Assembly (NCBI GenBank): GCA_022113835.1
Contig: JAILWY010000008.1
Coordinates: forward strand, 3,774,001 to 3,838,000
Reading direction: 5' to 3'
Length of the DNA: 64,000 bases
Source of the DNA: Atopsyche davidsoni
Lineage: Eukaryota; Arthropoda; Insecta; Trichoptera; Hydrobiosidae
The position numbers and the translations under genes are program-made. Below, piece by piece: positions 1-64,000 of this stretch (position 1 is its first letter; each line of letters opens with the position of its first letter). The notes under the pieces were generated by a model. The model was not told the origin of the DNA. It saw only the letters and a list, made by a program, of their open reading frames with translations, and made no database searches.

Positions 1-290
1 CCTGGCCTAATCAATGTGAGTAAGCCAGTACCAGGTAAAAAAAGAGGATGAATATCCCACCAGTTAATCAAACAGTTCGACGTGGAGAAAAATGTCCTGC
101 AAAAGACGCTCAATATGATAATGTCGATCACGTGCCAAAATTTGACGACAAGAAAGAAGCCACTCGGTGTAAATATCCCCAATGTAAGGGACGTACGCAT
201 GTGTACTGTCACAAATGCAAAATACACTTGTGTTTTACTAGGAGTAGTAACTGCTTTTTCAATTTCCACTCGAAATCGAGACATGTGTAG
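1..290 (+). pseudogene. piggyBac-like transposase, C-terminal zinc-ribbon relic
   Basis: The frame that ends at the TAG at 288-290 contains the Cys/His cluster typical of the C-terminus of piggyBac-family transposases (DDE_Tnp_1_7): RCKYPQC, then HVYCHKCKIHLC, then NCFFNFH. Upstream is the linker VSKPVPGKKRG. Compared with unit 2, this copy has lost about 14 bases just after GKKRG, which breaks the frame upstream. No catalytic domain remains. It is a fragment of a dead transposase and recurs in units 2 and 3. Confidence 0.72.
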
Positions 291-1195
291 AACTTTTTTC
301 ATGATTATTAACAGTTTTAGTAATAATAATTAAAGTTTTACTTATTTTAATTAGAGTTTTTGTTATATATTTTAGTTATCTTTCAATTTACAACCGTGTT
401 TTATTTAATTTCTCTAAATTTATAAGTAATTTTCATATATACATGTATATAAGTATGAAGGTGATTTTACTCACTCTGGTCCTATTGTACATTACAATGT
501 TCATGCTGTATTTTCCATTAAAAAAAATTTTGTTATACCTTTTCCATATTTTAGGAGATATTGAAAAAAAAAATAGTCAGGTCTGAGGCGGTTAAATAAT
601 CTATCCACGAAACATACATATCGTATTTTATAAAACATACAATTCTCTTATGCTCCCAGAGTGACGCAGAAGATCTCATCAATGCAGAAGTATTCTATTT
701 CTGTTTAGCTAAAAGTACAATCCTCATACCTTGCTTCTAAAGATCAGCATGAAAAATCAACCCTAAACGGAGAGAAGAGAAAATGTTGATTTCACATTGG
801 CCCTATTCATCATGTAAAGAATAACAGCCCACACAAAAGCCAAAATCTCTCATAGGCAGAGCTTTGTTGGAATATTTTCACCGTTATAAACCTTCGAAGT
901 GAGGGTTGCAAGAGACAGAATCCACTACTCTTGACATCAAAACACGAACCTTACAAAAAGCCTCCCTCAGATCTGAGATCTTCAAAGCAGCTTACCTTCC
1001 AGTACCTAAGCGGATGTGCTTGTGGAAGAACAAAGTATCAGCAAATGGACGCAGTACACAAAACCAAAAGTATATAATTATTAAGTGTTTTATTAAATTT
1101 TAAGAAATTACAATTTTAATGAGAATCAATGTGGTAAACACAAATTGACAAACCAAAATATGGAAAAATCAAACAATTTTTATTTGAAAATACAT
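291..1195. other. Non-coding flank downstream of zinc-finger gene 1
   Basis: AT-rich DNA lies between the piggyBac relic and the zinc-finger stop codon. A 65-codon frame near 906-1103 also exists in unit 3 but has no ATG, and unit 2 has lost it by deletion. This is most simply the 3' flank or 3' UTR of the zinc-finger gene. Confidence 0.5.
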
Positions 1196-3873
1196 TCAAG
1201 TATGTTGATGTATGTGTCTTGATAGAGACCGCTTGTGTCTACTTGTCCACGAGCATTGATCACAAGTAAATGCCTTCTCATCAGAATGTATAAGTTTGTG
1301 TTGTTTAAAATTTTTCTTCTCATTACAAGAATATGAGTATTGATCACAAGGAAATGACTTCTCGTCAGTATGTTTAAGTTTGTGTTGATTTAAGTTTGTC
1401 TTCTGATAACAAGAATATGAGCATTGATCACAAGCAAATGGCTTCTCACCGGTATGTATGAGTTTGTGTCGTGTTAAATGGAACTTCTCATTAGATGAAT
1501 ATGAGCATTGATCACAAGCAAATGGCTTCTCACCGGTATGTATGAGTTTGTGACGTATTAAATGCCTCTTCTCATAAAATGAATTCGAGCATTGATCACA
1601 AGCAAATGGCTTCTCGTCGTTATGTTTAAGTTTGTGTTGTTTTAATTTAGTCTTCTGATAACAAGAATATGGGCATTGATCACAAGCAAACGGTTTCTCG
1701 CCATTATGTTTGAGTTTGTGTTGTTTTAAACTTGCCTTATGATTACATGAATATGAGCATTGATCACAAGAAAATGGCCTCTCTTTGTTATGTATAAGTT
1801 TGTGTTGTTTTAAACTTGCCTTATGATTACATGAATATGAGCATTGATCACAAGCAAATGGCTTCTCGTCAGTATGTTTAAGTTTGTGTCGTTTTAAAGT
1901 TACCTTCTGATTACATGAATATGAGCATTGATCACAAGCAAATGGCTTCTCGTCAGTATGTTTAAGTTTGTGTCGTTTCAAAGTTACCTTCTGATAACAT
2001 GAATATGAGCATTGATCACAAGCAAATGGCTTCTCGTCAGTATGTTTAAGTTTGTGTCGTTTTAAAGTTACCTTCTGATTACATGAATATGAGCATTGAT
2101 CACAAGCAAATGGCTTCTCACCGGTATGTATGAGTTTGTGTCGTTTTAAATGGTACATCTGAGAAAATGAATACGAGCATTGATCACAAGCAAATGGCTT
2201 CTTGCCGGTATGTATGAGTTTGTGTCGTTTTAAATGGTACATCTGAGAAAATGAATACGAGCATTGATCACAAGCAAATGGCTTCTTGCCGGTATGTTTA
2301 AATTTGTGTTGTTTTAACCTTCTCTTACGATTACATGAAAATGAACATTGATCACAAGCAAATGGCTTCTCGTCGGTATGTATAAGTTTGTGCTGTTTTA
2401 AATGGTCCTTCCGATTATATGAATGTGAACATTGATCGCAAGCAAAAGGCTTCTCGCCGGTCTGTATAACTTTGTGCTTTACCAAGAAAATTTTCTGGCT
2501 ATAGGAGTATGAACATTTACTATCGGTTAAGAGCTCCTTGCCAGTATGAATTTGGAGAGCTTTATTCTGCAAATCTAAACCATGTGATTGCAGTTGCTCC
2601 TGAAACAAACAAAAAAATATTGTTAAATTTTGTTTTCACGGCATAAGTTACTTACAATAGTTACTGTATAAACTATGCTTATTTGTAACATACGCGCAGG
2701 ACTCCCAGGCAAGTTGGATTCTTGTAAATCGAAAAGCGTTTTTACTAATGATACTTTTAACACATGAACATAACATAACATTAAATAATTTGAAACGTGC
2801 TGACAACATCGTGACACTTATATTACTAATATAATCTCTGCTTAGTAAAACTAGTATAAATTGCATTGAGAAATTTATGAATTCCTGAGATTATTTCATC
2901 ATCGTCTTTTTAAATATTTACTGAAAAATGATTTATTATTACATGCTTAAAAACATAATTAAATATATAATAATACATGTAATTTGCTCAGCCCTCTTAA
3001 AGCTAAAGGAAGGGAATAAAATATTTACGAAATAAAGAATGACACGACACGGTAGAGGTGGTATGGCAGTACATAAAAAAATGTTGGAATTTCTCAGATG
3101 ATAAACTGAGAACACCCAAGAAATCCCAAATTTCTTGATTTCTAGATCTCCAAATTTACATACCATGGGACACAAGTACCAGAGTAAACGTGCCAAAACT
3201 CAATCTGTGCAGGTGGCTGTTTAATGCCATTATTTTAATACTAGTGGGTCACGAGTGTTGTTGAAGACCTCGAATGCCCAGGGTCGGCCTCAGCCAGTGC
3301 GGTGAGCTACAGAGACACACATATTACCTGCTCTCGCCCGACAGCTGCTCGGGAGATCGCCTTTTCACGCTCCAGCAGTGCTCTTTCAACATCGAATTCT
3401 TCAATTTTGATGTCGTCTGGCCCAAGAACCGGGGAAGCGACTCTTTCGTGTTCCAGCAAAGACCTCTCGACGTCGAATTCATCTGCATTGACCTGGCCAT
3501 ACGGCGGGGCGCCGGGGAAGGATGCCTCGCTAATGACAGACTCTCCGCCGTCTTCAAGATCAGGGATTTCTTGCTTTACATTAAGGCAACTCTCAAAGAT
3601 ATCATTCAGTAATATGTAGCACTGCGACATTCTGTTGGATAAAGAGGCAACTCTTTCGTGTTCCGGCAAAGATCTCTCGACGTCGAGCTCTTCTACTTGG
3701 ACCTCGCCGGGGAAGGACGCCTCGGCCGGCGCGTCCTCGCGCTTCACGGAAAATATCTCGCTAATGACAGACTCGCTGCCATCTTCAAGATCAACATCCA
3801 GTTTTACAGGAGCGTCCGCTTTAAGATAATTCTTAGAGATATCATGCAGTAATACGTAGCACTGCGCATACAT
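1196..3873 (-). CDS. Poly-C2H2 zinc-finger protein, array copy 1 (two-exon model)
   Basis: Exon 1 is 3873-3328 (ATG at 3873, 182 codons, ending CAG|gtaata). Exon 2 is 2599-1196, after the acceptor tttgtttcag. Both joins are phase 0, giving 649 aa. Exon 1 encodes an acidic segment of about 80 residues that is duplicated (each begins QCYxLLxDI) plus a partial third; it is not a ZAD or KRAB domain that I recognise. Exon 2 encodes C2H2 fingers of the form CDQCSYSCxxKxxLKxHKLxH joined by TGEKPFA or TDEKPFA linkers. I count 14 intact fingers. One more has its second Cys changed to Tyr (CDQYSYSC), and there is one vestigial N-terminal finger. The structural aromatic is often Cys (SYSC). It is probably a nuclear DNA-binding regulator. 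Extra small exons in the intron are possible. Confidence 0.82.
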
Positions 3874-4598
3874 CCTGTTGAGTAAAGCCGACGGCTACGA
3901 TCTTCACTTCACGACGACGCGCGCGGATGGTGACAGCAATGGCGCTGAGAACCATAGACAATGTGAATAAATACTCTATTGTTTTTTGTGATTTTATAAA
4001 ATATTTTGTAATTTTTCCTTTGTACTTAAATAAATCGGATCTTTATAACGCGGGAAAGTATTTTATAACTCCTGCACCGAGCGGCCACAGGTGTTAGTAA
4101 GAATTGTCACGGTTTCAAAAGCGGCACATAAACAATGTCATTCAACAACACATTTTTTTTTTAAATCTCAATAACCAAATGCAAAGACTGGTTTCACCAA
4201 TCTTTCACGGTTGGCATATCGGTTTCTATTAAAAATTAACATGCGGAAAAATCACTCAAGTATTTGATTGAAAATATTTAAACGAAAATCCACTATCTAA
4301 AATATTTATTTCTGAAATATATAATCTGAAAAACAACCTAATAGTCGATTAAAATAGATTATATAAAGATATAATATTTAAAAAAAAAATTACTTCATGG
4401 AGGAGGTAACACATAATAAATAAGGATATTGGTATCAAAGGCAGAGTATTTTTAGAGCAATAAATTTGAAGTTATTACTTTACTCCTCGTCCACAGATTA
4501 GACACAAATATAATTTATTGTATATTTTACTCAAATATTTTACGATTTAATATTTGCATCAGACATCAGCTGACTTATATGTTGCTTTAAAGAAATTC

Positions 4599-5276
4599 GG
4601 TACTTGTCTTTTATCCGACCACCAAAGAAAATTGTCCTATTGTTTTGCTTTTTTTGTTGGCAACAGTGTCTATTGTTTTGCTTCTTTTGTTGGCAACAGC
4701 GAGTAAATACATTTTATAAGCAATGAAATATGAGACATGCATTATCCTGGTGGCCAGAATTTTCCAATGCTATTCATGATGGTGTCGAAAGGATCCATGT
4801 GTCTCATTTTCACACGATTTCTCAACCTAACCTAACCTAACCCAACTCACGTTCACAGAATTTGATGCTAGTCAGCTCCTTGCTCCAACAGTAGATGAAT
4901 AGTATGACTTGTCTGTAAGTTAACTTCGATCCTTGCATCCATCATCTCTCTGCAACCACTACGGCTGGACCGCCAGCGATCGTGTTGTTCACTCAACGAC
5001 AGTACCATGGCATGACTATTGGTACATATGCGTGGATTGTGTAAAATACCACGCTGTTGTAGAAAAAGAACGCTACTAGCCTTGTCGTGTACGATTGCTG
5101 ATAACTGAAGAAAGTTAATTTTTAGTTTGACAGTTATACTTTGAATTAAATAAATAAACAGTACGTATTTACTCGCTGTTGCCAACAAAAGAAGCAAAGC
5201 AATAGACACTGTTGCCAACAAAAAAAGCAAAACAATAGGACAATTTTCTTTGGTGGTCGGATAAAAGACAAGTACC
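4599..5276. mobile_element. 678-bp TIR element with 8-bp TSD (unit 1 only)
   Basis: The element begins GGTACTTGTCTTTTATCCGA and ends with its reverse complement, and the inverted arms run on for roughly 100 bp with small differences. It is flanked by direct repeats AGAAATTC (4591-4598 and 5277-5284). Units 2 and 3 have the uninterrupted site. An 8-bp duplication suits hAT-like or P-like elements; the superfamily is not assigned. The interior holds a short CCTAA tract (about 4823-4840) and no convincing transposase. Confidence 0.9.
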
Positions 5277-5298
5277 AGAAATTCTATTGATTATTTTA

Positions 5299-5329
5299 CT
5301 TTCTTCGTAATATGCATTATTACGAAGAA
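5299..5329. other. Short perfect hairpin before GH18 pseudo-exon
   Basis: TTCTTCGTAATA and TATTACGAAGAA form a 12-bp inverted repeat around TGCAT. The same palindrome is present in unit 2 (near 14515, one mismatch) and in unit 3 (near 23780). Confidence 0.7.
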
Positions 5330-5399
5330 ATATACTTTGAGGAACCCAAACAATATAAAAATACTCAATAACCCTTTGCTTATAACCTTTCGTTTTTAG

Positions 5400-7700
5400 C
5401 TCTTTAGCAAACCCAATTTGAGAAAGACATTCGCACTAAATGCTGCAGCTTTTCTGCAAAAATGTGGATTCGATGGCTTATACATCGACTGGGAGTATCC
5501 GGATCAAAGAGGAGGCTCACCTGCTGATGTTAACAACTATGTTGAACTCCTCAAGACGGAAAGCCTTCAACAAAAGCGGATACCTTATTACTGCAGCAGT
5601 AGCGTCAGGGGAGAATTCAGTCGCCCAATCCTACTACATACCTTCCTTGAGCCAGTGAGGGTTTTTTTGAGACTTTTACATTATTTTCATTACACATATA
5701 AATTATTTATCCATGTTCCAAGAGTAACAATTATCCACGTTTCTTGGCACATTCAAAGCTTTTGCCAACATTTTAGCCATAATGTTTAAACTCGTTTTGG
5801 AAGACAATTTGCTTTTCATTAAAGGTAGCTTGATTGACGGAGAGAAACTTAATGCACAGTAAAAATTTATCTAGTTGTAAAAATTTAGCTAATTAATCTA
5901 GTTTTCGTATTCACTTTGCACAGAGTGCACATTTCCAGAGATGAGTGCCGCGTATGCTTCCCGCTACGAGGCAGTGTTCCTTTGTTCGCATCCTAAAGGA
6001 CCAAAAATGTCACGCGTACAGGCTGCAAATTATATGAATAAGTCAAAGGCGTTTGTGACCAAGTGGGAGAAGCAATATTTAGAAACAAAATACGTCGATG
6101 ACCTACCATAACGAGGTAAAACAAAAAAGACGTCGTCCCCCGAGGATAAGCGGATAACAAACCTATTTTTGAAGAAACCACCTCTATCTTTGCGATCTGC
6201 ACAAGAAAAACTGAAGCAAAAAGGACTAAATATATCTCTAGCTGCAATAAGAAGATATGCTCCTTTCAGAAAAGCACGCTAAAAAAAGAATGTCCTGGGC
6301 ACAAGAAAACAAAGACCGCGACAGGGACAAGATAATCTTTTCTGATGAAGCTTCGTTTTGGGCAACTAGTATCTCACTTTGTGCTTGGTCAAGTGCCGAT
6401 AACAGACTGGTCGATAGAACTGTTAAACATCCGGTAGAGGTGCATGTTTGGGGATGCTTCTCAAAACGTGGTTTTGGCAATTTGAACTTGTTTACCGAAA
6501 CTTTGAATGCTGCAAGGATGAACCAAATATACCAGAAAGCATTATTACTATCTGCCCAAAGACTGTTTCCAAGCCCAAGTGATTCATGGATATTACAAGA
6601 AGATAATGACCCCAAACACCGAAGTCGCCTATGCAGCGCGTGGAAACAAGATAAAGGCATCGAGGTCTTGGACTGGCCCTCACAGTCTCTTGACGCAAAC
6701 CCAATTGAAAACCTTTAGGTTTTGATAAAGCTTAAACTTCGAGGAAAAAAAACGCTAACTGCTGCCGAGCTAACTCGCAATTTAAAGGTCATATGGAGGT
6801 CATTATCCCGTGAATATGCTGAAAAATTAGTTGAAAGTATGCCTCAAACATGCCTGGCTATTATGAACAACGGAGGAGACTGGACACCTTATTGATAATA
6901 AAGCATCAAAGTTTGTATGATTAACTACGTGTTTCATGATTTTCCAATGCTAAACTTAATTTTTTTTATAACTTATGCCGGTTACGTTCTTTTGTTACGT
7001 ACTATACATAGCTAGAGACTGTAGGCAGGTAACAAAAAATAATGTTGAACTAAAGCTTCACTCTATCTTCCCAGGGCTGCACCGCCCCACGCTGTCCAAG
7101 CACAGGAGCTGGAACTCATGGACAATTCACAAAGGAAGCCGGCATGCTTGGATACAATGAGGTACGCCTAATTCTCAACCCATCTAATTACTATGTAGAT
7201 CTCGTGTTGAAGATGTAAAGTATTTATGGCTGACCCACTCGATATCCTTGCAGATCTGCCTGTTGGAGAATAATGCAATATTGAAATGGAATGATGAAGC
7301 CTAGGTTCCCAACTTGATATCTGGAAATCAATGGGTGTCTTACGATAATGATAAATCTGTTAAAGCAAAGGTAAACAACTCTTAAAATATTTTTTTTATG
7401 CAATATTTCACTATATTTGGAGTTTTAAATTTTGTCAAAAATTTTCATTTAAAACAAGATTATGATGAAAAATTGTAACTGTTTGATTTATTTAATTCAT
7501 TTTTAATATCAATTAATAACATTATGAGCACGTGAGATATTAACAATTAATTAATTGTTTTTTAGATTGATAACATAAAGAAATACAACCTAGGGGGTGC
7601 GATGGTCTGGAATATGGACACTGATGTCTTCCGGGGAAAATGTGGTAGAGGACCGTTTCCTCTGCTTTCAGCTCTTAGCAAAGGCATCAATAGCAAATAA
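5400..7700 (+). pseudogene. GH18 chitinase-like pseudogene, unit 1
   Basis: Recognisable exons match the intact gene at 30199-32054. They are 5400-5654 (catalytic-motif exon), about 7074-7161, 7254-7370 and 7566-7700. The motif reads FDGLYIDWEYP, so the first Asp of the DxDxE core is Tyr while the Glu is kept. The first exon has a frameshift after VELLKT; the sense frame resumes at NKSGYLITAAVASGE. The exon at 7254 has an in-frame TAG (EA*VPNL). The 5' exons are not visible, exon d is deleted, and a Tc1-like element lies between. This is a long-dead gene copy; the frameshift is shared with units 2 and 3 and so predates the triplication. Confidence 0.85.
5941..6895 (+). pseudogene. Tc1-like transposase, degenerate
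   Basis: The frame starts MSAAYASRYEAVF and continues with helix-turn-helix-like text (MSRVQAANYMNKSKAFVTKW). It has a TAA after VDDLP, a frameshift near 6255, then the DDE region: IFSDEASFWA, VWGCFSKRGFG, LQEDNDPKHRS and DANPIENL, ending before TPY and a stop. The D...D...E pattern (SDEASF, EDNDPKH, NPIEN) fits Tc1-like DD34E transposases. At least two stops and one frameshift make it inactive. It sits inside the GH18 pseudogene. Confidence 0.88.
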
Positions 7701-8454
7701 TGTCAGGTAATTATTTTTTGAATTTCAATCAGTAAGTTAATATTTTAAAATAAATAATATCTTTATAAACAGTGAAAAAATTATAACAATTTTTTATTTA
7801 CAAACTTTGGCTTTGAAAAGTCGTCATTTTATTTTACCTTAAAAAAGAACGGTAATTTTATAATAAAAAATATATAAGTAAAATTCATAGCTTTTTAATA
7901 TTCTGTAAAAAAAAACAACTTTTAATAAAGAAAAATAAGTCGACAGTCAAAAAAAATATGATGACACGTTTAAATTAAATACACCCATTTTTGTCAGTAC
8001 GGATCTCGCTCGGAAATAGAAATCGTTTCATTTATTTAATTATAACTTTATTTTATTTACAGAATATTATAAAAATAAAATGTATATTCACCTATTTTTT
8101 TAAAATTTAATTTCCGTCCTTTGACAAGGCCAAATAATGTCTTGAAGATGTTGAAAAATTTGATAAAATTATGATTTTTCAAAACCAAAGTTTGTTAATA
8201 AAATTAATTGATTTAATTTTTAAACTTATCTTTTACCGTAGGTTTATGTGTAATCTTTTATTTCCAATTTAAAAAAGGACATCTTAATGCTTAAATCAAT
8301 CGGTAATAATAATCTCCAATCAATCGGGAAAACACATATTTATCATATTAAAAGTAAAGTTATTAGAAAAAAAAAAAATGCCCTTAGAATAAGGAATGCA
8401 TTTAACTTTTGTGATTTATTTTTTTTCTATTGGTGCTGTATATTTTTCGTATTT
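7701..8454. other. AT-rich gene-free stretch, unit 1
   Basis: Very AT-rich DNA with no coding signal. It is collinear with 17214-17975 in unit 2, where small indels distinguish the copies. Confidence 0.5.
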
Positions 8455-8589
8455 CGCAGATCTTCCCAGCTTTTCGAGCACTGCATGGGTAAAATTGATC
8501 AGTTCTTGTCGATAGCGCTGCCCATTGACAGTGTCGCCTGGTTTCAAAAGCTCCTAGTACACGATTTCTTTCTGGTCCCACCAAACGCA
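8455..8589 (-). pseudogene. mariner transposase fragment
   Basis: Reading the minus strand from 8589 gives VWWDQKEIVY, a stop, then ELLKPGDTVNGQRYRQEL. This matches the mariner block that carries the second catalytic Asp (WWDQ) followed by YYELL.PGETVN...YRQQL. One nonsense codon is visible and nothing longer is preserved. Unit 2 has unrelated DNA here, so the piece is specific to unit 1. Confidence 0.75.
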
Positions 8590-8984
8590 TTGTTATGTGC
8601 CTCGTGCGGAACGTCACTAGCTTGACATGTGACTCCCGCGGATTGCACAATACATGAAGGACTCTCGATCAACGTTGATAAATGATAGACTTTCAATACT
8701 TTAATTATTATGTTTATTTCACGGACGGAGAAACGCTTCCGTCGGTGGTCATGTCAGTTATGAGGCTAGGCGAGTATATCCTGAGCTCTCCAATACACAG
8801 GTACAAGACCTCCTACAAAGGGTCGGTCCCTACACACAAACATATAGATAAGGCACACACCGGACACAGTCATAAGAAAATAGGTGCACAAATGTTATTC
8901 TACCACTTCTGAAGCGATTAAACCAATTTTAACAGGAAGTTTTCGATGGTGCATATTTTCCATAGGCCCTTTTTGTAGCCGGCT

Positions 8985-9096
8985 TTGGTACTACTTTCGG
9001 GGGCAGAAATATACCTTGAAAAAATAAATGGTGCCCGCTGCCCGACTGGCGGGCGCTAATTGTGCTCTTGGGTACCAAAAGGTTGGGGACCCCTGG
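8985..9096. mobile_element. hAT-like 3' terminus at the unit 1/2 junction
   Basis: The sequence ends GGTACCAAAAGGTTGGGGA then CCCCTG. Its reverse complement starts CAGGGGTCCCCAACC, the classic terminal inverted repeat of Charlie-type hAT elements. Just inside is a GC-rich subterminal hairpin (GCCCG..CTGGCGGGC). The same terminus occurs at about 18340-18441, and the window itself starts right after it, so each unit boundary coincides with it. Confidence 0.7.
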
Positions 9097-9400
9097 CCTA
9101 ATCAATGTGAGTAAGCCAGTACCAGGTAAAAAAAGAGGATGACCGAGTGCACTTCGGAATATCCCACCAGTTAATCAAACAGTTCGACGTGGAGAAAAAT
9201 GTCCTGCAAAAGACGCTCAATATGATAATGTCGATCACGTGCCAAAATTTGACGACAAGAAAGAAGCCACTCGGTGTAAATATCCCCAATGTAAGGGACG
9301 TACGCATGTGTACTGTCACAAATGCAAAATACACTTGTGTTTTACTAGGAGTAGTAACTGCTTTTTCAATTTCCACTCGAAATCGAGACATGTGTAGAAC
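9092..9400 (+). pseudogene. piggyBac-like transposase C-terminal relic, unit 2
   Basis: Same Cys/His zinc-ribbon as in unit 1. This copy keeps the bases lost in unit 1 and reads VSKPVPGKKRG, TGA, PSALRNIPPVNQTVRRGEK into the RCKYPQC..NCFFNFH block. The TGA sits where piggyBac proteins usually have Arg, so it looks like a CGA-to-TGA change. Confidence 0.72.
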
Positions 9401-10012
9401 TTTTTTCCTGATTATTAACAGTTTTAGTAATAATAATTAAAGTTTTACTTATTTTAATTAGAGTTTTTGTTATATATTTTAGAAATCTTTCAATTTACAA
9501 CCGTGTTTTATTAGGATTCTCTAAATTTATAAGTAATTTTCATATATGCATGTATATAAGTATGAACGTGATTTTACTCACTCTGGTCCTATTGTACATT
9601 ACAATGTTCATGCTGTATTTTCCATAAAAAAAAATTTGTTATACCTTTTCCATATTTTAGGAGATATTGAAAAAAAAAATTTTTTCAACAAAAAATAAAT
9701 AGTCAGGTCTGAGGCGGTTAAATAATCTATATTACAACATACATACATATCGTATTTTATAAAACATACAATTCTCATATGCTCCCAGAGTGACGCAGAA
9801 GATCTCATCAATGCAGAAGTATTCTATTTCTGTTTAGCTAAAAGTACAAACCTCATACCTTGCTTCTAAAGATCAGCATGAAAAAACAACACTAAACGGA
9901 GAGAAGAGAAAATGTTGATTTCACATGGGCCCTATTCATCATGTAAAGAATAACAGCCCACACAAAGGCCAAAATCTCTCATAGGCAGAGCTTTGTTGGA
10001 ATATTTTCACCG

Positions 10013-12975
10013 TTATAAATGTTTATGTATGTGTCTTGATAGAGACCGCTTGTGTCTACTTGTCCACGAGCATTGATCACAAGTAAATGCCTTCTCATCA
10101 GTATGTATAAGTTTGTGTTGTTTTAAACTAGCCTTCTGATTACATAAATATGAGCATTGATCACAAGCAAATGGCTTCTCGTCAGTATGTTTAAGTTTGT
10201 GTTGATTTAAGTTTGCCTTCCGATAACAAGAATATGAGCATTGATCACAAGCAAATGGCTTCTCACCGGTATGTATGAGTTTGTGTCGTTTTAAATGGTA
10301 CATCTGAGAAAATGAATACGAGCATTGATCACAAGCAAATGGCTTCTCACCAGTATGTATGAGTTTGTGTTGTTTTAAACTAGCCTTCTGATTACATGAA
10401 TATGAACATTGATCACAAGAAAATGGCCTCTCTTTGTTATGTATAAGTTTGTGTTTATTTAAGCGTGCCTTCCGATTACAAGAATATGAGCATTGATCAC
10501 AAGCAAATGGCTTCTCACCTGTATGTATGAGTTTGTGTCGTTTTAAATGGTACATCTGAGAAAATGAATACGAGCATTGATCACAAGCAAATGGCTTCTC
10601 GTCGGTATGTATAAGTTTGTGCTGTTTTAAATGGTCCTTCCGATTATATGAATGTGAACATTGATCGCAAGCAAATGGCTTCTCGTCAGTATGTTTAAGT
10701 TTGTGTTGATTTAAGTTTGCCTTCCGATTACAAGAATATGAGCATTGATCACAAGCAAATGGCTTTTCACCAGTATGTATGAGTTTGTGTTGTTTTAAAG
10801 TTACCTTCTGATTACATGAATATGAGCATTGATCACAAGCAAATGGCTTCTCACCAGTATGTATCAGTTTGTGTTGTTTTAAATCCAGCTTCCGATAGCA
10901 AGAATATGAGCATTGATCACAAGCAAATGGCTTCTCGCCGTTATGTTTGAGTTTGTGTTGTTTTAAACTTGCCTTCTGATAACAAGAATATGAGCATTGA
11001 TCACAAGCAAATGGCTTCTCGGCGTTATGTTTGAGTTTGTGTTGTTTTAACTTTGCCTTCAGATTACAAGAATATGAGCATTGATCACAAGCAAATGGCT
11101 TCTCGTCGTTATGTTTGAGTTTGTGTTGTTTTAAACTAGCCTTCTGATTACATGAATATGAACATTGATCACAAGAAAATGGCCTCTCTTTGTTATGTAT
11201 AAGTTTGTGTTTATTTAAGTGTGTCTCCCGATAACAAGAATATGAGCATTGATCACAAGCAAATGGCTTCTCGTCGGTATGTATAAGTTTGTGCTGTTTT
11301 AAATGGTCCTTCCGATTATATGAATGTGAACATTGATCGCAAGCAAAAGGCTTCTCGCCGGTCCGTATAACTTTGTGCTTTACCAAGAAAATTTTCTGGC
11401 TATAGGAGTATGAACATTTACCATCGGTAAAGAGCTCCTTGCCAGTATGAATTTGGAGAGCTTTATTCTGCAAATCTAAACCATGTGATTGCAGTTGCTC
11501 CTGAAACAAACAAAAAAATATTGTTAAATTTTGTTTTCACGGCATAAGTTACTTACAATAGTTACTGTATAAACTATGCTTATTTGGAAACATACGCGCA
11601 GGACTCCGAGGCAAGTTGGATTCTTGTAAATCGAAAAGCGTTTTTACTAATGATACTTTTAACACATGAACATAACATAACATTAAATAATTTGAAACGT
11701 GCTGACAACATCATAACACTTATATTACTAATATAATCTCTGCTTAGTAAAACTAGTATAAATTGCATTGAAATTTATGAATTCCTGAGATTATTTCATC
11801 ATCGTCTTTTTAAATATTTACTGAAAAATGATTTATTATTACATGCTTAAAAATATAATTAAATGAATAATAATGCATGTAATTTGCCCAGCCCTCTTAA
11901 AGCTTAAGGAAGGGAATAAAATATTTACGAAATAAAGAACGACACGACACAGTAGAGCAGAGGTGTCAAACTTAATTTTGCAGAGGGCCATATATTAAAT
12001 TTAGAATGTGTAGGCGGGCCAGATTCAAATAAAATAAGTCTAAAAGCTCTGAAAAACATGATTCTTCTTTCTGTGACACATTGGGATCACGGGCCGTATT
12101 GATACGGCTCGAGGGCCGAAAGCGGCCCGCGGGCCGTATCTTTGACATGACTGCAGTAGAGGTAATGGCAGTACATAAAAAAATGTTGGAATTTCTCAGA
12201 TGATAAACTGAGAACACCCAAGAAATCCCAAATTTCTTGATTTCTAGATCTCCAAATTTACATACCATGGGACACAAGTACCAGAGTAAACGTGCCAAAA
12301 CTCAATCTGTGCAGGTGGCTGTTTAATGCCATTATTTTAATACTAGTGGGTCGCGAGTGTTGTTGAAGACCTCGAATGCCCAGGGTCGGCCTCAGCCTGT
12401 GCGGTGAGCTACAGAGACACGCATATTACCTGCTCTCGCCCGACAGCTGCTCGGGAGATCGCCTTTTCACGCTCCAGCAGTGCTCTTTCAACATCGAATT
12501 CTTCAATTTTGATGTCGTCTGGCCCAAGAACCGGGGAAGCGACTCTTTCCTGTTCCAGCAAAGACCTCTCGACGTCGAATTCATCTGCATTGACCTCGCC
12601 ATACGGCGGGGCGCCGGGGAAGGATGCCTCGCTAATGACAGACTCTCCGCCGTCTTCAAGATCAGGGATTTCTTGCTTTACATTAAGGCAACTCTCAAAG
12701 ATAGCATTCAGTAATACGTAGCACTGCGACATTCTGTTGGGTAAAGAGGCAACTCTTTCGTGTTCCGGCAAAGATCTCTCGACGTCGAGCTCCTCTACTT
12801 GGACCTCGCCGGGGAAGGACGCCTCGGCCGGCGCGTCCTCGCGCTTCACGGAAAATATCTCGCTAATGACAGACTCTCCGCCATCTTCAAGATCAACATC
12901 CAGTTTTACAGGAGCGTCCGCTTTAAGATAATTCTTAGAGATATCATGCAGTAATACGTAGCACTGCGCATACAT
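10013..12975 (-). CDS. Poly-C2H2 zinc-finger protein, array copy 2
   Basis: Exon 1 is 12975-12430 (ATG at 12975, 182 codons, CAG|gtaat). Exon 2 is 11500-10013. The phase-0 join gives 677 aa. It has the acidic duplicated N-terminal segment, then one vestigial finger (KCSYSYSQKIFLVKHK) and 16 intact C2H2 fingers. The fingers differ in order and identity from copies 1 and 3, mainly at helix positions -1, 2, 3 and 6. A deletion fuses the last codons to a downstream sequence, so the protein ends HKHL with a TAA supplied by the junction, where copies 1 and 3 end HQHT. The 1.27-kb deletion-free intron is lengthened by the MITE at 11958-12153. Both exons are open, so it is probably functional. Confidence 0.82.
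11958..12153. mobile_element. hAT-type MITE, 196 bp, in the zinc-finger 2 intron
   Basis: Left end CAGAGGTGTCAAACTT; right end, reverse-complemented, CAGTCATGTCAAAGATACGG. Exact 8-bp direct repeats CAGTAGAG flank it (11950-11957 and 12154-12161). Units 1 and 3 have the unoccupied site, so the insertion postdates the duplication. Confidence 0.92.
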
Positions 12976-13166
12976 CCTGTTGAGTAAAGCCGACGGCTAC
13001 GATCTTCACTTCACGACGACGCGCGCGGATGGTGACAGAGCAATGGCGCTGAGAACCATAGACAAAGTGAATAAATACTCTATTATTTTTTGTGATTTTA
13101 TAAAATATTTTGTAATTTTTCATTTGTACTTAATAAATCGGATCTTTATAACGCGGGAAAGTTTTT

Positions 13167-13952
13167 GGTACTTGTTTTTTATCCGACCACCAAAGAAACT
13201 TGTCTATCGTTTTGCTTCTTTTGTTGGCAACAGCGAGTAAACACGTATTGTGAATTACGTATTTGAATTAAATAAATATATTGATTTCAAAGTATAACCG
13301 TCAAAGATAACCGTCAAACAAAAAATGAATTTACTTCAGTTATCAACAATCGTACACGACAAGGCTAGTAGCGTTCTTTTTCTACAACAGCGTGGTATTT
13401 CGTGTGAAAATGCGACACATACATCCTTTCGACACCATCATGGATGGCATTGTAACATTCTGCCCACCAGGATAATGCATGTCTCATATTTCATTGTTTA
13501 TAAAATGTGACTTTATTGAATACTTAAAACTATATTAATATATGATACAAAATTGAAAAAAAACTTTCGCCGTTGATGTTAAGTTGCTTATGATAATGGA
13601 TGTAGATCAAAAGGCTGGCGAAATGTTTGCGTATTCGTTTATTAAGATGGACAAAAGAATATTACGTGGTTACTAGTCGAGTGTCTGCGTCTCTCTGTGG
13701 CGTGGGTGGCCTTATCGCTAGGGTTTGTAGGGGTTGTCGTAAAATAGAAAGTCTCTACCTGAGGTAGAGGCGGAGCTAACCAAGACAAATAATGTAGCGG
13801 TGTATTTACACTGACCGCTACAAAACTTTCATTTCTTTGACGGTTATACTTTAAATTAAATAAATAAACAATACGTGTTGACTCGCTGTTGCCAACAATA
13901 GAAGCAAAACAATAGACAAAGTACTTTGGTGGTCGGATAAAAAACAAGTACC
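13167..13952. mobile_element. TIR element, same family as 4599-5276, unit 2 only
   Basis: Ends GGTACTTGTTTTTTATCCGA and reverse complement; TSD AAGTTTTT (13159-13166 and 13953-13960). It sits at a different site from the unit 1 copy and its interior is in the opposite orientation. It carries a nested repeat at 13569-13822. Unit 3 is empty at this site. Confidence 0.9.
13569..13822. mobile_element. ~255-bp interspersed repeat nested in the TIR element
   Basis: Direct repeats AAACTTTC flank it (13561-13568 and 13823-13830). A second, similar copy of equal length lies at 37566-37820. In reverse orientation it starts TGTAGCGGTC and contains AATAAA, which recalls a solo LTR or a short non-autonomous element. 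No terminal inverted repeat is seen. The class is unassigned. Confidence 0.75.
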
Positions 13953-15186
13953 AAGTTTTTTATAACTCCCGCACCGAGCGGCCACAGGTGTTAGTAAGAA
14001 TTGTCACGGTTTCAAAAGCAGCGCATAAACAATGTCATTCAACAACACATTTTTTTTTTAAATCTCAACCAAATGCAAAGACTGGTTTCACCAACCTTTC
14101 ACGGTTGGCAAATCGGTTTCTTTTAATAATTAACATGCGGAAAAATCACTCAAGTATTGATTGAAAATATTTAAACGAAAATTCACTATCTAAAATATTT
14201 ATTTCTGAAATATATAATCTGAAAAACAACCTAATAGTCGATTAAAATAGAGTATATTATTAAAGATATAATATTTTAAAAAAAAATTACTTCATGGAGG
14301 AGGTAACACATAATAAATAAGGATATTGGCATCAATGGCAGAGTATTTTTAGAGCAATAGTTTGGAAGTTATTACTTTACTCCTCGTCCACAGATTAGAC
14401 ACAAATATAATTTATTGTATATTTTACTAAAATATTTTACGATTTAATATTTGCATCAGACATCAGCTGACTTATATGTTGATATAAAAAAAATTCTATT
14501 GATTATTTTACTTTTTTCGTAATATGCATTATTACGAAGAAATATACTTTGAGGAACCCAAACAATTAAAAAATAATCACTAACCCTTTGCTTATAACCT
14601 TTCGTTTTTAGCTATTTAGCAAACCCAATTTGAGAAAGACATTCGCACTAAATGTTGCAGCTTTTCTGCAAAAATATGGATTCGATGGCTTATACATCGA
14701 CTGGGAGTATCCGGCTCAAAGAGGAGGCTCACCTGCTGATGTTAACAACTATGTTGAACTCCTCAAGACGGAGAGTCTTCAGCAAAAGCGGATACCTTAT
14801 TACTGCAGCAGTAGCGTCAGGGGAGAATTCAGTCGCCCAATCCTACTACATACCTTCCTTGAGCCAGTGAGGGTTTTTTTGAGACTTTTACATTATTTTC
14901 TTTACACATATAAATTATTTATCCATGTTCCAAGAGTAACAATTATCCACGTTTCTTGGCACATTCAAAGCTTTTGCCAACATTTTAGCCATAATGTTTA
15001 AACTTGTTTTGGAAGACAATTTGCTTTTCATTAAAGGTAGCTTGATTTTATAAACATCATGACTTACGACTTTCACGGCGTATGGGAGGGGAAAAGAGGA
15101 CATCATTTTCCACTTCTTGTTTCTAAGGTTGAACAAACTAACGGAGAGAAACTTAATGCACCGTAAAAATTTATCTAGGACCAAAA

Positions 15187-15700
15187 ATGTCCTGGGCACA
15201 AGAAAACAAAGACCGCGACAGGGACAAGATAATCTTTTCTGATTAAGCTTCGTTTAGGGCAACTAGTATCTCACTTTGTGCTTGGTCAAGTGCCGATAAC
15301 AGACTGGTCGATAGAACTGTTAAACATCCGGTAGAGGTGCATGTTTGGGGATGCTTCTCAAAACGTGGTTTTGGCAATTTGAACTTGTTTACCGAAACTT
15401 TGAATGCTGCAAGGATGAACCAAATATACCAGAAAGCATTATTACTATCTGCCCAAAGACTGTTTCCAAACCCAAGTGATTCATGGATATTACAAGAAGA
15501 TAATGACCCCAAACACCGAAGTCGCCTATGCAGCGCGTGGAAACAAGATAAAGGCATCGAGGTCTTGGACTGGCCCTCACAGTCTCCTGACGCAAACCCA
15601 ATTGAAAACGTTTAGGTTTTGATAAAGCTTAAACTTCGAGGAAAAAAAACGCTAACTGCTGCCGAGCTTACTCGCAGTTTAAAGGTCATATGGAGGTCAT
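15187..15700 (+). pseudogene. Tc1-like transposase, internally deleted copy
   Basis: Collinear with the unit 1 Tc1 relic from MSWAQENKDRDRDKIIFSD onward, but the N-terminal half is gone. The junction shares 'atgtc' with both sides, which suggests a microhomology deletion. A TAA replaces the Glu codon in the SDEASF motif. The 3' end is also cut. Confidence 0.85.
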
Positions 15701-16036
15701 TACTGTACATAGCTAGAGACTGTAGGTAGGTAACAAAAAATAATTTTGAACTGAAGCCAGCAACATCTTTTATGTGTGAATTTATCAATCGATCCCAGTT
15801 CGTAGAACCTTAACGTTAGTTTTAAATATCAGGCAATAATTTCTAAATAGTAAATAATTTTATTTCTGCTGCCTGAACAATAATGCCTGTCAAAACCAAC
15901 GAACATAACTCTTATTGTTGCTACAAATACATAGAAACTCGCTTTCTGGATGCCAGCTCTCAAATGTGGATAAGAAAAGGAGTCCCGGCCAAAAAACTGG
16001 TGATGGGAGTGGGCTTTTACGGACGCAGCTTCACTC

Positions 16037-16567
16037 GAAGTCCGACTCAACGTGCGCCGTGGAGGGCACCACGGAGCGGACACGCTAGGCGCCCGGATTT
16101 CGCCCATCTGCACGTCTTCTGCGAGCATTCGGCCAACATGGAACAGCGTCTCAGGATCCCGCCGCCGCGCCAACGGCAGGAACCGAAGACCAGGAGGAGG
16201 AAACACAGTCGCGACAGGAATCCCACCAGCGACACCCATCGCTGGGCCCTGACGCTCAACGACACGAGACCGCCAAGACCAGGGAAAGGTGCGCCGCCCA
16301 ACAAATGGCACCATGGAGCGGACAGCACAAGAAGACGAGACCAGGAGGAACGCCGAGGAGGCGAAACCCCCCCCCCCCCAGCAGCAGAAAAGAAGAATGT
16401 CCTTGGAGGACATGGGAGCAGAATTTATTGTTCATGTATTTTATATGTATTTCTCTTTTCACATGTGCCTTCAAGACGGCCTCAATTAAAGGATACGCTC
16501 CCGCAACCCGGAAGAGTGCCAGAAGGCTTGCCTGGGTGTGGGGTGCGAATGCCACCACATAAAAAAA
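16037..16567 (+). mobile_element. Poly(A) retroposon inserted in GH18 pseudo-exon
   Basis: The 531-bp insert ends in an A-run and is flanked by 10-bp duplications AGCTTCACTC (16027-16036 and 16568-16577). Removing it and one duplication joins the two halves of a GH18 exon in frame. It is GC-rich with a C9 run near 16371-16379. The poly(A) and TSD indicate LINE-mediated insertion; a SINE or a 5'-truncated LINE are both possible. Unit 1 lacks it. Confidence 0.88.
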
Positions 16568-17975
16568 AGCTTCACTCTATCTTTCCAGGGCTGCACCAAC
16601 CCACGCTGTCCAAGCACAGGAGCTGGAACTCATGGACAATTCACAAAGGAAGCCGGCATGCTCGGATACAATGAGGTATACCTAATTCTCAACCCATCTA
16701 ATTACTATGTTGATCTCGTGTTGAAGATGTAAAGTATTTATGCTTTCTGATGGCTGACCCACTCGATATCCTTGCAGATCTGCCTGTTGGAGAATAATGC
16801 AATATTGAAATGGGATGATGAAGCCTAGGTTCCCAACTTGATATCTGGAAACCAATGGGTGTCTTACGATAATGATAAATCTGTTAAAGCAAAGGTAAAC
16901 AACTCTTAAAATATTTTTTTTATGCAATATTTCACTATATTTGGAGTTTTAAAATTTTCATTTAAAACAAGATTATGATGAATAATTGTAACTGCTTGAT
17001 TTATTTAATTCATTTTTAATATCAATTAATAACATTATGAGCACGTGAGATATTAACAATTAATTAATTGTTTTTTAGATTGATAACATAAAGAAATACA
17101 ACCTAGGGGGTGCGATGGTCTGGAGTATGGACACTGATGACTACCGGGGAAAATGTGGTAGAGGACCGTTTCCTCTGCTTTCAGCTCTTAGCAAAGGCAT
17201 CAATAGCAAATAATGTCAGGTAATTATTTTTTGAATTTCAATCAGTAAGTTAATATTTTTAAATAAACAATATCTTTATTAACAGTGAAAAAATTATAAC
17301 AATTTTTTTTTTACAAACTTTGGCTTTGAAAAGTCGTCATTTTATTTTACCTTAAAAAAGAACGGTAATTTAATAATAAAAAATATATAAGTAAAATTCA
17401 TAGCTTTTTTAATATTCTGTAAAAAAAACAACTTTTAACAAAGAAAAATAAATCGACAGTTAAAAAAAATATCATGACACGTTTAAATTAAATACACCCA
17501 TTTTTGTCAGTACGGATCTCGCTCGGAAATCGAAATCGTTTCATTATTTCATTTATTTAATTATAACTTTATTTTATTTACTGAATATTATAAAAATAAA
17601 ATTTATATTTACCTATTTTTTTATTATTTAATTTCCGTCCTTTAACAAGGTCAAATAATGTCTTGAAGATGTTGAAAAATTTGATAAAATTATGATTTTT
17701 CAAAACCAAAGTTTGTTAAAAAAATTAATTGATTTAATTTTTAAACTTATCTTTTACCGTAGGTTTATGTGTAATCTTTTATTTCCAATTTAAAAAAGAC
17801 ATCTTAATGCTTAAATCAATCGGTCATAATAATCTCCAATCAATCGGGAAAACACATATTTATCATATTAAAAGTAAAGTTATTAGAAAAAAAAAAAAAT
17901 ACCCTTAGAATATGGAATGCATTCAACTTTTGTGATTTATTTTTTTTCTATTGGTGCTGTACATTTTTCGTATTC

Positions 17976-18339
17976 TAACCTGTTTGAAATTTTTAGCTAT
18001 AAATGTACATTTTAAAATTTCTATTAAAAATAATTAGTCGTTGCATATTTGCCCCAATTACCAGATTTTCATACTATTATTTACTACTACTTATTATTTA
18101 TTTAACATAAAAATATAAACAGTAATTTTTATATTTTATAATTATATTTTTTCCATTTCCAACTAGGCGTGCCACTAGGTTTCCGGCTTTTTTTTTTATC
18201 AATGAAAAGTGTATAATTTTAAAAGAAATACAAAAAATAGTTTATTCAAAGTATCGTCACATTTTTGCTATCTCTCTGGCAGTACACGAATACCGTGACG
18301 ATAAAACGACGCGTCGGACCGAAACCGTTCAAGCATCCA
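17976..18339. other. Gene-free end of unit 2
   Basis: AT-rich DNA with no coding signal. It differs from the matching place in unit 1, which holds the mariner piece. Confidence 0.45.
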
Positions 18340-18441
18340 ATTCGGGAGCAGAAATATACCTTGAAAAAATAAATGGCGCTTGCCGCCCGACTGGCGGGCG
18401 CCATTTGTGCTCTTGGGTACCAAAAGGTTGGGGACCCCTGG
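18340..18441. mobile_element. hAT-like 3' terminus at the unit 2/3 junction
   Basis: Same terminal sequence as at 8985-9096, including the GC hairpin (GGCGC..GCGCC) and the CCCCTG end. Confidence 0.7.
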
Positions 18442-18650
18442 CCTAATCAATGTGAGTAAGCCAGTACCAGGTAAAAAAAGAGGATGACCGAGTGCACTTC
18501 GGAATATCCCACCAGTTAATCTGAGCCACTCGGTGTAAATATCCCCAATGTAAGGGACGTAAGCATGTGTACTTTCACAAATGCAAAATACACTTGTGTT
18601 TTACTAGGAGTAGTAACTGCTTTTTCAATTTCCACTCGAAATCGAGACAT
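18437..18650 (+). pseudogene. piggyBac-like C-terminal relic, unit 3, internally deleted
   Basis: The piggyBac relic resumes at the CKYPQCKG block after a deletion of the Arg-rich linker part. The HLCFTR...NCFFNFH end is kept. Confidence 0.65.
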
Positions 18651-19189
18651 GTGTAGAACTTTTTTCATGATTATTAACAGTTTTAGTAATAATAATTAAA
18701 GTTTTACTTATTTTAATTAGAGTTTTTGTTATATATTTTAGTTATCTTTCAATTTACAACCGTGTTTTATTTAATTCCTCTAAATTTATAAGTAATTTTC
18801 ATATATACATGTATATAAGTATGAAGGTGATTTTACTCACTCTGGTCCTATTGTACATTACAATGTTCATGCTGTATTTTCCATAAAAAAAAATTTGTTA
18901 TACCTTTTCCATATTTTAGGAGATATTGAAAAAAAATTTTTTCAACAAAAAATAAATAGTCGAGGCGGTTAAATAATCTATCCACGAAACATACATATCG
19001 TATTTTATAAAACATACAATTCTCTTATGCTCCCAGAGTGACGCAGAAGATCTCATCAATGCAGAAGTATTCTATTTCTGTTTAGCTAAAAGTACAAACC
19101 TCATACCTTGCTTCTAAAGATCAGCATGAAAAATCAACACTAAACAGAGAGAAGAGAAAATGTTGATTTCACATTGGCCCTATTCATCA

Positions 19190-19867
19190 TCCACTATAAT
19201 AATAGCCATTGTGTGTGTGTGTGTGTATGTTTCATTTTTTTGTTCTCTATAGAATATCTTAAAAGATACAACGCTGATTTTTTGCACGTACGTTCAGTAA
19301 GTTTTTCCGCAGCTATGTGCCGAATTTCAAGTCGATAAGATAATATTTTCATTCATAATCTAATTAAATAAAACTTTCAAATATGCTTTATGTACGAATT
19401 ATATGATTCTGTTGTTCACAGCGAGAATTTCAAATTTAGAATTTTTACAAAAAAGCAAAATATGATGCTTCTAAGAAATTTCCAGTTTATGTCAGCTTAA
19501 CACAAGTACCAATTTTATTTTTTAGTTGCGTTAGAAATTATTAATCTCATCATTAATAACTTAAAATGCCTCCTAAAAAAATAACACCGTCTAAGCACAG
19601 CAAACGTAATTAAAAAAGAATAGCACAATTGAACGTGATAAAGACTGCATCTAATATAGAACAGTGCAGTGAAAGTGATTCGTTGTTTGTGACACGAAAT
19701 GAGATATTTCCTAGAATGGCCGTGCTTTCGAAATTAATATACGGTTATTCAAAATATATGTGTACAAAATGAAATCAAATATTCATCTAATTGTCAGCCA
19801 AACATATGTTCAAACACTTTTGCATCGTTCATCGAATACATCATTTTATGACGGGCTACATTTCTAG
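19190..19867 (+). mobile_element. Non-autonomous Helitron, unit 3 only
   Basis: The element starts TCCACTATAATAATAG and ends CTACATTTCTAG. It lies precisely between host A (19189) and T (19868). Unit 1 reads CATCATGTAAAG without interruption, so no target duplication was made, as expected for Helitrons. Inside is a (GT)n tract (about 19201-19218) and, near 19566, a decayed start MPPKKITPSKHSKRN followed by a stop, like the N-terminus of insect Helitron proteins. Confidence 0.9.
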
Positions 19868-20247
19868 TGTAAAGAATAACAGCCCACACAAAGGCCAAAA
19901 TCTCTCATAGGCAGAGCTTTGTAGGAATATTTTCACCGTTATAAACCTTCGAAGTGAGGGTTGCAAGTGACAGAATCCACTACTCTTGACATCAAAACAC
20001 GAACCTTACAAAAAGCCTCCCTCAGGTCTGAGATCTTCAAAGCAGCTTACCTTCCAGTACCTAAGCGGATGTGCTTGAGGAAGAACAAAGTATCAGCAAA
20101 TGGACGCAGTACACAAAACCAAATGTATATAATTAATAAGTGTTTTATTAAATTTTAAGAAATTACAATTTTAATGAGAATCAATGTGGTATGAAATTGA
20201 CAAACCAAAATATGGAAAAATCAAACAATTTTTATTTGAAAATACAT

Positions 20248-23047
20248 TCAAGTATGTTGATGTATGTGTCTTGATAGAGACCGCTTGTGTCTACTTGTCC
20301 ACGAACATTGATCACAAGTAAATGCCTTCTCATCAGTATGTATAAGTTTGTGTTGTTTAAAATTTTTCTTCTCATTACAAGAATATGAGCATTGATCACA
20401 AGCAAATGGCTTCTCGTCGTTATGTATAAGTTTGTGTTGTTTTAATTTAGTCTTCTGATAACAAGAATATGGGCATTGATCACAAGCAAACGGTTTCTCG
20501 CCATTATGTTTGAGTTTGTGTTGTTTTAAACTTGCCTTATGATTACATGAATATGAGCATTGATCACAAGAAAATGGCCTCTCTTTGTTATGTATAAGTT
20601 TGTGTTGTTTTAAACTTGCCTTCAGATTACATGAATATGAGCATTGATCACAAGCAAATGGCTTCTCGTCAGTGTGTTTAAGTTTGTGTTGATTAAAGTT
20701 TGTCTTCCGATAACAAGAATATGAGCATTGATCACAAGCAAATGGCTTCTCACCGGTATGTATGAGTTTGTGTTGTTTTAAATTAACCTTCAGATTACAT
20801 GAATATGAGCATTGATCACAAGCAAATGGCTTCTCACCGGTATGTATGAGTTTGTGACGTATTAAATGCCTCTTCTCATAAAATGAATTCGAGCATTGAT
20901 CACAAGCAAATGGCTTCTCGTCGTTATGTTTAAGTTTGTGTTGTTTTAATTTAGTCTTCTGATAACAAGAATATGGGCATTGATCACAAGCAAACGGTTT
21001 CTCGCCATTATGTTTGAGTTTGTGTTGTTTTAAACTTGCCTTATGATTACATGAATATGAGCATTGATCACAAGAAAATGGCCTCTCTTTGTTATGAATA
21101 AGTTTGTGTTGTTTTAAACTTGTCTTCTCATTACAAGAATATGAGCATTGATCACAAGCAAATGGCTTCTCGTCAGTATGTTTAAGTTTATGTTGTTTTA
21201 AAGAGTCCTTCTGATTACATGAATATGAGCATTGATCACAAGCAAATGGCTTCTCACCGGTATGTATGAGTTTGTGTCGTGTTAAATGGAACTTCAGATT
21301 AGATGAATATGAGCATTGATCACAAGCAAATGGCTTCTCGTCAGTATGTTTAAGTTTGTGTCGTTTTAAATGATACTTCTGATTAAATAAATGCGAGCAT
21401 TCATCACAAGCAAATCGCTTCTCACCTGTATGTATGAGTTTGTGTCGTTTTAAATGGTACATCTGAGAAAATGAATACGAGCATCGATCACAAGCAAATG
21501 GCTTCTCACCGGTATGTATGAGTTTGTGACGTATTAAATGCCTCTTCTGATTAAACGAATTCGAGCATTGATCACAAGCAAATGGCTTCTTGCCGGTATG
21601 TATAAGTTTGTGCTGTTTTAAATGGTCCTTCCGATTATATGAATGTGAACATTGATCGCAAGCAAAAGGCTTCTCACCGGTCTGTATAACTTTGTGCTTT
21701 ACCAAGAGCTCCTTGCCAGTATTAATTTGGAGAGCTTTATTCTGCAAATCTAAACCTTGTGATTGCAGTTGCTCCTGAAACAAACAAAAAATATTGTTAA
21801 ATTTTGTTTTCACGGCATAAGTTACTTACAATAGTTACTGTATAAACTATGCTTATTTGTAACATACGCGCAAGACTCCCAGGCAAGTTGGATTCTTGTA
21901 AATCGAAAAGCGTTTTTACTAATGATACTTTTAACACATGAACATAACATAACATTAAATAATTTGAAACGTGCTGACAACATCGTGACACTTATATTAC
22001 TAATATAATCTCTGCTTAGTAAAACTAGTATAAATTGCATTGAGAAATTTATGAATTCCTGAGATTATTTCATCATCGTCTTTTTAATTATTTACTGAAA
22101 AATGATTTATTATTACATGCTTAAAAACATAATTAAATGAATAATAATACATGTAATTTGCCCAGCCCTCTTAAAGCTAAAGGAAGGGAATAAAATATTT
22201 ACGAAATAAAGAATGACACGACACAGTAGAGGTGGTATGGCAGTACATAAAAAAATGTTGGAATTTCTCAGATGATAAACTGAGAACACCCAAGAAATCC
22301 CAAATTTCTTGATTTCTAGATCTCCAAATTTACATACCATGGGACACAAGTACCAGAGTAAACGTGCCAAAACTCAATCTGTGCAGGTGGCTGTTTAATG
22401 CCATTATTTTAATACTAGTGGGTCGCGAGTGTTGTTGAAGACCTCGAATGCTTAGGGTCGGCCGCAGCCGGTGCTGTGAGGTACAGAGACACGCATATTA
22501 CCTGCTCTCGCCCGACACCTGCTCGGGAGAGCGCCTTTTCACGCTCCAGCAGTGCTCTTTCAACATCGAATTCTTCAATTTTGATGTCGTCTGGCCCAAG
22601 AACCGGGGAAGCGACTCTTTCCTGTTCCAGCAAAGACCCCTCGACGTCGAATTCATCTGCATTGACCTCGCCATACGGCGGGGCGCCGAGGAAGGATGCC
22701 TCGCTAATGACAGACTCTCCGCCGTCTTCAAGATCAGGGATTTCTTGCTTTACATTAAGGCAACTCTCAAAGATATCATTCAGTAATATGTAGCACTGCG
22801 ACATTCTGTTGGGTAAAGAGGCAACTCTTTCGTGTTCAGGCAAAGATCTCTCGACGTCGAGCTCCTCTACTTGGACCTCGCCGGGGAAGGACGCCTCGGC
22901 CGGCGCGTCCTCGCGCTTCACGGAAAATATCTCGCTAATGACAGACTCGCCGCCATCATCAAGATCAAGATCCAGTTTTACAGGAGCGTCCGCTTTAAGA
23001 TAATTCTTAGAGATATCATGCAGTAATACGTAGCACTGCGCATACAT
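20248..23047 (-). CDS. Poly-C2H2 zinc-finger protein, array copy 3
   Basis: Exon 1 is 23047-22502 (182 codons). Exon 2 is 21774-20248. The phase-0 join gives 690 aa. Seventeen intact C2H2 fingers follow the same acidic N-terminal segment. The vestigial first finger of copies 1 and 2 has been deleted cleanly (KELL joins directly to VKHK), and the finger that is broken in copy 1 is intact here (CDQCSYSCNEKKNFKQH). A block of three or four fingers occurs twice inside the array (RPFSC..NHKASLKQH, then CDQCPYSCYQKTKLKQH), a sign of recent internal duplication. One finger has CDEC and one CDRC. No stop or frameshift is visible. Confidence 0.83.
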
Positions 23048-23878
23048 CCTGTTGAGTAAAGCCGACGGCTACGATCTTCACTTCACGACGACGCGCGCGG
23101 ATGGTGACAGCAATGGCGCTGAGAACCATAGACAAAATGAATAAATACTCTATTATTTTTTGTGATTTTATAAAATATTTTGTAATTTTTCCTTTGTACT
23201 TAAATAAATCGGATCTTTATAACGCGGGAAAGTATTTTATAACTCCCGCACCGAGCGGCCACAGGTGTTAGTAAGAATTGTCACGGTTTCAAAAGCGGCG
23301 CATAAACAATGTCATTCAACAACACATTTTTTTTTTAAATCTCAATAACCAAATGCAAAGACTGGTTTCACCAATCTTTCACGGTTGGCATATCGGTTTC
23401 TATTAAAAATTAACATGCGGAAAAATCACTCAAGTATTTGATTGAAAATATTTAAACGAAAATCCACTATCTAAAATATTTATTTCTGAAATATATAATC
23501 TGAAAAACAACCTAATAGTCGATTGAAATAGAGTATATTATTATTGATATAATATTTAAAAAAAAAAAATTACTTCATGGAGTTGGTAGCACATAATAAA
23601 TAAGGAAATTGGCATCAAAGGCAGAGTAGTTTTAGAGCAAGAGTTTTGAAGTTATTACTTTACTCCTCGTCCACAGATTAGACACAAATATAATTTATTG
23701 TATATTTTACTCAAATTTTTGTATCAGACATCAGCTGACTTATATCTCGCTATAAAAAAATTCTATTGATTATTTTACTTTCTTCGTAATATGCATTATT
23801 ACGAAGAAATATACTTTGAGGAACCCAAACAATATAAAAATACTCACTAACCCTTTGCTTATAACCTTTCGTTTTTAG

Positions 23879-24340
23879 CTCTTTAGCAAACCCAATTTGA
23901 GAAAGACATTCGCACTAAATGCTGCAGCTTTTCTGCAAAAATATGGATTCTATGGCTTATACATCGACTGGGAGTATCCGGCTCAAAGAGGAGGCTCACC
24001 TGCTGATGTTAACAACTATGTTGAACTCCTCAAGACGGAGAGCCTTCAACAAAAGCGGATACCTTATTACTGCAGCAGTAGCGTCAGGGGAGAATTCAGT
24101 CGCCCAATCCTACTACATGCCTTCCTTGAGCCAGTGAGGGTTTTTTTGAGACTTTTACATTATTTTCATTACACATATAAATCATTTATCCATGTTCCAA
24201 GAGTAACAATTATCCACGTTTCTTGGCACATTCAAAGCTTTTGCCAACATTCTAGCCATAATGTTTAAACTTGACATAATTCTCCGCTTTTTGTGTCTAA
24301 GGTTTAACAAACTAACGGAGGGAAGAACCTCAATATTGTG
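23879..24340 (+). pseudogene. GH18 chitinase-like pseudogene, unit 3 (5' part)
   Basis: Exon 23879-24133 carries the FDGLYIDWEYP region here as FYGLYIDWEYP, with the same frameshift after VELLKT. A scrap of exon d (near 24300-24338) follows. The remaining exons are missing. Confidence 0.82.
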
Positions 24341-24729
24341 AGTTTTTTTTTTCTATTTACATAATTTTGTTATCATTTACATAGCTAGAGACTGTATGTA
24401 CGTAACAAAGAATAATGTCAATCTGAAGCCAGTAACATCTTTTATGTGTGAATTTATCAATCTATACCTGTTTGTGGAACCTTAACGTTATATGTTTAGG
24501 ATTGATAATTTTTAAAAGCAGGCAATCCCAAGGCCTTTCAATCTCTCTCATTAGCCAAGTGGTAATAAGCCAATTGTCCTCTTTTGCGTTATTTACTTAG
24601 GCTAAACAATAAAAAATCCTATTCGCTATTTGCTATTTTGCTTCACCATAATTAGTTTAACGGGAAAAATAGTATGTTATTTTAAATTCTTATCTATTAA
24701 AATCCAGATATCATGACATTTATTATGTT
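24341..24729. other. Gene-free junction between unit 3 and the LTR element
   Basis: Partly homologous to 15707-15830 of unit 2, otherwise unique AT-rich DNA. No gene seen. Confidence 0.5.
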
Positions 24730-24734
24730 AGTAT

Positions 24735-24880
24735 TGTTACCAACCCGATGAGACAATAGATTATTTTAAGTTTGAATTTAATCTAGATGTTATTTACTAT
24801 TGTTGAATAAAATGGCGCCCGCCAGACCGGCGCTGCTTTTTAAGTTTAAACTAGTTTAACGAGCCGACCATGGTCCTATC
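24735..24880 (+). repeat. Truncated 5' LTR
   Basis: 146 nt match the start of the 3' LTR with one difference, at 24871. The match stops at GGTCCTATC. The rest of the LTR (TATA, R, U5) is missing, and a 57-bp tandem repeat (period 24871 to 24928 to 24985) follows instead. Confidence 0.85.
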
Positions 24881-24990
24881 GAATCGGATTTGTATCGGCA
24901 ACCTATGGATGCCTGAAGTCGTCAACATGGTCCTATCGAATCGGATTTATATCGGCAACCTATGGATGCCTGAAGTCACCAACATGGTCC
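24871..24990 (+). repeat. 57-bp tandem repeat in the element leader
   Basis: Two full periods beginning TGGTCCTATCGAATCGG (24871 and 24928) and the start of a third (24985). The repeat abuts the truncated LTR at the shared word GGTCCTATC. Confidence 0.85.
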
Positions 24991-25079
24991 ATTAGAAACG
25001 GATTCATAATCAGAAATATATGGATCTTCGGAAGTGAATCGGAAACCAGGATCAGAAACAGTGATCCTCTGAAGCCAAA

Positions 25080-27281
25080 ATGTCAGTGCAAATTGAATTA
25101 GACGCACTCTTAGAAATGGTATACAAAATGTTACCACCGGCGACAGCACGAACAGCTGTCGACTGGAATTTACCAACTTTCAGTGGGAAAACCTCAGATT
25201 GGTTGACTTTTAAAGCAGCCTATGAAGAATCATCGAAATTCTTTGAATTTACTCCACGCGAGAATACTTCTCGATTGCGAACGTGTTTGACAGGAGCAGC
25301 GAGAGATTCAGTTGTCTATCTGTTATCTGCTTGTTGTGATCCGTCAGTAATACTGAAAACCCTAGAACGAAGATTTGGGAACCCACACGCGCTTGTGGCA
25401 GACCGAATAGAAAAAGAAAAAGAAAGAAAAAAGGCAAGGGAAAAAGAAAGAATAAAAATCCAGCAAGAAAGAATAAAAATTATTCTTGAATATGAACAAG
25501 AAAAGGCAAAAATTCAGGAAGAAAAGGCAAAAATCCAGCAAGAAAGAATAAAAATCATTCTTGAATATGAACAAGAAAAGGCAAAAATCCAGCAAGAAAA
25601 GGCAAAAATTAACGAAGAACTTGTAGAAAAGAGACGGCAGCTAAAGCTAGCACTTCTCGAAGCAGAGCTTGAAGAATTACAAACTGAGAGCGCTCTTCGA
25701 GAAAGTACAATAACAAAAATCTCGTCAAAGGAGGAGACAATACAATCTCGCTCCTGCAAAATTGAAAGGACGAGTGAAATTGCGGAATGCTTGAAGATTC
25801 CGCCCAAGCCGCTGCTAGATGAGCAGCCGGCCCGAAGCGTCTCGGCGCCGCCCATATCTGTGTGCCGTGACGTTATGAAAGATATCTCGACAGCCGAGAA
25901 ATTGCCGCTGTTGCCGCAACCTCGAGAAGGTAGCTGGTCGAGTGAAATTGCGGAATGCTTGAAGATTCCGCCCAAGCCGCTGCTAGATGAGCAGCCGGCC
26001 CGAAGCGTCTTGGCGCCGCCCATATCTGTGTGCCATGACGTAATGAAAAATATCTCGACAGGTGAGGAGTTGCCGCTGATGCCGCAACCTCAAGAAGGTA
26101 GCTGGTCGAGTGAAATTGCGGAATGCTTGAAGATTCCGCCCAAGCCGCTGCAAGAGGTGCAGACGGCCCGAAGCGTCCCGGCGCAGCACAAACCAGTGCG
26201 CCGCGACGACATAATGAATAAAATCTCGACAGCCGAGGAGTTGCCGCTGATGCCGCATCCTCGAGAAAGTGGCTGGTCGAGTGAAATTGCGGAAAGCTTG
26301 AAGATTCCGCCCATGCCTTTGCATGCCGTGCAAATGGTCCGAAGCGTCCTGACGCCGCACGAACTCGCGGGTCGGGGCGCGGCCACTGACGTCACGCCAG
26401 CCGGAGAGCCGCCGCCTGCGCCTCTTCAAGCTGTGCGGGCAACCCGAGGGGTCCTGACACCGCACAAACTAGCGGGTCAGGGCGCTCCTACTGATAACAT
26501 CGTGCCAGCCGAAGTGTCACTGCCTACGACACCGCTCAAAACAGCGCGACGCGAAATCACCATCGCAGAAATCCCGATGGCTGAAGAACCGCCCCCCACA
26601 TTGATGCAAACGCCGCCCACGCCGCTGCATAAATTACAGCCGGCCCGAAGCGTCTCGCCGCCCAGACCCATACGTCGAGACGCCCCAACGAACGACATCT
26701 CGACAGCCGAGGAGTTGCCGCTGATGCCGCACCCTCGAGAAGGTAGCTGGTCGAAAGATGTCACAGAATGCTTAAATATTACGCCCACACCTCTGTATGC
26801 TATACAGCCGGTTAAATGCATTCCGACGTCGCCTAAGATAGCGCGTCACGTGAATATTATGAAAGAAATCTTGCCCGTGAAGGAGCCATCGCTGATGCCT
26901 CACGGTCACGAAACTGACTGGTCGAGCTACCCCATGAAAGGTGTAGATATTTCGACCAGGACAATGCAAGAATTGCAATTGCTCGTAAATGTTACGAGGC
27001 TGCACGAGATCGCGTACGATAAAAACGCATTCAATGAAATCTCGTTTGAAAATTCATTCGAAGAGTTATTAACAAAAAATAACTGTCGAACAGCTGATGT
27101 CGGGTTCAATAGCCCCGACTACTCTTGTGTCATATCACAGATGAAAAGGCTTAAACCAAATGGCCAGCGCGCACTGCAAACGCGTGCTGAGCCTGGGTAT
27201 AATGAAATCCCGCAGCCTCAAGACAAACCACCACCGCTGGTACCTTTATGCCTGCGCCTTGCTTGGCGTCTGCTACATTAA
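25080..27281 (+). CDS. Retrotransposon Gag-like protein with modular Pro-rich array
   Basis: 733 aa, uninterrupted, with ATG at 25080 and TAA at 27279. Residues about 25-115 resemble the BEL/Pao Gag domain (DUF1759): NLPTFSGKTSDWLTFKAAYE, then LRTCLTGAARDSVVYLL and LERRFGNPHALV. Residues about 110-215 are a highly charged coiled coil with internal repeats (KIQQERIKIILEYEQEKAK, twice). Residues about 238-610 hold seven degenerate modules of about 45-65 aa, typically SSEIAECLKIPPKPL, then ARSV, ISTAEELPLMP, REGSW. The unique C-terminus has no CCHC knuckle. By analogy Gag would build the particle that packages the element RNA; the role of the modules is unknown. Its intact frame suggests recent mobility or selection. 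Confidence 0.82.
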   Translation: MSVQIELDALLEMVYKMLPPATARTAVDWNLPTFSGKTSDWLTFKAAYEESSKFFEFTPRENTSRLRTCLTGAARDSVVYLLSACCDPSVILKTLERRFGNPHALVADRIEKEKERKKAREKERIKIQQERIKIILEYEQEKAKIQEEKAKIQQERIKIILEYEQEKAKIQQEKAKINEELVEKRRQLKLALLEAELEELQTESALRESTITKISSKEETIQSRSCKIERTSEIAECLKIPPKPLLDEQPARSVSAPPISVCRDVMKDISTAEKLPLLPQPREGSWSSEIAECLKIPPKPLLDEQPARSVLAPPISVCHDVMKNISTGEELPLMPQPQEGSWSSEIAECLKIPPKPLQEVQTARSVPAQHKPVRRDDIMNKISTAEELPLMPHPRESGWSSEIAESLKIPPMPLHAVQMVRSVLTPHELAGRGAATDVTPAGEPPPAPLQAVRATRGVLTPHKLAGQGAPTDNIVPAEVSLPTTPLKTARREITIAEIPMAEEPPPTLMQTPPTPLHKLQPARSVSPPRPIRRDAPTNDISTAEELPLMPHPREGSWSKDVTECLNITPTPLYAIQPVKCIPTSPKIARHVNIMKEILPVKEPSLMPHGHETDWSSYPMKGVDISTRTMQELQLLVNVTRLHEIAYDKNAFNEISFENSFEELLTKNNCRTADVGFNSPDYSCVISQMKRLKPNGQRALQTRAEPGYNEIPQPQDKPPPLVPLCLRLAWRLLH

Positions 27282-28626
27282 ATTGGTACCGAAAACGAAT
27301 ACAAATTGCGTATCTTAATAAATGTACAATAAGAGCGCATTGTATCAGAAAAGGGAGATAAGAAAAATCTCGCCTAAAATATAAACAGACCGCACAGCTG
27401 TGAGTTGAATAACCTTCAAATATAGGCAATAAAACCAAAGCCGGTGCGAGTCGCAGATGACAAACCTACATCTGTCATCGGTGACCCCCCGCGCACCCCA
27501 CACCCTCGGGCCGAGTACTCGATACCAAGTATAAAAAATCGGTCAAAGCCACCTCACTCATATGGTTAAATAACCATTTCGAAATAAAGAAGTATCCATT
27601 TTGAAATAAACAAATGAGTTGAAATAACTCCAGTCTCAAAAAGAACAAAAAGAACAAAAAGAACAAAAAAGAACATAAAAGAACGAAAAGAACTTAAATA
27701 ACTCGATGAACTCAAGGAACAAATGAGTTCAGAGGCTGATTTTACGCGTGCCTCGCGCGGCCGTAAATAAAACAAAGGTCAGTCGTTAAATACGACAAAA
27801 AACCTATGCGCGTCGATGACATAGCGCAGCGGACCCGAGTAGGTCCTCATTGTTCTTCCCGCGTCCCGCGCCCTCTACACGGGCGCGCGACTTAAAATCT
27901 GAAATGCGTCACTCCAGTTAGTGCCGTCTTCGAGAATGGAACTGAACTAAGTGATTGACGATTGCACGAAACAAAATTTGTGCATTCAACAAGCATCCCG
28001 CTGGCGGGAGTGCACTACGAGCTCCCTGCACCCTGCAGTGATGGGTGCACATCACGAGCCCGGCGCCCGCTGAACGCGCCCGGCTCCTGCCACACCGAAA
28101 GCGGCTCTGGGCCCCGCCCCGCCCAGACGCGCCGCCCTGTGTGCGCCGCCCTGAGTGCGCTGCCTTGAAACACCGCCGCCCAGGCCTTTCTGCCTGGTCG
28201 AGCCGTGCCCTGATTGCGCGCCTTGAAGGCGCCGCCCTGTGTGCGCCGCCCTTTGTGCGCCGCCCTGAGTGCGCCGCCTTGAAATCCGCTGCCCAGGCTT
28301 TTCTGCCTGGTCGAGCCGCACCGTGAGTGCGCGACCTGAATGCGCCGCCCCGGACCAGTAGTCCGGGCCATGCTGCCCTGGACATGCCGCTCCCGAGAGA
28401 GGGACGTCACATCCGCCAGAACGAGACAACCGAGAGCGTTCGATTGAATCGAACGCCGCTCCACAACAACGCGCCGTCCGATCGAACTCAGAACTTCCCA
28501 GAAGAAACTGAAGACATCCTGTGAAGTTCGGACAGTTAGATGATCGTGTTAGAACGTGTGTTACATCGCACATCGTGTTGGCGATTATTATTTTGGTAAA
28601 AAAGCTATTTTTTACGTGGTAGGGTA
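27282..28626 (+). other. 3' non-coding part of the LTR element
   Basis: An A/G-rich tract of AAAAAGAAC-like words lies at about 27640-27700. About 28055-28375 is a GC-rich minisatellite built from CGCCGCCCTGAGTGCGC-like words and a longer duplicated block (CCCAGGCCTTTCTGCCTGGTC near 28180 and again near 28288). No coding motif is present; open frames on the minus strand here arise from the GC-rich repeats. Confidence 0.7.
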
Positions 28627-29704
28627 TGTTACCAACCCGATGAGACAATAGATTATTTTAAGTTTGAATTTAATCTAGATGTTATTTACTATTGTTGAAT
28701 AAAATGGCGCCCGCCAGACCGGCGCTGCTTTTTAAGTTTAAACTAGTTTAACGAGCCGACCAGGGTCCTATCCCTCTGTAATAATGAATTGTTGGGATAC
28801 AGCTTCCTATAAAAATAAGATTTAGTTGACTTTTAGAATTACTTGTTACTGATTTATATTTGAAAGTAGGTATAGAAATCATTACTTCGCGAAGTTATTT
28901 CCTTTGATTTTAAACCTCGCGCTTGTTTAAATACTAGATTTCTTTGTGTAATCCGATAACCAGGAAACTAAAGTATATTTTACGATTGTGAGCACAGTTA
29001 ATAAATAATTAGTTGATTGCCAAATTTTAATATGTTTTGAGTGCGTAATCTTCTAAAAATACTTTTCTTTGTTCTGAAACCGTATAAAGACCAGTGAGAG
29101 CCCCCAAAGGGCGAGTGTGTGTTCGACGAGTGTTCGAAGTGTCTTCATGGGGTAACTATGCCCGGAGACAGCACTCCGGTGAGACGTAAATTGCGATCTT
29201 ATCGTTAATATCCGGCGAGGTTATGAAAGGTTCATTCCCGCTGTGATGATCATAAGGACCTTACAAACCCTTATGAGTGGAAAAGCAACGCGCGTAGAAA
29301 CCACGTCCGCGTGCGTGAAGATACGACCACGGTTTGGCGTATTCTGTGCTAACATCGCGTCAGGTGACGTAAATATCGTGGGAGGTATTATATACCTCAG
29401 TGAATATACCGCCGCGAGTTCGGAAGTATATTGTGACGGATTGTCACGCAGTTTTTAAATTACCGACCCCTGTGTCGGCTCAAAAGTGAAGTAAAAGTGT
29501 TAAATGTAACATGTCTGGAAATCATATATTATAACCAAGTTTGTAATAAAGTTTAAAAAAAAGATTACAAGAAAGAAGTCTTTGAATCACCTACAATACA
29601 GTCCACTGATAGCTTATGAACCTTGGCGAATTTGTAAGCTAAACATCGAAGAAAAATAACGTCTACCAGTGTCTTGAGAACTATACCTGGTAGCGTCGTC
29701 AACA
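28627..29704 (+). repeat. 3' LTR, 1078 bp
   Basis: Starts TGTTACC and ends CAACA, then the AGTAT duplication. It holds a TATA-like CGTATAAAG (about 29080) and an AATAAAG poly(A) signal (about 29544), so promoter and polyadenylation signals are present here although the 5' LTR lacks them. Confidence 0.85.
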
Positions 29705-29709
29705 AGTAT

Positions 29710-30198
29710 GTTGTCAAGAAGAAAATAAATACTCCGCAGGTTTAAAAGATTATTTTTACCTTGTGACAATGCTTTTTATATAAAATGGATTGCTTTGCTC
29801 TATGTATACCAGTCTACAATCTTAAGTGCTAAAAAACCGCTAAAACATGTTTCATTGCAAAATAATATGTTTTTATATGCTTATACTAAATTTAACTGTG
29901 AAATTTTCTTTTGGCGCTCCAGGTATCATTTTATGAAATTAAATATTATATTATTTGCCTATTCAGCATTGGACATATAAGCTTCCTGCTAGGTTTATAA
30001 AATACCTTTTTAAATGTCTGAACCGTTTGATGAGGCTTGAGAGAATTTCATCTTCTTCCTCAAACTACGCGTAACTGGTCATGTCAAAAAAATAAATAAT
30101 AAAAATATTAGTCCTCAATTCCTGTTCTTTAAAATAGACTTAGCTTCAAGAGATAATTGAGGCCTTAATTAAAATATATCCAGGTGTTATTATTTCAG
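29710..30198. other. Gene-free stretch upstream of the GH18 gene
   Basis: AT-rich DNA. I could not find a first exon with signal peptide in the right phase for the GH18 gene here; it may lie further upstream beyond the LTR insertion, or be lost. Confidence 0.5.
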
Positions 30199-32054
30199 AT
30201 AAAGTAGTGTGTTATTTTGAGAGTTGGTCTATTTATCGACCGGTCCAAGGAAACTTCATAATCGGTAACATTCCTCCAAATATTTGTACTCATCTGATAT
30301 ATGCCTTCATATCGGTCAATGATGACGGCAGCATCAGAGTCACGGATCTTCACGGTGACCTTCCAGATAATTTTGGACAAGGTTAAAAAAAAAATACTAT
30401 TTAATAGTTTTATTTTATTTATGTATCCTAAATGTTTTATTTTAAATTCATTTTAGGTGGATACTCAAAGTTGGTCGGCTTGAAGAGGCTTTCATCCAAA
30501 TTAAAGGTTTTGGTGACATTAGGTGGCTGGAATGAAGGATCGGTGAGGTATTCGCAGGTCAGTAAAAAAATATACAGTTTTGTATAAAACTAAAAATCAA
30601 ATAGTTTAAATGTTGCTAAAATGATGAATTTAAAAGTTTCCATTAATGATGAAGTAGAAATATCAACTTTCAAAGAGTCAGTCTTATAATCATCAACTTT
30701 TGGTATATTGATGAATCAAATTTCAATTAATCGGGCTATTTAAATTTTGATTGTAGATATTCAGTAACCCTACAATAAGAAATAGATTTGCCTTGAATGC
30801 AGTAGCTTTCCTCCAAAAGTACGGGTTTGATGGCCTTGACATTGACTGGCGGTATCCAACACAGAGAGGTGGCGTGCCAGCTGATCGAAATAACTTTTCC
30901 AAACTTCTCAAAACTCTTCGAGGGGAATTTAAAAAACATGGATACATCCTGACGGCTGCAGTGGCTGCTCAAGAATCCATCGCTGCTAGCTCTTATGATG
31001 CTTCTGCTCTTGGAACGTAAGTATGATGTATATTACCATTATAATTTTCCATTAAATACCGTACTTATGTCTCAGGAGAATTTTTTTTTGTCATAAATTG
31101 AAATCAGTTTCAGCCAAATTAGTCAACAGTATATGAATTGTGAAATTATAAAAGCAAATACTTTTTAGATACCTTGACTTTATGACCGTTTTGGCATTCA
31201 ACTATCACAGCGCAGGGGAAGGGAGAACTGGACATAACGCTCCTCTTTTTATTTCAAATGCTGAACGAACTAACGGTCAAGGTAGCCTGAATATTGTAAG
31301 ACATTTTTAATACAACGTTAACATAAACATTTTCAATGAGCAAGCAACAATATTCACTCTTTTTGTCTGACAGGACGCTAATATCCTAGCGTGGATACGA
31401 AGGGGAGTTTCGACCCACAAAATAGTATTGGGAGTGGCTCTATACGGTCAGAGCTACACGCTTCCTTCTCTAGCATGTACGATAGCACGCTGCCTGAGCG
31501 CCGGAGATGGAACTCCTGGGCCATTTACGAGACAAGCAGGATTTCTGGGATACAACGAAGTACTATATACATATATATAAAACTCACAAGCAGCAGATGT
31601 AGATTTATTGATCAAGGCAATTTCAATATTTTATTTTATAATAAACATTTACAGATCTGTCAACTAGAAAGAAATGCTAGGCTGTTTTGGGATAATGAAG
31701 CCAAAGTACCATACTTGATCTCTGGAAATCAATGGGTATCTTATGATAATGAACAATCAGCTCAAGAAAAGGTAAAAATAAAAACTTTTGAACTAGAACA
31801 GTCAATTTTGAGGGTAATTTAGTTTACCTAATTATTATGGAATAACTAGAATCTAATCATGTCTAGTCATATTCTAATTTTCTATGATCTATTTTTAGGT
31901 AAATTATATAAAGAGATACAACCTTGGAGGTGCCATGGTACGGGGTATTGATACCGATGACTTCAGAGGAAATTGTATGAGAGGACAATTTCTAGTGCTT
32001 TCTGTTTTAAGCAGAGGAATCCTGTCTAACGGAGAATTTACTTTTGATAAATAA
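30199..32054 (+). CDS. GH18 chitinase-like protein, catalytic Glu replaced by Arg
   Basis: Exons: 30199-30381, 30457-30557, 30757-31016, 31169-31295, 31374-31559, 31655-31771, 31899-32054. All have GT/AG borders and consistent phase, giving 375 aa from KVVCYFESW to FTFDK and TAA. The signal-peptide exon was not found. Family landmarks are HLIYAFISV, LVTLGGWNEG, FDGLDIDWRYP, LAFNYHSAGEG (normally MAYDYHG), KIVLGVALYGQSYTL, GPFTRQAGFLGYNE and GGAMVRGIDTDDFRG. The proton donor of DxDxE chitinases is Glu; here codon 30850-30852 is CGG (Arg), and the MxYDxH Asp is Asn. It is therefore probably a non-hydrolytic chitin/glycan-binding lectin-like protein, not a chitinase. No chitin-binding peritrophin module follows. 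It could also be an early-stage pseudogene, but no stop or shift is present. Confidence 0.85.
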
Positions 32055-32357
32055 AAAAATTAATACAGACCCTCTTTAGAGAAGTTAAGCTCCATTATTT
32101 GGTCCCTTTGTAATTAAATCAAGAAGTCACATATGGAAATATTTCCTCGATGACTGTTACTGTGTTTATTTTTTAATAAACAAATATGTATTTTCAGTAG
32201 ATATTTTAATTAAAACCACTATATTATTCATATAGAGTGGGTTTTTGATTGAATTAGATATAACTGTGATGTCTACCGTCCGACTCCTTAAGATAATCTG
32301 AGCAGCATGGCCTATAAACAACAGTCACTGTAAGTGAGTCATCGAACCTAACACAGA
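32055..32357. other. Intergenic gap between convergent genes
   Basis: About 300 bp between the GH18 stop and the gustatory receptor stop. It holds AATAAA-type poly(A) candidates (for example near 32175) and nothing else. Confidence 0.6.
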
Positions 32358-34210
32358 TTATTGATTTAAAGATGCATTGGTATGTTCAGAAAATGAATTT
32401 GGATTGAAAGGAGTAGCTGCAAACTGGATCAATACGATCAAATACGTCGATGCTGATCCACATACCTAAAAAAATTTAAATAATTAATTATTCGCAACCC
32501 GACTTTCTATAAAGCCATTGGTTTTGGTGCAACTACAGTAAAGGCTAACTATTTAATAATGCAAATAAATTGTAATAATAATTCATGAAACGAGCTTGGA
32601 TTTTTTTTTCTAATTTTTTACACGAATCCAATGAAATATATTTAATTATATTTTTCATTAAAAATATTTTTTAATTTTACTTACAGTTATGAAAAAAGTA
32701 TTATCTAGATTGAAGAAACCATAAGCAGTCAATTTAGGATATACATGTAACATATATGTTGAGTATAAATGTAGCTGAAAATACAAAATTATTTATAAGT
32801 ATTATTTTATACATTATTAATTATAATTAATGTGTAATTTTACCTTTTTAATAATGAGGTGGTCAAAATCCATTGTTGTCAAGCTATTCATCAGCAAACG
32901 TGTTTTATTTAACTAGAACAAATATTTTTTAGTGAAAACATTACAATTAAAATAGTCCACCAGGAAAATTGTGAAAAATATATATTTAATTTTTTTTTAA
33001 TGTAGCTGCTTTAAAAAATATTTAGTTCAAAGGTTTGCTTCATTGAACTTGTTTGCCTGAACGATGGGAGGTCGAAAATTTCAGTTTGAAAGTACTGCTA
33101 CTTTTTATCACTAGTTAGCTTCTACTTATTACAAAAACGAATGTAAAGTAATTTGGAGTATGGTAAATACAATGCATGTACCTTACGCTGACAATCGTTG
33201 CTTCTAAAAACGATTCTCTCCATGATGGCTCCTTGCAGGAAAATTTGCTCAAGCGATATTATCAAACATGTAAGTAGTACGAAAGAAATGCTTCCTTTTG
33301 TCATCATACTAAATATACTTAACGTGTAAAATGTGTAAAGTACCAGCGTGAGATAAGTCACTGTTATTACCAGTAGCAGGTTAAGATTAAACGCTTTATT
33401 TAAGTCGGCAGTAGAATCACATATGGCTTCATATATTTCCATTAGCTTTGTTAACTTATCTACCAAAGCGATGTCTTTTTGCTGGACGTGTAAAGTAGTT
33501 TGCGCATTTTGCTTAATAAATACTTTTTGTGACGTTTGTTTATAGTTTAATTGTGAAGAGATTGAAAGTGAAGATATTTTTTCTATTTCTTTGTTTAGAG
33601 TTACTGTATAGTAGCAAATTAGCAATAGTAAGGAATTGTATAAGGAAACTTGCATTGATGATAGAAGACCCGGCATAAAAGTTATCACTCCATTTTCCCA
33701 AGAAGGTAAATATTCCCAATTTTTACAAAGTTGGTAGTTTAAAGTAGCAAAAACAATATGCAGTATGGAAATAATTAATACTGATATTTTTGAACGCATT
33801 CTTACACTATTGCAGTTGGTATTAACGCCGATTTCCTCGAGTGTCGTCTCAATTTTCAGAAAGCTATCAAACATGAGCGAAAAGTAATTCTTCCTGGAAA
33901 AAGTATTGAAAAACAAGAAAATCAGACTCAAAATTCCCAGATCCATGCGAAACAAGTCGCCGATTAGAAACAATGTTGAGTCGTTAAACATTTTAACAGA
34001 TGTTTCATTGTTCACAATAATCAATACAACTGAAATTACATAAAACACTTTCAAAAGTATTTCAAGTATTACGAATAGTAATATCTTTGATCTTGTCTTT
34101 ATTTGCTCCGTTGTGTAAGGAACTATTCCTATGATTCTTGCAGGAATCAATATCACAAAATAAATATCAAGTAAATCCTCTTTAGTCATTGCTTTAGCAG
34201 ATGTTTTCAT
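32358..34210 (-). CDS. Gustatory receptor (7tm_7 family), four exons
   Basis: Exon 1 is 34210-33182 (343 codons, starting MKTSAKAMTKEDL). Exon 2 is 32912-32844 (23 codons), exon 3 is 32774-32685 (30 codons) and exon 4 is 32465-32358 (35 codons plus TAA). All three introns are phase 0, as usual for the 3' introns of insect Gr genes. Total 431 aa. Exon 1 holds the first six hydrophobic segments and a Lys-rich intracellular loop (about residues 205-240). Exon 3 reads LTAYGFFNLDNTFFIT and exon 4 continues VCGSASTYLIVLIQF, the hallmark TYxxxLIQF motif of TM7. It would be a ligand-gated cation channel in taste or internal chemosensory neurons; the ligand cannot be told. Exon 2 is the least certain piece. 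Confidence 0.88.
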
Positions 34211-35125
34211 ATTCACTTAATAGCGATTAATTGCAGACATATAAAAACAAATTCTGTGTATATGGTCAAATAATCTGAATAATTAAAACTCAAAAACGAT
34301 TAAAACCAAGAAGTTATAAAGCATTAGGTTTTTTTAGTTCTTAATACTGTAAAGTTTGCAGCCTTCCTGAAAATTATTTAGGTTTCAAAGAGTAGTATAA
34401 ATATAACCAGCAATAAATATTAAATAAAAACACTTTTAATATTTGCGATTGATTGTATCATCAGTGATAAATGAAGTCAGTATTCAGTAAAATTTCAAAT
34501 AGTGATGACCATAAAACATAAAAATTGTAGATTAATCGAAAATAATTATTTTATAAATTATCAACACAAATAACGATAGTCCATATTTTTTTAAGTGGTT
34601 TTTTCTTTAGATTTTTTTTCAGAAAAAATCATCACTTTTATTTACACAATCGTTTTTAATGTGATGCAAATTAATTTGATATTTGATTCTTATCTCGATA
34701 GTCTTGAAAAAATGAATTATCCAATTAACCAAATTAAATTATTTTACAATTAATTTCATGATCATGCCCATCTCTAGTTTTACATGTTCATGGGAACTTA
34801 AGCGGATACGATATTTTATATCGCTTAAATTAATGTATCGTTATCTAAGTAATTAAAAAAAATACGTAATCATATAAAAAAGTATAATAATGAAATGCTG
34901 AAAATATTCAATAGTCATAAAATGCTCTTTCAGAAATCGAAAAAACCTGAAAAACAAAATTTACTTTCTTAATTAAAATCAAGTAAAATGTTACGCTAGA
35001 CAGGCGGAATAAAATTAAAACCCTAAAAAATGATGTAAATATATTAAAAAAAACGAAAATTTTAGTACGTCTATCAAAATTCTGAGTGTTTTTTATTTGT
35101 AAAACGCAAAAAAAATAATAATAAA
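34211..35125. other. Intergenic region between two divergent genes
   Basis: AT-rich, about 0.9 kb. It should contain the promoters of the receptor (minus) and the SHIPPO gene (plus). No clear motif. Confidence 0.5.
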
Positions 35126-38100
35126 ATGCCGAAACCCCTTGGTGAGCGAATTATTACTAACATATTTCAGTCGTTCGTCCTTTTAGTATTGATATTTTTG
35201 AGACACCCGATATTCAGAGTCTGATAAAAAAATCTACGAAATGACGCGTCTTCACACCCGAGAAAATATTTTTTTACTATTATATTATATTATCGACCGC
35301 CTAAGCTCGGTGAATAAAATAGTGCAATAGAGTTTTGGGTCTATTCAGAGATGATCTCGATCGAGGCTTTCGATACCGTGGAAAATAATTTAGTCAAGAC
35401 GCCAGTGGCGTGCGGTTTGCATTGCTTGCCATAAAACATTTAAAAAAAAAATTATGCTGAAATTATATTATATTACATACACGTTACATATTACAGACAC
35501 GTGGTGATATTCGTCACATGTCACTATGGGTAATTTTTTTAGACTAGTTTATATTCAGTAGGCAAAACTGCTTGCGTTGTTTTTGGGCTCGCCGCACGTC
35601 ACTGCTGTAGGCAATTATTTAATTTAATTACTGTGTGATTCAGGGCCTGGTCCGGCGTACATGTTGGCCTCCACAGTTGGCTACGACAAGCACGACTGCA
35701 CCAGGCACAGGTATCCAATGTACACCTTCGGAACAAAGGGAGGGCTGGGGGGCGGCACTGTAAGTACATCAATGCATTGCCTGCCTTTCTTTTTAAATCG
35801 TCATTCACCTTCTTCGGATGCCTCTTTTCTCACATGACCACCTCACTGATGACATCTCACAATAGTAACAATAACATGAGGTACTTCCAGAACACACCCC
35901 TTCCTAATATTCCAATAACTCCATTACCGATCCTTCACACATGGCAGCCACGCACAAGCAACAGAATGGAGAGAGCGCGGAGGAAATATTTCTACAAACA
36001 AACTATACATAACATAAATCTATCAATGATTGTATCCGATAAATTATATTATTCTTCTCCTTCAGGCGCCTCTCCTCAGAGGAGGTTGGTGACCATCTCA
36101 CTGAACATATCTCCATATCTGTTCATGGTTTTCTCAGGGATAATAGTGTAATGGGTCCCTTATAAATAATATATGATACTATTTCGCTTCTGCCCGCGAG
36201 TGGGTAAAATAGAGCAGGGGTGGCCAAAGCATCGCCGAGAGAATAAATCATTATTTTCTCTTATTAAAATCAATTAATTCTGAATGTGTATTAGTTTATT
36301 TTAAATTTAAACTTTTTTTTTATGATCACTTAACACGTACAATGCTGATAGACCGCCGCTTGTAATTTAAAAAAAAGCAGGTCGCCCGCGGTGATCAAAA
36401 GTTTGGCCGCCCCTGGTTCAGAGTGACTGGCGAAAGAGTTAATTTAATAAAATATTTTCTATTGTATATATTATAGAAAAGTCCAGGTCCCGTTTATGAT
36501 CTTAAGCAAATGACAGCGAGAGGAGCCTACAATGTTCCTGCCTACAGCTTCGGCGCACAACTCCCGAAAGGCGAGTATCACGACCACATTGATAATTGCT
36601 AATGTAGTATACCACTCTTCGTGGATACGAAGAGTGGGATACTACATTTTGTCTTGCTTGGACATTACATTTTGTCATGCAAATGTTTGGCCTAGGGGTC
36701 AGGATTGCTGAGATTTGTCACAAAGCCCCTGAGGGTAGAATACCTAACAGAGCGTATAAGAATTTTGATATTGCTATGACACGGAAAAACAATAAATTTA
36801 ATTAATGATAATTATTTAAATTATATATTTCTCGATTGAGTTGACTCTTATGCAATATGGTAATCATTGTTAATTTAATCAGCTTTCCGGATAATAGACG
36901 TGGTGTATTAGGAATCCTTTGACACACGATTATAATACATATACAGGGTGCGCCATATTTTATGTCGGTTACAAAAGCAACCGATTTCTATATATGAGAT
37001 AGTTATATTTAATTTGGCCTTTTAAAATTTATTTGAACTAGTTTTTGAATACATCATAAATCAATTGGCCGCCTTTATTGGCCAAAGCAAAATGTGCCCT
37101 TTAAACCCAGTCTAAAATAAAACACTTGGCGAGAGTAATTACGACTCTCTTAAGGGGCACAGGTCCCTGAGGATTGACATTTAAGTTACTCGGGTTTGGA
37201 TAAACACGTCAGTCGGCGGCGACTCTACTGCCCCTGACTACCTCTCGCCCGCAATGTCTCGCAATCTTAAAGTTTAAAGATGCATGTATCTGACATTCGG
37301 TAATGGCGGGAGTCCTTCTAAACTTGCATAAGCTGTTCTTGGCCTCCTCAACGAGACAGCAGTGACGGCTCCTCGTTTAGATACTCAGATGCATAGGGGA
37401 TGTGGTTTGGCAGGAGGGATCTTGCTAACCCTAGCGTGGTCTAATTCGTTGACTCGAGCGGAGACCTCTCATCCGAGGGTCTCGAGCTGAGGAGACGTCG
37501 ACGAGAATTCGGGTGAAGTGACAGTGTATCATAGGGCTCTAGGGTGTTCGAGCCGTGCTGTTTTCGCCGTAGATGTTATGTTGCTTGTTGATTATGGATG
37601 TAGATCAAAAGGCTGGCGAAATGTTTGCGTATTCGTTTATTAAGATGATGGACAAGACAGAATTATACGTGGTTACTGGTCGAGTGTCTGCGTCTTTCTG
37701 TCTGGTTGCGTTATCGCTGGGCTTGTAGGGTTGTTGTAAAATTAGAAAGTCTCTACCTGCGGTAGGGGCGGAGCTTAACGAGTCAAATAATGTAGCGGTG
37801 TATTTGCACTGACCGCTACACTATCTAAATTGTGCACTCAACCCAACCTAACCTAACCCACCCGTCTAAGGTGCCGGCCGCCTTGTCGTGATGCATTATA
37901 TGTGCACGAGAAGCGCCTCGTTTTACCGAACAAATGATTTTTGATAATGCAAATGTGAAAGGTTGGCAAAACCGGTCACCAATAAATATATTAAAATGGA
38001 ATTCCACCATGTGGTATATGGCGAAAATATTGGTTTAAATTGTAGTATTGTGTGTGGTCGTACAGGCGGCAGAGCTATCGGTCCAGGGCCGGCCGGGTAC

Positions 38101-39817
38101 TCCCCGGAGTACAGGAACAACCGCCCGCCCATCTACAGCTTCGGGATCAAGCTAAACTCCCAGCGAAAGGGGATCGGACCAGGCCCCATGGCGTACGACC
38201 TCCGGAGCAAGGGCACCGCCTTCGCCTACTCCATGTAACTATACCGACCTCATCCGAAGTACCTTTCCATGACTGCGGCGCACACAGAGTGCCTCTCCTC
38301 AGAGGCGCTTCGTGACCGTTTCACTGAAAACATATTTACACTGGGGCTTTTCCGATTTTTCCTTGAAGGCTACATTTATTGTTTCAAAGAATATGTCCAA
38401 AATAAGATACCTTGAGCTTGAACCCAAGGTATTTTGAGGCTTCTATATGCCTTAAGTCAAATGGAAAGTTATCGTGTTGAGTATAATATAATATTTCTTC
38501 CCCGCTCTCTCCATCCTGTTGCTTGTGCATGGTGAAGGAGCTTCTGCTATTGTTTCTGCAGCTTGCTGCTTGAGTATCAGATCTAAACGTCAGGCGTTGT
38601 AAGGAAAGGATTATACAATATTGCTATTGGGCAGGAGCAATACGCAGACTTTTCTTTCCAGTATAAAAATGCTGTGTAGAAGGACCCGGGGACCCACTAC
38701 AATATCCTCCCCTTAGAAAATCATGAACACCGGCTCAGCATGAGTATCTCAGTGAAATGGTCGCCAACCTCCTCTATTTGTTATATTTTTCTGCAGAAGG
38801 AATATCAAATCTAAATGCAAGAGAATTGTAAGGACAGCAGCGATGCGCAAATCTATCCACTAAACATGTGTTCAGTGAGATGGTCACTAAGATCCTCTGA
38901 GAAGAGGCACCCGAAGAAGAAGAACTACATGGCCTTGTAGCAGCGATTGAGATTATATTTGTCACAAGGACTGGCACGGTAGTCCACCGCCATGGACCAC
39001 AGACCGCACTTATAAAATGGTTTTTCTGCAGGGCCAAAAGGTACGACGATCCGAAGTCAATGAAGTCGCCCGGGCCCGCAGCTCACTTCCAACAAAATAT
39101 TGAAGTTTACAAACCAGGGTAAAGTTTAATATATCATCATCATCACCATCATCATCACCATCAATATCATCTGCTGCTGCTGATCCGCCGATGGGCGATT
39201 CGAAACGATTTCGTATCAATTATTCATGGCCACCTGAAACAAATTGGTTTTAAAATCAATTAGATTTTACCGACCCATTTCGACGGTGATTACGGATCGA
39301 TTTTATTGCAATTTTTAATATGTTGAAACGACGCAAATGAACTTTTTACATTTACTCACGTATACGAGTATATCAATTTAGATATTTACGTAGATGCAGA
39401 GTTACTTACTACGGAAGTGCGGGTTCGAATTTATCTCTGCCTCGAAAAAATTTCCCGAGTATCATTCTCGTCGTTTCACATGTGAATCCATAACCTTAAA
39501 CATGACCTTGATATTTAATGTATCTTTTGATTTGTTTAGAATGCCTAAATACTCCATTGCAAACCGACTGGGAGGAGGTGGCAGGAAACTCGGCCCAGGA
39601 CCCGCTTGCGTGGGCCCTAACCTCTACATTCGGGGAGACGTAAGTTAATTATATATATATATAAAAAAATATATGTATAAATATATTTATATACAGAATG
39701 CGAATAAACTTAACATATTTTTTCCCCTAGTCGCCATATAAATTTTCATTTGGAATTAAACACAACGAATGGACGAACCCGATGATCGTGGAAGCCGACA
39801 ATATTGGATGCAAGTGA
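35126..39817 (+). CDS. SHIPPO-repeat (ODF3/CIMAP-like) sperm-tail microtubule protein
   Basis: Exons: 35126-35141 (ATG plus 13 nt), 35644-35759, 36477-36570, 38066-38234, 39032-39118, 39540-39639, 39731-39817. The sum is 669 nt and the frame is unbroken, giving 222 aa. The repeats pair a PGP motif with a YxFG-type motif: LGPGPAYML..MYTFGTK, KSPGPVYDL..AYSFGAQ, IGPGPAGYS..IYSFGIK, IGPGPMAYD..FAYSMAKR, KSPGPAAHF..KYSIANR and LGPGPACVG..YKFSFGIK, then the tail HNEWTNPMIVE, which matches the ODF3 C-terminus. Vertebrate relatives sit in the axoneme/outer dense fibre of sperm. The intron after exon 3 appears to use a GC donor (AAAG|GCGAGT), since no GT gives the right phase. Introns carry several repeats. 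Confidence 0.9.
35800..36150. repeat. Interspersed SINE-like repeat, copy A
   Basis: Shares words with 38260-38330, 38500-38720, 38755-38905 and 63010-63180. Examples are GCCTCTCCTCAGAGGAGG, TGACCATCTCACTGAACA and GCACAAGCAACAGAATGGAG. It lies in an intron of the SHIPPO gene. The class is not assigned. Confidence 0.6.
36214..36417. mobile_element. hAT-like MITE, ~200 bp, in SHIPPO intron 2
   Basis: Left end CAGGGGTGGCCAAAGC; right end TTTGGCCGCCCCTG, so the termini form an imperfect inverted repeat of hAT type. Target duplication not convincing. Confidence 0.7.
36601..36648. other. Near-perfect 21-bp hairpin in SHIPPO intron 3
   Basis: Left arm 36601-36621 and right arm 36628-36648 pair at 20 of 21 positions around a 6-nt loop. 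It starts 30 nt after the GC splice donor. Confidence 0.8.
36949..36990 (+). mobile_element. Mariner-type terminal repeat relic
   Basis: TACAGGGTGCGCCATATTTT resembles the terminal repeat of insect mariner-like elements (TACAGGGTGNCC). The other end was not found. Confidence 0.4.
37566..37820. mobile_element. Second copy of the ~255-bp repeat (see 13569)
   Basis: Same length and order of words as 13569-13822: GCCGTAGATGTTATG at the start, AAAAGGCTGGCGAAATGTTT within, TGACCGCTACA at the end. It lies in SHIPPO intron 3. About 400 bp of GC-richer repeat-like DNA (37140-37565) precedes it, and a CCTAA-type tract follows at about 37844-37860. Confidence 0.75.
38260..38905. repeat. SINE-like repeat pieces, SHIPPO intron 4
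   Basis: Three pieces: 38260-38330 (plus), 38500-38720 (minus) and 38755-38905 (minus). The minus pieces share TTTAGATCTGATA.. and CCTTACAA words with 63010-63180. Confidence 0.6.
39133..39180. repeat. (ATC)n microsatellite
   Basis: Imperfect ATC/ACC trinucleotide run in an intron of the SHIPPO gene, followed by a short CTG run. Confidence 0.85.
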
Positions 39818-40496
39818 ACATCTGAGTTTCTGCATTATCAATCAAATTGAAAGACCGATAGGATTGGACAGTGATTACTAAATTGTTAAGCAATTTCTGT
39901 CTTACATCATCAATTTATATAAAATCATAATCATCAATTTATATAAAAACATTTAAAACACGCCATTAATAACATTCATTTCAATTCAATTACACAAAAT
40001 AATTTGGCAAGTTAAGCGACATAAAAATTAATGTTCGATTTAATCGGTTTTTCAGAACATAGAAATAAATAAGGAAATGTAACTAAAATAAATTAAGCAT
40101 AAAAAAAAAATACGTTGTATTTATTTTATACTATTTTAAACACTGGCCCCGAGTGCCACATAGTTAGCAGCGCCGCAAAGGCTTTTGAATATCTACTATT
40201 ACTGTTGCGCAATCATCCGTAGAAGTCGCTCGAAGAATTTACTAACAGACATGCAAAGTATATTAATAATAATGCTCAAGTTCTTACGCGTATAAGTAAA
40301 TATATATTATAAATCTAATAGGTTGAAAATACCTTCATTTAAATTCAACACTCATTATTGAAACAAAACATTTTTATATTTAAGCTGTCAGATTTTTGTA
40401 CTCACGTTTATTCATTTCAATGATATGTTTTTTTATGATTTTAAATTTTACACGTAGTACTTAAATACTTGGTATAATTTTTAAAAGAAGTTTTGT
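39818..40496. other. Intergenic region upstream of the OGDH gene
   Basis: AT-rich. AATAAA-type signals for the SHIPPO gene (near 40062 and 40088) and presumably the OGDH promoter. No other gene seen. Confidence 0.5.
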
Positions 40497-43400
40497 ATGA
40501 AACTGGTTTGTTTGAGTAAAAGGATGTATCGTTTAACAAGGGGTCCGTTTAGGTTTTCGAAATATTTTTTTAATAATGCACGCATACATATCTCAAGTGT
40601 GTGCCCCATATCGACAGCAAATATACACGCAAAACCCCATGAGTCATTCCTCACGCCGAACTCTGCGGTATATATAGAAATGTTATATAACTCGTGGTTA
40701 GAAAACCCTAGCAACGTACACGCATCTTGGAACTCTTACTTCAGAGCTTTCTCTAAAGACTCCCCAGTGCCTTATCAACCACCTCCATTGAGCATCCCAG
40801 CACCTCGCCACATCGTGCCTCTGTCCCAAGTGGCTCCCAGCTTGGCTTCAGACGGAGATCCTGAAAGGGTTCTTGTCGAGCACCTGGCAGTGCAGGCTAT
40901 CATCCGCTGCTACCAGGCCATAGGACACGTCGCGGCCAAAGTAGATCCGTTGAATATAACGAACACCCAAGACTTGGGCGCTGAGCATGACAGCATCCTG
41001 CGGGAGTACTTGACGCAATTCAAGGAAGAAGATATGCAGAAGCAGTTCAGGTTACCTATCACGACGCGCATCAACGGAACAGAAGGCGGGTTTCTGTCGC
41101 TTGGGGAAATATTGAAGAGACTCAATGACGCCTACTGTAAGAATATCGGAATCGAGTACATGTTTATTCACGCCTTGGAGAAATGTAACTGGATTAGAGA
41201 ACGCTTTGAGACTCCCGGTGCTATAAACCTAGATAGCTCTCTGAAAATAGTTACTTTGAAGCGTCTCATAAGGGCGTACGAATTCGAAGGGTTCCTGGCG
41301 AAGAAGTGGTCTTCTGAAAAGCGTTTTGGATTGGAAGGGTGTGAAGTTTTGATACCGGCTATGTGTCACATTATAGATACGTCTACCGCTGAAGGGGTGG
41401 ACTCTTACATAATAGGCATGCCGCACAGAGGACGCTTGAATGTTCTCGCCAACGTTTGCCATAAACCTCTCACTCAGCTGTTCACGCAATTCTCCAGCCT
41501 GGAGGCGGCTGACGATGGAGCCGGAGACGTCAAATACCACCTAGGGACGTACATCGAGCGCGTAAACAAGAAGACCGGTGTCAAGATACGCATGGCAATA
41601 GCAGCAAATCCTTCGCATCTGGAAGCAGTCGATCCAGTCGTCCAGGGCAGAACCAGGGCTGAGCAGTTTGCGAGAGGCGACAAGGATGGCCAGAATACGA
41701 TGTCTATATTGATCCACGGAGACGCCGCTTTCGCCGGGCAAGGAGTTGTGTTCGAAACGATGCACTTGTCGGCTCTTCCCGATTACACTGTTCGCGGGAC
41801 TATCCATATTGTTGTGAATAATCAAGTAGGGTTCACGACAGACCCGAGGTTTTCGAGGTCTTCCAGATACTGTACAGACGTTGCCAGGGTTGTCAAGGCC
41901 CCCATATTTCACGTCAACGGCGATGATCCTGAATCTGTCATCTACGTGTGTGAGGCTGCAGCAAAGTGGAGAGCGAAGTATCACAAAGACGTTGTTATAG
42001 ACATTGTCTCGTATAGACGAAATGGACACAACGAAATGGACGAGCCCATGTTCACTCAACCGTTTGTGTACAGAAAGATAAGCAAACACAAACCGATTGC
42101 GGAAAAATACTCAGATAAGTTGATAAACGAAGGTATAGTGACTGCTGAAAATGTAAAAGATTACCATGGTAAATACCAAGCTATTTGTGAAAAGGGTTTT
42201 GAACAGGCTCAGAAGGAAACGCATATAAACTATAAGGACTGGCTTGAGTCTCGGTGGATCAATTTTTTCAAAGGCAAAGATCCTCTCAAGTGCGAACCCA
42301 CCGGAGTCTCCAAGGACACACTCTTGCATATCGGTAAACATTTCAGTTCGCCTCCTCCCGGGGACTTCGTCATTCACAAAGGGATTGAACGGATTTTGAA
42401 AAATCGCAGAACGATGCTGGAAGCCGGTAAGGTGGACTGGGCTATGGGAGAAGCGATGGCTTTTGGGAGTTTGCTAAAGGAAGGTGTTCACGTGAGGCTC
42501 TCCGGGCAGGACGTAGAGAGGGGGACATTCTCTCATAGACATCACGTCATCCACCACCAAACCGTCGACAAACAAACGTATCGCCTGCTGAGCGAGGTTT
42601 ACCCCGACCAAGCCAAGTACACCGTTTGCAACAGTTCGCTGTCTGAATACGGAGTATTGGGGTTCGAGGTCGGATACTCCCTGTCGAGTCCCAATTGCTT
42701 GGTGTGCTGGGAGGCGCAGTTCGGGGACTTCAACAACACGGCGCAGTGCATCATCGACCAGTTTATCTCGAGCGGCCAGACCAAATGGATCAGACAGTCC
42801 GGCATTGTTTTGCTCCAGCCTCACGGATCCGAAGGGATGGGCCCGGAGCATTCTTCGGCGCGGCTCGAGAGGTTCTTGATCATGTCCGACGAAGATCAGG
42901 ATGTCAACCCTCCCGATAGCGAAGTCTTTGAAATGAAGCAGATATACGAGGCCAACTGGATAATTGCCAATTGCACAACCCCTGCGAATTATTTCCACAT
43001 CCTGCGCAGGCAGATGAAGTTCCCGTTTAGGAAGCCCTTGATTTACATGTCCCCCAAGTCTCTACTGAGACACCCTGATGCGACTTCTTTGATAAGCGAA
43101 ATGACCGAAGAGACGTCCTTCAAACGAATCATCCCCGAGACCGGCTCCGCGTCTCACAACGTGCAAGACGTGAAGAAGCTGATTTTCTGCAGCGGAAAAG
43201 TGTACTACGACTTCAATAACGCCAGGAAGGAGAAACAACTCGAAGATACAATCGCCATTTGCAGGATCGAGCAGCTCAGCCCGTTTCCTTTTGACTTGGT
43301 ACGCAGGGAGTGTTCGAAGTACCCGAATGCCCTGGTGCAGTGGGGGCAGGAGGAGCACAAGAACCAGGGTCCCTGGACCTTCGTGGAGCCTCGCTTCAGG

Positions 43401-43529
43401 ACCTGCCTCGATGGAGAGGACGCAGAATACCTCGGGAGGGCAACTTCCGCGTCTCCATCCACCGGCTCCAAAGCGGCTTATATCAAAGAATACAAAGCCC
43501 TCATGGAAGCAAGTGTTGATTTGAGATGA
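40497..43529 (+). CDS. OGDH: 2-oxoglutarate dehydrogenase E1, intronless
   Basis: 1010 aa in a single open exon, close to the usual length of animal OGDH. It is the thiamine-diphosphate E1 of the mitochondrial 2-oxoglutarate dehydrogenase complex and decarboxylates 2-oxoglutarate in the TCA cycle. A basic presequence (MKLVCLSKRMYRLTRG) fits import. Landmarks: LYNSWLENPSNVHASW, GMPHRGRLNVLANV (about residue 306), LIHGDAAFAGQGVVFET (about 405), HIVVNNQVGFTTDPR, HVNGDDPESV (Mg/ThDP loop), YRRNGHNEMDEPMFTQP, RLSGQDVERGTFSHRHHV, SEYGVLGFEVGYSL, WEAQFGDFNNTAQCIIDQF and WGQEEHKNQGPW. All catalytic blocks I can check are kept. The absence of introns suggests an old retrocopy that stayed functional, perhaps testis-biased; alternatively the gene lost its introns. 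M1 or M10 could start it. Confidence 0.96.
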   Translation: MKLVCLSKRMYRLTRGPFRFSKYFFNNARIHISSVCPISTANIHAKPHESFLTPNSAVYIEMLYNSWLENPSNVHASWNSYFRAFSKDSPVPYQPPPLSIPAPRHIVPLSQVAPSLASDGDPERVLVEHLAVQAIIRCYQAIGHVAAKVDPLNITNTQDLGAEHDSILREYLTQFKEEDMQKQFRLPITTRINGTEGGFLSLGEILKRLNDAYCKNIGIEYMFIHALEKCNWIRERFETPGAINLDSSLKIVTLKRLIRAYEFEGFLAKKWSSEKRFGLEGCEVLIPAMCHIIDTSTAEGVDSYIIGMPHRGRLNVLANVCHKPLTQLFTQFSSLEAADDGAGDVKYHLGTYIERVNKKTGVKIRMAIAANPSHLEAVDPVVQGRTRAEQFARGDKDGQNTMSILIHGDAAFAGQGVVFETMHLSALPDYTVRGTIHIVVNNQVGFTTDPRFSRSSRYCTDVARVVKAPIFHVNGDDPESVIYVCEAAAKWRAKYHKDVVIDIVSYRRNGHNEMDEPMFTQPFVYRKISKHKPIAEKYSDKLINEGIVTAENVKDYHGKYQAICEKGFEQAQKETHINYKDWLESRWINFFKGKDPLKCEPTGVSKDTLLHIGKHFSSPPPGDFVIHKGIERILKNRRTMLEAGKVDWAMGEAMAFGSLLKEGVHVRLSGQDVERGTFSHRHHVIHHQTVDKQTYRLLSEVYPDQAKYTVCNSSLSEYGVLGFEVGYSLSSPNCLVCWEAQFGDFNNTAQCIIDQFISSGQTKWIRQSGIVLLQPHGSEGMGPEHSSARLERFLIMSDEDQDVNPPDSEVFEMKQIYEANWIIANCTTPANYFHILRRQMKFPFRKPLIYMSPKSLLRHPDATSLISEMTEETSFKRIIPETGSASHNVQDVKKLIFCSGKVYYDFNNARKEKQLEDTIAICRIEQLSPFPFDLVRRECSKYPNALVQWGQEEHKNQGPWTFVEPRFRTCLDGEDAEYLGRATSASPSTGSKAAYIKEYKALMEASVDLR

Positions 43530-44285
43530 TCGACATCAAATTCCAATTGAAATAATATTACTTTATTGACTCAATTACAAGTTTTTTTTTTAAATATTAT
43601 ATATGTGTGCAATTATTTATCATTGCCCTTTTTTCTCAAAACTATTTCGAGTTCAAAATGTTGTAAGACAGAGTCAATAGTTTAAAATAAATTATTTTTG
43701 ATTCACATATAAAACAACGAAAAAAAGCCTTAATTTTTATATCCTCCACAGCTTCACTCCCGGTGCTCTTTATCAAATGAGTACCAGGCCACAATAGACG
43801 TGGAGACGTGGGTCCGAACCCTCGTCTGTCGTGAAAAAAATTGAGGACTTTTCAGGTGTTTTTTAATATAAAAATAAAAATCACTTCAATCGAAAAAATC
43901 AAAATTTATCGTTAATTATATAGGTTTGATAAAATTATTTTTCTTTGAGCGATTAAAAGAAAAATCTCAATAATTACTGAACGTATTATTTTCCCCACCT
44001 GAGGTCTGGGGTCCCTCTTTTGTATGTAAGTGCTTCATCCTGACAGAGTCGAACTTTTTAACACACATTTGGATCACAGGACTCATCACTTTATACATTT
44101 AAATCGACTGGAATTGAAGAGCGTCTAAATGCTTGCGTAAAATTATTATTGCTTGCTAAATAAATATTTAAAATAGAATTACAAACATTTTAATATTTAT
44201 CAAGCCACCAGTCGGTTTATAATAACTTATAAACACGTGTGTGTAAGTTATTTATCCGAGAGTACAAATTAAGTACATTAAAAAA
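43530..44285. other. Gene-free stretch 3' of OGDH
   Basis: AT-rich. A poly(A) signal candidate is AAATAAATT near 43686. Around 43740-43850 a GC-richer piece contains GGGTCCGAACCC, a tRNA B-box-like word, so a decayed tRNA-derived SINE is possible. Confidence 0.4.
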
Positions 44286-44289
44286 TTAA

Positions 44290-44636
44290 GTACAGTAAAA
44301 CCTCGATATAACGGACTTCGGATATAACGGACAAAACATCCAAAATGTATAAAAAAAAAATATATATAGTTATTTTCGAAAGTTGATCATAAAAAACCAG
44401 CAAAGTTCAAAAGTTGATTACTTTTTAGTAGGTTTACCGAAAACAAGCGCGTCGATATCAAACAGCAACGGCACTTCACGAAGAGTGTCCGAAGACAATT
44501 AAATACAATTTTTTATTTATATCTAAATACATACAGTGTATTTTCAAAAAAAAAAAAATTTGATTAATTTTAAACCTATTTTTATATAACGGACTTTCGG
44601 CATTAACGGACACTTTTTCAAACTAGTTATATGAAT
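44290..44636. mobile_element. pogo/Tigger-like MITE relic
   Basis: CAGTAAAACCTCGATATAACGG at the left is the well-known terminal motif of pogo/Tigger-type elements, and TATAACGGAC words recur at 44317-44332 and 44585-44610. A complete right terminus was not found. Confidence 0.55.
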
Positions 44637-45219
44637 AAAGGTAAATTAATTTATTTGCTCTACACTTTTGAAATATCAAATCAGTTGTGTTGCAAATTAT
44701 CTTTTATTGAAAATATTTTTTGAAAAAAAAAAAAAAATTGTTACAATGCGGCTCTGCGCTGTTGACAGCGATTCAAAATGGCAGCTCTCCAATCACCTCC
44801 CCCTCCCCCCGGCCTGCCCCCTGGAGATACTGAAAATTAGGTTATCTACCCCTCGCACCGACGGGCAACAGGTCCGGGGGTTGCCAGCTCCCCCGACCCT
44901 GAAGTGAATATCCGTTCAACACTACAGCCTTTCCTGTAATTTTTTTTTATGAAACCACACCAAAAGCGACAGCGAGACAAAAAACCAAACGCACAGCCGG
45001 CCAACACAAAAAAATCACCAATTGCATAAAAAAAAAATTGTTGTTATATTATATTACTATCGGGAGACATACAAGCACTGATGATACGGATACAAAAAAA
45101 ATATATATTTATACACACGCTCTCTTGGTTCTTTGACTTGTGCTATAAACGAGTTACACAAACACTATTCGTGAGCAAATAAGAATCAAGAAAATCGCCC
45201 TTAAGTCCGGATTAGTCGC

Positions 45220-45345
45220 GTCTCCCTGGCAACAGTCTCCCCTAATAATTCATCAATGTGCGCGTGAAGCGAGCGTGTCCCCCGCCCGCTCGCCCCCGGC
45301 CCGCTGGGGTCACCACACGTCGGATCACCTCTGGGACATATAATA
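45220..45345. promoter_or_regulatory. CpG-rich block, possible promoter of the SLC18 gene
   Basis: A local GC-rich block in AT-rich DNA contains GTCTCCCTGGCAACAG, close to an RFX X-box (GTNRCC, spacer, GGYAAC). It lies 1 kb upstream of the first recognised SLC18 coding exon, in the same orientation. Function is inferred only. Confidence 0.3.
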
Positions 45346-45359
45346 TCTACCAATAGCTA

Positions 45360-45650
45360 ACGCCAAAAGCTCTACTCTTTGATAGAGCTTTGGATCTGAA
45401 AGCTCCCACCTCGAAACTGGAAGAGAGCTTTTAATTTTAAAGCTCATATTCGAATTAAAAACTCCGCACCGCATTGGAGCTTAAAAGTCCAACTCCGAGC
45501 TTTTTGTCTCGCGGAGCTTTTTAATTTTTTAAACTCGAAGAGCTTATATTGTTTCCCGAAACGTGGAGCTTTTGATTTTAAAGCTATTTTTTTGAGGTTG
45601 GAGTATGGGGCTGTTAAAGGAGCTTTTGTACCAAAAGCTCTTTTATGATC
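45360..45650. repeat. AGCT-rich imperfect palindrome cluster
   Basis: AGCT occurs thirteen times in about 270 bp, mostly in words such as GAGCTTTTAATTTTAAAGCTC-like near-palindromes and AGCTTTTGTACCAAAAGCT. It abuts the mariner relic. No gene recognised. Confidence 0.7.
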
Positions 45651-45675
45651 GCGTACATACATACGATATGTATTA

Positions 45676-46181
45676 TACAGGTGTCCAAAAAGAGTATGGG
45701 GTGAATGTGAATAGTGACCGTCATTGCTATATGCTGCGAAAATTTTTGGGCCCAGAGTTGCAGAAGTTTCAAGGTTTCAACTCAAGAACGTGGTTCCAAC
45801 AAGACCACTTGCCATGCATTCAATCAATCAATTGAAGCTGTCAACGAATTATTCTCTAAATACATCAACTGGCCTCCCAAAAGCCCCGACCTTAGCCCTC
45901 TTGACTATTTCGTATGGGGATACCTTAATAGTAAGGGTTTATGAGAATAATCTGACAAACCTAAAGGAATTGAAACAAAACATCAGGTCAGAAATGGGGC
46001 AGCAATATCAAGAGCTATGTGTTCAGCGTGTTATCAGCGATCTTCGTTCCAGATTATAAGAGTGCCAGCAGCGCGTAACGGTCACCATTTGGATAACATC
46101 ATCATTTCGAAATAATTTTCAAGTAGTTTTTGTTTTACTGAACTAACAAATACCCGACGCTCTGTTTGGACACCCTGTACG
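45676..46181 (+). mobile_element. mariner-like element relic with both ends
   Basis: Left end TACAGGTGTCCAAAA and right end TTTGGACACCCTGTA are inverted. Between them are frameshifted transposase pieces: TWFQQD, FSKYINWPPKSPDLSPLDYFVWGYL and VYENNLTNLKELKQNIRSEM. The WFQQD and SPDLSPLDYF blocks are the second and third catalytic regions. The N-terminal half is deleted, so the element is dead. Confidence 0.85.
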
Positions 46182-46362
46182 ACGAAATAATTTTTCGTCC
46201 CAGCAGTGATGCGATCGCATTGTCGCCCTGCAAAACTGAGCTGCGACAAGCTGCAAACCGAGGTATATACTTACTTGTCGATAGGTGCTCAGGCCGTTCA
46301 AAAGCCTTGCGATTTTTCTCGTAGGCAGGAGCACTTCGCAGTCACCCGGCCAGGCTCCCCTC

Positions 46363-49300
46363 ATGAGCCCCCACGACATGCCCGGCCGCTGGCAGTCCAT
46401 CCAGCAGAACAGATACGTGGTCGTGTTCATTATTTACCTGGCGTTCTTCTTGGATAACATGCTGCTGACCGTGGTCGGTGAGTTGGCACGCGCTCTCGCC
46501 TTTAGACTGCTGAAAAATTAATCGAAATGAAAAAAAATATCCATCCATATGTTGAGGCCGCGCTTTTGAGCGCCCGCCAAACTTTCAAATATAATTGTAA
46601 AATATCAGACGTGCGTCTTTGAAAAAGATATTTCGCAAACGCTGCGTAACATATGGGCATATATTTTATATGTAATTTTTGTGCAAATAAAATTAGTGAA
46701 AATCGATTCACAAATGATAAATTGAATTGAGGTGGTAATTTAAAAAAAAATCTAAGTTGCTACTGCAATAATACTATAAAAAAATTAAGTGATTCAATCA
46801 GCAAAATGATTTACGATTTTCATGAATAATTTTATATTCAATAAAGTAAAATATAAAAATCTTGAATGTGATTCATTATTCAAGAGTAAATATATTTTTT
46901 TCTGAATTATTTTACAGTGTGTAAAAAGCATCTTTTTAAGCATATTTTTTCTGTAAAAATGCAAAAGATTGTTATGTTTTTTTATTTTAGTTCCAATTAT
47001 ACCGGACTTTTTGCACACAACGTCCCTGGCCCTGATCCCAAAATCCGCATTCTACGACAACATCGAGAGCTTCTGGCCAAACACCGAGGCGCCCCCGGCA
47101 AATGAAAAATCAATTCAGCAATATCAATTGAGAAATATATCAGTAATTAACAATTTAAAAGTCACCAATCTACCCTCTAAAACCAAAAGACTCGACAAAA
47201 ATATTGATATAAAAAGTGAAGATCTAATAAATAGAGATCTTGAAGACACAAAGAGATTAAGTGGACCCGTTGAATCGAATTACCCTAAAAAAGCAAGTAA
47301 AACAGAAGGAATAAAAAGCGATGATGTAAAACAGAAACAGATAGACGCAAGAACAAAGTATCTTCTTGATAAAGATATTGAGGATATAGAAAGAGAAAAC
47401 GGCCCAGTCGGAGTACTTTTGTCTTCCAAGGCTCTGGTGCAGTTGTTTCTGAATCCGTTGGTTGGAATATGGACATCCCGAGTTGGCTACAAAGTTCCAA
47501 TTTTCTTTGGCAGCGTGAATTTGCTGATTGCATCTTTGTGTAAGTTATTAACATTATTACTGGTGTTTTACATTTGTAAGCATAATGTGAGTTTACAAGT
47601 TATTTTAGTATAAAGCTTCGATGGCTATTTCTTCGCTTAATGAACTCCTTAATAATAAATTAAACTGCTGTAGTGTCAACTGACCTTGAAAGTTATTATC
47701 TATGTACATACATGGTGAATGGTTTTGCCTATTGTTGCTGATAAAGGCTGTTGGTCATACTGATTATTTATTGATAACTTTTTAATTAGAGGCCAGAACT
47801 TGTAATACAATAATTTATTTAAGTAATCAATGATTGAGAATTTTATCTTAAAATATATGACTGAAATGGGAACGCATGATTTTTTCAGTATTTGCATACG
47901 GCGAGTCTTACTTAGCCATGCTCCTGGCGCGCTCCATCCAGGGAATTTGTTCTGCATGTATTGGCGTATCTGGAATGTGTCTGGCAGCTGAGACTTTCCG
48001 AGACGAGCGAGAGAGGTCGCGGGTCATGGGAGCCCTGCTGGGAGGGGCTGCCCTGGGGGTGCTGGTGGGCTACCCTTTTGGAGGGTTCCTCTACGAGTTT
48101 GTCAGTAAAACTGCGCCTTTCCTGGTCATCGCTGCCATGGTGTTTGTCACTCTCAGTAAGTTTGCTCTTATATATCACCTAACGTAACTTCTTTTAATTA
48201 TCAGGTATTGTTGTTGCTTTTTGATGATCAACATGGTCAGCCAATGCAATGTTTACTAACTATATTGAATACTTATAACATTAGTGGTTAACGAAATATA
48301 TATATAATATGACATATCGTCTAATTTAAACATTTAATTTATTATAGTCTTACAATTGATATTTATGGACTTCAACTCTTCATTCGAGGTAATTTATTTA
48401 CAAATTCTATTATATATAGTTAAAATATCGATAAGCCAGTCAAATGTGCCTTTAAAAATTAGGTTTTTCACAGTTTAATGTATTTAATTTGATAATTAAT
48501 ATAAAGTTTCATAAATTCTAGACGATAGAGCCGCAGAGGAGCATAGCTTGGATGCCGCTACTGACCGACAGTGTTATCATTATAGCCACCGGAGCCATCT
48601 TTATTTCAACATCTGCAATGGCCATCCTAGAACCCTGTCTACCGATATGGTTGATGACGCATTTGAAGCCTGAGGTTCGTTTATAATTAATAATCCTGCG
48701 TACCACCAGTTCTAAGTAATGAAGAAAATATTTCAATTCTTGTAAATGATATTGTAAGGTAAGATGCGTGAAATTTATGTGGGTGAATAAATACATTACG
48801 ATTATCTTACTTAATACAGTTAAGATCATACATAAATGTTTGTATGTGTGTCTACAGGTATGTTTCAATTATTTGGCATTTGAAACTGAAAACAAGTGAC
48901 GAATAAAATTAACATGGTTGATTGCGTGTAATTCACAGAAATGGCAAGTGGGGACGGTGTTTGTGCCAGACAGCCTGGGCTACCTTCTGGGCACTAACTT
49001 ATTTGGAGCGGTTGCCTGTCGCGTGGGACAATGGCGCGTGTCAGTCACAGCTTTATTAACCATAGGAGTGGCTGCTTTCATCGTAATTATTTATTTATTT
49101 AATAGCCTTTGGGTGGCTTTGAATTGATGATATTTTTAATGTTGTATGTGATTGTTTCAGATACCAAGCGCCACGTCATTGGGGCAGTTGCTGCTGCCGC
49201 ACTTTAGTTTGGGGCTGGGTATCGGTGCCCTAGATGCAGCTCTCGTGCCTGCGCTGGCTACCCTGGTGGATACCCGCCACGCCGCCTGCTATGGAGCCGT

Positions 49301-49822
49301 CTTCTCCCTACAGCAGACCGCTGTCAGTCTGGCTTACTCCGTCGGTGTGTCTCGAGTGATTGAATTAAAACAAACCTGCTATTGAAGTTTCACAAAGTGA
49401 CAACCCTCAAAATGTGGTGACGGTTTCAGCTCCGCTGGTCGGAGGCGCTCTGGCCCGCAGCGTTGGTTTTGCTTGGACTCTGAGGGGACTCGGACTGCTC
49501 AACGCTCTCTACAGCCCTTTATTGGCTGCTTTAGCATGGAAACTCAACTCAGGGATTCAGGTATATTATCAATTCAATTTACTCAAACTATATATATTAT
49601 TATGAATTATCCAAATCTATATTTTATATTTGTTTTCAAAGCTTTCGATTCTCTATCTAGCCCTATATTTCTTAAATGCAATAAACAACTAGTGATTACA
49701 GTCAAGTAATTAAAAATACTTTTCTTTTTCAGAGCACAAGGCTTCTGGACTCGCACAGTAGCGACTGTGAAAATTTAAACCAGGCAATTAACATGGCCAC
49801 ATACGGAAGTACTTTTGAATAA
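46363..49822 (+). CDS. SLC18 family vesicular transporter (VMAT/portabella-like)
   Basis: Nine coding exons: 46363-46477 (exon from 46325), 46991-47539, 47889-48155, 48348-48388, 48522-48674, 48939-49082, 49161-49344, 49430-49560, 49733-49822. Phases agree and the product is 557 aa. SLC18 proteins exchange lumenal protons for monoamines or acetylcholine across vesicle membranes and have 12 TM helices. Landmarks: AFFLDNMLLTVVVPIIP (TM1, Asp of the VMAT type), a long charged lumenal loop (about residues 55-170, NIS sequon), VGVLLSSKALVQ (TM2 Lys kept), LLARSIQG, RVMGALLGGAALGVLVGYP, MAILEPCLPIWLM (Glu kept), FVPDSLGYLLGTNLFG and GALDAALVPALATLVD (Asp kept). At the second C-terminal Asp essential in VMAT2 (IADVAF) this protein has LQQTAV. 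It is thus a divergent member; substrate unknown. An upstream exon may add residues, since the frame is open before M1. Confidence 0.9.
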
Positions 49823-51371
49823 ATCATCATCCCAGTTGCGATGCCGATCAATGAAAATATATTTATAATATTTTTAATACTTTAAATGATAAATAACAGA
49901 CCCCATATGTATCTCGTAAAAAGAATCTTTTTCTCTAAGATTCATTTCTGTGTAATATAAATATTATAAGAACAGCAAGTTTATAAACTAAATATAAGCA
50001 AGTCAAGCAAATATAATTATAAATGCTAGGTTTATATAAGTAATCGTAATAAGTAAAAAAATTTAAACTCAAATAAACTTAATCCAGCCCTTAAGACCTT
50101 GTTAAGAATTTCCTTATTTGATCAGTTTTTGAGGAATTAAGTGCACATCATGAATATTTTTACTGTCATATCAATATCGACACTGAAAAAATAAATAGTG
50201 TAAACGTTGAATGAAGTAAAATTATTAAATAATTGCAAAAAAAAAGTCACATATGCAATATAGCATGCTTGGATGGCGATCAATACAAGGTCCCTTGATT
50301 AAAGATAAATTGTTATAAAAATATTAATCAAATGTAAAATTATAATATTCAAGTGAATAATATACGTTATTGTTGTGAAATGAAATATAATATATCTAAC
50401 TAAGCATAATATAAAAAATATACATCATATATTGTTGACTCCACTCGTCTTGAGACACCGGTCTCTGAATCTCATGCTATCAATTGAACTATTGTCTAAA
50501 TATTTTTATAGATTCATATGGTTCTAGAATATCTAATATTTCCGCAATAATCTAAAATGCATTATTTATTGCCAATAAACATTACGAACTCTATTATTAC
50601 ATTGATTGTGTTTTATATTGTCTACCCACATATTTTACAAAATTTGTAACATTAACACACTCTTAGTGTATTCTAAATGCCTATTTTTTATAATAATGTA
50701 AATATTATAAATAAAAGGTGTTTATTCATTCAAATACTGTATTTCATAAAATAATTAATTGAAGTAAATAATACATACATTATAAATAAAATGAGTATAT
50801 TTGATTCATAAAGTAAACACATAAGGAAAAGTAAATCATTTGAACGGTTTTATCAGTCAATCAATGTGGAAGTGATTGATGTACACTTTTGATCCTCGTT
50901 ACCACATTCTTTAACCACCGTTTTTTTCTATACTGCTGGTACACGAATTCGCCCATATTGTGTAAAGTGGCCGATGTCGCTGACGATCTCGATTTGACTT
51001 TACAAGGTGGTCAAAAACTTCCTATGTGATGTGCAGTTGTGGACTTCACATTTTATTTTAAAGATTGTTGATGTCTATCTCTGTCAATTATTAAGTGAGC
51101 CGTCTCTCTTGAAGATGAGTTCATATTGAAATATTAAAACATGAAAAAGGCATATCAACAATTGCCCGTGTACAAGACCCACATTAATAAAAATCTAATC
51201 TATAATAATTTTGACCCTAGGGTTAAGAAATCTAATGCAAAGCTTTCAATAAAGACAAATAATAAAATAAACCGCGCATTGAGCATGGCAACTGAATTTT
51301 TCCCAAAAGTAACTCAAGAACATAACAATCACTTTGGACCCGTCGGCAACTTTTGGTTTGTCTTATCTACC
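49823..51371. other. Gene-free AT-rich stretch
   Basis: 3' flank of the SLC18 gene, then AT-rich DNA. A 115-codon frame at 51141-51488 (plus) overlaps the minus-strand peptide exon and shows no family motif, so I do not call it. Confidence 0.5.
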
Positions 51372-52320
51372 TCACTGGCAATACGGCTGGACCTCGCATC
51401 CAAGACAGTCCTGTGGAGTGAAGAGAGTGCACTGCAAGCCTGCTGGGCAATAATGGTGCAGGCAGACATCCGCTACTTCCTGACATGATCGGTAAGCTGA
51501 AAAAATAGATAGTTAATACAAGAGAACTAATTTTATCAGAATAGAAAAAATTATTCATTTCATACTCCAACAATGTTTTATTCTTAAATGGTTTCAAGGT
51601 AATAATGGTTAGTATTCTCGCAGAGGATTAATCATGAGACTTAAATGATCAGAAGGTAAAGGTTCAAATCCGAGTATGTGCCATATACCTAAACCTGTTT
51701 ATGGTATATGGCACATACTATATATATATATTTTAACCTTCATTATATTTGGTATTGCATAGAGATTTTTTTAAGTAAATTTACTTACTGTCTATACAAA
51801 TACCACTGATACAGCAACCACCACAGCATTGACCGGAATCCGCACACTGAAATATAATGAATAAATTTATAATCAAAACACAAGGAAAAAAAGATTCTCA
51901 TATATCAAAGACTTGATTGCCGAGAACATAGTTCACTAAAGCAAGCCTGTATGCATTTACAATTTATTTATTTTGATAAAGGTATCTTTTGTACTTATGT
52001 TGAATTTATTAGCATTGTATTAATATTTATTTAATAGCACAATTTATGTTAATAAATAAACGAGAGAAGATTTCCGGTTTTACTATGTATTTCTATTTCC
52101 ACGCTTAAAACAATTTCAACACAAATTTCTTACACTCAAATTTAAATTCAAAGCATTACGTTATTTCATATGAAGAAGCATGGTACGAAATATTTTCTTT
52201 AAGACTTGCATGCAAGCAAAAAATATTTCTATAAAAACATACTTTGCGCCCGTAGAATACACAGTCTTGGGCGACAGCACCGTAGTACAGGAATAAATAC
52301 AAAAACACTTTACTAAACAT
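51372..52320 (-). CDS. Small secreted cysteine-rich protein, three exons
   Basis: Exon 1 is 52320-52243 (ATG at 52320, 26 codons, AAA|gtatgt). Exon 2 is 51846-51789 (58 nt). Exon 3 is 51496-51372, ending TGA. Phases 0 and 1 match, giving 86 aa. Residues 1-18 form a signal peptide (MFSKVFLYLFLYYGAVA), predicted cut before QDC. The mature chain of about 68 aa has 14 Cys, with spacing C-x8-C-x5-CC-x2-CC-x4-C-x6-C-x6-C-x4-C-x5-C-x7-C-x2-C-x5-C, including SGQCCGGCC and HHYCPAGLQC. This implies up to seven disulfides. The exons are far too short for ORF scanning; Cys density and in-phase splicing are the support. I do not recognise the family; protease inhibitor, antimicrobial or cuticle/seminal roles are only possibilities. 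Confidence 0.78.
51605..51720 (+). repeat. tRNA-like SINE fragment with perfect hairpin
   Basis: AGGTTCAAATCCGA (51659-51672) is a good tRNA B-box/T-arm word. It is followed directly by a perfect 17-bp inverted repeat, 51673-51689 with 51703-51719, around a 13-nt loop. It lies inside the intron of the Cys-rich peptide gene. Confidence 0.5.
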
Positions 52321-54481
52321 TATTCTTTTAATAAAAAATGGTAATGGCAGAAAACGCAAGTCTATGCTTAGGAATTATCTTGAGAACTGTGAATGTCTCT
52401 CTGAAATGATTGTGAACATAAGAAGCATAAAATTATACTACTCGTATGTAATGAACATAATGCTGTATGCAATAACCCTTCTGGTACCAGACATGCTTAA
52501 ATATTACATTATGTACTTTTTATAATTAAAATTTCTTTCAATTTGATGATTTGAAAAAAATAATGTAATGCACTGATTACGTGTTGAATAAATATATAAT
52601 CAAAATTCTTAAAATAAATAGAATTTTACTAATAGCCTCCGAGGACTCTCTCATGTGTCTCAATTTCCTATCTAATAAAGTGGTGTAATTTGAAGACTTC
52701 TTTAACTAGATTTATTAGAGTTTGGGTGTTTGGGAGTCAAATTACAACTAAGAAAAGATTACGCAGTACAAAATATAATATAGAAACACCGATTGTTCAG
52801 TCGCAAAGGGGTTAAGGAGATACTCACATTAACGACTTCATTATTCTCATTCCTTGAAGTTTGTCGCATAAACACAAGCAAAACTATTGAAATGCACAAT
52901 GTGTTGCCACGATGACAGTAACTGAGGCAACAGCTTACGCAATGATAAAACTTTTCATTTACTTTCCAGAATCCATTGTGACTAAAATGAAAAATAGCTT
53001 TTTTTGACACACAAACATTTTGAGCAATAAAAGGTATAGTTTTTACAGCTGTTTTTTTATCATTGCAATCAAAAAAGAAATTTAACTGAAGACCCAATGC
53101 AATTGCCTAATACTAAATTTATTGAGATTATCTTTTAAAGAATTGATTAGGCATGTGTAGTTTTAATACAAATAATTTTCAAAACTAGAAACGGCAATCA
53201 CTTTGGCATTTTACTGTCAGAATTGGTTTCACGCTGGTAAATTCTCATTCAAGAGTCAACCGCATCTTAACTGAAATTTGTTATCTATAGATTCCCAACA
53301 AAATTGACCTCACAGAGATAAAATGGAGTTTTATTTTTAACAACTTAACTGTGCTTTGTACTATGCTGGCAATAAGATGAAAATAAAGAGTCATCGTGTT
53401 CTCCCAAAAATATAATAGTAATTAATATGCACTAACTCTTATTCATTATAAGTTGTATTGTTGTAAAATTTAATTTATTCAAAGGAAGCTTCTATAAATA
53501 CATAAGAGGTACGATGCGCCAACGGTATTAACACATTGTCACATGCTAATCATAAGATGGCATATAATATGCGAGCCGCCTTTATGTTCAATCACATGAA
53601 TAAATACTTGGACTAGTCTAATGGAACCGACGGAGTAGTTGACGCTGCAATTATTCACAAGTCTGCTACGAATAATACGTGATGAATTACATAGTTGGGT
53701 ATTATAGGTGGGCAGACTAGATTCAACTAATTCAGTGAGAGGCAACTATTTGCCAGACTTATACCAATTGATAGGTCTTACCAAGAAATATTAGAAACGT
53801 TGCAAATATTGTTACAATGCTTCTAAAATTTTGACTTCTAGTTGGCTGTAATTTTTTGGGTGATGAATTTGACCACCGAGATAAACAGTTGATTTTTAGT
53901 GGCAGGGATCACGTTTGTCAAAATTTTATACATCTACCATATAAAAGCAGTAACGTGTATTGTGTAAGATTTGCTAACGTAGTATGAGAAGATGACAAAT
54001 CATGACAATAATTAAATCTGCTTATAGTTTGTGAATTGGTGCATGAATATTCACAAGGTGAAGTTCAGTCAACCGTTTAGTCGTGTTCCACATGACTCCC
54101 ACTAAAACCACATGCACACGCAGCCAAAGAGATTTAAATTACTGTAAAATATACAATGCTTGTAAAATTTCATTCGAAGTACACCTGTACTAGCAAGTTT
54201 TTTAATTCACATGAAAGAAAATTAACATCTCCAATAGTAATTTCATGCATCACCTCACATTATCATCACTTATTGTTAAATAAAAGATTATTTAAAAAAA
54301 AAATGTTTTCTTGTAGATATGTAATTTTCAAATTTCATTAACAATAACTATTTTAATACTACACTAAATATAAGTAAAATTGAACATTACCTTTTTTTAT
54401 GAGGATCGTTTTCAGTTTTGTGTATAAATGTATAAACTTTATTCACAGTTTCCAATATTGTTTACTTCATATGATTGTAAA
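52321..54481. other. Gene-free stretch, 2.2 kb
   Basis: AT-rich and presumably contains the promoter of the Cys-rich gene. Open frames here (for example 52759-53097 minus and 53539-53745 minus) have no motif and no splice support. No RNA gene seen. Confidence 0.5.
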
Positions 54482-56118
54482 TCATCTTTTTAGTTTTATA
54501 GCTTCGAGAATTGATCGCAAGGATGTCGCGAGTATCTGCACCACAGGATTGACATCTCCATCTTGTGATAGAATGGCACTGCCATCCAGATTTCTTTCGT
54601 TAATTCTTAAAAGAAAATCCATTTCTTTTCCAGCTAGAGACTCAATACTATTTGTGAATATTGTGAACGATGCCATCTACAATATAATGTGAATAAATAA
54701 ATTTCTGACATTTGCACCAAATAATATGAATATAAAACTAATTGTCAAATTTCAACACCCTTTAAAAAATATACCCTAATCTATAATATATAAATAAAGT
54801 CAATTGAATTCTTTATATGGACATCAGAGCAAATCTATTTCACTTCCCTGAAGTACCTTTAAAATCTTTATAAACAAAGTGATTACAAAATTAACTGCCT
54901 CCTAGAAATCAAATCCATCTCATTTCTTTGAATGTAATCTAAATCCTTTAAGGTCAACCGAGGAAATGGTTTTTTAGTTCACTGCTATTCAGAGTCATGA
55001 TGAAAGTTGGTGCTCGATGGCTTCCAATAAAATCTTCCAAATATCTTAAAATATATTGGGGAAGCTGGTTATCTCATTTCTCGGGTTTATATGAAGTCTA
55101 TATTTGCTTATATAGTAAAGGCTCTTATTTTATCTTAGTTTTATAGATCCCTAGTAAAAATAATATTTTTTTTACCTCATTCATATTATTCAAAGTATTT
55201 TCTTCCAATTCCTCAATTCCTATAGTGATGCATTGGACAAGTCCTCTTATCAAATTATAATTATATTCATCATCCTTATCTTTGGAAATACTGCTAATAT
55301 ATTCCACGAAGTATTTCCAACCACCCATATATTCTAATTGACTATGATCTTTACAAATACGTTTATTTCGTAAATCAGGTTCTGTTTCTATCATAATGCA
55401 ATCATCATCGCTAGAATCTTTTGATTTATCGACATTGTCATAATTATTCTCATCTTGAAAAGGAGGGCGATTTTTTTGCTTGTTTAGATTTGAAGAATAT
55501 TGTGATTTTAGATAATCAAAGAAGCAGTGAAAAAAGTCTGCTAAAAAGTTAAAAAAGGGACTGAAATTTGATTTTCGGCAAATCTGCAAGTAAATAAACA
55601 CAATGATTTTAACTTATACGAGGTATTGTTACAAAAAAAGTTTTGCATATAATAATCCCCACAATCATTTGTGCCAACCAGGCAGGCCAAAAGGTTTAAG
55701 GGTTTTTAGAAATAGGGTTACTTTGACATCTAATACCATGACCTGATCTGACATATACCTGAGCATATTCCATGTTATTGATAAATGTTAAGTATGGTTA
55801 TATAGTTTACGAATAAGACGGACTTCTAATAATACATAACAGTTTATTAATCAGTTATCAAAACTAAATAGTGAATAAATAAAAATACATCATTCCAATA
55901 ACCATTTTTACCTTTGATATTTCTTTAAATAATATGAAATCAGGATCCTCTGATAAATTGGCGGAATCGAAATATGACTTTACGTTGCGAGCAAGGGATG
56001 ATATCTTACTGCCAATCTGTCCCCCGTGTTCAGAATCAAACTTCTTGTCAATAAAGTTGATCTGTTTTTCTGATGATATCAATGACTCGGTTACAAAAAA
56101 TATTGCTAGTTTTGCCAT
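54482..56118 (-). CDS. Unrecognised protein, 269 aa, three exons
   Basis: Exon 1 is 56118-55912 (69 codons, ATG at 56118). Exon 2 is 55583-55176 (136 codons). Exon 3 is 54676-54482 (64 codons plus stop). Both introns are phase 0 with good GT/AG signals (AAG|gtaaaa..ttgcag|ATT and GAG|gtaaaa..ttgtag|ATG). The sequence has no signal peptide. It starts MAKLAIFFVTESLISSEKQ, has a hydrophobic, aromatic stretch (NFLADFFHCFFDYLKSQY), an acidic patch (DKSKDSSDDDCIMIETEPD), then probable helices (MGGWKYFVEYISS, LVQCITIGIEELEEN, VVQILATSLRSILEAIKLKR). It is likely a soluble helical protein. I do not recognise the family. Consistent splicing across three frames is the main support. Confidence 0.72.
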
Positions 56119-56619
56119 TAATGCAGGTACCCGAACGACTCATGAATCGACGTGAGAATAAATATAGATCACTGAGAGCACAATCTAAACATATTTCACC
56201 TCGGAGTGTTATTATTGACTTCTAAAAATATTATTCTTTCCGAATACCGGTTTGTGTATAAAACACACAGAAGGCACTGTCAAGCATTTTTCATAGTGTG
56301 GCCAGCCGAAAAATAAATATATATTAATCAATATAAATAATATTATTTTATATTTTAAAAAATATATTAATTTAGTAATAAATATATAAATATATATTTT
56401 ATTATTATTTGAATCGCACATTTACTAATGCAATCATATAATACAAATATGCCTATATGTTCAGTGTCACAAACCTCTATTGAAAAAAGACACCCAATGA
56501 AGTTAAAGGATAGCAGTAAATAAATAAATAATTTTTTATTTATACTTAATATCGTGCTGTAAATAATAGTTAATTAGTCATTTTTGTATTTTATATTAAT
56601 TATAAACAAATACGGGTGT
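56119..56619. other. 5' flank of the 269-aa gene
   Basis: AT-rich; a short AT palindromic stretch at 56320-56400. No gene seen. Confidence 0.5.
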
Positions 56620-56940
56620 TGTGTCGTATCCCACCACGTCGGTGTTTAGCTGGCTAGCTTTCGCTGCCGCGGCGGCCTCAGAGCCCGACAGTTGCAGATG
56701 TCGGTCCGTCGGAGGCGGGCGCTCGTCAGTCGCTCGTGACGTCACGCGGCGAGGAGATCTCGTGCGCTCCACGGTCTCAATAACAGCGATAATATTCATT
56801 AGTGGCACCGTGATAAATACTTCGCACTAAACACGCAAAATGACAGAGCCCCCGGCCGGGAAGTGTTTACACGGCGATCTTCACTCGCCCGCTTGCAAAG
56901 GAGATGATTTTCGGCTGTGAAATATTTTTTGGTGAGTGAT
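56620..56940 (+). promoter_or_regulatory. CpG-rich promoter with CRE and probable 5' UTR exon
   Basis: A GC-rich block in AT-rich DNA. TGACGTCA at 56737-56744 is a perfect CREB/ATF site (extended CGTGACGTCACG). A short frame starting MTEPPAGKCLHGD (ATG at 56840) ends after 26 codons. About 35 bp further on, TTTTTTG|GTGAGTG gives a strong splice donor (about 56931). This fits a 5' UTR exon of a plus-strand gene with a long first intron; the coding exons would lie beyond this window. Confidence 0.5.
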
Positions 56941-59900
56941 TAATATTAGATTATTGCACTTGAAATTTGTAGTTTGCTTGCTTATTGTGTTTAGTTTTAT
57001 CATTTGATCGGTCGGTAAATGCTGCGCGTTAATAGACGTATCCTTGTGTCTTGACATTTCTATTTTCTATTGGTCTTTGAAACGATTTAGATAAATCATT
57101 CAAGTTTATATATAAGGTTAAACAGTGGGTGAACCAGTCCACATGTTTAATTATTTCAACTTCCTGCGTTTTTATCTCTTTTTGCCATAGTTTTAGGAAT
57201 GATCCTGTTTGTGATATCCACCGACTCCCACTCAGTTTGACATCTACTCAGTAATTCAACCATTTTTTGACAAGAATGACAATCTGTCAAATTTTTTCCA
57301 ACGATATTTTTCATTGTTTACAAAATAAGGCGGATAATTTGTATCGCGAGCTTGTTATTTGATATTTATATATTAAAAAAAAACAAAACAAGGAAACCCG
57401 GCTACTACAAAAAGAAGCTTATTTCTTTTTCACAAAAAAAATATTGATATAACTTGCACTCTATTATTTACTAATAAATTTCTATTGTAATCATAAAATT
57501 TTAGTATAACAATCTGTTGAATGGATTTTATTACAACATATACTTTTTTTTAACAATACAATGATGACAGTGTACTGATTTTAATTTCGTAAATTATATT
57601 TTTGTAATAAACTGAACGTTTAGGATACATATATTTAAAATCCATTGATGATATAACACATTATGTTGGTAGGTATATAAGCTCTGAATAACATATTATA
57701 ACAAGAATAGATATCCCTAAGCCCCACAACCTGTGCGCAGGATCAGGGATAGCCACATACTGTATTGTAAGCATATCTATAACAACAATAATAAATTAAC
57801 ATAAAGGAAAATAAAGAATCTTGGAATTGACAGTGAAAAAAATTGACACTATCATTTACTTATATCTAATTTATAATTATATAGATTGAATGTTAAAATT
57901 AGTTACAAATATATCTGACCATAGGCAGCAAAAATATGTTTTTATCTTTAATATATATCTTATGATATAAAGCATTAGTTCTGTCTATTGAGAACTAGAA
58001 TTAAAGACTTGTTTGGATATTGAATTTTCCAGACAACATTATTTTAATGTTTAAATATCTGACTAAACCACCGTAGTCTTATCCAGCTTAGGGTTATTAC
58101 ATGTTTTGATTGCACAAATTGAAAGTAATTATGTACTACTATATAAGTAGTATATTATAGTATTCAATAGATAAGCTTCTCATGAAAATATTGTTAACCA
58201 CACACTCACAGTATTACAGGCATATATATTATCGTTTGCTTAAATAACATACTTGAGTTTTGTTCCATTGTTTGTAGTTACATATTAAGAGGTTTTATTG
58301 GTTTTTTTATGTCTGTTGTAATAATGACATTATAATATGATTTACCTAACAGATAGAAAAGCTTTTGTGGCTGAATCTCATTGTGTTTACAAAGGATATT
58401 TCATTATTAATAACTAAATAGTATGGCAAACGTGAATTGTATGAATGAAATCTGTTATCAGATGTTGCTCTCTGCTATAATGAATATGTTTCCCATTGTC
58501 GCACAGTGTGTACCCAATTTTATTTTATTTTTGATAGGTACACAATGTTTTAATGTTCTTCAATACCATATTGTGATATTGTACGTTTTAAACTAAAAAA
58601 AAAATCTATTATATATTTGGTAATTTATAAAACTTTAGACTTAAGGTGTTTTGTATTGGACTTTTTAAGTATTTAAATGGAAGTAACACATAAAAAAAGA
58701 TAGATAGACAAAATGTTTTATATCAGTTATTCTGAAAAATTATAGACCCTTAGTGGTAGTGCTAAGGACGTTGAAGATATATAAATTAATAAAAAAAATT
58801 GTTGCAGCTAAGTTAAATCACAATAACATATTAGTGGCCACATCTTGATCAATTACTTTAAGTACTAACATGCTTAAATATCATACAAGTTAAATGGCGA
58901 GTACAGACAGTTTTATAATTTTTTTTATAGAAGTATGATTGAAAGTCACTATGTAAATTATTTAACAAAATTTAACAATCACTCATATTCACACATAATC
59001 ATGTTGAGTATAAAACTTAGGTCACAAATGTTATTATAGACATCCTTGGAAACCCATAGATTTGGTGATCATAAAAATTTAAAAAAGCCTCCCAGTAGTT
59101 AAAAAAGTCTCTCTGTACAATGTTGACTACACCATATTTTTTTTGACCTCTCATCATCTGCTTCAACGCCTCTTTTTTTAAACTGATAAAGCAAATTGTT
59201 ATATAGTTACAGATACAATGCTTACCGCTGGAATTATCTCTTTGTAATTACTCGCTAAACCTGTTTTTTTTCTCACTTATTTATAAGCATGATATTATTC
59301 ACAATAGAGTAGTTATAAGCATTGAATGAACACAATAGTGTAAGAGAGCTCTTATTTCATTATAGACATTATTATATATATATATAATCCGTTTTAAGTT
59401 TTCTTTTGTGTAAATATTAGTAAAGCAGCCTTTTTGTGCTCTTTTGATACAATTTATCTAGTGTATTCATTTGTCAGAGATAATACTTTATTATTACCTT
59501 ATTTCTGAAAAGCTGTTTAAATTGTTGACAAGCTATCAAAAATTATTTATCTCGCTGTTTGTTATTGCACAACTTGGCAATTCACAATTAAATGTTTAAT
59601 CATCGCCCCATTTCCGAAAGACTGTTTTTTGAAATGAATAGTTAACCATCTGTTAAATCTCACATGGCGTGCATAAAACTCAATTAGCTGTTCGGTTAAA
59701 ATAATATTAGCTTTGTTTCAATTTACTGAAATAACGCGTTATTCAAATCGTATCGTGTTTTTTGACAGCTTGTTAACTATTTATTACTATCTACTATCGT
59801 AGCTACTGTGTATTTATTGAACTGCTCTTAATACTGATATTTTTGTATACATAACGAATCAAAGCTTTTGTTAGCTCAGTCTGTTTACCTCTGGTGTTTA

Positions 59901-62170
59901 AATATTATGAATGAGTATTCTTATCTTTGTATTTATCTAGTTGTAGTCAATATCGCGAATGAATGAAGTTGTTTGTTTGGTGAAGATAACACTCTAATCC
60001 ACATGTAATAAACTTATTATGAAGGACTCGTATTTAATTTCTATGTGGGTCGAAAATCAATATAGAAACAAACAAATATAATTTCTATTACCTATGATTA
60101 TTATCGATTAGAGATTAGGGGTTACGAATCCCTTCACATTCGTAAAATACTCAATAGGGACTAAAGAGACTGTGGCCGGTCTTAATGGGCCCCTCGCCTT
60201 GGGAGGGGCGATATAAATGTTTCCACATTTTTCACGTTTCGTTTTTAAGTAGCCGTATTTCGAAATGCCCATTTTTAAACGTGGGCGTTAAAATAAACAC
60301 ATAGCAGTGAAATACACGAGATTTGTCATACCTCCGAAGAAATATTTCTTTTTCGACAATTTGTATTCAGAAGTTGTCGTTTTCCAAGGTTTTTTCTGCA
60401 ACATGTATGCAAATGTTAAATTCGACACTTTTCTGCTGGCTCTCCGCCAGATGTGTTAATATACCACTATTCTTTCTTTTTTTTTTTTTCTTTCAATATA
60501 TGTCATCACACTAAAATGAACATTTGCTATTTGTATATGTAATTATTAAAGAAATCGTTTTATTATTGAATTTTGAAAGCACGCCTAAGTGATGGATTGA
60601 AAAAAAATGTGTCATAAATCTGTGATGAAATAATACTTGAGTAAAAAGTAACTCGTGTTTTTTTTTGTGTTGAGTAATCAGGATGTTATTTTTCTGCAGT
60701 GGCGTTGCTTCAACGCAAGCCCGGCTTGCATTTAAATAGTTGTAAATAATGTTAATTTATCATATATATAGTTAAAGGTTCCTTCCCTGCGGTACAGAGG
60801 GTTTTCTTGTTTTTTTTCTAAATTAATAAAAGTACACGTGTGCTCCGGTCGCTACTTTGTTGCCGACTGGCGGCCAAGCGGGAATTCATAAGATCATTAT
60901 CAATTTTAGACATTTGTACGAATAAAATTGCAAGCAAAACATAATACAAGCCATACAGCTAGCTATCAATCAATATCTCAATTAAAATATATATAATTAA
61001 TCTCGTAGTCTATAACTATAAATTATACAAAAAAATAGTCATTTTTAAGATTCATTCCCATGTTTTTAGAGGCCGTTTTAAATTTACTTATTTTCTTGGA
61101 TGTTTAGCCGCGTCACGGTACTGAATCCATTTCACCGGTGTACCACGATGCCGACCGCTGAAGATTAACAGCCTCCGTATTCCCGCTGCTAAGTATTCTG
61201 TTTCATGCATTGCGTGTCGGAAGCATGCAATGCTTATGAATGCAATAAAACTATTTTCGCTGGGCGTGCGTATTTCTTAGAATTATCGCATAAACTGCAA
61301 AGTACATATGCAGTGTTCCGCGAACATGTTCCTCCGAAAGCGATGTTCGCTTCTTGTTTTGCTCGCAATGCGTGTCTTGTACTCGTATTTCTAAGATTGT
61401 AAAGTGTGTAAGCACGTATCGCATTCATAGCCAGTAATTTTAAAGGGTATCAACCATAAAACATATAAACAGGCAGAGGTACTTCATACATATACTTATA
61501 TGCATATATCGAACCGAGAACCTTTCGATTGAGTATCCTTCAAATCCGGCTACTGTGCATAGATATATTTTATCAAGTCACGCTTAGTTTTAAGGCAAAC
61601 CAATGACTAAGTTTTGGAAAACTTCTACGAAATTCGTAACGTTAAAAAAATTTGCGACCATTTCGACTACCTGTAATTGGTGACGTTGCGACACCTACGG
61701 AACATCCTGTGGGTCAGGGGACTGCTCACTCTGATGATGCCGATGAAGGAGGGAAAAAAATCGCAATTATTCTATAGAACCATTTATATATTATATTAAA
61801 AAAAGTTGATAAAAACTCACCAAGGGCGCGTTCCGTCATTGTGTTTATACGAGCAGCCGTGACCACTCGGACTTGCTGCGAGAAGATCGCTAAACGATTT
61901 CCGGTTAGTCAAATCGTAAACTCGATTTTTTACACTCGCATTATACTCATCTGTCAGAGCAGAGGTAGTCAATTTTATTTTACACATTTTCGTATCTTCG
62001 TTGGTAGTGAATCTCTCTGTTGCATTTCTACTGCTTTGAAAAATGACGGCCTACCCCTTACTTACTTTTTTTTGTTTCAAATTGCTGCCATGCACAATCG
62101 TAGGGAAATTCTCAGAAATCTATTAAATGCCAGAAGCATTTTCCTAGTCTTGGCGAGTAGTGCGGTCAAT
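56941..62170. other. Long gene-free AT-rich region
   Basis: More than 5 kb without a supportable coding exon on either strand. Small open frames (60323-60514, 61205-61428, 61841-62173) lack motifs. A GC-richer segment lies at 60165-60215. It is probably intron or intergenic DNA. Confidence 0.5.
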
Positions 62171-62270
62171 TGACATCGCTCGGTCTCGGATGCAAGCCGG
62201 GCTTCGTCGGCCGCCCTGCGCGTGCAAGGCCTCCGCGGTGATGTAACGCCTGCAGCCCAAGGTCAAGTAC

Positions 62271-62297
62271 CTGCCGCTCGTCCTCATCATCCATCAT
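62271..62297 (-). CDS. Candidate first coding exon (MMDDEDERQ) of a minus-strand gene
   Basis: On the minus strand ATGATGGATGATGAGGACGA leads to CGGCAG|GTACTTG, a fair splice donor, in a CpG-rich block (62170-62450) that could be a promoter. No downstream exon was found in the AT-rich DNA to the left. Weak. Confidence 0.2.
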
Positions 62298-62551
62298 CGT
62301 GTCGTCATGCGCCGAGTCCGCACGGCGTCCGACTCGGTGTGGTAACTCGAAAAAAATTAAAAAAAAAAAAAAACAACAATAAAAACCCGACCCGGGCGAT
62401 TGGCTCCGCGATCGCCGTCGGCTCCTTCCCTCCCCGGAACTTGTGAAAATTGTGCGTTTTATAACGGCCGTTATAAGAGTGCTACCATTATGGCGAAGAA
62501 AGTAGGTTAATTGGATTAATTAGGCAATTTTTTTTATGGCCCCATAGATAA

Positions 62552-62680
62552 AGCCGGGCTACACACGCAGCGACACAACTTGCAACCGATTTCCGATTGG
62601 CCAATGGCGTCCCATCATTTTGATGCTTTTTTTTTAAAGCCGGCTCTACACACGCAGTCGCACTTTTGTTGTCTCATGTT
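62552..62680. repeat. Direct pair of transposon-end-like sequences
   Basis: AAAGCCGGGCTACACACGCA (62552) and AAAGCCGGCTCTACACACGC (62635) are related and in the same orientation, 83 bp apart, with further similarity downstream (GCGACACAAC vs GTCGCACTTT). They look like ends of one DNA transposon family, possibly nested. Confidence 0.5.
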
Positions 62681-62937
62681 GCAATGCTCGTGTGTTTAAA
62701 ATTTTTTAATGCTTTTTCACTAGTATATAGATCATACTCCTCTTTGAAAGTATGCGGCCGGATGCCGCAGGCAGATAAGTAAGCGACCAGAGACAATTGC
62801 GGCTGTGTTACAATTGCCTGGTCGTTTGCATTTATGAGGGCTTCATTCGAAGCGTTGTACTTTATTTCAATAATCTCGCGCTCTGATGGCACAATATAGT
62901 GCCTTTTTTCTAACCACCAAAGCTCGATCGCTTACTT
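62674..62937 (-). other. Unrecognised open segment next to transposon ends
   Basis: The minus frame reads IELWWLEKRHYIVPSEREI.. to ..EKALKNFKHTSIAT with no stop for about 87 codons. It has ordinary amino-acid composition and directly abuts the repeat pair. It could be a fragment of a transposon protein. No family recognised. Confidence 0.25.
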
Positions 62938-63009
62938 ACATTGTACTTGTTGAACTGTGGTGGATCTAACAAGTTTTATTTTGGTTTTACTCAATAACGT
63001 ATTCTTCTT

Positions 63010-63180
63010 CAGGTGGGTCCCCTTGTCCTTCTATACCGCAGTTTTATATTTGAAGGATAGCCGCTGCCCGATAGTATTACCATACAAACCTTTCCTTACA
63101 AAGCTTTAGCATTTAGATCTGATATTTCTTCTGCAGCAGGCTGCTGAAACAAGAGGTACTCCCAGAACATATCCCTCCAC
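63010..63180 (+). repeat. SINE-like repeat, distal copy
   Basis: Shares CCTTTCCTTACAA, TTTAGATCTGATAT and GCTGAAACAA-like words with the minus strand of 38500-38720. Confidence 0.6.
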
Positions 63181-64000
63181 AATAATTCTACAAAACTATA
63201 AAATGATAAAAAAAAATATGTCAGCACAGGAAAAACGTTTACTCTTGTTAAAATGCTATACCGCAAAAAATGCGGTGCACTGACAAAAATAAAAAAATTG
63301 TAAATTGTACATAGTTATTATATTATAATTCCACTTGTGGTTTTAGGTTAAAAATTAACATGCGGTGGCTGAAAGCATAAAATATTATTATTCTGCAGTT
63401 AAAGGCAGCATTAGACACAGCAGATAATGCGGTCGCACCCACACGGGACACGAACAGCTGGCACATTCTTTAGTTTGTCAAATTTTATCTACCATATCAG
63501 AAATACTTTAAACTTGCTGTAAACACGAACGCTGTATAGTTTTTTTTTTAAGCTAATATTTTTCGCCGTATCGGAGAACCTCGGGGGCACGCAGTGCTCG
63601 GTTATTTGCAAGGACCGCGTGCCCAAAGCTCGTAGATTCCGAGTATTGCAATTGAGTGCATTTTAATAGATTTCTGAGAATCCCTTCCAATTCGTAAAGC
63701 AATCAATAAAAGATTTAGTACGTTTCTGAGTAAGAACGTTAAACTTGTTTTAAAGCTTGAAAATTCATGATATCATTCAAACTATTTTATTATTATGTTT
63801 TTTTTCTATTTTTTTTATTCTTTTGATTACTGAGATAAATAAGTAATGGGGTAAAAAATTCTGCCGGGCAATGTCCAAATTGATTATGCGATGGTTGAGT
63901 TGATTTGCTTTGCAGCGTTCATTTGCAAGAAATCCTTCTCGTTTTGGGCGATTCCATTAATTTTGAAACGGCACGTATATTGTGTGTTTTTGACCTAGAG
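63181..64000. other. Gene-free right end
   Basis: AT-rich DNA with no coding signal that I can support. Confidence 0.5.

Follow-up and report, generated by a model that had tools for sequence, protein, structure and literature searches.

How selection can rewrite DNA recognition is classically taught from the evolution of KRAB-ZNFs and PRDM9, mostly in vertebrates. The 64,000-nucleotide stretch of DNA analysed here (the window) contains three poly-C2H2 zinc-finger genes side by side on the minus strand, each of two exons (copies A, B and C), and raises the question of whether selection has changed the DNA-contacting residues of insect zinc-finger arrays in a similar manner. If contact-codon selection holds, a non-dipteran insect, and perhaps Lepidoptera generally, would offer an independent and experimentally accessible system in which to find its driver.

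The frames of the three copies were open throughout, with identical GT-AG splice sites and neither a stop nor a frameshift in about 2 kb of coding sequence, and encoded proteins of 649, 677 and 690 aa (Table 1). These models confirmed the three intact genes with 14, 16 and 17 fingers described in the first-pass annotation, whose span, 1196-23047, is bounded by the stop codon of copy A and, at its other end, by the start codon of copy C. The fingers were tandem C2H2 units with TGEKP-type linkers, and the array in exon 2 of copy A matched Pfam zf-H2C2_2 (5.4e-91). Exon 2 was 1404, 1488 and 1527 nt long in copies A, B and C, and the length differences, all of them in frame, came from whole 84-bp fingers and from 45 bp by which the start of C differs. 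No indels were present in exon 1 in any of the three copy pairs, compared with 1.4-9.9 per kb in the intron and gene flanks. A GH18 chitinase fragment was likewise free of indels over 514 bp, so the integrity of the finger-gene frames is weak evidence.

Table 1. Positions of the zinc-finger genes, duplicated units and neighbouring fragments in the window.
Feature	Position	Strand	Description
Copy A exon 1	3328..3873	-	182 aa, from ATG to donor CAG/GTAATATG; encodes an acidic N-terminus
Copy A exon 2	1196..2599	-	Acceptor TTTGTTTCAG/GAG to stop; array, 14 intact fingers
Copy A finger A14	1286..1348	-	Broken, with Tyr in place of the second zinc Cys (CDQY); position from exon 2 offset
Copy B exon 1	12430..12975	-	182 aa
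Copy B exon 2	10013..11500	-	Zinc-finger array, 16 intact fingers
Copy C exon 1	22502..23047	-	182 aa
Copy C exon 2	20248..21774	-	Zinc-finger array, 17 intact fingers
Duplicated unit A	1..8453	.	Self-comparison; visible extent, reaching the window edge at 1
Duplicated unit B	9092..17974	.	Self-comparison
Duplicated unit C	18524..24273	.	Self-comparison; shorter than A and B at the 24-kb end
GH18 chitinase fragment, unit A	5400..5786	+	Pfam PF00704, 8.3e-9
GH18 chitinase fragment, unit B	14612..14998	+	Pfam PF00704, 4.1e-10
GH18 chitinase fragment, unit C	23879..24265	+	Pfam PF00704, 2.1e-8
Tc1/mariner-type transposase fragment, unit A	6251..6718	+	Pfam DDE_3, 3.4e-9

Each gene lies in a larger duplicated unit, and in self-comparison the transposase region of unit A (6286-6805) matched 15183-15702 in unit B at 98.5%. 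The neighbouring genes had been described as dead, a description that holds only in part: every unit contains a GH18 fragment and unit A the transposase fragment, and long open frames, OGDH-like and chemosensory receptor, occur elsewhere in the window. The GH18 chitinase pieces may be dead or may be exons of spliced genes.

The finger frame was nearly invariant and the variation was focused. There were 47 intact C-x2-C-x12-H-x3-H fingers, and the consensus CDQCSYSCxxKxxLKxHKLxH, reported as almost fixed, was matched exactly at its 15 fixed positions by 17 of them and with three or fewer mismatches by 43. Three fingers with six mismatches were the C-terminal fingers of each copy, and one finger of C had four. 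Across the three copies, 25 distinct helix quadruplets were found. Entropy was calculated over 44 fingers, leaving out A14 and the three C-terminal fingers, which do not have the full 28-residue unit. The mean at helix positions -1, 2, 3 and 6 was 2.08 bits, a value reached by only 0.00024 of the 20,475 four-position sets. The most variable positions were +2 (2.8 bits), +3 (2.4 bits) and -1 (2.0 bits). Position +6 (Q, R or K) had 1.1 bits, below linker position 22 (1.5), -3 (1.4), -2 (1.3) and +5 (1.2). The proposed variability of the helix contacts is concentrated at -1, 2 and 3. The idea that the four contacts take part to the same degree was rejected, with +6 behaving like the frame in the edge counts and codon models.

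Exon 1 and the introns differed by 1.5-2.8% between copies; the tandem duplication is recent and the cluster is young. The arrays were rearranged. Of the 15 fingers of A, only 4 could be paired with a B finger at a distance of 4 nt or less, and 10 differed from those of B by 6 or more nt when intron divergence predicts 2.2 per finger. Copies A and C have much of the array in common, with 9 of 15 A fingers no more than 4 nt away from a finger of C. Identical fingers occurred at non-corresponding places (A1 = B1 = B9 and A9 = C8 = C14). Coding-minisatellite turnover was thus found between paralogues, and the data support a rapid turnover of array content.

Amino acid change was concentrated in the contact codons. 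In a two-partition codon model in which the whole finger had one pooled synonymous rate, omega was 2.46-4.56 for the four contact codons, whereas the remaining finger codons had 0.30-0.40; these ranges cover fits with two trees and two sets of codon frequencies. With this pooled synonymous rate, the LRT of the contact omega against 1 gave p = 1.7e-4 to 5.6e-11. Along spanning-tree edges of 5 nt or less, 23 of 44 nonsynonymous changes were in contact codons (expected 13.9%, p = 1.9e-9), while synonymous changes were not clustered there (4/20, p = 0.4). The first-pass annotation had staked its claim on a higher dN/dS at the contacts than in the rest of the finger, and the claim survived, as the contact set was higher in pairwise, spanning-tree and codon-model tests. 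The claim is narrower than first stated since +6 alone was not elevated in the codon model (omega 0.41-1.02).

The excess does not by itself require positive selection. When the contact codons were given their own synonymous rate, the contact ratio was 1.36 (p = 0.39) or 1.77 (p = 0.096), neither significant, and that for -1, 2 and 3 was 2.22 (p = 0.033) on one tree and 1.73 (p = 0.15) on the other. For the four contact codons, an omega significantly above 1 thus needs the pooled synonymous rate, and the own-rate ratios do not settle positive selection vs. relaxed constraint; recombination among fingers also violates the tree model. The frame could instead be kept by purifying selection and homogenised by gene conversion, with contact codons that are merely tolerant and in which old differences persist. 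Synonymous differences were also high at +2 and +3 (pS of 0.59 and 0.56), as expected from retained old variation, and in a comparison that drew on ten rows of matches to the finger proteins of the window, contact-biased entropy was found in 5/5 sets of homogenised lepidopteran arrays (Cydia, Bicyclus, Maniola, Eumeta and Plutella), so such bias may be common to poly-ZF arrays in general. The pooled-rate omega and the own-rate ratio for -1, 2 and 3 on one of the two trees speak against this history, as do the finger pairs A8/C13 and A12/C5, which are nearly identical (2 nt each) yet differ at a contact. We regard a history without positive selection as possible but lean away from it.

The N-terminal exon, exon 1, is acidic and apparently encodes a disordered region, in which the psi-K-x-E motifs VKRE, VKQE and IKIE were kept in all three copies. 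Structure prediction without an alignment (mean pLDDT 47.3, pTM 0.19) was too poor for a fold search, and no homologue was found at E<=0.01 among 2941 candidates restricted to proteins 0.55-1.75 times 649 aa. Between copies, dN was 0.016-0.024 and dS was 0.012-0.016, with few changes in all, and no purifying selection was seen. A dN not below dS would also be expected if the copies were recent pseudogenes whose frames have not yet been lost, a reading to which the missing zinc Cys of A14, the degenerate first finger present in copies A and B and the transposon fragments in the duplicated units lend themselves. The uninterrupted coding sequence of all three copies and the constraint on non-contact finger codons, though exerted in good part before the genes were duplicated, make decay of the duplicates quite improbable.

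Our preferred account, which we consider probable, is of a young tandem cluster in an insect, possibly a lepidopteran, encoding an acidic N-terminus and 14-17 fingers, with recombining arrays and diversifying contacts. Through gene conversion and unequal crossing over, the 84-bp repeats would exchange and multiply among copies, with the finger frame maintained by selection that at the same time promotes novel residues at the contacts, so that each copy would read a long DNA sequence of its own. Less certainly, the proteins may be DNA-targeted repressors that act through the SUMO-type psi-K-x-E motifs of the N-terminus, and their targets, such as transposons or satellites, may themselves change. 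Transposon targeting is plausible. The most far-reaching version of this account would make the genes a functional counterpart of KRAB-ZNFs, namely a KRAB- and ZAD-free insect repressor family with a SUMO-motif N-terminus and exchanging arrays whose contacts positive selection keeps changing in an arms race against transposons or satellites. That version is rather unlikely. If true, it would set these genes apart from those of Drosophila and Anopheles: Emerson and Thomas (PMC2604467) looked for such selection in the poly-ZF expansions of D. melanogaster and A. gambiae and reported no evidence of it.

A parasite need not be the driver. The proteins could be regulatory or heterochromatin/insulator factors with drifting targets, as argued for Drosophila ZAD-ZNFs; Kasinathan et al. 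(PMC7655104) disfavour arms races as the sole driver of innovation in that family, and Panfilio et al. (PMC6444547) detected no correlation between repeat content and the ZF271-like expansion in Hemiptera. The first-pass annotation had suggested comparing predicted motifs with the transposons of the array, and a scan of the window with motifs predicted from a crude recognition code was null: in 6/6 motif/strand tests the top-scoring site was no better than the highest identity among 20 Markov shuffles, which it equalled in one test. On the other hand, selection in ZAD-ZNFs lies mainly outside the fingers, in the linker rather than the C2H2 domains, with fingers involved in three genes (PMC7655104), whereas the change here is concentrated at contacts. 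Transposon binding was predicted for ZNFs of the rice weevil and not for those of Drosophila (Wells et al., PMC10547256). Factors evolving without an arms race are a somewhat unlikely explanation of the cluster.

The resemblance to KRAB-ZNFs and PRDM9 suggested by the first-pass annotation holds for the manner of evolution, in contact dN/dS and array turnover, but not for membership. No Pfam family was detected at E<=1, and specifically no KRAB, SET or ZAD (PF07776), in exon 1 of A, B and C or the seven upstream minus-strand ORFs. An N-terminal exon with no Pfam domain of any kind does not support placement among KRAB-ZNFs or PRDM9, and membership in these two families and in ZAD-ZNFs was rejected for the ORFs scanned. 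The KRAB-ZNF clusters of tetrapods likewise combine tandem duplication, many fingers and selection concentrated on contacts, which is strongest at -1, 3 and 6 (PMC2604467) and not at -1, 2 and 3 as here; copies A, B and C differ further in having no KRAB domain in the ORFs scanned. Mouse Prdm9 resembles the arrays in being an 84-bp coding minisatellite that changes in copy number and order and diversifies at contact codons; its changing codons are -1, 3 and 6 (PMC3890296), while +6 is not elevated here. That turnover could suggest that the arrays position meiotic recombination, but three tandem paralogues without SET or KRAB in the ORFs scanned make a PRDM9-like function highly improbable. FiNZ-ZNFs of cyprinid fish also lack KRAB and form a poly-ZF family recognised by a distinctive N-terminal region; two of their clades show an enrichment of dN/dS > 1 at the residues that contact bases, and the family is linked to transposon repression (PMC10547256). 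Their host is unrelated, and the N-terminus here, which has no Pfam match of any sort, is not known to be of the FiNZ type.

Insect systems are closer. Zinc-finger genes are numerous in the recent segmental duplications of Lepidoptera, e.g., 167 in Plutella xylostella (PMC5499213), and the excerpts of PMC11837612 and PMC5499213 place them among novel or duplicated genes with no mention of contact residues or, in the case of PMC5499213, of array turnover. No report of contact-residue selection in lepidopteran poly-ZF genes was found in the titles and abstract openings of the part of the literature covered. The lepidopteran poly-ZF proteins shared at most 51% identity with those of the window over the aligned part, and Cys at helix -3 was common in Cydia, Bicyclus and Maniola, as here, but not in Plutella or Eumeta. 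The ZF271-like (APEZ) genes of the pea aphid and Oncopeltus also have tandem fingers in lineage-specific gene clusters without KRAB, and their recent duplicates carry differing arrays, as here (PMC6444547); according to the same source, insects have no direct orthologue of KAP-1 (KAP1/TRIM28), through which KRAB-ZNFs repress transposons. The genes in the window have tandem C2H2 fingers, a penta-peptide linker, no other recognised domain and an arrangement in a tandem cluster, as in the description of ZF271-like genes in PMC6444547, to which they are likened by that description rather than by phylogeny. In ZF271-like genes the fingers are the sole domain and exon structure varies within clusters (PMC6444547), whereas copies A, B and C are built alike, each with an acidic first exon of 182 aa. 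The genes are best read as a ZF271-like cluster of poly-zinc-finger genes specific to an insect lineage, which evolves like KRAB-ZNFs or PRDM9 and belongs to neither.

Zinc-finger genes A, B and C share a two-exon structure and all lie on the minus strand. Exon 1 encodes 182 amino acids in each copy and its 3' end reads CAG|GTAATATG, and the finger array is in exon 2, which begins right after TTTTGTTTGTTTCAG. No stops or frameshifts were found in any of the three genes, and a six-frame scan detected 47 intact fingers (14 in A, 16 in B and 17 in C). The first-pass annotation, which had proposed three intact poly-zinc-finger genes with these finger numbers, is upheld and described them well. In copy A, finger A14 is broken through loss of the second zinc Cys.

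Features of the window (positions in the window; exons of minus-strand genes in reading order)
Feature	Positions	Strand	Remarks
Copy A	exon 1 3873-3328, exon 2 2599-1196	-	649 aa
Copy B	exon 1 12975-12430, exon 2 11500-10013	-	677 aa
Copy C	exon 1 23047-22502, exon 2 21774-20248	-	690 aa
GH18 chitinase fragments	5400-5786, 14612-14998, 15877-16671, 23879-24265, 30144-31819	+	Pfam
Frame with weak DUF1759 match	25065-27281	+	738 aa; internal repeats; match below family cut-off
Insect 7tm chemosensory receptor frame	33122-34216	-	long open frame, 364 aa; Pfam family match
OGDH-like frame	40485-43529	+	single open frame, 1014 aa, four Pfam domains
Major facilitator transporter frames	46957-49602	+	Pfam MFS_1 at 47861-48184, 1e-14

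Exon 1 is acidic (41-42 D/E vs. 16-17 K/R), matched no Pfam family at E<=1, found no relative in a homology search and gave a low-confidence structure prediction; tblastn (E<=1) detected no further copy of it in the window. By eye, the exon seems to contain a unit of about 80 aa in two tandem copies, both carrying QCY-LL-DI ... ESVISE ... DVERSL. VKRE, VKQE and IKIE occur at fixed sites in all three copies and match, by motif, the SUMO consensus psi-K-x-E. Between copies dN was not below dS, so purifying selection on exon 1 lacks support.

Self-comparison of the window revealed three direct units that differ by few substitutions in the intron (1.9-2.8%), exon 1 (1.5-2.2%), the 3' flank (1.6-2.9%), the 5' flank (3.2-3.8%) and one chitinase fragment (1.6-2.5%). 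At the intron rate, corresponding fingers are expected to differ at 1.6-2.3 of 84 nt. Counting A14 and the C-terminal fingers, those without a counterpart closer than 6 nt numbered 10 of 15 for A in B and 9 of 16 for B in A, 8 of 16 for B in C and 13 of 17 for C in B, and only 2 of 15 for A in C and 2 of 17 for C in A; A and C are therefore similar in finger content and B is different. If partners may differ by no more than 4 nt, fingers line up collinearly in runs of at most four (A-B), seven (A-C) and three (B-C). Identical 84-mers occupy non-corresponding sites (A1 = B1 = B9, A4 = B13, A5 = A7, A9 = C8 = C14), and a block of two fingers with HASQ and QTKQ at helix positions -1, 2, 3 and 6 (the contact positions) is present twice in C. 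The simplest account is that unequal exchange and conversion, both inside arrays and among copies, would have rearranged the fingers. The B fingers lacking a close partner would derive from a larger ancestral array or from donors beyond the window.

Variation among fingers is concentrated at contact positions -1, 2 and 3. For the 44 fingers of full length, pN/pS was 1.11 at the four contact positions and 0.41 elsewhere. So that not every pair was counted, the 36 distinct fingers were joined in a minimum spanning tree. Its 20 edges of <=5 nt carried 23 nonsynonymous (N) and 4 synonymous (S) changes at contacts and 21 N and 16 S in the rest; N changes were enriched at contacts (23/44, 13.9% expected, p = 1.9e-9) and S changes were not (4/20, p = 0.4). 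The N enrichment was weaker when only the 11 edges of <=3 nt were counted (6/16, p = 0.016), and there the N-to-S contrast between contacts and rest did not reach significance (Fisher p = 0.26). With all 35 edges taken together, N changes were enriched at contacts (65/128) and S changes marginally enriched there (14/56, p = 0.053).

Codon models of GY94 type, which we built with two fixed partitions and a shared synonymous rate, were run on two trees (from all codons and from non-contact codons only) under two frequency models. Across these runs omega was 2.46-4.56 at contacts and 0.30-0.40 in the rest, the contact value exceeding 1 with p from 1.7e-4 to 5.6e-11 (LRT). The first-pass annotation had expected dN/dS to be raised at -1, 2, 3 and 6; a further split upheld this for -1, 2 and 3 (omega 3.35-6.08) and not for +6 (0.41-1.02), and -1, +2 and +3 alone among the 28 codons were significantly above 1, which held on both trees. 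When contacts were given their own synonymous rate, the ratio dropped to 1.36 (p = 0.39) or 1.77 (p = 0.096) for the whole contact set and to 1.73 (p = 0.15) or 2.22 (p = 0.033) for -1, 2 and 3, which weakens the case for omega above 1; recombination among fingers also violates the single-tree assumption. For these reasons the higher dN/dS at contacts than in the frame is solid, and a contact value above 1, though likely, is not yet secure.

The contact bias is not peculiar to the window, since protein entropy data showed it in all five sets built from ten lepidopteran proteins (rank fraction 0.00005-0.00112). Position +6 was among the most variable in four of these sets (Cydia, Plutella, Bicyclus and Eumeta), but not in the window fingers. 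The best two finger matches were from Cydia and Bicyclus; ten of the 120 listed were lepidopteran by name and most were vertebrate. At helix position -3, usually a core Phe, 29 of the 47 window fingers have Cys. The ten lepidopteran proteins have it in 48 of their 121 fingers, nearly all of these in five proteins, and it is common in the Cydia, Bicyclus and Maniola arrays. Among the 110 other proteins listed it is rare, at 19 of 1393 fingers, and 15 of those 19 belong to two proteins in which it is common.

Pfam placed a plus-strand GH18 fragment inside each unit. Several of the GH18 fragments in the window are duplicated along with the zinc-finger genes, and that of unit B seems, by eye, broken by foreign sequence after about 16065. 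A Tc1-type fragment in unit A has a 98.5% match in unit B. Relative to A and C, copy B has an extra 794 bp in its 5' flank, part of which matches 37562-37820, and 202 bp in its intron; no such insertion was found in the zinc-finger exon reading frames of A, B or C. The OGDH-like frame encodes a complete 2-oxoglutarate dehydrogenase E1 with only 60-65% identity to other insect OGDH among 120 listed matches, all from insects as far as names were recognised and none with a lepidopteran name. It has the look of an old intronless retrocopy that has stayed intact, or of a diverged paralogue. DUF1759 is of retrotransposon gag type, and the transporter frames resemble a vesicular amine transporter.

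The closest solved structures by sequence were fingers of ZNF568, CTCF, Aart (a designed protein) and PRDM9, mostly in DNA complexes. Judged from sequence, the A, B and C proteins very likely bind DNA, and their DNA recognition has likely diversified. Repression of transposons or satellites is the leading candidate reason for this diversification; a crude recognition-code scan of the window yielded no hit beyond shuffled sequence. In published work, positive selection was not found in fly and mosquito expansions (Emerson and Thomas; PMC2604467), rice weevil ZNFs were predicted to bind transposons and Drosophila ones were not (Wells et al.; PMC10547256), and similar KRAB-free ZF271-like clusters were described in bugs with the caution that an arms race is not necessarily their cause (Panfilio et al.; PMC6444547). 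A lepidopteran survey counted 167 zinc-finger proteins in segmental duplications of Plutella (PMC5499213). The Atopsyche cluster is of a known kind, made useful by its insect setting and its contact-codon signal.
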